A stretch of DNA of 64,000 nt from Owenia fusiformis (lineage: Eukaryota > Annelida > Polychaeta > Sabellida > Oweniidae): the NCBI GenBank assembly GCA_903813345.2, contig CAIIXF020000001.1:4154001-4218000 (forward strand), written 5' to 3'. Positions 1-64,000 of this stretch are shown here, piece after piece. Below the pieces are notes generated by a model, which searched no databases, was not told the origin of the DNA, and saw only the letters and a program-made list of their open reading frames with translations. Within the stretch, counting starts at the first letter, position 1. The number at the start of each line of letters is the position of its first letter. The position numbers and the translations under genes were made by a program.

Positions 1-429
1 AGGCGCGCAGTTTGTGTTTTATTACTTCTTTCTGTCATGTTCATCTGTTTTAATACGAAATATTTTGTATTGTACGGGAAAACTGGGTTGAGATTTACCT
101 GTGGATCAAAACCCAAGTGTTTTATATTTCTGTGAAACGTGCGATATCAACTTATGTATCGGTGATCGAAAAATCGATGTCAATTTTTGGTATTAATCTG
201 CTTATATTTTTAAACCTACGTTCATCTGGACATGCATTTCGCTATCACATGGTTGAATCATATAATCGCCACCGAATGGACGTGTTGAACTATAAAACAA
301 TTCAGAATAAATGTCTTAAAATGACGTTTGAAAACACAGACTCCAACTGTTATGATGCAATGTTGATAGGCGCGCAGTTTGTCAGTCTTTCAAACTGCGT
401 GCATAGTAGGCAAGCAGTTTGGCTACCGC
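1..429. other. Left margin without a recognisable gene
   Basis: No host exon is visible. The 13-base string ggcgcgcagtttg occurs at the first bases and again near 371, with a looser relative near 412. This suggests a short repeat or an element edge beside the 3' side of the antisense LINE. Open frames here show no domain and look fortuitous. Confidence 0.4.
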
Positions 430-2061
430 ACCGTGCCAATGTTAATAGTTTTGAAGTTGATGCCTTATCATATATTGTATCACAGTAGTCGAAATGTGGT
501 AGTATAAATGAATTATATATATTCTCTAGGTATTTACTGTTTAGCATTTTAGTTAACTTTTTCAATGGTCTCATGAGAGAGATTACTCTCTCTATGAGTT
601 GGTCAACATGTGAATTAAAGTTTAGATTTTGATCAAGTACTAAGCCCAGGTGTTTGTGTTTGGTGCAACTAGGAATCACATCTCCTCCTAGTTTTAAAGG
701 GACTGGCTCTTGTAATAGTCTTCTATTTCCTGATACAAAGGTTAAGTCAGCACTTTTTTGTGCCTTAAAAGTCATCTTCCAAGTCATGGCCCAATTTGCC
801 AAAATGTCAAGATCTCTTTGAAGTGGTTGGTGAATGTTTAAAATCTGATCAAAGCTGTCATGTGCACTATAAATAGATGTATCATCAGCAAAAATAAATG
901 TTTTGGATAGGAGATCATCTGGTAAGTCATTAATGTAAATAAGAAATAGGAGGGGCCCGAGGACTGATCCTTGAGGTACACCTGCATTGATTTTATAGTT
1001 ATTTATATTGTGATCATTGTTATTATTATTGTTATTTGTTCCATTATTAAGATTTCCATAATTTTCAGAAGACCAATCAGATAAGCTGTTGTTGACTTTG
1101 GCTCGAACCCTTCTGTCTTTTAAATATGATGTCATTAGCTGTACAAAATTGAAATTACAACCATAGCCTTTAAGTTTCTGTATAAGTAATCTATGCGGGA
1201 CTAAATCAAAAGCGGCTGTTAAATCTAAAAAAGCTGAGCGGACATATTTATTATTATCTATATTTTCATGGATATTGTGAACAATGTTAATTAACTGGTT
1301 AACGGTGCTGTGCTTCGGGAGAAAACCACTCTGGAATTTGTATAAAAGGTTGTGTTGAAGCAGATGATCCAAAAGATGTTTGTGAATGATGGTTTCAAGA
1401 ACTTTCGAAAGGTTACTTAAGAGTGTTACCGGTCTATAGTTGCTGACAAGTTCCCTGTCTCCTTTTTTATAAATAGGAACAATAATACCTTCTTTCCATA
1501 TATCAGGGAAAGTGTTCTCTTCTAATATCTTATTAAATAGTTTACTGGTTGGTAAAGCAAGAGATCTGGCACATAGTTTTAACATTTTGTTATTAATTTC
1601 ATCAGGCCCTTGAGATTTAGTTGTGTCAAGGTCATGTAAAAGTTCAAAGACTTCTTCAGTCGTGGTTCTAAAATTTTGCATAGTATGTTGTGTTCTAAGT
1701 TGGAAGGGAGGAGTTTAGTCATCATTTATGTTAATTATGTTTTTTCCAACAAAGTATTTCATGAGAGCATTGGCTTTTTCATAGCTGGTACAGGCTGAAG
1801 TATTTAAAGTGGGATTTCTCAATACTGGTATTGTTGACACTTGATTTTTTCCAAGAAGTTCTTTTATCAATGACCAATAATCCACAGAATTTCTACTAAC
1901 ATATTCAATCTTATTAACTAGTTTTCTTTCATAATCAGATTTAGCTTCTTCTATTAACTGCTTTACTAATTGATTTTGTGTTTTGAACTTGTCTCTATAG
2001 AATGGGTCAAACCAAGAGTTCGAAACCACAGCAATATTTTTTATTGCTTCGTTAATTTCAG
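430..2061 (-). mobile_element. Truncated CR1/Jockey-type LINE, reverse transcriptase part
   Basis: On the minus strand one frame carries a non-LTR reverse transcriptase from about 2061 to 440, broken by a single in-frame stop near 1715. RT landmarks are visible: SNYRPVTLLSNLSKVLE, a TAAFDLVPH palm motif, GVPQGSVLGPLLFLIYINDL and the catalytic FADDTSIY. The C-terminal part ends with HFDYCDTIYDKAS and is cut off near 430. No endonuclease domain is present, so the 5' half is missing. An asparagine-rich run (positions about 1000-1050) lies just before the GVPQGS motif and is not normal for the family. The 5' end abuts the splice acceptor of the first visible exon of the mucin-like gene. The clade call (CR1/Jockey group) is by motif only. 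Confidence 0.85.
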
Positions 2062-3287
2062 TGCTGAGGACATCATGCTAGTATATAAAGGTTACCCAGC
2101 TTGGATTGGTTATGCAGCAAAGAACAGAAATAAAGTTTGGCACAGAAAACAGAATGAGAACTCTGGTCATTACTCCCTAGTGCCAGACCAGTTGAGTGCA
2201 TATAGAGTGGCAGATAAGATGCTCCAAGCTCCAGGCCATGAGATGGTTGGCTGGGCCTTCTACAGACTGGATAACTCAGATGGATTCCTCAACTCAAGAA
2301 AACAGTGCATTGACTGGTATAATGTAAGTCTGAAATATATTAATGGGTATTGCCTACAGTATATCCTATATAGACTCAATTTAAAATGGTATGAGACTAA
2401 TTTTTATATTTCTTATTGTAGAATGAGCCTGATGTCTCTAGTTGGGGTAGTTCTATAGTTGGTACATGTCCATCCTCTCTCAGTCAGGCAGAAGTTGACC
2501 TCAGATTGACTAAAGAGGTGTCCATAACTGCATCAGGAAACCAATGCTTTAAAAATACATTCCCACAGGATAATGGTAAGTTTGGCAGTAAAGAGTACAT
2601 GTGTACCTAGGAATATATTTTCTGGAATAATTTGAAAGTGTTCAGAACTTACACAGTTCCAAGGTTTCTCTTTAGACCTCCAGCCTGATATAATATGAAA
2701 CTTGGTAGAAGGAAAAAAGATTGAACAAGTTGAATATCAATGGGACTTCACATTTGTGTTGTTTATTTACAGGAGGTAAGATAAGGTGTTGCTATAGAGA
2801 TGGTGCATTGATGACAATCAATGAGACTGCTCAGATGGCAGCAGTAGATGTTTACCAAGATTCTGGATTTATGACAAGATACCCCGAGGTAAAGTTCATT
2901 TTTCAGTACGCATACGGTATAAGTATTTTATTCATTTTTTGTACTCGAGGGGAAAGTTCATGATAAAGGTAGAACCAGAGCACGAAATTTCTTTCCTTAT
3001 TCAATAAAGATACCTTTCGGATATTTTCATAATTTTTATGCCTATTTTCATGAAAAGGCCAAGTCTTAAAAAAGTCTGTGAAATAAAAAGTCTGTTCATT
3101 AGACCCTCTCAGTTAGTTATTTAAAAATGAAATGTCTGTTTGTAGAGTTTCAATCCAAACAGTGACCATGCCCTTTTAGACAAGGACCCATTCACGTGGT
3201 GTTGTATAAGAACACCCAGGTATTGCCCATACTACCTGGAGAAGCGACCCATGGCTGACAGCTCAAAGTATAATCAAGTATCTCTAG
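2062..3287 (+). other. AMOP-domain exons (four) of the mucin-like gene
   Basis: Exons 2062-2323, 2422-2575, 2773-2888 and 3146-3287. The first carries [20 protein letters not shown] and ends in RKQCIDWYN, the usual start of an AMOP domain. The next gives [15 protein letters not shown]. The third has the [12 protein letters not shown] core and the fourth ends [20 protein letters not shown]. The paired cysteines, CIDW and CC.Y, and the closing CC...C..Y spacing fit AMOP. AMOP is an extracellular adhesion-associated domain, normally following NIDO and preceding VWD, as here. The first exon begins one base after an antisense LINE, so its acceptor may be LINE-derived. Confidence 0.8.
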
Positions 3288-6200
3288 GTATAGAAACGAA
3301 GTATAGCCTATTGTGCAAGTAATTTTTACTCAAAACCACAGAACAGATTCATTTTAATGTGAGGCAAAGATTCTAAGTTTAAACTATAATTTTCTGTCAT
3401 TCTGTTTTTTCTCACAAATGTACTTAAAATAAATGTTTTTCAAGAAACTAAACTTAATTAATAATTATTATGTCATGCATTCAAAACACAGTGAAGACTG
3501 TACTTGAGCATCCCTATCAATGTGTGTTTTGAAGTCTCAAATGTATCCCTTTTACGTCTCTGCATGTTACATCTCGAACATGCTTATCCTCATTTCATTA
3601 CTCTTTCTCTAGGTCTTGCCCATGGGGATCCCCACTTCACAACTCTGGATGGTCAGTCTTATACATTCAATGATGTTGGTGAGTTCATTCTGTTGAGGTC
3701 TACCTTCCCACGTGCGATGATGATACAAGGTCGTACAAACATCACAGAGAACCTCAATGGAGGAAATGTGGCTACCAGGTTCATGTAAGAATCCATTTCT
3801 CAATATGTACACATAGACCATATAGAGACCGGCCAGATTAAAATATCAATGTGTTGTGTCATAGAATTATTACCATTGAAGTTCAAGTACATCATTATTT
3901 AGATTAAGACATTTAAATCAACAAGTTAACAAAGAAAAGAGTGGCTTGTAACCTTCATTAAAGGGACTTAAAGGGGACATACAAGTAGAGAGTAAGTTTT
4001 GAAAAATTTGTCATGTCTATTTTTCCAACAGATCTGACTTTTTCTGAATGTTAATTCTTTGATAATCTCTATATTTCATCAGACATATCAATTCTTGATT
4101 TTTAAGAAGATTACTCCCATTATCTCCTATTTAGAAATTGTTCTATTATAGGAGTATTTACACACCATGTGTAAAGAATTATTTTCTCAAATACATGTTG
4201 TAGGGATTGAATTAGAACACTGATAAAGGAAATAAACACATGCTGTAAAGGTATTTCAATATAATGTGCTCTGTACTCTGTTCTCTTGATTATATAGGAG
4301 AGTAAAACCGAGTAGTATAGAGTACAATGTACTATACATGGATTTGTGAGTATCCAAATGCTATCAATCATTTCTAATTACAGTGCCTTTGCTATACAAG
4401 TTGGTGTTAATGGGCCAAAGATCCAGGCTTACCATAGTTACAAGGCAGATGGCAAAGGTGATGACATCATTAATGTCATTGATGGTGAAGAAATACTTGC
4501 TCCAAAGACTGAACTTGAAGATGTGATGGTCATCAAAGAGAAACTTGGTGAGGAAAAAATATATATGTTCACAGCCAATCTGCAACAGTACCGTATGGTA
4601 CTGTAGACTAAAACAGTACCATAAGGTACCATGAACACTGTACAGCACCATACTCCAACTGTACCATGCAGTACCATACTCTTAATATACCGTACAGTAC
4701 CATGATTTTAGAGTGCGGATTGGGGGTGTACTGACATTATCAAGGAAACTGTGTGATTGCTAAGTATTTGTAGAGATTTGAGACAAGATTGGTACATGGT
4801 GACTTAGATTATGATTTATGAGTTTTGATTATGGGATCTCGATACCTGAAACCTTTTAGGATGCATATAATGTTGCCCGCTCCAATAGTTTGATTTTCTT
4901 TTTTAAAAGAGAGCTTCATCTTCATTCTTTGAATTGGAGATTATCCTTTGATCATTACCCATATCAGTTTTTTTTTTATTTACAGATGAGCTGAAAGTTA
5001 TGCTGAAGATTATTTTCAAGGCAGGTCTGTTTATGACAATCACATCAGACAGAGGTATGCTTGCTGCCCAAATAGGCATGGGTGCTGACCTCATGCATGG
5101 TGACTATGCTGGACTTATGGGCAACTTCAATGGAGAAAAACAGGATGACTTGGTTTCCTCTACAGGAGGTGTACTCGATCCATCCATTGATAAAGACAAA
5201 ATTCATTCATTTGGCAAATCTTGTAAGTATGCATTAATAAGATCTAGGTCTGCCATATAGGGTCTTGGAAATGGTCTCTTTAGCACACATAGGTGAGCTA
5301 TTGTAGTCACATTTCTGTCTGTCAGCTTGTCGGTCCATTGATTAGTTAGTCAATCGGTTTGTCCATCAATATCACCTTAAAGTTTTCAGGGATAACTCAG
5401 TTTATCCTACACTTAATGCGCTAAATGTATAATAACATTAAAAAATAAATTTGATATTTATTGGCAAAATGAATATCCAGAGGATATCGTAACGATATAC
5501 TCCGGGCGGAGGATATTGTGACGATATACTCCGGAAAACCCAAAATGCGGAGGATATTGTGACGATAAACTCCGCTTGTTGATTTCCCGCCAAATTGACT
5601 CTATTTGGCATGGAATTCATTTTGCAATGATATTATACATTTAGTACACTCCTTGTTAGTGTAGGATAATAAGAACATCCTATGATTTTTTTCAGAATAT
5701 CATTTTAATCTACTCTGTGATATTGATATATGCACTCGTTCGCTTCGCTCTCTCGTGCAGATATCAATATCACCTCGTAGATAAAAATGATATTCCTCAA
5801 AATCATAGGATATCCTATAAATCTACGGATGCTGTGGAGAACATTTTTAATAATACCTACATGCTAAGATAGTCCTTGTCTGCAAACTCCAGATTTGATA
5901 AAATTGTGTTTTATTTCTGAAAATTCTATAATCTTTAGTGATTGAAGTGCTGGTCACTGAGTTCATTCTGCAGAGATAAATATCCAACATGTATATTTTC
6001 AGGGAGTTTAAGAGAAGTGTATGGGCAAGCTACCACTGGCACAAGTGTTCTAGACAAGACACTGTTCAGCCGATATCCAGATGATATGCCAACAGCGGCT
6101 AAATATACCCTTGATGGTTTCTACCCTAACTTCTACACTATGGACGACTATGAAGAGGAGCTGTATGATAACTGTGAGTTCCCCGCCGACTTCCCAATCT

Positions 6201-9200
6201 CCTCCATGCAGAAGCAGCTCTCTGAGGAATGTCTCTTTGACTATAAGAGCTCTGCGGATCCATATCTGGCTGTGATAACCAGGAAGAACAGGGAAAAATA
6301 TGAAATTGTCAAGAGGAAACTCGGTAAGATTTCTAATCTCATAGTAGCCTCTTATTAGTGGACCCGAAACATCTGGTTGCAATAAATCAATACACTGAGT
6401 ACAAACCTGGTAGGTTTAGCACCCATGTTTTTTAACTTTCAAACCCCAAAAGCTGAACTTAACAAACTAAACATATAATTGGGCTCTCCGATCTAATGTA
6501 CATACCTTTGATATGTCTTATTACCTGATTACTAGACTAAGGTTTAATAGACTGGATTATATGACTCATCTTCCATTTGCAATTGTATTGTCTTGCTATA
6601 GGTAATAGAGCCCCCGTGTTTATTGAGGCAAATGAGATGGTTAAAACAGAAGTTGGCCAGCTGACAAATGTTAAGTTCACCTACATGGATCTTGATGGAG
6701 ATCCTGTAACAGTACAGGTGAAGATGAAGGATGCTGATGGTGTTTTGCAGGTACAACACAGTCTTGTATCTACTGTAGTTTATTCAATGGATTTATATTG
6801 ATATAGCTATTACTTGCTTTGTAAAACCTGGACTACAAAGACTTAAATTTTACTTTTAGTAATCACAATGAAATGCCTAAAACTATAATTACATGCTTAT
6901 TCAGCAATTTTTGGGGTGGCCCAAAACATGTACCCTCTCTGTAGGGAACAGGAGTTAGGGAACACCTTTTATGTCAACAAGAAACATTATTTTGTCAATC
7001 CGGAGAGCATTCTATGTCCACAGATTTTACAGTACTGTCTGTCTATATGTAGGTACTGCAGGCCCCATTGACAACCACATCAAGTCTAACAGACTCAGGG
7101 GAGACTGTGTACACTTCACAGTTTGCCTTTGCCCCAACCAAGAGGTATATCACCCTTGAATATGTATTGGAGGATGACATCAACCAAGTGAAGACTGTAT
7201 ATAGGCCTCAGGTGGTCCTATGTGCATGTGACAATGATGGAAAATGTAATTACACTGTAACACAGGTAATACAATGATTATCTTATTGGTGTCATACTTT
7301 ACTATACATATTGATTGTCCTGTCATCATTTTGGCCACTTCTCATTAGTATGCTCCCAAAACCTAATGGGTAAAACAAAAGTTGTGAAGTTAGGTAGTAC
7401 TCTATTTATGATGCATGAAAATTAAAAAATTGATTATAAATTACAAAATTGTTACCATGACCACATGTTGAGCTGAAACATTTTTAGATTCTTTTTAAAA
7501 ATTGTATGCACCTATTGTTATTTTAACCCTTGATGTTTGATTAACATACAACTAGGAGGACAGTGGTCTGTTTGCCTATGCATCATGCATGTGTGACCCT
7601 GGTCAAGGAGGTCCCTTCTGTACAGATGACATAAATGGGTGCATGAACTCTCCCTGCTACAATGGCCAATGTTCTGACAGATCCCCTGAAGAGGTGACTG
7701 CTAGTGGTGACTTGAAGGAATACAAGTGCCAAGAGTGTCCTGCAGGATATGAAGGCACTGGGGAGTCATGTACAGGTATATACTACTACTCATATACAGT
7801 AAAACTTCTATATGCAAACACCTCTCTAATACGAACACCTGTTAATGTGAACACTTTTTCTGTCCAATTTTTATGTCACCACTAGAAGTGATGAGATCTT
7901 GTTATTGTCTAGATTCCAATTTTTTGTGGATGGCATTTGGTGGTTGGCATCTATAACAAATGGCGTTCTTAATGCCTTGTTTAATATGCCATAGATTACC
8001 AGATTGAAAGAGCTAGAGATGTGAACACTTGCTTTATTGAACACTTTTGGTTGGTCCCTTGAATGGTGGATTAGTAGGGAATTAAGATGAGAATCTAAGA
8101 TATAATGTAATGTAACATAATGGCAAACAGCATGATGCAAATGTGTCATTTACCATCTCAAGTATACATTGTAGTTTCTAAAAAGATTGATATATTTTGC
8201 ATCAATGGTTCTCAATATAAGTTTGGCCAAAATACATAAGTACTAGTAGACTAATTGTTAGAGAAAAAATCTCAAGATCTCTAGTTCTGTTTCTTATGTA
8301 TATATGCTATTAATTATTATGATATTAGAAAGGTACTGAATAAGATCAGTTTTTGGAAAAGAGTTATTCCTCTGTATCAGATTCTACCATTCATATGGAC
8401 TTGTATATTAAAGTTATTATTTGACAGTGTTAAAAAACAGAAGGTACACACTGTATTTGTAATGTTCATACTGTATTTGTACATGTGTATAACAGACAAC
8501 AGAGTAACTACAAGGGGTTGTAAAATAATTGACTATTCATTTACAGATATTGATGAGTGCAAGGTCGATGAGGATAACATAAATAGGCATAAGTGTAGCC
8601 AGGTGTGTGTTAATCTCATTGGAGGATATATGTGTCAATGTAGAGAGGGTTGGCAGTTGGACCTTGATGGCCGCACTTGTATAGGTATCTAGAGCATTCT
8701 TACTATCATAGTCTTGAGCATTTCTTTGTAGTTGTTCACACCAGAAGTTTGCATGACAAAATATTTGGAATCCATATTTAATTTGTTCATCATTTTACTA
8801 ACTCCAGAGATCATTGTTACAGTTGAAGGTTATATCATGAGGCTAATCACTTTTATGCTAAAGTATATAGAAATTCATATCACTTTTAATGCACTATATC
8901 AGCTTCTATGGTGCTTAATTCTTGGCACCAGGAATTTCAGGGTTTGAGAAACTATTGATGCAAACAGTGCTTAAAACTGCATACTTATATTACAGATCAT
9001 CCTGAGTACGAGTGCATATACCTATTGGCTCTTCAGAACATGGACCAACCAACCCAACCCTAAAACTAATTTTTGGATATATATTTCAGATCATCCTGAG
9101 TGCTCCACAGCTGCCTTGAATGACTGTGATTTGCTCCATGGAAAGTGTATAAATGACCATGATGGTGGCTATACCTGCCAATGTGACCAGGGATACAAGA

Positions 9201-12200
9201 AGGCCAAAGATAGCAACATATGTGTGGGTGAGTAAACATCTCATATGTCAATTCTGCTGAGGTACAATGGTACATGTCCCAAAATAATGGAACATTTTCA
9301 ATGATAGAACTACAAAATCAATGGTTTTTACAGAGAAAATCATTTGCAAGTTTGTATCTGAATTAATGTCAATTACTTGCAAAATTTAGATTTTCCACCC
9401 CCCCCCCCACGTACAACTATGACTCTTCTCACATCAAGCCATACAATCTGGGATTTTGTTAAAAGTATCACTTTAAAATTGAAGTCAAATCCTAAAACAC
9501 TAATGCCTTGTCATTGTGGGGGAAAATTAAGTGATTGGGGACAAGAAACATGATACAAGAAGGACATTGTATCATAACCATGGATTTTTTAATGCAGATA
9601 TCGATGAGTGTTTGGTTGATAATGGAGGTTGTGCTAGGTTCTGCGTGAACACACTTGGAGGCCATTACTGTGACTGTGGCCCTGGATATAAGCTTGACAG
9701 GCAAGACATGCACACATGCCTACAGGTTAATGAGTGTGAATTGCCATATGAAAACAGGTGTGCGCAGGTGTGCAATGACAGGTGAGACTTCTACCTTTTT
9801 GTAAATATGAAGACATTTGATGTGGAACTGTTTTGATCTAGAAATTCTTATCTGAAATTCCAACTTTTCGGGTTTACCCCTTGATAAATGCTAATTTTCT
9901 GTTTCTTTTTCTCTCCTGTGAAAAATGCTATTGACGAAGGGATTGTAGTTATTTCCCTAGTGAATACTTTATATTCAGTTAAATTTTTATGATAAATTCG
10001 TTTTTGTGATTCAGAAATACATGCACTACATATATGGTAGAATAAATATACATGTATATTATTTGATTGTTAATTGCATATTTATTTCCATCAACTAGAG
10101 ATGGCTACTATGAGTGTGCATGTGAAAGTGGTTTTCGACTGGCAGATGACGGGACAAGTTGTGAAGCACTCACCACATGTGCTCAGCTACTCACTTGTAC
10201 AGATGGTTATTGCGGGGTTGTGGCGGGAAAGGAGAAATGCTTCTGTCCAGCTGGTTATGTCCTCAGTCTGGAAGACCCAACTCTATGTCTGGGTGAGTGT
10301 TGATATGGGGAGATCTTATATGAAGTTTGGGATACCTGGAGTAACCAAATGCCAATATTATATACCTGCCTCCCCACTCAACAAATATATACGAAAGCTA
10401 TAAATCTGCCCACTCAAAATACAACATTTGATATATATAAACATAGTATGAATTACCCAGTTGGAGTTACATTCCCGGGGACAGATAACTGTTCCCTCTA
10501 TTGACTAAACTAGGTAATATACTTCACTCCACTTTTTGTAAATTAGCAACTCATATATATATCCCAAACACATCATCAAATGGGGAAAATTACTATTAGT
10601 AATGTGTTTGGAGATTCTGCTGAATTTTTTTGATAATATCAGAATGTTAGATTTACTTTTACATTCATGAGTGCAGCAATGATTAGATGTTTCAAGCACA
10701 ATCCAGCACAAATAGATATGATTCAACATATTCATGGAGCACTGCATTTGAATGTTTTCATTATATCTTGAGCACCAAATAGCATGATACAGAAAGGTTC
10801 ACTAGCAGCTTTTTAGACATGAACATACAACTCTCCATACAATGATGCACATTGCGAGAAAACTCAGTCCTGGAACAAACTGATGAATTCAACTCCGAAT
10901 GGTTGTTCAATTGGACAATCAATCAGGTGATGTTTTTCTCAACACAAGATGGCACGACACGCACATACCCAACAACGGCTAGTCTTAACTTGGTGAGATG
11001 TTTTTCAGATACCATATCTGAGTTCAGAATTTTATGCCAAAAAGCTGATAATTATGGTTTTAGATCAAATTAGAATGGCCTTCATAGTATTATAAATATG
11101 AATATTGTTTTCTTATAGAACATAGTTCAACTTGTTTTTATCAAATTTTCTAAAGAGCACCCTTTTCTCAGTTCATGCACTGCTTTATTCATTTTTGACA
11201 TGCTATTTATTTTTGAACATATGTAACTGTACACCTATTTAGTAAATAAACATAGAGCTGTGTTTACTGTTCAAATGTTTGCTGATGTGTTTTAAATTAA
11301 TTGAAATAAATAATTCAAATTAATTCTTTTGTTTGTTAATGTTTAGATATCAATGAATGTAACCAGAATGTTCATCAGTGTGGGCCTAACACAGAATGCA
11401 TCAACACAGAGGGAAACTATATCTGTAAGTGCTTAGCAGGTTACCTGCCAAACACATGGAACCCTCGTGAATGTGTAAACATTGATGAACAAGTCTACCC
11501 AGAGAGAGGCACCTGTGGTTGCGAACAGGGATGCATTGATACCCCAGGCTCGTATAAATGTACATGTAAACCTGGTTATATCCTAATGGCAGATGGCAAG
11601 GGATGTTTAGGTAAGTTTCATGATTTGGCACCTAATGTACAGTTTGTATGAATGTCTGCTAGTTAGGTGGTTGAAGAGAGAAATTAAAAAATTTTGGCAA
11701 TGTGGTATTATATAATTTATATAGTATCATAATACACCTGGACGTGGAAATAGAGGGGAAATATTAAATATTTGGACATTGCAATAGTTAGAGAGATTTC
11801 ACTTTAAAGTATAACTTCATGTCAAGTATTATTATGATTCCTACCAATAGCTAGGTCTAAACGAGATAAGGATTTTTCCACTTATAAACAACATTTTATA
11901 GGCGATGGCTTCTTATGAACTGATATAGCTGTGCAACAAATGATGATGTTGTACACAAACTTTATGCCAAGTTATATACATAAGGGATTTATTAACATGC
12001 TATAAATGTGTTTTGGAATCTCTCTATTATATTTATAACAAACTATACTACATGTATTTTATTTTATATTGCATTCTGTAGGGCAAAAGGGTGTCATTAA
12101 CAAGTAGTATTGGATTTACCATTATCATTTGAATAAAATAAATATCTTAAGAAAATGTTTTGTTATGTTGCAGATGTGAACGAGTGTAGGGCAGGGGTAG

Positions 12201-15200
12201 ATAATGCCTGTTCCCCTCTGGCTCAGTGTAACAATCTAGATGGTTCATATGAGTGTGTTTGTAGGGACGGTTACTATGGCAATGGATTCATCTGTTCAGG
12301 TAAATAGAATTCAGTGTTTATTTTTGACTCTTCAAAGAAGAATGAGATAACTCAATGAACTGGCAGACACTTTAGTTGGAGAAAAACAACTATACAATAT
12401 ACATCTTTACTGAAAAGTGCTAGACTACAAGGGCAAATGAAGACAGCTAATAGTTAATGTAACTATAGGATATGATGTTGACCCATTCTGGTACTCATCG
12501 CATCTGTCTTGTCTTTCAATGCAAAATCCTTTGAATTAGTTAGGATAATTCTCAAATTTAATTTGTGACTTTTTAATATATGATGACTTAACAAGGCATG
12601 CAAACTATAGATACATGTAGCTTATTGGTTGATACATAAAATTGGAATGATTTATTTTTAAAAAATGGGTTCAATTTTAGGTTGCCCATGCCCACTATGA
12701 ATAACTAAAAAATGGCAACTCCACGGAGTAGCAAATCCCAATGAACACCAAATAAATCATCAATCTGTACAGTCACAATGTAATATTTGCCAACTACTCT
12801 TATCTTCAAAAAATATTTTAAATCATTGTAGTATCATGTAACCATACTTTCAAGATAACTCTAAGTAATGGCGAATTTCTGCTCTAGTCAGCCATTTTGA
12901 ATTTTCAGACGAGCAAATCAGAAAAACAATGCCATAATTGTGATCTACTCTGAAATTCCTTCAATTTGAGTATAATATAGCCATACTTTCAAGAGATCAG
13001 AAAATAATTGCGAAAAATCCCGCATTAGGCAGCCATTTTGAATTTTTTGAGGCCTGAATCAGAAAAACGCTACAATATTTGCAATCTATTCTAAATTGCC
13101 TTTCATTTGAGTATAATAAGGCTATACTTTAAAAACAACTCAAAATTAATGCAAGTTTCTGTTTTCCCAATCCCCCATTTACAGCCCTGGGGGTCAGGGG
13201 GAAAAACCCGGGATATATGTGAAATAGATAGATGTTGTTAATATACTACCAAAATTTCAAATAGTAATATTTATTATTTTGGTTTAAAATGACAAACATA
13301 AGATTTTTGCGAAAAATTCCCTCCATTTTTAAACTGGCGGCCAACTTGAAAAAAATATGAAGAAAATCTGTCAACTAGTATTCGAGTTATCTTCCAGACG
13401 GACAGACGTCTTGTTTATATGCTGTTCATGTCATCATCATTCAGTCCAGCTTGAAAATCTATTTGTAGTTGCTGTTGTTTCCTTCTTGCTTCTTCTGATT
13501 TTATTTGTCTTTTCTTTCATTCTTTGTCTTCTTAGTTTCTTATTAGTTTCTGTTGTTACTTTCTTGTCTTCTTTAGTTTCTTCTTTCTTGGTCTTCTTTC
13601 TCCCTATTACTTTTCCTCTTTGGTCTTGTTTGGTGTCGGGTCTGCAGACTTGTGACTACACATCGGTGGGTTAAAGCTTTTTCTACCGGTAACACTCCCC
13701 TTCCCCTTTGTCTTTATCGATGTTTGTTTTTGTTGCTGTTTTTCTTCTATAGTTTACCCTCATTTCGGAGACTGGTATCTAGATTCTGTTTGTTCTTGTT
13801 GTTTTTCCCATTTCCTTATTTGTCTTAGAACTCTGACCATATCTTTAATATTGGATTTTTTGGCTTTTGGTATTTTATCTGTATCCATTTATTTTTAGCA
13901 ACTGTCTTTTTGATATATGGTGACAGTGTTTCTTTCTTATATCCTTGAGATATTAATTTTTTCCCCAAGGACTTGATTCTTTTGGAAGCAATTTTTTCAT
14001 CACTGCAGACTCTTGATATTCTTATTATCTGTGACACATAGACTCCATATGATTGTTTTCTTGGAATGTTTCCTGAAAGGTCTGGATAGGAAACTATATT
14101 GAAATTAAAATCCTCTCTCTTATCATATATTTGTGTAGTAATTTTCTTGTGTTCTATTGTAAGTTTCATGTCAAAAAATGTTGCTTTATTGTTGTTTGCA
14201 TTTTCTTTGTTCAGTTTGAGTTCAGGAGGGTATATATTTTCCCTGTCATTTTCTAATTTTTCATCATTATTTATACTGCATAAGTCATCTATGAATCGAG
14301 CTGTTTTATTATATTTCATTGCTCTTCTATAATCTTCTTTAAACATTTTTTCCATTGCTGTATATTCATATGCATAGAGATATAGATTTGCCATATATGG
14401 TGCTGGATCTATATTCCCATCGGTATTCCAATTTTTTGTCTTCTTTATTAAAGGTTGTCATTTTGGTTCCAGTTCCTCCCCATTTTGCATCTTCACCATT
14501 TACACTAATTTTTTGATTTCTTCCACCTTTAAATGCCTTTGCTCTGGTCCATTTTAGTTTTTCTTTCAGATCTTGTAGGTTTATATTTGTATATAGGGTC
14601 GAAAAGTCAAATGTCACGATATTCCTTGCTCCATTTCTCATATTTACTTCTTTAACAAATTCTAGGACATCATTGTTATTTTGGCAAATCCACATCCTGT
14701 TTGTTCCAGTTAGGTTTTTGATCTTTGACGGATGGACTGAGGGCTTCACTATATCCCTACAGAACTTCGTTCGTTGGGATAAAAAACATAATGTAACAAA
14801 AATAAAGAAATTATTTCAGTTTCGTAAAGGCCTTTTGTGTCTTCCTTTGTATTCAGAATGTTCACTTTAAGAAAGTATTGGTAATATTTGTGTTTTCCAA
14901 TATAACGATAAAGCAAAATGTTTGATTTGAACATCTATTTTGAGCAAACAGCACAAGTTAATTCAAACCCACTCTGATAATTTGGACAAGGTAGTGACCA
15001 GCCACACTTAGATTCAGTCACATATAATCTTCCTCCATCCTTGTTCCTTCTTGCTATATCTGCCTCTGGTGCTTCATCCACACATATGAACTCAGCTTTC
15101 TGATTGGTGATATGTTCAGTCATAATATAGCCATTGTACTCCTTGGTCCAGGTGTCTGGGCATGATTTATAGGCAGGAATCATGACCTGACTAACCCGCT

Positions 15201-18200
15201 GTGGCACCCTACACACTGCACATACAGCCTCGCGGTCATGTAGCCATGAAGCTGGTTCAGTTGGATCGGGAAAATTGTCTGTAAGGAATGGGTTGTTGGC
15301 TTGCAAGTGATACTCAACTCCATGAATATGGGCAGATGACTGTATACCAGACATGGTTTTCCCCCACTCTGGATCCCTGGGCAGGCACAAATAGTTGGCA
15401 CCACCACCTGTTTGATCAAACCAGGTTTTGCCCATGATACCTGGAAAATCAAAGATTATGTTTTTTCCAAAAATGGTGGCCATTTTTAAATTAAGTGCCC
15501 ATCTTGAAAATCTCTTCTTGAGCAAGGCTCTTTTGTTTGACATCCCAAGTTCTTATCAATGCATTTTGAAGCAAACCATTTAATGGATCAATTTTGTAAT
15601 TGTAATTACAGAGTGTCTCAAAAAAATGTTACACTCACAAAAAGTTCAATATCTTTCATAATTTTGACTTTTCCCTAAAATATACTTTGGATACCAAAAG
15701 ACAAATCTTTCTAGAATAATTTGACACCATCAAATTCAAAATCTGTCATTGATTGGCTCCACATGACAGCTTTTAGTGTCCCATGGTAAAATGTGACTTG
15801 CGCCAACTTCTAAGTGATTGGATTGACCAAATGACAAAAGAGGAACAGTTTCTTTAATATTTAACTTTCTTCTGAGTAGAAGCTTGACCTTAAACTGAGT
15901 CATTATGTAATTTTCCTATTTGTCTTACATATGATCATTGGGTCTATCCACATAAACATGTGGTCCCCTCAACATGTTCTCCAAATTAAACTTGAGGTAC
16001 CCTTGCCCATGCGCGCATGAATTGTAATATCACTCTGATTCTATCAATTATTTTTGCAGAAGTTCATTTAGGTCAGTTTGTAATGCTGTAAACTGCTTTC
16101 AGAGGCCCTTAAAAAACTCAAGGGTGTAAAGTGGGATGACCCTGGGGGCCAATCCATTGAGTAATTCAATGCTATCTTCTAATTTCTAAAGAGTTCTACC
16201 AAACGATCTGCCACAGGCCTTTGCACCATCCTGTTGCCATCATAACAAAATTGAACACTCTGACAATGAAATCTTGTATTTCTATCAAGGAAAGAAAGAA
16301 CTGGATCATTGATCATATCAAGATATCACTGTCCAAAGCATTCACACCAAAAAAGAATTGATCATCACATGTCCAGCCACTGAGAAGTTGGCGCAAATCA
16401 GATTTCCCATGCGTCTATAAAATCTGTCCTGTGCAGCCAATCTTGGACGGATTTTGAATCTGATGGTGTGAATTTATTCGAGAAAGACTGGTCTTATGGT
16501 ATCTAAGTATATTTTAGGGGAAAAGTCAAAATCATGAAAGATATTGAACTTTTTGTAAGTGTAACATTTTTTTTGAGACACACTGTAATGTCCATGTTTT
16601 AATCTCACCTGAATAGACTTGTTCTACATTATTTGGACAGACAGTTCTCCCCCATCTCACATACATGGCACCTCCAGTGTGATTGCCTGAACTAGAGGTA
16701 CCACTACTTGAGCTATTACTGGAGCACTGCTCTTTCTGGTGCAATCCTATCAAATAGCTGATATCTTCAACTGATAATCCTTGTGCACTTATCCCCTGGA
16801 AATATAAATGTACTCCACATCAATCAACCATCATTACTGAAAAAATAAAGTTGAAATTAAATAATGCTGCAATTTGTAATAAATGTAAAGGCTTACATCT
16901 CTTCCATTTTTCCCTCGACTACCATCTCTACCTGCTGGTCCGGGTGGTCCAGGTGGTCCATGTGGTCCAGGTGGACCTTGTTGCCCAGGCATGCCATCTC
17001 TTCCATCACGTCCATAGATACTGCAACCTTGAAAATGAGCACACTAATACAGTAACTGAACTATTTGGGTTAATAATCCTATCAAATGAAATTCGGGGGA
17101 TATATGATATGTAGAGAGCGGCTCCATCCATACGTATGTCCGTCTGTCCAGTCAATAACTAAAATACCATTGGTCCAATATTGTTTATATTTTATAAGTA
17201 TTTGCTCTACACTGTATGTGAGTATAAGTTCTGCTTGAAAGCTAATTTTCAAAATGGCCACCAGTTTACGGCTGTAAATTAGGAACCACATATAAAACCT
17301 TAAAAAAAGGTATACAACTTAATATGATTTAAATCCAAAAGTATATAGTATATGAATATATATATATATAAATGACTAAGTTGAAAATCTACTTATCCAA
17401 AAAAACTTGCACCCATCTTGAAAAATGGTAGCCGTTACATGCTGTTTTATGATTTTTGTTGTATCTGGAGAAGCAGTGGACCGATTTTGATCATAGTTGA
17501 TATGTGAATAGGCATGGTACACTATATTATGAGACTTTGGCTCGATGGCGATCATTTTGAATAATGGCCACCATATTTCCAGTATTATTTAACCCTTTTT
17601 AACTAAAACTGGAAAAGTAGTGGACCGATTTTGTTATTTTACATGTGAATAATCTTAATAAACTTTCTAATTTGGCTTTTCCTGAAATGCCAGCCATGGC
17701 TGTTCAATGCGATTTGCTATGCTTTGGTGTTGCTGTTATCTAGTCATCTAGTCTCTTTTAATTAAATTGTATTTAGACTTGCCTCTTATTCTTGTTATTA
17801 AAGAGCCAATCATACTTAAAGCCATGCCCTGGTGTGTATTAAAAGCCTAAACAATCATTCTATTTGTACTATGAGTACATGTTTAACTTTAATAGCAAAA
17901 GAAAATATTTTCAGACATTCTAAGCATTTTAGGAAAGATTTTTTGGATTTTAGTGGTAAAAGGTTATACTAACTTGCAGATGTACCGGCAGCTTGACGTT
18001 TTCCACGATCTAAGTTAATGAGGTCATCCTGCTTTTCTTTTCTTTCATCAGCATAACGCCACTGCTTTAAGGCAAATAAAAAATATGTATGTAATATTTC
18101 AACTCAAATGAAGTTTATAGGACAGAGTATGTTCTAATATTAAAGGCCAATGCAAATGCAACACTGAGAAAAGGCATCTAATATAAAATATTTATAATAA

Positions 18201-21200
18201 GATAATGGAGTTCTATGCAAAGAAGAAACATAACATTGTAAAAGTTATTCCTTGGTCTGAAAAAATTATTTTCAAAATTGTCGCCAGTGTTGAAAACAAA
18301 GGCAATAGAGACATATTCAATGATTAATAAAAAAAATTATAGAAAGTGTAAAGAATACACATAACACATTGGCTTAATTCTTACATGATAGTCGTATAAG
18401 CTATTATACACATACCTGATCTTCCAGGGTTTCAATCCGAGTCTTAAGTTCTGCTATCTCATCTTCTCCTGTTTGTACTTTCACCTGGACATTCAGTAAT
18501 TCATCCTTCACTTTAAGTAACTCATTATAAAAGGTAATAGAGCATGCAAGAGACGCAACAGCTAGGCATATTGTAAATACCATCACAATTGATAGCATGC
18601 ACATTCTATCCTTATTCTCCATTTTCATTTTTTCTTGTTTTTGGAGTTCCGAACTTAAGAAAACCTGTTAAGCTTCCTATCACTTTCAAAATTATGATCT
18701 TGAAATGTTATTCGGATATTTTGTAAAAGAGAAACATCATTTAATGATTCCTGGAACATTAAAATAAAATAATTTTTAGAATTTATGTTTGTTTAGTAAA
18801 GGATGACCTTATCAGTTTTTATTATCCTGTTTGTTTTCTTAGAACATGGTTATTTATCAAAACATTTTTCTGTTAATACAAGTTCAGGGTTATAACAAAA
18901 AGGTTTTTTTTGAAGTAAACATGTTGACATTTAAAATACAATAAAAGTAAAACTTGTTGATAATAAATAAAAATTAAAGAACCTTTTTTCACTTTGCACC
19001 TATTTATGAGGATCCCAGCTGTGGCATAATGGTTGAGAAATGGGGATCGAAACCAGCCATAGTTTTTTCCTGATGACCATTTTGAAAGATTGTATATTAT
19101 GGATTATAGTGTCAGCTTTGGGGATGAATTTGACTTTTTGTAATAACTTCAATATGAATGAAATGTCCCTTGGTGTTATGGTCTCAGATTGTGATATCCC
19201 ACTTGAATGGTGGGGGAGGGGGGTATTAGACACCTTTTCTTTTCACGATGGATTGTGATTTGGGATCATCTGGGTTTCCCTTATGACTGGTATACTCTCG
19301 GATGTTCTCATTTTCTTGCTGTGTTCTGTAACCATTTTTAATGGTACTTTCCCGTTGGCACTTGGCACTGTTTAATATTGTATTCATGATCTGTGTTTTT
19401 GTATAAGGTACTTTGTTCAAACTCTCTGGGTTGCAATGGTATAGATGGTTAATAGCCCTTGGAAGGTTATACAAAATAAAACAAAGAATTCTAGGCATTG
19501 TATTAAAATGATGTTGTATAAATAAAAATGGATAACTCAGTGGTGATATAATGGTAAATTCCTTGTTGGGTGTGATGTTCGGGTAGGCCAATATATGCCA
19601 AATTCATTAAAATGATCACCTAATGTATCAATGAAAACTGTGTTTCTAAAGTACTTCGAGTAGAAACTGCATACAGAATTCAAATATGTTATCAAAGAGA
19701 ACAATTTGGTCATCGATGGTTAAACATGCAAAAATATCATTAAATAATTAATTATCATTAAATGAATTTTGGGGAAAAATTTCGAAAATGGGTGAAAATT
19801 ATGTATACAAATCCTAAATTAATGGGTATTGTTCAAGAGAAGTTAAAATTGAACGAGGTATCCGACAAGGTTGTCCATTATCGGCACTGTTATTCATATT
19901 ATGCACAGAAATAATGTCAAATAACATAGAAAAAAATGATAAAATAGAAGGTATAACTATAAACAATAATGAAATTAAAATACTACAACATGCGGACGAT
20001 ACAACAATTATGTTAAGACAAAAAGACTCAATAATATATTTTCTTGAAGAAATAAACAAATTCTCAAAATTAAGTGGCTTAAAGTTAAACTTAGATAAAA
20101 CACATGGTATATGGCTTGGAAATCAGAACAATGAACCAGATTTATACAAGAATATAAAATTTACAAAGAAACCAATTAAAGTCCTTGGAGTTTATATTGG
20201 AAATGATCTTAAAAAGTGTGAAGAATTGAATTGGGACCCAAAATTTTTAGAATTCGAAAAATTATTTGAAACGTGGAAGAAAAGAAAACTGACCTATTTT
20301 GGAAAAGTTCAAGTGATTAATAGCTTAGGGATTTCAAAACTAGTTTATAATTTTTCAATACTGAATGTGCCTGATTATGTTTTAAAGAAAGTGAATAAAA
20401 TAATTTTTGATTTCTTATGGAAAAGAGATAGATTAAAAAGAAATACAATTATAGGAAAAGTTGAAAATGGGGGTCTAGGGCTAGTAGATCTAGAATTGAA
20501 AATAGCTTCAATTAAAGGAAGTTGGGTAAAACGAATCTTTTCTGAAGATAATACTTGGAAAAATATACCAGAACATTATATTAAAAAATGTGGATTTGAG
20601 GTAAAAGATTTCATTAAGACTACATTTACACAAGAAATAAAGATAAATATGCCTAAATTCTATAAGGATATTTTTAGTGCATTCAATAGATGTAAAATTG
20701 ACAAATTAAACAAACAAAATCTTTTTGGTGAAATCTTTTGGCTAAATGAAAAATTAGTGAGCAACAAGGGAAACGTTTTTTACAGCCATAATTGGATAAA
20801 AAGTGGGTTTATCTATATAAAGGATTTTTTAAAGATGGAGTTTTTATTGATGAGCAGTATATTCTGAATAAATTGATAAAGAAACACAATTGGATGATCG
20901 AATATATAAGAATAAAAGGTTATTTAAATAAACTCACTCAAAATTTGGATAGAAAAACAGAAAAATATACAAATATAAAAGCAAAAAACAATTACCTTAT
21001 GAAAGATGGTAAATGGATGCATATACAGCATATCAATGCTAAACGATTATATAATATTTTACTAGAAAGTAAACATGAAAGAAGCATTATGGAAAGACAC
21101 TGGGCAACAATTTTCAGCACACCAAGATGTAAAACGTTCTATGGGAAAGTATATGATTCAAAAATAAAAAATATGATATATAAAAAACATGCAGAATTCA

Positions 21201-24200
21201 ATTTTAAGCTTTTCCATAATATTTTAGCATGTGGGAATACTATATACAAATGGAATAAAGAAATTAACCAGTATTGTAGTGAATGAAGAGTGATACAAAC
21301 TCCAAAACATTTATTACTGGACTGTAAGATTGTACAAAATATTTGGGAAAAAATTAGAAATATCTTAAGATGTGATATCAAATGGAAACATTTTATTTTA
21401 GGGTTCTATATGTTGGAAGGTAATGTCTCTCAGTCAAGAAATGTAATTCTCACAATAGTGGGATATACAATTTATTCAAATTGGGTTAAGAACTCAAATA
21501 ATATGGACAGATACAAAAGTATAAATTTTGAAAACACTGTAATCAACCGACTGAAATTATACATTAACAATTTAGATATGATGAAGAGTGAAAAAAATGT
21601 TGTTCTAAAAAATAGCTTAGAGATCTTTTTAAAACAAATTTGAATAGACTATGTATGTGTATTGATATATTGTCATGTATTTTAATATATTGTATATATG
21701 TTTAATTTGCAAATTGTATCAGATGCTGGCACAGTTTTGCCGGAAGTTTACAAGAAGTAACTTTTGGCAATGCAGTATGTTAGAGTAACCTAGTAGGTGT
21801 AAGAAAATATAAGGTGATGGCCTTTAAAGTGGTAAAAGCAATTTTCACGGCCGAATTGGACTTCAATTCCTGCGATTTCAGGGGGTAGTATAAGATTATT
21901 TCATAACATAAAGGATATAGTTGCTATTGTTCTGCTTTCTACAGCACACATTACTAGTCCAAAGATGAATAATATCCTAAAGTTATAGGCCGATATCTGT
22001 ATTAGTCTCAGAAATATTGCAATTAATAGGAAAAAAATACGCAATTTTAGTCATTTTTAAGTCTCACGTATCTTATATTTGTAGCTTCCAGCAAAAGATG
22101 GCAACTTAAATAGCTCAAAATTGTTTTCTAAAAACTAATTCAAGCTTTGTTTGATATTGTAATACAATTATAATAATGATAATGTACTATTTATGATTTT
22201 TAATATGACTTTATAGTACCCTACCCCTGGAAAGTGGGCGTGGTCAATGTTATCATTTTGCAGCATACAATTAAAAACTTGTATTGATAGAAAGCAAATC
22301 AATGCATATAAAACATCTTCACTTGTTACTTGACAATGTAATTCATTTATTATTAAAAAATATAGACTCTACATATTTTATATATACAATTTCAATTTTG
22401 TACAATGTATCATAATGAAATCTAATAGGCTGTTTCAATTTCCAAACTTTTTCTCGGATCACCCTTACCTTTTGACAAAATGATCTACTATATGACCAAT
22501 AGCCACAAAAAATAGCAGAACTGATCAACGTTTAAACCCCCCCCCCCCCTACCCCTAAGTTTGTTTTGTATGGGGTCCGCCACAATGCAACAAGTCCATT
22601 TTCAGTGCTTACTATCACATGGAATATAAGTCACAATGTTTCCACAATATCTGGGCAATGAGATAGTGCCATTAAGAACATGTATGCCCAGATTCAAGAT
22701 CATGGTGTAAATGCTTGCCGATCTATCGGCTTTCAAAAATGAGGAAAGTTGTCTTGAGTGCCGTTTCAACTAATTTTGAATTAAAACTGCTACTTATGAA
22801 TTTTTTTCTCAACAACTGTGATTTGGTTAGAGTCCAAACACAGGATATATATATATCTTTTATTGACTCTTTAGATGTCATATCATGACATATTAGTCAC
22901 TAAGGTAGAGCAGTTCTTCCCATTGTCGAGTTGAAGAATTGGTATCTTTATCCTGGCTTGAACCATAGACAATTCTAGCCAGCGCCAGCCTTTTATCGAG
23001 TTAGCAGCACTCTAGTGATCGCCGGTATAGGTCAGCAGTCATAGGTCAAAGACAAATCACAAGAAGTGCTGTGACCTGGGTTTGAACCAAAGACCTCTAC
23101 TTTTTTAGCCTGAAGCCAGACTTCCTGCTTTTCAGACCAATGCCTTAACCACTAGGCCAACCCAGTGACCACATCCAGACATAGTGCTACCAAATTCTGG
23201 TATTGAAAATTTCAGAGCTCTAGATCAAGTATTCATATCTGCATGGACTCTTAAAAAGACCCAAAAGACACAAAATGCAGTCAGATATCGCCAAAAAATG
23301 TGACAAAATGCACTATTCAGAACAATTTATCTCTTAAATTTTACTTTTATTTACCATAATTTCTGATTCTGCCTCTGGTTGGTAATACCAATAATACATA
23401 TGAGTAGACTTAAGGTCATAGTAAGTGTAGTTACAGATTTATTAGCATCTAAAAATGGGAGAAGCAGTGTAGCAAGTGCAATTTTCACCTATAATTCATA
23501 ATATTAAACCGCAGATTTCAGGATTTTCTTCTCTAAAACAAGAATTCCGTGAGACCCCAAAAGACTGGATTCCATATCACTGTACCACCAAATATATATG
23601 AGAGTAGTTTCAGGAGGTTATATCAAATAATCATTGAACCATTGACACCTAAAAATATGCAAAATACAGTCAGAAATGGTGAAATTGTGATTGTGAAAAA
23701 ATGTATGTATTCTTAACAATTTTTTAACTATACTGTATTTTATTTAGAACTGAAACTTGAAGTGCTTACTAGGAGTTACATCTAGTTATTATTTATTAAG
23801 TGACTTCAGCATCCGGATTGATATAATATAGGAATATCCTATGGTTTTGAAAAAATATCATTTATATCCATGAGTGGATATTGATATTTTCATGAGTGAG
23901 CGCAGCGAGTGAGTGAAGATATTTGTATCCATGAGTGGATATAATTGATATTTTTGAAAAAAAATTATTTATCCCATGGGAAATCATCATCAGCGAAAAA
24001 ATGTGAAAAATATAATTCGAGAAAAAATTTGAAAAAATAATTGAAAAAAAAATTGTGAAAAAATGTTGAAATTTTTGAAATAAATATTTTTGAAAATAAT
24101 CAAAAAATGTAAAAAGAAATGTTTTTTGAAAAAATTCGAAACCATGGAATATCACTTTTCAAACCACCGAATATCACTTTTTAAGACGTGATATTCGATA

Positions 24201-27200
24201 GTTTAAAAGTGATATTCGATGGTTTGTGAATTTTTTGCTAAAATATTATAACTTGATCCACATATCAAATATATCTTCATGTGATATTCGATCTATATCC
24301 TTGCAACCATGGAATAATCACTGATATGCTTAAGACCAAAAACCTATAAAGAATGTTATTATTGAATACTGAGAATACATTGTTTTTACATTACGGAGCT
24401 TTATTTCTAACTGCTGAAAGTATTTTGGAACATATCTCTTGCTTAAATATTTCACGCAATGTTACTTTCAAAAACTTTCTTAGAACAATTAGTCCATCCT
24501 ATACTTTCACATGTTATTCTCCATTTCGTTTTTAAAAATTGTGGGAGCTTTAAACTCTAGAAGAGCTTAATTACCAATTATACCATGCACCCTCTTTGCC
24601 CTCCGTCGCATTTTTCTTAGAATGGCCAGGCATATTTCAAATTGAAGAGTAAAGTCAGTTAAAGTGATATATAGCTGTATATAACAACGTATCTTTCACT
24701 TGATACTGTGATGTCAAGCTTAAGCATTTAAACAGTGTATTTTGTCCCAAGATACAATAAAGTACTGATTTCATTTATTTATCAATTCAGATCCCTTGGA
24801 ATTAAAGTAAACACTTGGTATATATTACCAATATTATTTTTACCTATTATTGGTGGTACAATGACCAGGTTTCCTTTAATGTCTTTGGTCTTACTGTGCA
24901 GTTTTGTAAAAAGAAAATTCAGAAAGTTACAGTCTTAGATGAAAAACTGGTGAAAATCATACTTGCTACAGCTTTTCCCATTTTCAGAAGCCAACAGATC
25001 TGTACTTCCACTTACTATGACGTTAAGTCTTCTCATATGTATTATTGGTGGTACTAACTGGAGGCAGAATCAGAAATTATGTCAAATAAAAGTAACATTT
25101 AAGAGATAAATTGTTCTGAATAGTGCATCTTTCATATTTTTCACGATATCTGACATTTTTTTTGTCCTTTTGCCTCTTTTTAAAAGTACATGCAGAAGTG
25201 AATATTAAATTTTGATCTAGAGCTCTGAAACTTCCAATATCAGAACTTGGTAGCATTATGTCTTGGTATCTTATGTTTGGGGTCTAAAAAAGTCACAGAT
25301 GTTGAGAAAAATATTCATTAAGCAGCAGTTTCAGTTCAAAGTTAGTTAAAACTGCACTCGCGACAGCTTTCTCTATTTTTGAACGCCCATAGATCGGTAA
25401 GTATTAGTATTAGGACCTTGAAACTGCTCATATTATGTAGTCTTTGTGGTACTTTCTCATTGCAAAGGTAATTTGGAAACACTGTGACTTACATTTCATG
25501 CGTTAGTGAACACTGAAAATGAACCAGCCTATTAGATTTCATCATGATACATTGTACAAAATTGAAAATGTATATATAAAATATGTAGATTCCTATATTT
25601 TAGTAATGAATGAATTACAATGTCAAGTAACAAGTGAAAATGTTAAAAATGCATTGATTTGCTTTCTATCAATATAAGTTTTTAATTGTATGCTGCAAAA
25701 TGATAACATTGACCACGCCCACTTTCCAGGGGTAGGGTACTATAAAGTCATATTAAAAATCATAAATAGTACATTATCATTATTATAATTGTATTACAAT
25801 ATCAAACAAAGCTTGAATTCGTTTTTAGAAAACAATTTTGAGCTATTTAAGCTGCCATCTTTTGCTGGAAGCTACAAATATAAGATAAGTGAGACTTGAA
25901 AATGACTAAAATTGCATATTTTTTTCCTATTAATTGCAATATTTCTGAGACTAATACAGATATCGGCCTATAACTTTAGGATATTATTTATCTTTGGACT
26001 AGTAATGTGTGCTGTAGAAAACAGAACAATAGCAACTATATCCTTTATGTTATGAAATAGTCTTATAGTACCCCCTGAATTCGCAGGAATTGAAGTCCAA
26101 TTTGGCCGTGAAAATTGTTTTTACCACTTTAAAGGCCATCACCTTATATTTTCTTACACCTACTAGGTTACTCTAACATACTGCATTGCCAAAAGTTACT
26201 TCTTGCAAACTTCCGGCAAAACTGTGCCAGCATCTGATACAAATAAAAAATCAAAAAATAAAAAAAAATCATTAAATAATTAGACTCAACAAGATTTCAA
26301 AGCTACATTGCAAAACCTCTATTACTGATCATGACTGCCAATTATAATTATATTATATTATATAAGGGCTATGTACTGGGAGGTTTTGGATATGGGGTTT
26401 ATCCAGGAGTTGATGTGCATATCTCACAAGGGATAAACCCCATATTCAAACCCACTGTACATAACTGCTTTATCCTTTACCCAGTTTTCTCATTTTTTTC
26501 AATTTTTATTTTTGTCAATTTTTTTCAAAATTTTTATTCAAATTTGTGGGAAGATATGCCCTGAAGCGGGAGATGTGGAGGTTCTTGATTTTGAAACTTA
26601 AAAATCAGGATATGGGATATATCTTACCATCTTATCTCCCTAAAACTCTACTGGGCATAAATTATATTATATTATATAATATTATATATTATATTATATC
26701 ATAGAGAAGGTTCTAGAAGAAATAAAAACTCTGCCAATTTTCAAATTGACCCATGGCTTCAAAATTATCCAGTAGAGCTTATTGTAGTGTAATTATAGTT
26801 CATATATAATTTTTATTGATATATTGTATCATTTTATGATTACATAAGTAATAACTAGTCACTGAAAGACTAAAATGACATCTACAGGGGAATATACATG
26901 TGCTACATTTCATATGCATATTAAAAGCACAAGGGAGGCAAAATATTTTAAGGTGTGATATACAGAGTATGCTAACTTTTTCTTAATTGTTTAATGAGTG
27001 ACAAATACCAAAATGATATTACTATAGTATGATATTATCACTTGAAGTTATACTTATTTGGAAAATAAATCATCACTCAAATCAGAACAAATTAACTGTA
27101 TGTTGATGTTAATGATGTTGATAATAAGAACTGGAGTGATTTTGTAAATATTTTTTATTGGAAGCATGTCATTGTCTAAATGACAATTTGTGGCATTTGT

Positions 27201-30200
27201 CCAAAAGGGCAGTAGTTCTGAATGATAAGTATTTTGGAAAAGCGTTACCATAAATACAGCCAAGTATGAATTATTTTCTGACAATTTGTCAAGTTTTGTG
27301 GCTTTTTGAGATATCATGGCTAGTACTCTTATTTGCGTACTGCTTAACAGGCAGTAAAAGGCAAGCAGATCACAGATGACCTATTTTTGATAAATAATAT
27401 TGAAATGATCTATTTTTTAAAAAAGTGGGTTCAATTTTAGGTTGCCCATTGCAGGATCAATAAAAAACACAATGACAAATATTATACCATAGCTGATCCA
27501 TTGAATGAAGCCTCTACCAAAAAAATGAAGTCAGTTCCTTAAATGTTCAAGAAATTACATTTGATACCCTGTATATTCAAAATGTTCAGTTTGCTCATGT
27601 TAAGAAAGCATTGGTATGAAGCATAATGTTTGATTTTAGCATCTATTTCGTGCAAACAGCACAAGTTAATTCAAACCCTTCTCGATAATTTGGACAAGGT
27701 AATGAGTAAACACACATAGATTCAGTCACATATAATCTTCCTCCACCCTTGTTCCTTCTTGCTTTATCTGCCTCTGGTGCTTCATCCACACATATGAACT
27801 CAGCTTTCTGATTGGTGATATGTTCAGTCATAATATAGCCATTGTACTCCTTGGTCCAGGTGTCTGGACATGATTTATATGCAGGAATCATGAACTGACT
27901 TACCCGCTGTGGCACCCTACACACTGTACATACAGCCTCACGGTCATGTAGCCATGAAGCTGGTTCAGTTGGATCGGGAAAATTGTCTGTAAGAAATGGG
28001 TTGTTGGCTTGCAAGCGATACAGAACTCCATGAATATGGGCAGATGACTGTATATCCGACATGGTTTTCCCCCACTCTGGATCCCTAGGAAGGCACAGAT
28101 AGTTGGCACCACCACCTGTTTGATCAAACCAGGTTTTGCCCATAATACCTGGAAAATCAAAGATTATGTTTTTTCCAAAAATGGTGGCCATTTTGAAACT
28201 CAGTGCCCATCTTGAAAATCTCTTCTTGAGCAAGGCTCCTTTGTTTGACATCCCAAGTTCTTATCAATGCATTTTGAAACAAATAATTTAATGTATCAAT
28301 TTTGTAATTGTAATTAATGTCCATGTTTTAATCTCACCTGAATAGACTTGTTCTACGTTATTTGGGCAGACAGTTCTTCCCCATCTCACATACATGGCAC
28401 CTCCAGTGGGATTGCCTGAACTAGAGGTACCACTACTTGAGCTATTACTAGAGCACTGCTCTTTCTGGTGCAATCCTATCAAATAGCTAATATCTTCAAC
28501 TGATAATCCGTGTGCACTTATCCCCTGGAAATATACGTACGTATGTACTCCACAACAATCAACCATCATTTCTCAGTGATAAATGTTACTGAAAAAATAA
28601 AGTTGAAATTAAATAATGCTGCAATTTGTAATAAATGTAAAGGCTTACATCTCTTCCATTTTTCCCTCGACTACCATCTCTACCTGCTGGTCCGGGTGGA
28701 CCAGGTGGTCCAGGTGGACCTTGTTGCCCAGGCATACCATCTCTTCCATCACGTCCATAGATATTGCCACCTTGAAAACGAGCACACTAATGCCTTGGTC
28801 ACATTTGCTCCGATTGAATAATGGCCACCATATTTACAGTATTATTATTTTACTTTAAGCCATGTTCTGGTGTGTATTAAAAGCCTAAACAATCATTCTA
28901 TTATTTTTATACTATTAGTACATGTTTAACTTAAATAGTAAAAGAAAATATTTTCAGACATTCTAATCATTTTAAGAGAGATTTTATTTGGTGCGAAATC
29001 TGTATTTTTCTCTTATTGATTTTAGTGGTAAAAGGTTATACTAACTTGCAGATGTACTGCCAGCTCGACGTTTACCACGATCTAAATTAATAAAGTCATC
29101 CTGCTTTTCTTTTCTTTCATAAGTATAACTCCACTGCTATAAGGCAAACAAAAAATATGTATGTAATATTTCAACTCAAACAAGTTTATAGGACAGAGTA
29201 TGTTCTAATATTAAAGGCCAATGCAAATGCAACACTGAGAAAAGGCATCTAATATAAAATATTTATAATAAGATAATGGAGTTCTATGCAAAGAAGAAAC
29301 ATAAAATTGTATAAGTTATTTCTTGGTCTGAAAAAAAATATTTTCAAAATTGCCGCCAGTATTGAAAACAAAGGCAATTATTAAGCTTGCACAATTTTCT
29401 TTTGAAATAGATAAATATTCAATGATTAATAAAAAAAAATATAAAAAGTTTAAATAATACACATAACACATGGGGTTAATTCTTACATGATATAAGCTAT
29501 TATATACATACCTGATGTTCCAGGGTTTCAATCCGAGTCTTAAGTGCTGCTATTTCATCTTCTTCTCTTTGTACTTTCACCTGGACATTCAGTAATTCAT
29601 CCTTCACGTTAAGTAACTCATTGTAAAAGGTAATAGAGCATGCAAGAGACCCAACAGCTAGGCATATTGTAAATATCATCACAATTGACTGCATGCACAT
29701 TTTATCATTATTCTCCATTTTCATTTTATTTTCCTAGTTCTGAACTTAAAAAATCCTTTAAGCTTCCTCTCTTTTTCAAAGTTATGATTTTGTAATATGA
29801 TATGCTGATATTTTGTAATTCTAGAGAAACATCATTTAAAGATTCTTGGAACATTAAAATGAAATAATTTTTAGAATTTATGTTTCTTTTAGTAAAGGAT
29901 GAACTTCTCAGTTTTTATTATCCTGTTTGTTTTCTTAGAACATGGTTATTTATCAAAACATTTTTCTGTTAATACAAGTTCAGGGTTATAACAAAAAGGC
30001 TTTTTGTGGTAAACATGTTGACATTTTGAACAATAAAATACAATAAAAGTAAAACTTGTTAATAATTAATAAAAATTTAAGAACCTTTTTCACTTTGCAC
30101 CTATTTATGAGGATCCCAGCTGTGGCATAATGGTTGAGAAATGGGGATCGAAACCAGCCATAGTTTTTTCCTGATGACCATTTTGAAAGATTGTATATTA

Positions 30201-33200
30201 TGGATTATAGTGTCAGCTTTGGGGATGAATTTGACTTTTTGTAATAACTTCAATATGAATGAAATGTCCCTTGGTGTTATGGTCTCAGATTGTGATATTG
30301 ATACTTGAATGGTGGGGGAGGGGGGTATTAGACACCTTTTCTTTTCACGATGGATCGTGATTTGGGATTATCTGGGTTTCCCTTATGACTGGTATACTCT
30401 CGGATGTTCTCATTTTCTTGCTGTGTTCTGTAACCATTTTTAATGGTACTTTCCCGTTGGCACTTGGCACTGTTTAATATTGTATTCATGATCTGTGTTT
30501 TTGTATAAGGTTCTTGTACTTTGTTCAAACTCTCTGGGTTGCAATGGTATGGATGGTTAATAGCCCTTGGAAGGTTATACAAAATAAAACAAAGAATTCT
30601 AGGCGTTGTATGATTCAGAGATAATGATGTCAGAGATATACCAATTGCAACTCCAGTACTTTTTGATACTTTTAAAAAGCTTGGTGAAGCACCGGCTTAT
30701 GACTTCTTTGATTATGAAGCTTTAAAAGAAATGAAAACCTTTATATTAGAATATAATTCGTATCATCCATATACACATGAATAAGAAGTTAGCAATCACC
30801 TACTTAACCATGTTATACATGAAAAAGAAGTGATTAATGCTTTGAATAAGATTAATGCAAACAAGTCACCAGGTATAGATGGCCTACCTTCTAATATTAT
30901 CAAAAATTGTAAGGACCTAGCTTTAGATTTTACTGCACTTTTTAACTTTATATTTGATAAAGGAGACTATCCCGATGAATGGAGTATCGGTATGCTTTCC
31001 ACTCTTTATAAACAAGGATCGCGTTTCAATCCAGATAATTATAGGGGAATAAATGTTCTTGCTTGCCTAGGTAATGTTTTTGACACAATCATCCAAACAA
31101 GACTTGTCTTTAATGCTGAAATGCTTAATATACAGGATCTTTTACAAGGGGCCTACAAATCTGGGCATCGTACAACAGACAATTTGTTTATTTTAAATAC
31201 AAGCATTTCACATTTTAAGAGGCAGAAAAAGCCTTTATTTTGTATAATGATAGATTTTAGGAAGGCATTTGATTATGTCAACCGGACAGCACTTCTTTAT
31301 AAATTATGTAAGTCAGGTATTCAACCGAGTTCAAAAATGTTTAAGATTATTGATAGCATGTACCAAAAATCAAAATCTTGCCTCAAACTTAAAGATGGCA
31401 TCACGCCAACCTATAAGACTGAAATTGGTGTCATGCAGGGCTCTGTACTCAGTACATACCTTTTCAACCATTTTTTGGATGACTTGAAAGATTATCTTCC
31501 ATCTGAATATGGTGTAGAGTTTGAAGGTGTTTCTCTTAATCACTTAATCTGGGCAGATGACTTAATATTAATAGCTAACTCTACAACTGGTGCTCAATCA
31601 ATGCTAGACTCTCTCTTTGATTTTTGTCGAAAATATCATCTTGTTGTCAACACTGTTAAAACAAAAGCTATTAGTTTTAACTCTAAATCAGAGGAAACTT
31701 TTAAATTCAATAACGAAGTGATTGAATGTGTTGAAGATTACAAATATATAGGGTGTATTTTTAACAGGAAAAGTAATTTTGATAAGCAAATAAGCTATCT
31801 TAAAGAAAAATCCAGAAAAGCTCTATTTAAAATAAAGCAACAACACCATAAGTTTAATGACATTCCTATATCCGTTGCATTACATTTATTTGATTCACTT
31901 GTCCAACCAATTCTGATGTATGGTTCAGAAATATGGACAAGTAAAAAACATATTAAGACAATTGAAACTATCCATCTTTCTTTTTTAAAAAACATTCTTG
32001 GTGTAAAAACATCAACTGCAACACTAGCAGTTTATGGGGAGCTGGGTCGGTTCCCTTTGAGTCTATGTTTTGATATTCAACTTATTAAATATTGGATAAG
32101 GCTTATAAAATTATGTCCAGACAACATCCTTTATAAATCATATCTTTATGATTATGAAATGCACAGTTTGGGTTTTAAAAATACATGGTCTAGTAAAGTT
32201 TATAACATTTTAAAAGATTGCAATCTTCTTCTTAACTGGAATGAACAAATTGTTGAAGATGATTTCACATTTATAAATGTTTTAACTAAGACATTGCACC
32301 AAAATTATAAGGACAAATGGAAGTGTGATTTACAATTATATCCAGTTCTGAGAACATATGTTAAATTTAAGACAACTTTTGAATTGGAGCAATATTTAAG
32401 CCTTCAGAACAAAAATCATAGGCAGACCTTTACCCGATTAAGGTTAAGTTCTCATAAACTTCAAATAGAGCTGGGTAGACATGTGAAACCACGGCCAAAA
32501 CCTGAACATGAAAGAATGTGTAATGTTTGTGGAGAAATAGACAATGAAATTCATTTCATGATAAATTGCCAAATACATCAAGAAAATAGAAAAGTATTGT
32601 TCGAGAACATCAACAGCAAAATTAAATTTGATGAATGCCATCCTGAAAATGCATTCATAATGTTAATGTCCTCAAAAGATAAATATGTCCAAAAGCAAGT
32701 TGGCATTTTTATAAATAAAGCATTCAAGGTCATTGAACTTGTCTGAAGAACATTCTGGATGCATCACACTGCTTTAAGTATTATGTATAGTTCAATACAT
32801 GTTAATAACATGTTTTTGTATATACTATATTTGTATAATAGTAGTGTAGTGTAGTGTAGTATAATGTAGTGTAGTATAGTTAGGTTTTATTTTGTAATGA
32901 CTAATATGTCATACCATGACATTCTAAGAGTCAATAAAAGATATATATATATTAAAATGATGTTGTATAAATAAAAATGGATAACTCAGTGGTGAATATA
33001 ATGGTAAATTCCTTGTTGGGTGTGATGTTCGGGTAGGCCAATATATGCCAAATTCATTAAAATGATCACCTAATCACGGGGTACCATCGAATAATTTTGG
33101 CAACGTACCGGAGAACGACATTTTACTAAGAAATGGCAATAATTTAGCACAATATATTTTTTAACTAGAGTTCTACTTTGATTTTGACAAAAGTAAGTAT

Positions 33201-36200
33201 TCCATGCAATGGCTATTTCATTCATGAGTTTGTAGGAATTCTGTTGGAACCCAGTTCTGATCAAGTACGAAGTTATTGAAATCGGCGCAGACGGACTTTA
33301 CTCCGAAAGATGGTTTTTCGATTATAACTTTTTACAACATTTAAGTATAGAATTTTGAAAAAAGTACAGAATAGTCCTTATACTATTGAATAATTCTGTT
33401 ATTTCTGATTCACACGACTCTGATTTGTTTAATTAAAAAAAAGTTTTAAAAATATTACTTAGGAACGTAACCGGAGCAGATCAGTTGAATTATATAATTT
33501 AAAAAAATAAAATATATGATTTAAAGCATATATTTTAATAAATACGCATTCAAACAATCCTGTATGTTTTTAAATTAGTATATGTGCTTTAAATCATATA
33601 TTTTAATTTTTTTGATTAAATAATTCAACTGATCTGCTCCGGTTACGTTCCCAGCTCCGGTTACGTTCCTTAGTAATATTTTTAAAAATTTTTTTTTAAT
33701 TAAACAAATCAGAGTCGTGTGAATCAGATATAACAGAATTATTCAAAAGTATAAGGACTATTCTGTACTTTTTTCAAAAGTCTATACTTAAATGTTGTGA
33801 AAAGTTATAATCGAAAAACCATCTTTCGGAGTAAAGTCCGTCTGCGCCGATTTCAATAACTTCGTACTTGATCAGAACTGGGTTCCAACAGAATTCCTAC
33901 AAACTCATGAATGAAATAGTTATTGCATGGAATACTTACTTTTGTCAAAATCAAAATAGAACTCTAGTTAAAAAATATATTGTGCTAAATTATTGCCATT
34001 TCTTAGTAAAATGTCGTTCTCCGGTACGTTGCCAAAATTATTCGATGGTACCCCGTGCTAATGTATAAATGAAAATTGTATTTCTAAAGTACTTCGAGTA
34101 GAAAACTGCATACAGAATTCAAATATGTTATCAAAGAGAACAATTTGGTCATCAATGGTTAAACATTCAAAAATATCATTAAATAATTAGACTCAACAAG
34201 ATTTCAAAGCTACATTGCAAAACCTCTATTACTGATCATGACTGCCAACAATTACCTTGTTTATGGCTGTTATATGTTACATAAATTGTCAATATTAATT
34301 ATATTATATTATATAAGGGCTATTGTACTGGGAGGTTTTGGATATGGGGTTTATCCAGGAGTAGATGTGCATATCTCACGAGGGATAAACCCCATATTCA
34401 AACCCACTGTACATAACTGCTTTATCCTTTACCCAGTTTTCTCATTTTTTCAATTTTTATTTTTGTCAATTTTTTTCATTTTTTTCAAAAATTTTTATTC
34501 AAATTTGTGGGAAGATATGCCCTGAAGCAGGAGATGTGGAGGTTCTTGATTTTGAAACCTAAAAATCAGGATATGGGATATATCTTACCCTCTTATCTCC
34601 CTAAAACTCTACTGGGCATAAATTATATTATATTATATAATATTATATATTGTATTATATCATAGAGAAGGTTCTAGAAGAAATAAAAGCTCTGCCAATT
34701 TTCAAATTGACCCATGGCTTCAAAATTATCCAGTAGAGCTTATTGTAGTGTAATTATAGTTCATATATCACTTTTATTGATATATTGTATCATTTCATGA
34801 TTACATAAGTAATAACTAGTCACTGAAAGACTAAAATGACATCTACAGGGGAATATGCATGTGCTACATTTCATATGCATATTAAAAGCACAAGGGAGGC
34901 AAAATATTTTAAGGTGTGATATACAGAGTATGCTGACTTTTTCTTAATTGTTAAATGAGTGACAAATACCAAAATGATATTATTATAGTATGATATTATC
35001 ACTTGAAGTTATACTTATTTGGAAAATAAATCATCACTCAAATCAGAACAAATTAACTGTATGTTGATGTTTATGATGTTGATAATAAGAACTGGAGTGA
35101 TTTCGTAGATATTTTTTATTGGAAGCATGTCATATTGTCTAAATGACAATTTGTGGCATTTGTCCAAAAGGGCAGTACCATAGCTGATCCATTGAATGAA
35201 GCCTCTACCAAAAAAATGAAGTCATTTGCTTAAATGTTCAAGAAATTACATTTGATACCCTGTATATTCAAAATGTTCAGTTTGCTCATGTTAAGAAAGC
35301 ATTGGTATGAAGCATAATGTTTGATTTTAAAGGAAGGAGAACAATTAATGCATACATTGGTGTGTCATCTACTGTGAATAACCCGTCAAATCCATTAACT
35401 GCATCAAGGCTATATTGGACAATATGTGTCCCTACAATAACATATGGAATGGAACTATTACCCTTAAGAGAGTCTGATTTAAAGTGTATTGAAAATGGTC
35501 ATAGAGGTATTGCTAGGAAAATTCAAGGGATTCCAAAACATGCAAGTAACGCAGCATCAACATCTATGTTGGGCTGGCACTCCCTTACCTCCAAAATAGT
35601 CATCAATAAACTAATGCTCTTATGGCAACTAATATCTCTGCCATTTTCAAGCATCTTTAAAAGGGTAGCTGTATTACGTATTATCCATGCATCCTATGAG
35701 AGCCTAAATAGCTTCTCACCAATAGGAAACTGCATCCAGATAGCAGAGGCATATAACCTTGAAAGCTATATATATAGAATGATGTCTCATGAATTTGAAT
35801 TATCTAAAGTAAAATGGAAAAATATTGTTAAAAACAAAGTGCACCAAATTGAAATACGAAAATGGCAAATGGAATGCATACTTTCAAAAAAACTTTATAT
35901 GTTTAGAATTGTATCCCCAATTTTTAAACCCATTATATGGTGGCATATTGCAAAATCAGACCCAAGAGTCTTAAAGTGTTGCAGAACTGTAATTAAATTG
36001 GTTATTGGTGAGGGAAATATTATGGTAAATGTTAACAAATGGACAAATGGTAGGACTTCGAATGTATGTAAAGTATGTAAGCTAGAACCTGAAACTCTGA
36101 GTCATATGATCCTTAGATGCCCTGGCCATTATGAGGAAAGGGATGCAATCCTAAGGATTCTTAAATCTGTTGTTAATACAACACAGGATATCCCTAATGA

Positions 36201-37410
36201 TACCATTTTGGGCTGGATATTTGGAGCCTGTGATGTATTTAATATACAGCAGTATAAAGAAATATCTGTATATATTCATAAAATTTACATAAATAGACCA
36301 GACCCTTGGCCTGGCATCACATAATACCATATTGTATATATGTTTACCAATGTACATGTATCACTGTATATATGTTAATTTATCTATTATAAATTTTATA
36401 TAAAAAATTAATGTATAACACATCAGAAATGGTGGATAAAATAAACAAATAAAAAAATAAAAAACATCTATTTCGTGCAAACAGCACAAGTTAATTCAAA
36501 CCCATCTTGATAATTTGGACAAGGTAATGAGTAACCACATATAGATTCAGTCACATATAATCTTCCTCCATCCTTGTTCCTTCTTGCTATATCTGCCTCT
36601 GGTGCTTCATCCACACATATGAACTCAGCTTTCTGATTGTCGACATGTTCAGTCATTATATAGCCATTGTACTCCTTGGTCCAGGTGTCTGGACATGATT
36701 TATGGGCAGGAATCATAACCTGACTAGCCCGCTGTGGCACCCGACATACTGCGCATACTGCATCATGGTCATGTAGCCAAGAAGCTGGTTGAGCCGGAAC
36801 AGGAAAATTGTCTGTAAGAAATGGGTTGTTGGCTTGCAAGTGATACTCAACTCCATGAATATGGGCATTTGATTGTCTACCAGACATGGTCTTTCCCCAC
36901 TCAGGATCCCTAGGCAGGCATAGATAGTTGGCACCTCCACCTGTGCTAGCATGCCAGGTTTTACCCATAATACCTAGAAAATGAAACAAATAAGATTGTT
37001 TTCATTGTACTGTACATGCACTTGTATTTTCGTTTGTCACAATATTTTCACAATTTAACTTATTATGGACAAATGAGTATTATGTCACCACTAAAAAGTG
37101 GTGACATATTGTTATGGTCTCCATTTTTTGTGACGGCGGTTGGTGATCAGCTGTCGGCAGTTGGCGTCTGTAAAAGGGCCTTTTTCAACTTGCTTCAAAT
37201 TGACCAATTTTTTTCAAAATTGACTTCAAGTTGTCAGAAATTCAAATCTGACTTAAGTTTGAACTCATAATATTGTGAGCAACTAGATGGTGACACTTTG
37301 TCATGTTAATGCCTTGTGCATACTAGTCCTTGCACTACTGTTAATACTGTTAACTTTATTGACATATTTATCCCAACGAATGAAGTTCGGTAGGGATATA
37401 GTGAAGCCCT

Positions 37411-37447
<37 letters not shown>

Positions 37448-40400
37448 TGTCAGTCTGTCTGTCCATACGGAAGATAACTCAAATAATAGTAGACAGATTT
37501 TCTTCATATTTGGTGTATATTGGTGAATGGTTTTACGCAAAATAAAATTTTTCAAGATGGCCACCGCTTTAAAAATGACAGGACTTTTTCGCAAAAATCA
37601 TAAATTTTTCATTCTAAACCAAAGTAATTTATATTATTGTTTGAAATGTTGGTAGTATATTCACAACATTTATATATTTCACATATATTCTGTGTTTTTC
37701 ATCCTGACCCTCAGGGGCCGTGTATGGGGGGTCAGGAAAACAGAAATTTTCGCTAATCTTTAGATCTTTCTGAAGTATAGCTTTATTATACTCAAATGAA
37801 AGGCAATTAAGAGTAGATTGCAAATATTGTATCTATTTTCGAGCCTCGTAAAATTCAAAATGGTTGCTTTGCAGGAATTGGCAATTCTGAAATCTAATTT
37901 TTTCAATTTTAACCAAAGTAATGAGTATAATTGATTGGAATTCGGTAATTGATATTTTGTTCGTTGGTATTTGCTACTCCGAGGAGTTGCCGTTATCTAG
38001 TTCTATCAATATCTGTTTTGGTAGTGGGAGGTTGGATAGACATCCCATTAGTTCTTATCAATGCATTTTCATGCACTTTTGTAATTCTAATTAACTTTTT
38101 TTAATTTCACCTGAATAGACTTGTTCTACATTATCTGGACAGACAGTTCTCCCCCATCTCACATACATGGCACCTCCAGTGTGATTGCCTGAGCCAGAAG
38201 GACCAGTACCACTAGGCCCTGATGATCCTTGAGAACCATGTACACCAGAAGAGCCAGAACTATTACTGGAGCACTGCTCTTTTTGCTGCAATCCTATCAA
38301 ATAGTTGATATCTTCAACTGATAGTCCTTGTGCACTTATCCCCTGGAAATATAAATGTACTCTACATCAATCATTTTTCAGAGATAACTTTTACTGGAGA
38401 AATAATGTTGGAATCGAATAATGCTGCAATTTGTAATAAATGTAAAAATGAAATCTAAGCTCACATCTCTTCCATCTTTTCCTGGACTTCCATCTCTACA
38501 TGCTGGTCCAGATGGACCTTGTTGTCCAGGAGGTCCCTGTTGTCCCGGTGAACCTGGTAATCCAGGTGGACCTTGTTGCCCAGGCATGCCATCTCTTCCA
38601 TCACGTCCATAGATACTGCCACCTTGAAAACAAGTACACTAAATGTCCATACCCCTGGTGTGTATTAGAGGCCTAAACAATGAGGAAACCTAATGGAACT
38701 CATCATTCTATTATTTGTTTTACTACTAATACATGTATTACCCGGGATCCATAACCTTAACAGCAGATGAATATTTTTCAGACATTCTAATCATTTTAAG
38801 AAAAAAATTATTTAGTATAAAATCTGTATTTTTCTCTTTGGATTTAAGTGGTAAAAGGTTATACTAACTTGCAGATGTACTGGCAGCTTGACGTTTACCA
38901 CGATCTAAATTAATGAGGTCATCACGCTTTCCTTTTCTTTCATCAGTATAACGCCACTGCTTTATTAAGGCAAACAAGAAATATGTATGTAATATTTCAA
39001 CTCAAACGAAGTTTATGGGACAGAGTATGTTCTAATATTAAAGGCTAATGCAAATGCAACACTGAGAAAAGGCATCTAATATAAAATATTCATGATAAGA
39101 TAATGGAGTTCTATACAAAGAAGAAACATAAAATTGTAAATTATTCCTTGGTCTGAAAAAATTATTTTCAAGATTGCCGCCAGTGTTGAAAACAAAGGCA
39201 ATTATTAAGCTTGCAAAATTTTCTTTTGATTTAGATAAATATTCAATGATTAATAAAAAAAAAATATAGAAAGTGTAAAGAATACACATAACACATGGGC
39301 TTAATTCTTACATGATATAAGCTATTATACGCATACCTGATCTTCCAGGGTTTCAATCCGAGTCTTAAGTTCCACTATTTCATCTTCTCCTCTTTGTACT
39401 TTCACCTGGACATTCAGTAATTCATCCTTCACTTTAAATAACTCATTGTAAAAGGTAATAGAGCATGCAAGAGACGCAACAGCTATGCATATTGTAAATA
39501 CCATCACAATTGATAGCATGCACATTCTATCCTTATTCTCCATTTTCATTTTATTTTCTTAGTTCTGAACTTAAGAAATCTGTTAAGCTTCCTCTCTTTT
39601 TCAAAGTTATGATTTTGTCATATGATATGACTTCTTGGAACTAAGGATGTTTGTTTGGTAAATAATTTTTAGAATTTATGTTTGTTCAGTTTTATGTTTG
39701 TTTAGTAAAGGAATGATCGTGTCAGTTTTTATCATCTTGTTTGTTATCTTAGAACTACTGAACCTTGTATTTATCAAAACATTTTTCTATTAATACATCA
39801 ACATGACTTTTGCAACAAACACGTTGACATCTTGAACGTGTTATTAGGACAAAAGTTTAGTCCTTCATGGTAAAAATTCTAATTTTATTAAAATGAGATT
39901 CTTACAAGATTCAAAACTACAGGTACTAGTACATTGCAAAAATGCCATTGTGGCTAAGAGACAACAACTGTTACATTATTGTAATAATGTTTGTCATGTA
40001 AATATCTTGTTTATGACTGGTCTATACTATTTTACTATCTGTACTATTTTACTACCTCCGCTATATTTTGTAATATGTTACTAGCTGTACTATTTTGCAA
40101 GCTGTACTATTTTACTAGCTGTACCATGTTACTAGCTGTACTATTTTACTAGCTGCACTATGTTAGTAGGTGCACTATGTTACTAGCCGTACTATTTTAC
40201 TAGCTGCACTATGTTATAATTTCAGATGTGAATGAGTGCCTGGAGAACAATGGTGACTGTTCAATGAAATGTGTTAATACCCAAGGCAGCTTCAAATGTG
40301 AATGTGTATCTGGATATGTGGTCAGTATAGCAACATTTATACAAAGATATGATTCTTCAAGAATAAAGATTGAAGAGTGAATAAATCTGTAAATGTACAG

Positions 40401-43400
40401 GGTGTCCATAAGTCTCTTCACAATTACAAAACAAAGTCTGTAAATTGTAAATAGACTTTCTGGGCACCCTTTATATCTTATTGATTCAAGTTCTGTTATA
40501 CTTGTAAATCAATGGTCTGTTAATGAAGAAAGCACATAAGAAAGTAAGATTAGATAAAGTTAAATTCTGGGCATGCTTGGTCTTAAAGTCAACCATATCA
40601 GGGGCAGTCCTAGAAATCAAGAGGATGGGTCAAAAAATGAAAATTGGGTCTTGAATTTAAAAAATTAGAAATAATTAAATCTTAAATTGATTTGGTTCAT
40701 CCACACATTATAACTTTTTCCTCAATTACTGCAAATTGCAAACTAAGATGTTATTTGAATTTCATTAGTTGGACGTGGATTCCTCCAGTGAGTGTTTGGA
40801 TGTAGATGAGTGTGCAGGTCCTAACTCATGCAAACAGCAATGTCTCAATACAGTTGGATCTTTCACATGTAGTTGTCAGGATGGCTTCAGCCTAGCTGCA
40901 GATGGCTTTGCATGTGAAGGTGTGTATTTCTGTGAACCACATAATGGGGGCAGGTTGTCAAATAACTTTTTCAGCAAAGTTTAGTATATTTTCCATTATA
41001 TTAAAGGTTGGAACTGTTCAAAGATTTTTCTAAATTACAAAATAATTCTTGACTTACCTCAGGAGAGTGTTGAATAGAATAAATTGAACACATTCTCCAT
41101 GGTTGCATTGGTTGGTCAACATGCTAGTTAGATGCAATAGAAAATATATACTAGCTCACACCCCCTCTCCTTTTCCAACCTCTTCACCATTTGACTAAAG
41201 TGCCTACACATGTACGGTGATAGCAATATGCTACCCTTAAAAATATTGTACTGAGTGACTGTACTTCAACTATAATGAAGAAAATGTGGAAAATAAAATA
41301 TGATTTTTTGGAATTCAGCTCCACCAGAGGATGCTTGTGATATATCATGTGGTGGAACTCAGGCAGGGCAATGTGTGAAGATAGATGGACTACCAACCTG
41401 CGTCTGCAATGCTGGCTACATAAAGGGTGACAGGGCTCAGGATGAATGTGTAGATATTAATGAATGTGAAAGCCTTGAATCTGATAAACACAATTGTGAC
41501 TTAAACTCTAACGCCAGATGCGCCAATCTAGATGGACAGGTCATTCCATACCAGTGTTTGTGTAAAGAGGGATTCAGACTTAATTCTGACAAAACGTCTT
41601 GCAGAGGTATGTGTGTAAAAACATGTCGTCGATCTCATTTATGGACTGACCAATGAAAAGGAAATGTTTTATTTGACAAAATTCTGTTTAAAAATTGGTA
41701 CAATTCATAAAAACCACTTTTGGTTATTCATAAAACAAATGAAAATTAGTGTCTGTAGAATGAAGAGTGAAGCACACATAAATTTAGGAAAAAATAATGA
41801 AAAAAGTTACATCCGAAACTAGAAGTATGTACTGTGATTTGTCAGATCATGTCACATGACCATATGATAATACACTTAGACATAAAATCAACTTTGATAG
41901 TATTTCATTGTATCACACTCCATTATGTAATAATGCTATAATAGGAGTTTAAGCTCGCAATGTTTTTCACAACCTAAACGTGAACGGAAATATTTAATGG
42001 ATGCATTTGTATTGGCGATTTGTCATATGTATAGGTTGGCGTTTCGATTTTATATGCAAGCTTAAACTCCCTAATATCTGAAAATACCATGGTATATGTC
42101 ACTGTCAATTAGTATGCTTGAGTCTTGCACTCTGTGTTTTCAGATATCAATGAGTGTAGCACTGATGTGAATCAATGGAAACACCAATGCGATCAGTCTG
42201 GCTCAGAGTGTGTGAACACCATTGGAGGATACAGCTGTCAGTGCTTTCCAGGATTTCAACAAAGAACAGAATACAATTGCACAGGTAAGCCCATCAAAAT
42301 AGGTGTTTAGTCCTTATGAGAAAATTCACTTAATTATATTTCCTTATTTATCATATATTTCCATTTGATTGATGTTAAACTCCATTGAAAAGTTCCCTAT
42401 ATTTTTGACCTGACTTGTTACTTCATTTCAAACATCCTCCACACCTGGAAATGTCTAAAATGTAAATATCTGGGAAATAAAGCCAGAGCATTCTAGGAAC
42501 CTAGTTGATTATTATCACACATGATTCACATACATGTATACCCTGTATGGTTATTTCTTCAGATGTGGATGAATGTAAAGATGGTACACATGGCTGTCAT
42601 GTAAATGCTGTGTGTATGAATAGGCCTGGTGGCTACAAGTGCCAGTGCTCAGAAGGTTACGAGGGAGATGGCATCAACTGCAAGGATGTTGATGAGTGTC
42701 TCTCGGAGTCCCTAGACACATATTGCAATGTGAACTCTCAAATATGTGTCAACACAAAGGGCAGTTACCAATGTGACTGCAAGTCTGGTTTTAAACAACT
42801 TCTTGAAGAAAGTAAGAAATGATATATTCGTTATTGTTGTATTTATCATCATGTTTATGTACTAATCCCTTCAATATCACCCAGGTCATTAAATATGTTT
42901 ATGTAAATGGCTTTCAATTTTTAAAGGTTTTTAGTTTCAATGGCCACATAATATGTACAAATAAATACTTATGCTTTACATGTGGATCCAAAAAGGCAAA
43001 ACGTTTGTCAAAGATTTAGAAGATGTCGATGCTTTCTTTAAAATACTTTTTACTTTGAATTTTTAACAATACATGTAATAGCATTATTAGCCTTTTAACA
43101 AAAAATAGTACTTCACGTAATATTTCTTTTAACCTTACCCCAGTCCTCCCTCTCTCAAAAACCCTTTACTTTTGATAAATTCTAGAAATACAAGAAAACA
43201 AAATGATCCTATATCTCCAAACATACACAATTACATTTTTGACAGCCAGTGGTTGATGTTTTAGTCTGACCCCTTTGTACATATTTACAGGTGTGTTAGG
43301 AAATAAAGGAGACTGTATAGATATTGATGAGTGTTTTAGTCCAAGGCTCAATGACTGTCAGTTCCAAGTTGGCTGTATTAACTCCCCTGGCAGCTTTAAA

Positions 43401-46400
43401 TGTACTTGTCAACTTGGCTTCAGACTCAACAATGATGGCAGAACTTGTACATGTGAGTATTTTTGAAATATTGTCTAGCTCTACAGGAAGAGACTACATG
43501 TACAAAACACATAAACAAACTTGATTTTATTCGGAATAGCCTATTAGGAAGATCTTCACGACATAACCATCTCTTACTGTGCCCTTTAAGACTTAAACCC
43601 CTATTTCACAGTTTATACTGAGAGAACCGTGTTGCACTTGTGAGGTGTTCCACTTTATTATTTACTACACATGCAAATTACATTTTTCGTTATCTCCTAT
43701 TTAGTGGCTAATGAGTGTGAGCATCCTGAGAAGTACAAATGTGACCAAGTGTGCGTCAATGTCACTGGGAAACCTGTATGTGCCTGCAATAGAGAGGGCT
43801 ACACGAAGGATCCATTCGATAATAAGAAATGTCTAGGTATGTATCACCCCCTCTCTTAAGATGACAAAATAGGAAATATAACCATAAATATCAGAGGGAT
43901 CGATGGATGCCAATGGCTGATTGGGGAATGGTGGATTCTGTTTGAATTAGGAGTCCATATTAGCTGTCATCACTTTTTTAAATAAAAACATCCAAATCTG
44001 CATTTAATTAAGAAGTTAAGACATATAGTTCATCAATTTTGTGCAGTATTTTGTTAACCTGGCTGTGACATTTTGTCGTGTTAATATCATAGATTGTTAT
44101 TGGTTTGTTTATTTTGAATTGTAGAGATTGATGAGTGTGCCCAAAGCAGTCTTTCTGCTCCTGAGAGATGTGGTGCTAACAGCAGATGCATTAACACTGA
44201 TGGAGGCTTCAGCTGTGTCTGTAACGAACACTGGCTCCTGGATGTTGATAGCTTGGCCTGTTCAGGTATGTACTGCACTCCAGGTGTGGTGTTACACTTC
44301 ATTCATGGATGATGGAACTGTTCTTTATAGTTTTCATTCAGAATTTCAAGAAATACAAACTAAGGCTAACTTAAGTACCAGATGTCAGATTTAGTTGATG
44401 CCCTCAAGGTACAGACCTTTGCTCAAAAGGAATTTTCAATATGACTATTCGATTAAAAATACTGTAGCTGCCATTTTGGTAGCAGTCGCAGCCTTTTTTT
44501 TTATATTTAAAATTTATTTTCATATCATTTTAAAATTTTACAATTACAATACAATGTTTCTTTTTTCAAGTTCTATTTTAAAATTATGTAACATATTATT
44601 ATTTTGGTACAATTTCAACTTTTGCTTGTGGATTGTCCACTTAGCAACAATTATTACTTGGTTAATATACTCTTTATCTTTACCTAAAATACCTTTAAAG
44701 ATGGTTTGTTCATTTAAAATTATTTCACAATTGTTTCTTATAAAGTCCCATATTGGGAGTACAAAATTGCATGTTATAAATCTGTGAGCTAAATCATCCT
44801 TATTTTCATTACAAAAATTACAATTTGGCGTTTCCTTTATTTTCATTTTAAAAAGTTTATCATTTGTTATCACAATATTGTGTAAAAATTTCCATTGAAA
44901 AACTATTAACTTAGTCTCTTTAGTGACATTATGTGCTAAGCACCAATGAAAGTATTTATCTACATCTGTATCATCCTTTAATAAACTGTTTGTTGGTTCT
45001 AAAAATAAATTCTGTATGTAACTAGAATAAACTTGTTTTGTTGTAAGGATTTTGACACTAGCTGTCTCTCTTTTGTGCAGAGCTCCTCTTAAAATGTTAT
45101 ACTCTAATGTGCAATTAATAGCGGTTTTTGTATTGAGATCATTTAAAGACAAAAGATTATTTTCATCATCAAAAATATCTTGAAAGTATAATATATCTTT
45201 TTTAACCAAACGTTCTAAAAGGATACATTTGTTCTTGTACTGAAAATCCTTATTCAGCCATACACTTTGAGCTACTTTATCAATTACTTTATATGCTGAG
45301 TTATTAAAAGAAATCCAAGATTTTAATACATCTTTGTAAAATTGTGGAACACTTTTGTGTATATACTTTTGAACATTGCTAAAAGTGTCACTTGCTTTTA
45401 AAAGTACATCATTTCCACATATTTTGTTAATATAATGTTTGGGTAAAATGCTCCATGAATTATCATGTGTTTCCAGTAAATTATGTGCCCATTTACACAA
45501 TAAACTGTTGATTTTACTTTTTAGATCAACCATTTTATAACCACCTTGTTAAATTTGAATAATACTACTTTATAAGGTTTATTCTCTGTTATACTGTGGT
45601 ATAAATACCAGTTATGTAAAAAATCCATCTGTTCCTCTAGAAACCAATGGTAACTGGGGGCCCTGGACCTCATACAGTAGTTGTTCGAAACGATGTGCTG
45701 GTAGGATGACTCGCAACAAGACATGCTCCAACCCACCTCCCACACAGGGCAGGTTCTGTGAGGGTACTCCCCTTGACTACAAATTATGCAACACTAAGCT
45801 CATTCCTGGCAAATGTGAAGGTAAAGTCATTGATGATGTGTAATTGTTAATGTTGAACTACAATCTGTTTTACCCCATTTCTAGATTCAAATTCCCAGAG
45901 TTTTCATCCCACTGAAATAATAGTCCCCTTCATTTTAATGAGTGAGAGGAACAAAACAAGTAAGCCTCTATACAATCCACTACTGGAAAAAACTTTACAA
46001 GCTGTCCATTACTGGATCTACATTTATATTTGCAAATGTGTAAATGTTTGATGTTTTATATGTTCATATTGTACATTTCAGTAAAGACAACAGAAATTGA
46101 CAAAGGTATTATGGTGGTCTTTCCAAATCTTAATCCAGTACATGTAAGTATAGAACATTGTACATTTTATTGTCCATTCAATTTTGGTATATTATCATTC
46201 CAATATAAAAGCAGTTAAAACTCTCTACTATAAGTTCAATATCTTCCTTAACGCTTTGTATATTCTGCTGCAAAAACATAAAAATTGAAGTTCCTCATAT
46301 TTGTTTTCCAGTGGGAAAGCATAGAAAATGCTATGTTTGCTACTCTGGCCTCTCAAGTGAACAAATACTGCCAAAGCAGTGAAGACAATTTTGTGAAATG

Positions 46401-49400
46401 CTGTCCAAAGTTTGATCTACCACCGTGAGTATTTGGAGCACCGTGTAGTTCCTATTTTGTACTAAATGTTTGTGTGTCTATGTGTGTTCAGTATTTTCTA
46501 CACCCATGTAATTACTACTGTTCTACCAGTTTTGGAGTTAAGTGGTCATAACATGGGCTTTCTCTATTAAATAAATGCCCATGGTCATAATCATATAAGT
46601 AAATATAGGGTCATACAAGGTCAGGGTCAACTTAAAGATCGAAGGTCAATATTTGGGTATGACATTTCTGTATTCTGAAGCTTTAATAGTATTATCGAGG
46701 TCAAGGTAAGCCAAGGCTATTTCTATAGGTCATGGTCACATGCAAAGTCAATTCATATGTTCATTGTATTTCCAGGCTTCCTTAGTCTATGTTTCATCAA
46801 TCCTCATTGTCTGGAAGTTTCAATTTCACCAAAAGGTGCCTTACTTAGGTCAGATAAAATTACATATAGAGATAAAGTTCTCCTAAAATTGAATAATTAA
46901 TGAGTCAGTAATAATCTAACCTATTTGTGTGTGATAATTATATCATTTATTATTTTTCAGTTAAAGAAATTGAATGAAATGTATTATATGTCCAATACAG
47001 GATACACGATTTTTCATTTATTTTGATTTTTATAACACAGACTCTTGAGAATCTATACAACTTAGAAATCACATTATCAAAATAAAATAAAAGTGCAAAA
47101 TTGGTGAAGAATTTTTTAAACCCATATGTAATTGAATCTTGTATGCAAATTTCAAATATGATAATAATTTGACTAAATTTGGAAAAAATGATGAAAATCA
47201 ACAAGATTTGAATTATGACCCTATATACTAATCTACCACATAAATTATGTATTTTGAAGATAATTGAAGATGAGATTTCATCTACGTATACTTTTGTTGT
47301 GCTATGAAGAATCTACCACATAAATTATGTATTTTGAAGATAATTGAAGATGAGATTCCATTTACGTGTTGTACTTTTGTTGTGCTATGAAGAATCATAT
47401 GATTGAAACATTCCTGCTTTCCAGGTTTTCCCCACCATACTTGAGTAATGCCATCGATCCAACTGGAGCTGAATTTAGGACTGCTAACACCTACCCTAGA
47501 GCTCATGAGCAGGGGATGAAGTTAGTAGAAACTCTCAATTCTATTTTTCTGTTTTTGAAATGCCTCAAAAATACATTGCCTGCTTAATGTCAGACATGTC
47601 AGTCTGTCAGATCATTATATGGGATGTTGCAATTTTGTACAATTTCATATTTTTAAGTATTTTATGATTTTATTTTTTTCATAAAACTAAACATAGCACA
47701 ACTACTCTATCACTTTTAAGATCAATTTAAGCAACTGTATCTGTTACACATTCACCGGATAAATACTTGTGGAGAATACCTTTTGATATAGAATTAGAAT
47801 CATAATGTAGTGACATCCAATATAAACAAACATATTGTGTGTATGAATTTTTAGGACTATAATGTTACTGATTTTAGGGTTGTTGTCTATGTTGATGCAC
47901 TTGTATCCAATCCCCTCTGTAATGGCGAGCTGCCTGAATCCAGACGTAAGCGGGACACAAGATTGAAGCGTGCGGCTGAGACGACCTATCCTATGGACCA
48001 AGAAGTGTTGACATCTGTAGCAAATCAACCAGACACTAAGTTACATCTTCAACAGGTACTACTTATTCAATGATGGAAATTCTGTCTATGAAGCAATAAT
48101 GTTAAAGCCCTTTCCCTTTCTTGATTCTAATTAATCCAGCCATTTGTTGCATAATGAGAAATTACATTTCATGAAAATATCACAATAGATTTTGTGATGT
48201 AACGATAAAATGAATATCCTTGTTTTAGACTGATGTTGTCTTGTTAATAAGAATGATCAGATTGAATGGTCTGAAGTATCCTAACGTGCTTTAGCCAACA
48301 TGTTTAAATTGAAGCTAGGCTATTGGTTAAGGTTAATGTTTCGTGTTTCTTTCAGGAGTTGACAGATTCAGGACACAGTGATATAGTGAATGATGCTACA
48401 ACTTACACTGCAGAGAAAGCCCCTAATGAAAATGAAGCTCCAACTGTTGAGCCAGTTGCAGCAGAAATGGATTCCTGGGTCATTCCAGTCATTGTGGTTG
48501 CTGCCCTACTTGTTATTGTTGTTGTTCTCATCATAGCAGTAGTGCTCATACGCAAGAACAAGTAAGTTTTGGGCATTGCTTACTTCCAAAAACAAATAAA
48601 TTCTCATCATGTTAAGTTCTTATTTTATATGCAAAATTAAGTAATTCGTACTAGTCCAACAATACTATAATAGTGTATCAAGTTCATATGCCGGTTTAGG
48701 TACGCTCATTATTCTAAAATGATGTATTCCATGCCATTGCCAAACAAACAAAAGATATAGATATGAATGGTTTATACTGTAAGTTTACATCTCATATGAA
48801 TAACTTTCCAGGGCAAAGAAAGCAGGGGAATCAACCAATCAGAGCCAGATGTTGGACCATGAGCCCAATGAGGTGCACCATCATCATGTGGATTACCATG
48901 GTGAACTTCACGGGGATACACCAGAGCCCCTTACCACTGATCCAACCGGACATAGGCCCTTCTCAGTCAGCTCAAGTGTGGGATTCTCCAGGGCCACTCT
49001 CTTTGATGATGGTATGGTTCACCCCAATACTCCGCAATATGGTGATGAGGAGCAATTGGTTGTACCAGATGAGACGCGAGGCTCATACTCCGGAAGTGTG
49101 ACACAGAGCAGAGTTAGCTCGAGAAGCTCTGGGAAATCTAGTAGGAAATCAAGCTCAAGAAATAGCAAGAGGCCTAGTAGTGCTTTATCAACCATGTCAA
49201 ACCCCCCAGTAAGTGCCCCCTCTAGACCTATGTCCACTGTGAATCAGACGTCCCAATCTCAGGAAAATCCCAGGCCTGTATCTGCTAAAAGCGAAAGGCC
49301 TGAATCTGCTAAGAGTAAAAGGCCTGAATCTGCATCTGCCAAAAGTGAAAGGCCTGGATCTGCTAAAAGTGAAAGGCCTGAATCTGCTAAAAGCGAAAGG

Positions 49401-49502
49401 CCTGAATCAGCTAAAAGTGAAAGGCCTCAATCTGATAAAAGTGAAAGGTCTGGATCAGCTAAAAGTAAGAAGCCTGAATCAGCTAAAAACAGTGAAGAGT
49501 GA
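2062..49502 (+). CDS. Mucin-like AMOP-VWD-EGF-TSP1 transmembrane protein (5' partial)
   Basis: A multi-exon receptor-like gene whose first exons lie upstream of the window. Exons I can place: 2062-2323, 2422-2575, 2773-2888, 3146-3287, 3613-3784, 4384-4547, 4986-5222, 6003-6323, 6602-6750, 7053-7265, 7556-7775, 8547-8684, 9090-9227, 9598-9781, 10099-10292, 11347-11610, 12174-12299, 40226-40320, 40769-40919, 41319-41606, 42144-42284, 42563-42811, 43291-43452, 43705-43836, 44125-44265, 45641-45820, 46082-46143, 46312-46424, 47425-47520, 47878-48055, 48356-48561, 48812-49502. All junctions are GT-AG and keep frame. Domain order is AMOP, VWD, about 20 EGF modules, one TSP1, transmembrane helix, Ser/Lys/Arg-rich tail. 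This resembles the mucin-4/Mesh-type AMOP-VWD proteins, whose NIDO domain would lie upstream. A cell-surface adhesion or barrier role is inferred. Whether transcription crosses the 28-kb intron is inferred from phase only. Confidence 0.85.
4586..4705. repeat. Cluster of GTACCAT-type motifs
   Basis: Just inside the intron after the exon ending at 4547, the motif gtaccat and close variants (gtaccgt, caccata, ggtactg) recur about nine times on both strands within 120 bases. GTAC is self-complementary, so the stretch can fold on itself. No function is visible. Confidence 0.5.
5403..5667. mobile_element. Small inverted-repeat element with three internal palindromes
   Basis: The ends are inverted copies of tatcctacact...ctaaatgtataata (5403-5435 and 5631-5667). 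Inside, three near-identical 25-base units lie at about 5479, 5507 and 5549. Each has the form ggaggatattgtgacgatat followed by actcc and is itself an imperfect palindrome. No coding capacity. Typical of a MITE-like non-autonomous element; superfamily not assignable. Confidence 0.6.
5677..5811. repeat. Long hairpin with TCGCTTCGCTC loop
   Basis: The arms atcctatgatttttttcaga and their inverted copy near 5790-5811 pair over about 60 bases, with gatattgatat pairing near the centre. The loop contains cactcgttcgcttcgctctc. A related but different palindromic stretch lies at 23828-24225 inside the foldback element. No gene. Confidence 0.6.
7556..12299 (+). other. First EGF block, seven exons of the mucin-like gene
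   Basis: Exons 7556-7775, 8547-8684, 9090-9227, 9598-9781, 10099-10292, 11347-11610 and 12174-12299. Modules start with DIDEC, DINEC, DVNEC or variants and contain the calcium-binding EGF pattern with six cysteines. Most are single exons in phase 1-1, the usual shuffled-domain arrangement. One module is split by the intron between 9781 and 10099 (CNDR/DGYYEC). The module starting [19 protein letters not shown] departs from the consensus at its first cysteine. Introns hold part of a dispersed hairpin-headed repeat near 7871; the rest is unremarkable AT-rich DNA. Confidence 0.9.
7871..8160 (+). repeat. Diverged copy of the GTCACCAC hairpin-headed repeat
   Basis: It begins atgtcaccactagaagtgat, then ttgttattgtct and a ttttttgtggatggc segment. 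This matches the heads of the repeats at 37080 and, inverted, 59441. The head stem is imperfect here, so this is an older copy. It lies in the intron between the exons ending at 7775 and starting at 8547. Confidence 0.5.
12713..13405 (-). mobile_element. Dispersed repeat family R, copy 1, with tandem core units
   Basis: Read on the minus strand it starts near a gtccgtctggaagataactc segment and ends at ctactccgtggagttgcc. It matches the plus-strand copy at 37375-37998 along most of its length. Internally a unit of about 140 bases, carrying gcc/gctatactttcaaga and agccattttgaattttt, recurs three times, whereas the 37-kb copy has about one. This tandem core inside a dispersed element recalls bivalve pearl-type/Helitron-like elements. 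No coding capacity. Confidence 0.6.
13825..14750 (-). mobile_element. Penelope-like retroelement fragment (reverse transcriptase)
   Basis: Two overlapping minus-strand frames (14366-14749 and 13825-14394) are one protein split by a frameshift near 14390. Motifs: [20 protein letters not shown] (PLE-type palm motif), [31 protein letters not shown] (catalytic DD), [14 protein letters not shown] and [10 protein letters not shown]. The order is that of Penelope-like reverse transcriptases, not LINEs. No GIY-YIG endonuclease was seen on either side, so the copy is a dead fragment. A fragment of repeat family R abuts it at 14727-14785. Confidence 0.75.
14727..14785 (-). repeat. Fragment of repeat family R (5' part)
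   Basis: On the minus strand this reads tatcccaacgaacgaagttc, then gtagggatatagtgaagccc, the same as the head of the copy starting near 37370. It sits against the N-terminal edge of the Penelope-like fragment. A looser relative lies at about 52640-52700. Confidence 0.55.
14935..18628 (-). CDS. Short-chain collagen C4-like protein, copy A
   Basis: Five exons: 18416-18628, 17974-18064, 16897-17027, 16609-16795, 14935-15440, total 1128 nt, 375 residues, uninterrupted. A short cytoplasmic N-terminus (MKMENKDRM) is followed by a hydrophobic segment at about residues 10-32, a type II signal anchor. A coiled coil runs to about residue 70 with [14 protein letters not shown] and IETLEDQ heptads. Next comes a furin-type RGKR site, about 14 Gly-X-Y triplets ([18 protein letters not shown]), a Ser-rich linker, and a C-terminal domain of about 200 residues with [34 protein letters not shown] and [10 protein letters not shown]. 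That C-terminal pattern is what I know from short-chain collagen C4-like proteins of sponges and molluscs. Trimerisation, surface display and possible shedding are inferred. Confidence 0.9.
15609..16585. mobile_element. Mariner-type MITE in the last intron of collagen A
   Basis: Inverted termini CAGAGTGTCTCAAAAAAATG and, at the other end, CAGTGTGTCTC with the same A-run, extend about 80 bases inward. The element is 977 bp and flanked by TA. Gene B has the same intron without the insert (gtaattgtaattaatgtcc), proving the borders and the TA target duplication. TA plus CAG-GTGTC ends fit Tc1/mariner. No intact transposase frame was seen. Confidence 0.85.
17100..17760 (+). mobile_element. Repeat family R, copy 2 (diverged)
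   Basis: Inside an intron of collagen A. It runs from a ccgtctgtccagtcaataac head to ttgctgttatctagtc, with phrases such as tggaccgattttg and aatggccaccat between. Copy B has a shorter version of this intron: the aatggccaccat phrase joins directly to the segment that follows this repeat in A, so most of the element is absent there. Confidence 0.45.
19751..21715 (+). mobile_element. 5'-truncated L1/Tx1-type LINE with 15-bp target duplication
   Basis: Starting in the RT domain, the frames carry [13 protein letters not shown], then after a shift [17 protein letters not shown], then [11 protein letters not shown], the catalytic motif. [30 protein letters not shown] and [12 protein letters not shown] follow, typical of the L1/Tx1 C-terminal region. 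Frameshifts near 19865 and 20830 and a stop at 21286 make it dead. The 3' end, with its A-rich tail, resumes at 26244-26267 because a foldback element sits in its 3' UTR. Perfect 15-base target duplications (atcattaaataatta) lie at 19736-19750 and 26268-26282. The junction at about 34168-34185 shows the empty site. Confidence 0.85.
22845..23168 (-). mobile_element. tRNA-derived SINE with LINE-like 3' tail
   Basis: On the minus strand the head holds a box A (TGGCCTAGTGGTTAAGGC, at 23142-23159) and a box B (GGTTCAAACCC, at 23078-23088), the internal pol III promoter of a tRNA-derived SINE. A second box-B-like GGTTCAAGCC lies near 22960. The body ends tgactaatatgtcatgatat, then gagtcaataaaag and an (AT)n tail. 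The opposite arm of the palindrome lacks this segment, confirming it is an insertion. The last 60 bases match the 3' end of the LINE ending at 32951. Confidence 0.85.
23828..24225. repeat. Nested AT-rich palindromes at the foldback centre
   Basis: Two units are visible: atatccatgagtggatat with a gagcgcagcgagtgagtgaa loop (about 23870-23945), and an accatggaatatcacttttc hairpin pairing with aaaagtgatattcgatggtt (24139-24225). Between them is a run of gaaaaaattt-like strings. No gene. Confidence 0.55.
27643..29724 (-). CDS. Short-chain collagen C4-like protein, copy B
   Basis: Five exons: 29512-29724, 29046-29136, 28649-28770, 28338-28524, 27643-28148, total 1119 nt, 372 residues, uninterrupted. 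Same order as copy A: signal anchor near residues 10-32, coiled coil, RGKR basic site, collagen stretch, linker with [15 protein letters not shown], and the C4-like domain with [37 protein letters not shown] and CAVCTK. The collagen exon is 9 bases shorter than in A, one Gly-X-Y triplet fewer. Charged residues in the anchor and coiled coil differ ([12 protein letters not shown] here). It lies antisense in the intron of the mucin-like gene. Splice sites match A and C, so it is probably functional. Confidence 0.9.
30612..32951 (+). mobile_element. 5'-truncated LINE in the 5' flank of collagen B
   Basis: A nearly intact RT-to-C-terminus frame: in-frame from 30614, one stop at 30782, then 638 open residues to 32746. 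Motifs: [56 protein letters not shown], the catalytic [23 protein letters not shown], and a terminal CCHC-like [23 protein letters not shown]-rich stretch lies in the 3' UTR. The tail reads tgactaatatgtcataccat, then gagtcaataaaag and (AT)n. Unit A shows the empty site between ttgtat and ttaaaatga. Low damage means a young insertion. I do not assign the clade. Confidence 0.9.
33075..34057. mobile_element. 983-bp palindromic MITE, CAC termini, 5-bp target duplication
   Basis: Ends CACGGGGTACCATCGAATAA and its inverse; the arms pair for about 450 bases each around a centre near 33566. Flanked by CTAAT at 33070-33074 and 34058-34062; unit A has a single ctaat at the same place. No coding capacity. 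The right arm carries a small extra duplication (agctccggttacgttcc, near 33651-33669). CAC ends with 5-bp target duplications are seen in the Transib/RAG-related group, but no transposase is here to confirm. Confidence 0.85.
35330..36464 (+). mobile_element. 5'-truncated LINE, C-terminal part, beside collagen C stop codon
   Basis: An open frame to 36324 carries only the region after the RT palm: [13 protein letters not shown], a long helical stretch and a CCHC-like [18 protein letters not shown] motif. The 3' end is A-rich (aaataaaaaaataaaaaa). Unit B is the empty site: its sequence runs gattttagcatctatttcg, while here gatttta and catctatttcg are split by the element. The insertion point is about 3 bases past the stop codon of collagen C, so it replaced that gene's 3' UTR context. 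Confidence 0.85.
36468..39549 (-). CDS. Short-chain collagen C4-like protein, copy C
   Basis: Five exons: 39337-39549, 38869-38959, 38465-38622, 38111-38342, 36468-36973, total 1200 nt, 399 residues, uninterrupted. Same plan as copies A and B, but the collagen stretch is longer (about 17 triplets, [18 protein letters not shown]) and is broken once where Gly is replaced by Cys (GPACRDG, codon TGT against GGT in A). The linker exon gains 45 bases and reads [17 protein letters not shown], itself Gly-rich. The C-terminal domain is conserved with a [18 protein letters not shown] start. Its last intron carries parts of the GTCACCAC hairpin repeat and of family R. The 3' UTR begins almost at once in a LINE. 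Probably functional, and the most diverged of the three. Confidence 0.9.
37080..37270 (+). repeat. GTCACCAC hairpin-headed repeat, copy 2
   Basis: Starts with the perfect stem atgtcaccactaaaaagtgg / tgacat, followed by attgttatggtctccatttt and a gacggcggttggtgatc segment, then ttcaacttgcttcaaattga. The same head and the same second segment occur inverted at 59045-59441. It lies in the last intron of collagen C. Confidence 0.65.
37370..37998 (+). mobile_element. Repeat family R, copy 3
   Basis: Head tatcccaacgaatgaagttc, then gtagggatatagtgaagccc, a (GTCA)n-type microsatellite at 37405-37460, the body, and an end at tttgctactccgaggagttgcc. It matches 12713-13405 inverted, with fewer internal tandem units. 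Non-coding. Confidence 0.65.
40023..40215 (+). repeat. 17-bp minisatellite ending at a splice acceptor
   Basis: About eleven copies of actagctgtactatttt with variants (tgcactatgtt, tgtaccatgtt) run to 40215, ten bases before the AG that opens the EGF exon at 40226. The array occupies the place where branch point and pyrimidine tract should be. Confidence 0.9.
40398..40471. mobile_element. Miniature mariner-type remnant
   Basis: CAGGGTGTCCATAAGTCT at the left and the inverse of AAGGGTGCCCAGAAAGTCTA at the right, within about 75 bases and next to TA. This is a strongly deleted Tc1/mariner-like element in the intron after the exon ending at 40320. Confidence 0.65.
41944..42070. mobile_element. 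127-bp MITE
   Basis: Terminal inverted repeats ggagtttaagctcgca and its inverse (tgcaagcttaaactcc) enclose a short unique core. The flanks carry ctataata and ctaata, a possible target duplication. Non-coding. Confidence 0.6.
44493..45610 (-). mobile_element. L1/Tx1-type LINE, C-terminal fragment
   Basis: On the minus strand [20 protein letters not shown] (one frameshift at about 45530) leads into a frame of over 320 residues ending at 44544, with [33 protein letters not shown] and a [18 protein letters not shown] zinc-knuckle. The homologous stretch of the LINE at 19751 is PEHYIKKCG and MPKFYKDIF, so the two are relatives. A T-run at 44493 is the poly(A) tail. It fills most of the 1375-base intron before the TSP1 exon. 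The 5' limit is uncertain. Confidence 0.8.
45641..45820 (+). other. Thrombospondin type 1 repeat exon
   Basis: One exon, phase 1-1, encodes [20 protein letters not shown], then [18 protein letters not shown] and LCNTK, the WxxW and six-cysteine pattern of a TSP1 repeat. It is the only one in the gene and sits between the EGF array and the membrane-proximal region. TSP1 repeats bind matrix and glycans and are often C-mannosylated on such tryptophans. Confidence 0.9.
47230..47395. repeat. Tandem duplication of an 80-bp intron segment
   Basis: The segment from aatctaccacataaattatg to tgtgctatgaag is present twice in a row with a few differences, just before the exon at 47425. Non-coding. Confidence 0.85.
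49272..49494 (+). repeat. 24-bp coding minisatellite (SAKSERPE repeats)
   Basis: About nine in-frame units of the form aggcctgaatctgctaaaag / gaa encode RPESAKSE with small changes ([32 protein letters not shown]); one unit has two extra residues. It forms the end of the cytoplasmic tail. Confidence 0.95.
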
Positions 49503-51840
49503 TTACAAATGATTTATTCTAAACTGGAAGCTAAGAGTGTTGTATAGAAGACAATCTCTGTTGAAACACCTTTCCTTGAGAGAGTTCAAAAAGACTATAG
49601 CACTTTCCAGGACTGAATGTTATTACATATGTTGCACATTATATAATACATGTATATTCGTACTTAAAAATAGAAGTGTTTCAACTTATTTTTATTTAAT
49701 TAATTTTAAATCATATATGTACTGGTACATGTATTGAAACTTTTGAATTGTAACTGCAAAAAAGCGAACAAACATTGTTTATAAAATCATTAGGGGTGGC
49801 GGGCAGATTCGTTCTCAGACTGAGATAAACCATTGGAAAGATGGGACTTTCTGATGCAAAATACGCTCTAAATTGATATGATATGTGATAGAGAGTTATC
49901 TTTCCAATATTATATTTCAGTTTCAATTTGTATTCATCTTCACTGAACATAAACTTAACTACAAGTACCATTTGTAAAAATATATCAAAAATTATTAAAT
50001 TATTAAAATTATTAAAACATAGTGAGGAAATTGTTTCCTTATAATATCCAGAGTTCAAATCCAGTTGGAATGGAGAATCATATTCAGTAGATTTTTTCTA
50101 ACATATACGTATAGGCTATATATTTTTTTGAAATGTTTCACTAATAAGAATTTACCATCAGTTTCAATCACAATTTCTCAGTCTTTAACTGATATAATTC
50201 TTAACATCCATAGATTTGTAATAAATTCGATAATTATTGTAATCCTCTCAAAAGTGTGAAAACCTTGGACAGCTTGTTATTAATTCAATAATTTTTTCCA
50301 TTGGAAACTTATGACAAAAATGAACAATTTATAATACATGTGATAGCCAAACATGAACAGATTCCAGCATATAGTCAAATAGGATTGGATTTGCCATACT
50401 TTTGCAGGGGGGGGTGTAGATGTAGTCAATGGAGTTGTTTATTTGTTATGAGAAGCAGAGAGAGAGAGAGGATCGAGGCTTAAGACAACACTACATTTAT
50501 TATGGAAATATAAAGCATCACCTATTACTTACATCTTATAATAGCAGTTTTGTTCTGTTTTATCCAACTTTCACGCCATTATTAAACAATGTATTAACAT
50601 CACAAAAATTTCACCACTTGGTTGGGTTGCCATTACATAAAAATGCTACATTTGCAAGGTAAATGGGTGAATCATTTTTTCAACTTTTTCTCAGATCTTG
50701 GTGCTAATCAAAGGAAATAAACACGCCCTTAACTTATAAAAAAATTTCAGCTCAATCGGCCAATGTTTAGACCCCCTCCCCCTACCGCATTTCTGATGCC
50801 CATTCGCTACCATGTTAAAAATCTTCTGAAAGTGTCAATTTCATCAAGGACTTAAAGGTTCGGGACCATACACATTCTAATCATTGGAGTTATGGTCACC
50901 TAAATATGGTAAAAATCCATTCACGTGGGGCAATTAAAAATCTCTTCCATTTTCAACTATTTAAATGAAAATCACCGTAGTCCCTGTGGAAGAAAATGGG
51001 TGTCAAACATGATGAAATTGACACTTTCAGCGACTTTCAGGAAGATTTTTAGCATGGTAGCGAATGGGACACCCCCCCCATCCCCAAAAAAAATTGAAAA
51101 AAATATTTTTTAACTCCTACACTTTTTTCTAGCTCCAGAATAAGCATCTGTAAACGTTCCTCCCATCCCCTTAAAAATAAAACAAACAAGACTTTTATAA
51201 TTCAATTGTTACCCCATGTACACAAAAAGAGAAATTTGAACAATATTAATTCATACACTTTAAAGTGGCTAGAAATCACCAAATAATAGATTCTATTGAC
51301 TCCTACACTCGGGGGCAAAACTCTCTCTATACTCTCTTTTACCCTGGATAATAAAACAATGTACCCTTTGCAATCGTTTGACTTCATTTCTTAAAAGAGA
51401 GCTTCATCTTCGTCTTGTAGTTTAACTAGACTCTGCACGCAGGGTAAAAACAATGAGGTAGATAGTAGTTGTTCAATGTCCCAACTACACGTACAGTGCT
51501 GACATGTATCGTTATTCTTGTGTAAAATGACGACAGTGCACGAGAACCACGGTCCTGCTTTCCATTGAATATAGTCTTAAACAAAATACCTCGGGAAAAT
51601 TCAAATGATGTTCAGATTCTTAACACTTTCAGCTTTCCAACGGTATATTGGAATCTTAGTCCAGAGGTGGTCATTTATATCACCCTGGTTTGCTCTACGT
51701 TGTATTTGTGGAGTGTCTTATAAAAAGGAAAATTCACACTACAGCCATTTACACCACGACACGACACAACGTGTTGACTCATTGTAATAAAATGTTGACT
51801 CATTAAATTGAATGACTTTGAATAGAAGTCGCCAAACAAG
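49503..51840. other. Intergenic interval, mucin-like gene to Reeler gene
   Basis: The first part is probably 3' UTR; a possible AATAAA lies at 50220-50225, with no clear downstream element. An inverted repeat, gcccattcgctaccatg with its inverse (50798-50846 and 51010-51069), marks a small non-coding element with C-rich edges. No open frame shows a domain. Confidence 0.5.
50798..51069. repeat. Inverted repeat around 270 bp
   Basis: The left arm gcccattcgctaccatgtta and tcttctgaaagtgtcaattt pair with atgaaattgacactttcag and gaagatttttagcatggtag at the right. Arms are about 50-60 bases with a 12-base asymmetry. Probably a MITE remnant. Confidence 0.6.
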
Positions 51841-51847
51841 TATAAAA
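51841..51847 (+). promoter_or_regulatory. TATA box of the Reeler gene
   Basis: TATAAAA lies 111 bases before the start codon at 51952, which would place transcription start near 51870. An in-frame ATG at 51886 falls in the presumed leader. Prediction only. Confidence 0.45.
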
Positions 51848-51951
51848 ATCGTGAAATAATAAATTAAAGCGCTGTTGCCGAAACGGTGGATAATAAGAAT
51901 AATAGGCTACAACTCTCCAAATATCGAAAACTCGTATTTAGTGAACAAATC

Positions 51952-54900
51952 ATGGAACTATACCGGCAGGTCTTGGCCTTTCTTACTGTTGTCGGATTTG
52001 TGGGTGCTTACCCAGGAGGCCCACCCGTAGGAGCATGTCAGCATATGTTTCCCGTGGAACACAACCGTACAGCGCAGAATACAACCGCACCATTTGAGGT
52101 TGCTATCTCAGGGACCAAATATGCAGGTGGCACCGAAATAACTGGTGAGATGAACGACTTAACTTTTTCATTTTTTCGTTTTCAAATGAATTTGTTTTCT
52201 CATAAAATCTCAAAAAAACATTATGAATTTTTAAATATTTTAAATTAGATTTCATTTGGTGACTTCAAATCCACACTTAGAATTGAATACCAATCAAAGG
52301 TTACAGGGTAGCCCAAAGCATCTGCCTTCATTCTCTGTCCTATGAATACTTCTAAACAACCTGGTATCGCATTCAAGGGTTTGTCGCTTGATTGATTGTA
52401 TATCCCAAAATTTATTTAGTCCTTCGTTTCCGTATTCACCTTGTCATGGACAATCTAAAAATGGGCTTACTTTTCTAAAAGACCACTTTTCAATATCATG
52501 TCTCAACTAATGACTAAAGGCTCTGGTCTGTTTGACTATCAGATTTTGTCAGACATCTTAAAAAAAATGCGTAAACCTATTTACCAATATAGTTCTTTCC
52601 GCCTTTGAAGAGAGTCTATCCATTACTTGAATTATTTTCCGAACAGACAGATGGACTGACTGAGCGAGGGCTTCAATTTATTCTACTGAACTATGTTCGT
52701 TGGTATAACTGCGAACTGATTTCTGAAGAATCATCTAGCCTAAAATCAAAAGTCAAAACTGTTGAACTTTTTATCGCACTTTGAAAAAGTGCTATATTGC
52801 AGTGTCTTGTGTGATGGGCGGACGCGCGGAGAGGCGCCACATAGGAATCAAATCTTGTCATCAAAATTGCACTTACCACTTAGCCTACCTGTTCAACTTG
52901 AAATGTGTACAGATGCGAGAGCAGACTAGTGCCTAGATCTTATTAGATTTAGGAAATGCTGGGTAAATTAGCCTACTTGGCGGCCATTTAAAAAATTTCC
53001 ACAAATCTTGTCATTAAAATTCCAGGAAAACCAAGAATCTGTTCAACTTGAAATTTTTACAGATGAGAGAGAAGACTAGTGCTAAGATCTGATTAGGTTT
53101 GACAGTATGCTGAGTAAGCTACATGGCGGCCATTTTGAATTTTTTGATAAATCTACCATTTTGAATTTTTCAAATTGAACACATTTTAAAAAATCATCTT
53201 AAAGTTCTCAGGAGTTTAAATCTGACCTTAAATTTGTGGCGTGGGGTCTATATGGTGCTCAAAAATGGTTCGGGTAAAAAGGCGTGGGTTGTACGTTAAA
53301 ATGCATTTTAGTAGCATAGGTTTCATTTATTCTCAAGTGAGGAAATTGAAGTGAAGAGACGCGAAAGAGATGTGAAAACAAAACATTTTTTGTGATATCG
53401 GCACTGTATTTTGCAGGCAGGCGGGCAGGCTACACAGGTGGACTCTTGTCATAGGTATTATTTTCGTAGGGATGGAAGGATTCAAAATGTCATCTTTCAT
53501 TCCGTATATACACAGAGAAAACAGAAATTGATTAACGGAGTGGGATGCGTTTCAATGATCCAATGATACTTTCAGCAATTTCAGAACGTTAGTCCAGTGT
53601 AATTAATGTGTGGAATAATTAATTCAATAGGCATTTTGCGGCTCAATGCTAGAATAATGTTTGCCCATCCGACCTGCAGGTAGGGCCTGCTACTACTCTC
53701 ACTAAATCAATAAATGAACCATAAAAACTAAAAAAAAAAAAAAAACTCTCACTAGATGTCGCCTAGACCTAGAAAAACCTCAGAAATTATGGTAACGTGT
53801 CTCTAAACATGCAGCTATGGTAGTGTGTCTCAAAACCCTTTTATGGCAGGCGTCTGTGATTGCACTGTAAAAAGTTCGTAGAGTGAAAATATATCACCAA
53901 GGATGTTTCAATACCAATCATTCAGATTTCATGGTTTCAAATATAATTTGGAAATATTGTCCAGGTCGAAGCGGTTTTAAATCATTCTGATTTAAAATTC
54001 TCCTTTTTCATACTAGGTCTACATAATTGTACCCATGATTCTCAATTCTCGGAATGCAGTTACGTGAAATAGCGTGTTCTGATTGGCTGGACACACCTGG
54101 TCTAACTATGCGTGAATTGGCCAAATAATGGTACCCTATAAACCTCCAAAGGTGCACTTTACTGCTTAATACAACTCCCCACGCCTTTTTTACCCAACCC
54201 ATTTTTGAGCATCCTGTATACCCCACGCCCAACACCAAACGCATTTCACCCAAACCCTAATGGCGGCTCTAATCTTCTAATTCCACTACTTTATAATCAC
54301 CCTGTATTTTGCGTTTAGGTACGTAATGTGCTGTTAGTCGATGGTGATACTGAGAACTCTCATTAAACAGGGGTGTGTGTATCCAAAAGGTGTAATACAA
54401 ATAGTCAACCTGAACTCAATAAACAAAAGCTTGAACAAAACACAATATTTTTACGTTCAGTACACCACTCTATGTTAGGTGACTTCATAGTACGTTTAGC
54501 TTAACTCGAAATTCTGGTTTGACTACTTTATTTACATGAACTTTTGCATACAATTAAAATGCCTTGGTGTTATGGTGTTATTTATTGTTTAATTGTTTCC
54601 AAATGTCTATTTGTTTCGAATCATTTACAAACTACACAAGGATTCCGAAATGGCTACTGACAGCTCCAAACTCTTGAAATCAGGAAATATGTTTTTTTAA
54701 AATCATGTTACCCATTTCGTTGAATTCAATTCAACGATCCTTAGGCACTATTTCGCCTAGTCATTTTGTTTATTTAGTCGTGTCAAGGCAACACTCTTTT
54801 CAAGGTATCTATACTAACAGTCCATAATAAAAATGTAATTAATGTTTGATTCGTGACGAACGTGACTTGGTTTTTTTCAGTGACTGTGCGCAACACGAGC

Positions 54901-56094
54901 GACACGTACTTCGAAGGCTTGTTTGTCCAAGCGAGAAGGGTTAGCGACAACGTGAATGAAACTATCGGATCCTTCGAAGTTCCCACCGGTCAAAATTTGA
55001 AAACCATGGATTGTCTTTCCAAAGAAAAGGTAGAAGTGGTGTTATTCATGTATCAGAATGCAGAAGATGAAAATATTCATGCTGGGCCTACCTCCTTTCT
55101 ATGATAAATTCAACCTTGCCTCAAGCAATCGTACATTTGCTAATATAAGCCTATACTTCCCTTTTGAATATGACACCATTATGTCAAAATAAACAATAAA
55201 AAAACAAGTACAGATTCTCGGGGTACCTCGACCCGTCAATGCATACATATACCTTCATTAATTTCAAAATTATAGCCTAAAATGAATATCATAAAAATCA
55301 TTTTCATATTGGTCTAAACTAAAAATTGATAAATTGTTGATTATTATAATGTACTATAATATGTTTTATTAGCAATATTTAATCGAAAACAAATAGGTCA
55401 TTGAGAGAACAACTCACTTATTTCAATTATCTGTTTTAATGCTAATGGAGAATTTGCTTTCAGTCGGCTGTTTCCCAAAGTAAGAAAGCCCATTACACTG
55501 AGAAGCAGTTCACATGGATTGCCCCTGCGGACTTTAACGACGATGTCAGGTTTAGGTAAATTAATAAAACTATTCTTGTGTGAATCGCAATATGTTTTAG
55601 GTCGATATAAAGATGGCAGCAGTGGTAGAATTTTATTATATCTTCTCTTAGGAAGAGTTGTCTCCAAGATATGTAAAGCAGATTGATCGCAATGCTATCT
55701 TTATTTAAAAATACCATTTACGATCGCTCTTTAGCCTAGTTTGATATTTGCTAATACCGTATATAAAGGATGTAGAAGGGAGTTGACATATATTTTTTGT
55801 TCTCATTAAACATGGTCAAATGTTTAAGATGCAAAAGTCTAATACATTTGCTAAGAAGTTGTCTTCAAAAGTAAATAGTACTAAGTATTTACGATCTATA
55901 TGTAAACGTAACGAGTTTAACTTTTCCTTTCAAGGGCAACTATTGTTCACGAGACTCATGATTTTTGGGTGGATGTATTTTCAAACACCATGAGATATGA
56001 TGCATCTCTAGAAGTAAAAAACACCAATGGTGCCGCTACGCTCGCAACCAGTGTCCTTACCATAGTCGCCTCTGCATTATTTATTTTACATTAG
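51952..56094 (+). CDS. Secreted, probably GPI-anchored Reeler-domain protein
   Basis: Four exons: 51952-52144, 54881-55029, 55464-55555, 55935-56094. The start at 51952 gives a clean signal peptide (MELYRQVLAFLTVVGFVGA, cut before YPGG); an upstream in-frame ATG at 51886 would bury it. The Reeler domain is marked by YPGGPPVGACQHMFPVEH at its N-terminus, FEVAISG, YFEGLFVQARR, GSFEVPTG, KTMDC, FTWIAPAD and a final ATIVHETHDFWVDVFS. This order is that of insect defense-protein/reelin-type domains. Several N-glycosylation sequons occur (NRT, NTT, NTS, NET). After the domain comes a short spacer and the hydrophobic end LATSVLTIVASALFILH, fitting a GPI signal. Reeler proteins are linked to innate defence in insects; the role here is unknown. 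The first intron is full of repeats. Confidence 0.88.
52640..53215 (+). mobile_element. Repeat family P, copy 1: hairpin plus tandem 140-bp units
   Basis: A fragment resembling the family R head (52640-52705) is followed by the hairpin ttatcgcactttgaaaaagt / gctata at about 52770-52793. Then come two units of about 140 bases starting at aaatcttgtcat (52852 and 53003) and ending at ggcggccatttt. The same hairpin and unit type occur inverted at 58310-59042. Non-coding, within the first Reeler intron. Confidence 0.6.
53238..54229. mobile_element. About 1-kb element with 55-bp terminal inverted repeats
   Basis: The left end ggcgtggggtctatatggtg, then ctcaaaaatggttcgggtaa, pairs with the inverse at 54171-54229 over about 55 bases with some mismatches. 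The inside has no convincing frame. No clear target duplication was found. It lies in the first Reeler intron. Confidence 0.65.
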
Positions 56095-57207
56095 GTAAAA
56101 TATCGCACAAAGGACATTCAAACAATATTCTTTTAGAACTTCTCCATTCGAGTCCTACAATAGGATGTTTACTAACCTCAGTCCAAGGGCCTTGACAAGG
56201 AGCAGGTGTTTGCCAGTTTGCTAGTTGTATTTGTCTTTATAAATTACACACATACATGGATAGATTACACTCAAGTTTTATAGAAAAAGTGTAGGACCAA
56301 AATGTTCTTTTCCTGATAATTATCAATCTTTGAATCTATGTAACATTGTTTTAAGGATTTATTTGGAAATAGAATACAACCTACAAAAAATATTTTGGTT
56401 ATACATGTATTTGTGATCTGCACTATATATTCTAGTTTATATCGGCAAAGGTGCATGTACTTTTGAATTTCAGTATGCGCCCAAGACCCTTACAGTCGTG
56501 ACAAATGCTATTACAAGCCCATTCCTGGGTTACATTGTAATCTTTCCCAATTCTCCTTTTTTGTGGTTCGCTCTTTAATCGAGAAGGTACGAAAATATGT
56601 ACTTAAAAAGCCCCCCCCCCCACCAAAAAAGGACAAACATTGATTAGTCGATATTTTACCACGATGCATTATATATTAATTTCCTCTCATCAATAAAGTT
56701 ACAATAATTACATATTGAAAAAACTATAAACAAAAATAGTTCAAATTGAATTGACCCGCCAATAGTTAACTATGGCCTTGAAGCTTTTTAACCTATTTTG
56801 AAATTCTTGGTCTAAGATCCATCATTTATGGACACTTAGAAATGAGAAAGCCCTGGATATAACATGCACCTAATCTTGAACATCGTCTCTTGAGGGTCTT
56901 TCACACAACTTTAATCCAAACGTTCCCAAGCAACAGTCTTCAAGATATGTTGACCGTTAGCATGATTTTTAACATTTTCAGTTAGGTCGTACTTTTAAGG
57001 CGTGTACCAAAATGTCATTCGTTTACGGGCAACTTTAAATTCAACAATTGTCATTCTAAACAGCATCACTTGTTATTGACCATTGGACAGTTTAAGAGCA
57101 TCTGATTAAAACATCAATTTAGAAATGTCAGCTCTGTATTCTATATTCCACCATCCGAGTGGTTCGTCACGCAACGATGCACTCTGCAAAAGCAGGGAGC
57201 GTTTGAA
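56095..57207. other. Reeler 3' flank and intergenic DNA
   Basis: The stop at 56092-56094 is directly followed by gtaaaa, so an extra 3' exon cannot be excluded. The first AATAAA is at 56692-56697 and is a candidate poly(A) signal. A C-run at about 56608 and AT-rich DNA follow; no gene seen. Confidence 0.5.
56692..56697 (+). terminator. Candidate poly(A) signal of the Reeler gene
   Basis: AATAAA about 600 bases after the stop codon; the nearest canonical hexamer on this strand that I found. Use of the site is not shown. Confidence 0.3.
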
Positions 57208-57593
57208 GGCTTTGTATAAAAAACCTCCTACCTCATACCCACGTACGTGGGACATGATACAGTCTTTGAAGGGTTCAAAGATTTTAGTTTATTAAATCTT
57301 AGTTTATGATGAAATATAGATGCATTTGTAACGACCCTCGATAGCAAGTTGGTACTACATCCCCGGTAGCTGGTTTTGATTCCCACTCGGGGCATCGAAT
57401 TTAGCACCCTTTCTTTCAATCATCCATATGCCTTTATTTATGGATCTGTCTAGTCATAAATAAAGCCGGAATTGTAGAAATGTTAATAATTTGAGCTATT
57501 TTGAGATTTAATTATCTTTAGAATTGAACCATTCAATGACTGTATCATGTTCCACGTAGGTGGGTATGAGGTAGGAGGTTTTTATACAAAGCC
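57208..57593. mobile_element. 386-bp MITE with 9-bp target duplication and tRNA-like core
   Basis: Ends ggctttgtataaaaaacctc and its inverse; the arms pair for about 55 bases. It is flanked by gcgtttgaa at 57199-57207 and 57594-57602. The core holds a box-A-like tagcaagttggta and a box-B-like ggttttgattccc followed by actcgggg, as in a tRNA-derived pol III promoter. GG ends with 8-9-bp duplications occur in Merlin, and 9-bp ones in Mutator-like elements; no transposase is present to decide. Confidence 0.8.
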
Positions 57594-58309
57594 GCGTTTG
57601 AATCATCCTCCCTACCTTGCACTGTGCAGTTTCCTGTGATATGTGTGGATTTTCAATAAATTAGAGCCATATCAATATTTTCAATGTTATAAGGAATTCG
57701 AAGTGATATGTGAACAAGTCAAAAGTACTTTTTAAATGACTTGACTTCTTTGTTCGAAAAATTGGGAAATATTAAGTATGGAGAAATATTTGGATAAATA
57801 AAATTGTTTCAACTTCCCATGGTGCCTGTAGTGTAAGTTTGACTTATATTATAACACCTGATGTACTTTAAATGAAAGGTTGAGACAAACATGAAACATA
57901 TCTTAACCACTTCTCACGATTTGCAAATATTTGGAAACGTGACTGATGTTTTTCAACAAATTGTTAACTATTGATCAGCTTGTTGGATTTAAATCGTATT
58001 TAAAGGAAGGTCATCACTTTAATTTGTTCTATAAGAAAACGTAGGGCTTATTGTGAAATAATATACTACTGTTCATACATGTCGATAGAAATTAGAAACT
58101 TACAAGTGGGAGGTGAGGTAAAAAATATCACATTAATGACAATTTCTTTTGTGCTCTCACGGTGAGGCCATGAAGTCATTGAAGGTCAAATCTTTTTTGA
58201 CCTAGAGAATGTCATTGAAGGAGTTAGATTGGAACTGTTGAAAACCTGTATTGTGTAGATGATTTTGAAAAAACAAGCCACAGGGTGAACAGAATCGCAC
58301 CCTTGAACA

Positions 58310-59042
58310 GAATACACTTTTTGGATGGAAAATTCAAAATGGTCACCTTAACATTTACCCAGACTGCCTAAAAACTAATCAGTTCTAAACTTTCCATAGA
58401 AACATCTCTAAAATTTTAGGATGAATCCATGAAACCTGTATTAACAACCCTCAAGAGACACGTTTTAAGGTATTACTTCACAGTGTATCAGCTTTTTTTC
58501 TACTATTCAGATTTTCTGAAAAAAATCCTGGTAAAAGATATACTGATGTATTACAAAATATTTGAAAATTGGAAAGATTGACCGTTTAGTTATTTCTAAA
58601 AAAATGTTTTAATTTAACATTGCTCTCAATGGGAAATTCTTTTTTATTTTTTTAAACAAGCCTTCACAGACACAATTTTAGGACGAAAAAGCCAAAATGG
58701 CCGCCTTAACATTTATCAAGAATGCCGAAAACTAATCAGTTCTAAACTTTTATAGGTAGAAACATCCCTGAGAATTTCAAATGAATCCCTCAAACGGTTT
58801 GGCTGGAAACCTGTAGACAAGCCTTGACAGACAAGATTTTAGGACGGAAAATCCAAAATGGCCGCCTTAACATTTACCCAGAATGCCGAAAAACTGATCA
58901 GTTCTAAACTTTCATAGGTAGAAACATCCCTGAGAATTTCAAATGAATCCCTCAAACGGTTTGGCTGGAAACCTGTTGACAAGATTATTCGGGACGCCTG
59001 CCCGCCAGCAAACTGATTACAATATAGCACCTTAGGGTGCGA
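58310..59042 (-). mobile_element. Repeat family P, copy 2: hairpin plus tandem 158-bp units
   Basis: Read on the minus strand: hairpin ttatcgcaccctaaggtgct (59042-59022), a gcgggcaggcgtccc segment, then units of about 158 bases starting aatcttgtc and ending ggcggccattttgg. Two units (58657-58815, 58816-58977) are about 95% alike; a third at about 58310-58480 is diverged. Same family as 52640-53215. Non-coding. Confidence 0.7.
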
Positions 59043-59044
59043 TA

Positions 59045-59441
59045 AAAATTGGTCAATTTGAAGCAAGTTGAAAAAAGACCTTTTTGACCTTTCATGACCT
59101 TGAGGTCAAATCTCAAGTCAGCTTTGAACTTTTGATAACTTATAGATGATTTTGAAAGAAGTAAAGTCAGTCTAAACAGTATTTGTTAAGTTATTGGAAG
59201 TTGTCTATGTCAATAATCTGCAAAAGGCTAATAAGCCCATATATAGCAGATATATAATTTAACAGTGATAGAATTTGAATAGAATATGAAAAAAACCTTA
59301 ACATTTAAAAATAGATCTATGGTTTATAACTCATTTTGTTGTACAACTAAAGTTGTAATTATTATATATGCCGGCAACCAACCGCCGTCAAAAAAGAAGA
59401 CCATCACAATATGTCACCACTTTTTGGTGGTGACATAAAAA
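59045..59441 (-). repeat. GTCACCAC hairpin-headed repeat, copy 3
   Basis: On the minus strand it starts with the stem tgtcaccaccaaaaagtggt / gaca, then atattgtgatggtctt, a gacggcggttgg segment, and ends with aacttgcttcaaattgacca against the hairpin of the family P copy. It matches 37080-37270. Confidence 0.65.
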
Positions 59442-60532
59442 TGAAAATTCTCTGGTTTCAAACCCATTTTAAAGCTGAGAAGTTAAAGGTTAAATGGTTT
59501 GTTTTGTTTGAAAAATGTAACATTGAGGATTTACCTTACCATGTTCATTTAAGGTAATGTGTATTCAATACAGAAAAACTACAACACAATTCATATATTT
59601 TACATCTATATATATTTCTGTTTTATTCATTTGATGAATGGTCCATATGTATATGTACCTACATTCCATTTCTGTGATGTTTAGGAGATCAGTATGCATT
59701 ATGTTCCTCTTGTCAAAACATGTCTCAGTATGCCAGATATATAATGAGATATAACAGATCAACATATTTTTAAACACCATATTTTGCAACGTATGTCCTT
59801 CAAAACATAAACATACAATTTGTCCAAAAGGTTCCAATATACCATTTGAAAAGTGAGTGCCAGAATTGGTCTAATTATGTAGATTTAAACATGTTGGTAC
59901 AAAGTTCACTAAACATTTCATCATTAAGGAGTTAGTTGACTGAATTTCAGTTTTATTTTAAAAATCATTGTACATGACACTTTTATTTTGTAATGGTATA
60001 TTCAAACCCCAGGAAAAATAGCATCATTCTTTTGCCATTCACTTGCTCAACTTATGGCATCAATCGGATGAGAGGTACTGTTTTCATTTTAAAATTACAA
60101 CCAAAGATGGGGATAAAACATGTATGTACTGGCCAAGGTATTAAAATGGATGACTTATTTACATGCAATTACATTATTGAGACAAACACAATACAATACA
60201 AACAACATTATGTTATACACTATATTATTGTCATATTATGTAGTTTGTTTGTGAACAATACATACACATTCGATTGATAGTAGGTGGGTGTCATGCTCTT
60301 CGTTCATATAACAACTTTGAAGATGAATCATTTTCATGGATGATTATAAATGTGCTACCAATATGTTGACAAACATACAGATGGATGGACAATTGGTGAT
60401 GACAAAAGCTCAACAGTGTGACATTAAAACATCTTCCAGTATGTGATATTACATTTTTGTTGAGGTGGACATGCATAGTTTCCATTTCTATAAATTATCT
60501 GACAAAGAAACCTATTTATAAAAATCCTCACA
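59442..60532. other. Intergenic DNA downstream of TFIIS
   Basis: AT-rich sequence without an open frame that carries a domain on either strand. Nothing recognisable beyond the repeat edge at its left end. Confidence 0.5.
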
Positions 60533-60538
60533 TTTATT
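60533..60538 (-). terminator. Candidate poly(A) signal of TFIIS
   Basis: AATAAA on the minus strand, about 340 bases after the TFIIS stop codon. Position fits a 3' UTR end; use is not shown. Confidence 0.4.
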
Positions 60539-60874
60539 TAATTATGCACTACTAGCACTAGTGACATCTTTTACTATCTAGCATACTCAATATTTTTAAT
60601 ATTTTTCAGATTCTGTTATATTCACTGTCGTATGTTGAATTCATTCATATCTGGTCTCATTCCAAGACTTTTCCTACTGTCTTAGTATCTGTTTTTGTTT
60701 ATATTCCAAGAATGTTGCGTCTCTTACATACATGTATGTATAACAATTACATGTACCACATTATTTGGCAAGTCAAGCAAATTTAGCGACTCACATTTGC
60801 TGATGTAGGAATATCCATTTTCAGATGCATCTACTTGTATTGTCCAAATTAAAGATGTATGTACTGTATACCTG

Positions 60875-63647
<2,773 letters not shown>

Positions 63648-64000
63648 CTAAAATAAACATATGAATGTACTTTGATGTATGGATCGGATACATATATCAC
63701 ATGACAAAGGTATAAGTACTACCCAGGCCCATTCCTACAATATAAGTTATGGATATTGCTCTCGATATTTTGCATTGGTATTCGACTTTGTCTCGTTCAA
63801 ATACAGAATTTCTCGAGGAGAATATATCCTGTATTGCACTTCAAATCATTTTTATCCTATGATCTTAGGCCAATACATTTTACCTAGGTAAAGATAATTC
63901 TTAAGAAATATTCTGTATTCTATGTATTGCTACTGAGAGTGTCCCCTCCGTACCAATGCTCCGAAAACGATCAAAGGGGACAATCTCAGCAGCAATACTG
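63648..64000. other. TFIIS intron, with an inverted repeat at the window edge
   Basis: No further TFIIS exon was found before the window ends. At 63925-63997 tattgctactgagagtgtcc and its inverse near the end pair over about 23 bases around a 27-base loop; this may be a small hairpin element. Confidence 0.5.

Follow-up and report, generated by a model that had tools for sequence, protein, structure and literature searches.

The spongin short-chain collagens are a family whose founding paper is reportedly that of Aouacheria in 2006. Spongins occur across invertebrates, ecdysozoans excepted, and have a short Gly-X-Y run and an NC1-like head of ten cysteines, of which seven are common with the NC1 domain of collagen IV and three are their own, and in which HSQ is missing, according to the parts of the source covered here (PMC5395295). 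MACITs are built from a type II anchor, a membrane-adjacent coil, a furin-type site and a collagen ectodomain, as described in the portion of PMC4678570 that was available. Protein-coding genes that lie within a large intron and on the opposite strand are also described in animals, where the sections covered give detailed counts for single internal genes (PMC8467205). The locus considered here resembles the last of these systems in its apparent geometry, with the difference that it has three internal copies, and it resembles the first two in its protein plan.

The window analysed is a stretch of 64,000 nucleotides from the annelid Owenia fusiformis (contig CAIIXF020000001.1, positions 4,154,001 to 4,218,000). 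Three neighbouring five-exon collagen genes, copies 1 to 3, occupy positions 14935-39549 on its minus strand (Table 1). The initial annotation had proposed three such genes with the same splice phases and open frames, and this is borne out; both ends that it gave for the array agree to the base, with 14935 closing the stop codon of copy 1 and 39549 opening the start codon of copy 3. All 12 introns are GT...AG, the entry phases (0, 0, 1, 0, 1) are identical in the three copies, and the frames run without internal stops for 374, 371 and 398 amino acids in copies 1, 2 and 3. The description of the copies as intact holds for their reading frames but not for the Gly-X-Y run of copy 3, which is broken by one Gly-to-Cys change. 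An open frame shared by copies 1 and 2 on their upstream side (19226-19603 and 30328-30696) was considered as an extra exon and rejected; it is partly a dispersed repeat and has no Pfam match.

Table 1. Exons of the three collagen copies and features of the putative host gene, in window coordinates.
Feature	Position	Strand	Remarks
Copy 1 exon 5	14935..15440	-	9 of 10 head cysteines; stop codon at low end
Copy 1 exon 4	16609..16795	-	linker and RWGRTVCP start of head
Copy 1 exon 3	16897..17027	-	Gly-X-Y run, 13 triplets; Pfam Collagen E 7.4e-07
Copy 1 exon 2	17974..18061	-	RGKR convertase-like site
Copy 1 exon 1	18416..18628	-	start codon, hydrophobic anchor, heptad coil
Copy 2 exon 5	27643..28148	-	head
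Copy 2 exon 4	28338..28524	-	
Copy 2 exon 3	28649..28770	-	Gly-X-Y run, 12 triplets
Copy 2 exon 2	29046..29133	-	RGKR site
Copy 2 exon 1	29512..29724	-	anchor and coil
Copy 3 exon 5	36468..36973	-	head
Copy 3 exon 4	38111..38342	-	exceeds its counterparts in copies 1 and 2 by 45 nt
Copy 3 exon 3	38465..38622	-	Gly-X-Y run, 16 triplets, one Gly to Cys
Copy 3 exon 2	38869..38956	-	RGKR site
Copy 3 exon 1	39337..39549	-	anchor and coil; start codon at high end
Host VWD ends, open frames	3495..5257	+	19.0 and 19.3 bits, below the Pfam cut-off of 22.9
Last host EGF exon before intron	12174..12299	+	phase 1 at both ends; splice sites by eye
Inferred host intron, 27.9 kb	12300..40225	+	GTAAAT...TTTCAG, phase 1
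Next host EGF exon	40226..40320	+	phase 1 entry; end is a by-eye guess
Host open frame with TSP_1 domain	45559..45840	+	
Host open frame, hydrophobic, probably membrane-spanning stretch	48308..48562	+	by eye

Each copy joins a single short Gly-X-Y run to an NC1-like head, and in all three copies this head has ten cysteines and no HSQ. Both features fit the published description of spongins, and the head is of the spongin type, with the cysteines agreeing in count rather than by columns of the published alignment. By sequence, copies 1-3 are members of a large known invertebrate family, the spongin short-chain collagens. A search of the genome found 47 near-full-length heads, 34 of which lie in tandem arrays by our own grouping, and exon 5 encodes nine cysteines in all 26 family open reading frames that were fetched. 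The head may be homologous to the NC1 of collagen IV. Pfam gave no C4 match, nor any other family, in the four members tried, whereas hhalign comparison of the head profile with an NC1 from a collagen IV encoded in the same genome gave 32.6 and 34.8 (20 shuffles gave at most 16.6), with probabilities of 46 and 58%, over a local alignment of 54-56 columns. The window genes also differ from collagen IV in the missing HSQ and in their very short rod. Among solved structures searched by sequence, a 29-row head profile had no matches and a four-row profile had three (E 0.17-0.69), none of them a collagen; AlphaFold2, run on exon 5 with an alignment of the three window copies only, gave a mean pLDDT of 29.5. 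Of the protein plan originally proposed, the hydrophobic anchor, coil, RGKR site and short-chain collagen stand, and the C4-like domain is better described as the spongin short-chain variant, which has no Pfam C4 match.

The anchor-like stretch, coil and convertase site of the window genes are additions that the spongin descriptions covered do not mention, and a search of the open-access literature, in which the spongin papers were covered in part, turned up no account of a short-chain collagen with an anchor. These features resemble the anchor, coil, furin-type site and collagen ectodomain that the available account gives for MACITs (collagens XIII, XXIII and XXV, and COL-99 of C. elegans). 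MACITs, in contrast, have three COL domains with interrupted triple helices, whereas each window copy has one run of 12-16 triplets. Judged by the covered part of the published description (PMC4678570), MACITs have a C-terminal motif of two spaced cysteines, whereas the window copies end in the ten-cysteine head. Published accounts credit invertebrates with one MACIT, and the window collagens are many genes.

At the N-terminus, uncharged runs extend over 26, 22 and 26 residues in copies 1, 2 and 3, and the net charge flanking the hydrophobic run is +1, 0 and +1 before it and -1, -2 and -1 after it. Hydropathy and charge broadly fit a type II topology, with the N-flank charge of 0 in copy 2 as the exception. 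The heptad score is matched in only 1, 2 and 4 of 1000 shuffles, and the RGKR site is present in exon 2 of all three copies. These features suggest that the copies encode type II membrane proteins, for which trimerisation and cleavage at RGKR are predicted. It is somewhat unlikely that the products are instead matrix collagens, secreted by way of a signal peptide that is cleaved off. This would agree with the description of spongins as matrix proteins (PMC5395295), with a report of two sea-anemone short-chain collagens as predicted secreted (PMC6626399) and with the expression of Nematostella spongin-like genes mostly in neuroglandular cells (PMC12549020), all as given in the portions of these sources covered here. 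Distant relatives in this genome begin, as judged by eye, with signal-like sequences, as secretion would also have it. The hydrophobic run of the window copies is, however, long and followed by a coil, and C9 and C3 paralogues retain the convertase site, whose presence is easiest to understand after an anchor.

The array lies antisense to the putative host gene, with the start codon of copy 3 lying 677 bases from the nearest host exon. Edges of the host EGF exons and intron were counted by eye. Because both flanking EGF exons are in phase 1 and carry the splice sites GTAAAT and TTTCAG, 12300-40225 is a legal intron, and we infer that one host transcript encoding VWD, EGF and TSP1 domains spans it. 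Splice sites and phases thus fit the geometry first proposed, an antisense array within one intron. If the flanking EGF exons belonged to two genes, the array would be intergenic rather than intronic, which is unlikely. EGF exons commonly begin and end in phase 1, so the matching phases are weak evidence. In a search for host paralogues, 67 matches were obtained, with the six strong ones (E <1e-30) being the host's own exons and the others (E 6e-12 or weaker) TSP1-like or VWD-like pieces elsewhere; as no paralogue was found beyond these scattered pieces, the host exon order is not confirmed by paralogy. The two halves nevertheless look incomplete by themselves, with VWD and EGF frames upstream and EGF, TSP_1 and membrane-spanning frames downstream, and the consensus splice sites in phase 1 at both edges also argue for a single host.

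For exon 5, the products of copies 2 and 3 share 92% and 89% identity with that of copy 1, which makes the copies paralogues rather than chance resemblances, and they form one clade (support 100/99) in a tree of 29 heads. A haplotype duplication is unlikely because intron 4 differs among all three copies and, in the genome search, only copies 1-3 exceed 71% identity. The copies arose by tandem duplication in place. They are also mosaic, with a break near 17940 (permutation p 0.001) in a test that excluded intron 4, since intron 4 of copy 3 is not homologous; between copies 1 and 2, 5' and 3' synonymous rates are not different (p 0.64). The selection suggested by the initial annotation is upheld for the pairwise comparisons and for copies 1 and 3 individually, but not for copy 2 alone. 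Pairwise dN/dS among the three copies is 0.36, 0.28 and 0.43 (bootstrap upper limits 0.60, 0.43 and 0.64). Copy 2 has 23 nonsynonymous and 9 synonymous private changes (omega ~0.7, one-sided p 0.24) and may be under relaxed constraint, and for exons 1-3, which encode the anchor, convertase site and rod, no clear constraint emerges from the comparison among copies (exon 1 omega 0.86, 0.34 and 1.55, with wide intervals). These values, the Gly-to-Cys change in copy 3 and the 15% of neutral simulation runs that stay stop-free at a branch length of 0.04 are what decaying duplicates, open merely through youth, could produce. Such decay is distinctly unlikely: private changes in copy 1 (p 0.0005) and copy 3 (p 0.0009) lie below the neutral level, no run among 1500 neutral runs of one copy is stop-free at 0.262 (approximately the summed length of the three branches), and coding length differences among copies are multiples of three.

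A regulatory meaning of the opposite-strand nesting had also been suggested, and nothing was found that ties the array to its host. Expression divergence in Drosophila has been attributed to interference (PMC8467205), so a regulatory effect is possible in principle. That transcription of the array and host receptor interferes or is coordinated is very improbable here, despite the opposite strands, the short distance from copy 3 to the host and nested-gene interference documented in the sections covered (PMC3192792; for Drosophila, PMC8467205), given that the C9 and C4 arrays have no visible host receptor within 10 kb on either side, a range in which small exons could escape. The nesting appears to be positional, with no regulatory link to the host. 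The observation is real and mostly ordinary; large introns together with frequent duplication are known to yield nested duplicates, so the nesting in itself is of small consequence.

The explanation that we favour, and consider likely as a whole, combines positional nesting, tandem duplication, mosaicism and an anchored collagen that is cut at RGKR and shed. A short-chain collagen gene of spongin type would, together with its introns, have come to sit antisense within an intron of a VWD/EGF/TSP1 receptor gene and then have duplicated twice in place; the copies would have swapped sequence in their 5' halves, and transposon insertions would have spaced them apart. Each product would be a type II membrane protein with a cytosolic N-terminus, an anchor, a trimerising coil, the RGKR site, a very short rod and a ten-cysteine NC1-like head. 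Its chains most likely trimerise via coil and head, and cutting at RGKR most likely sheds the rod and head into the matrix or mucus.

This protein plan outweighs the nesting, and what deserves to be followed up is the branch of short-chain collagens that is anchored and possibly shed. We tentatively propose, with rather less confidence than for the locus itself, that a branch of the spongins is membrane-anchored and convertase-shed, with a MACIT-like build and an unrelated head, and independent of the MACITs. A 22-locus clade, in which anchor and convertase site together are seen in the three window genes and in four paralogues (three in C9 and one in C3), could then show or release trimeric NC1-like heads at the cell surface, and another branch could have this head attached to coiled coils and lack collagen. 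Should this branch be real and widespread, a head of collagen IV type would have been transferred to a stalk that sheds it from the cell surface; a build otherwise known from MACITs would then occur in a large family whose cutting step can be tested directly. Across the six paralogous loci scanned, three C9 places have RGKR as their convertase site and one C3 place has RRKR, leaving out of the count a convertase-like match in L013 that is not in the gene's frame, and anchor-like starts occur at three C9 places, one C3 place and one C4 place.

Three minus-strand collagen genes occupy the places assigned to them by the initial annotation, which is accurate on their anatomy. The models (exon coordinates in the table) have GT...AG boundaries at 12/12 introns, entry phases common to all copies (0,0,1,0,1) and open frames of 374, 371 and 398 residues (copies 1, 2 and 3). 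Copies differ in coding length only in exons 3 and 4, by multiples of three, and are the sole matches in the window in a translated search (E up to 1). We consider it likely, taking the explanation as a whole, that these are spongin-type collagens that duplicated within a host intron and are membrane-anchored and shed, with the nesting positional.

Collagen exons (window positions) and arrays of spongin-type heads (C numbers are sequences of the same animal's genome)
Feature	Location	Strand	Content
Copy 1	18628-18416, 18061-17974, 17027-16897, 16795-16609, 15440-14935	minus	exons 1-5
Copy 2	29724-29512, 29133-29046, 28770-28649, 28524-28338, 28148-27643	minus	exons 1-5
Copy 3	39549-39337, 38956-38869, 38622-38465, 38342-38111, 36973-36468	minus	exons 1-5
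Array	C5 near 6.42-6.56 Mb		11 heads
Array	C4 near 0.84-0.90 Mb		6 heads
Array	C9 near 10.47-10.49 Mb		4 heads
Array	window		3 heads
Array	C9 near 26.17-26.19 Mb		3 heads
Array	C11 near 24.30-24.33 Mb		3 heads
Array	C10		2 heads
Array	C3 near 23.62 Mb		2 heads

Near the N-terminus, each protein has an uncharged run (26, 22 and 26 residues in copies 1, 2 and 3) with net charges of +1, 0 and +1 before it and -1, -2 and -1 after it, followed by heptads whose score is matched by 1, 2 and 4 of 1000 shuffles. The convertase-like site RGKR lies between the heptads and the Gly-X-Y run in all three copies; this run has 13, 12 and 16 triplets, and the collagen stretch provides the only Pfam match (29.3 bits, cut-off 27.2). 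Cys replaces Gly in the thirteenth triplet of copy 3 (GPACRDG, window 38465-38622), a change that could disrupt the rod or create cross-links between chains. The C-terminal head of each copy has ten cysteines and no HSQ motif, and nine cysteines fall within exon 5 in 26/26 family ORFs from the loci fetched. Spongins are reported to share seven cysteines with collagen IV NC1, to carry three more that are specific to them and to lack HSQ (PMC5395295); the window proteins agree by cysteine count. A collagen IV NC1 query assembled from this genome scores 32.6 and 34.8 against two head profiles over 54-56 columns (20 shuffles reach at most 16.6; hhalign probability 46 and 58%).

Membrane collagens XIII, XXIII, XXV and COL-99 (MACITs) are reported to combine a type II anchor, a coil aiding trimerisation and shedding by furin (PMC4678570). 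The window proteins are similar in build, but their triple helix is single and short and their C-terminus differs, so they are not MACITs. They fit the spongin short-chain family. By analogy with MACITs, chains would be expected to trimerise via coil and head and to be released by cleavage at RGKR; topology and cleavage are inferred. A cleavable signal peptide at the start is possible. Two sea-anemone relatives are reported as predicted to be secreted (PMC6626399), and spongin-like genes of Nematostella as expressed mostly in neuroglandular cells (PMC12549020). The combined anchor and convertase-site build, found in C1, C9 and C3 genes, might be new to specialists: no description of such a short-chain collagen was found in an open-access library that lacks the founding family paper.

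This array is one tandem expansion within a known, large family. The head search gives 61 places in the genome, 47 of them near full length by our count, with an internal stop in 2/47; 22/47 are 65-100% identical to copy 1 and 34/47 lie in arrays, for which we grouped heads on a common strand separated by about 33 kb at most. A tree of 29 heads, which samples part of the family (three from the window plus 26 more), places the window copies in a single clade (100/99) with copies 1 and 2 as sisters (100/95), and support is good at 8/26 inner branches. Six scanned paralogue loci yielded anchor-like starts at three C9 places, one C3 and one C4, and convertase-like sites at three C9 places (RGKR) and one C3 (RRKR), the convertase exon of the C4 locus being outside the DNA examined.

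Plus-strand host frames contain both ends of a VWD domain, below the Pfam cut-off, and a single TSP_1 domain; three of the scanned frames have EGF_CA and further frames look EGF-like by eye. There is also a hydrophobic span and a tail of cytoplasmic appearance. The tail frame (48804-49499) carries a run of SAKSERPE-like repeats with no Pfam match. The host EGF exon at 12174-12299 (+) is followed by a GTAAAT donor, and TTTCAG precedes the next host EGF exon from 40226 (+), with coordinates set by eye. Because donor and acceptor fit consensus and both junctions are phase 1, the array occupies a legal 27.9-kb intron, and in all likelihood it lies inside the host. A genome search with the host found no clear paralogue, so its exon order has no check against an insert-free copy.

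The further suggestion that opposite-strand nesting is regulatory is unsupported. Flanks of two other arrays (C9 and C4), a limited test covering 10 kb on each side, provide no comparable host and no evidence for a role of nesting. In the C9 flanks, frames of >=75 aa look retroelement-like by eye. The C4 array has repeat frames upstream and two exons of an amiloride-sensitive-channel-like gene downstream (ASC E 1.7e-05 and 2.1e-08), on the same strand as the collagens. These exons (L028:3554-8649, C4 near 0.906-0.911 Mb) lie directly downstream of the array. No host-type EGF exons were seen by eye among cysteine-rich 35-74 aa frames in the four flanks, where small exons of other hosts could escape. 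Nested structures are reported to include 4.3-8.7% of protein-coding genes in seven vertebrates, the two genes of a simple nested pair lie on opposite strands in 74.3% (human) and 77.8% (mouse) of cases, and duplication into introns is said to be the origin of most internal genes (PMC8467205). An internal array of three copies is less usual; a special cause is unneeded.

Copies and spacers show collinear similarity (17813-19503 with 28851-30611, 26254-27214 with 34161-35177, and 19620-19750 with 34058-34189), as tandem duplication inside the intron and later insertions would leave. Retroposition as the source of the copies is excluded because they keep introns. Relationships among the copies change near 17940, which makes them mosaic: all three are about equidistant upstream of that point, and copies 1 and 2 group downstream of it (over 231 informative sites with intron 4 left out, the best break has permutation p 0.001, the lowest value that 1000 permutations allow). 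At synonymous sites, copy 3 is less diverged in exons 1-2 than in exons 4-5, both from copy 1 (p 0.022) and from copy 2 (p 0.008); for copies 1 and 2 the two exon sets do not differ in this way (p 0.64). The simplest reading is exchange of 5'-half sequence between copies. Intron 4 of copy 1 contains an element (15620-16573) with 171-nt inverted ends (82% complementary) and TA at both flanks when compared by eye with copy 2; it looks like a small Tc1/mariner-type insertion. The insertion separating copy 1 from copy 2 contains a 685-nt inverted repeat (arms 21678-22362 and 25594-26278, 95% complementary, 3.2 kb apart). In the spacer between copies 2 and 3, a 653-aa reverse-transcriptase frame (RVT_1, 30785-32746) is stop-free, which suggests recent insertion. 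Within the upstream region common to copies 1 and 2, 19201-19364 is a dispersed repeat with at least 39 other matches at 73-81% identity (40 of 867 candidates scored).

Selection on the retained frames, as initially proposed, is supported for the copy pairs and for copies 1 and 3, but not for copy 2 alone. Pairwise dN/dS is 0.36, 0.28 and 0.43 (bootstrap upper limits 0.60, 0.43 and 0.64), with the constraint signal in exons 4 and 5; upper limits for exons 1-3 all exceed 1. Private N:S changes are 6:10, 23:9 and 29:21 in copies 1, 2 and 3, the last including copy 3's shared branch because the count has no outgroup. Neutral change would give 78% N; by this measure copies 1 (p 0.0005) and 3 (p 0.0009) are constrained, while constraint is not shown for copy 2 (p 0.24). 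Neutral simulations of a single copy with substitutions only stay stop-free in 0/1500 runs at length 0.262, 25% at 0.03 and 15% of 3000 at 0.04, which is near copy 2's own branch. Sequence exchange among copies complicates all of these figures.

The spongin-type head behaves as a mobile module. Four distant members examined (C11, C10, C9 and C5) carry it on coiled coils in a single open frame without a Gly-X-Y run, and these collagen-free members cluster together in the 29-head tree (95/81). The C5 frame (L004:3763-7725, near 41.566 Mb) is 1320 aa long and nearly all coiled-coil-like, with the head at its end and no collagen stretch. Frames at L016 (C11), L017 (C10) and L020 (C9), of 391, 341 and 271 aa, combine a signal-like start, coil and head in one exon, with no Gly-X-Y.
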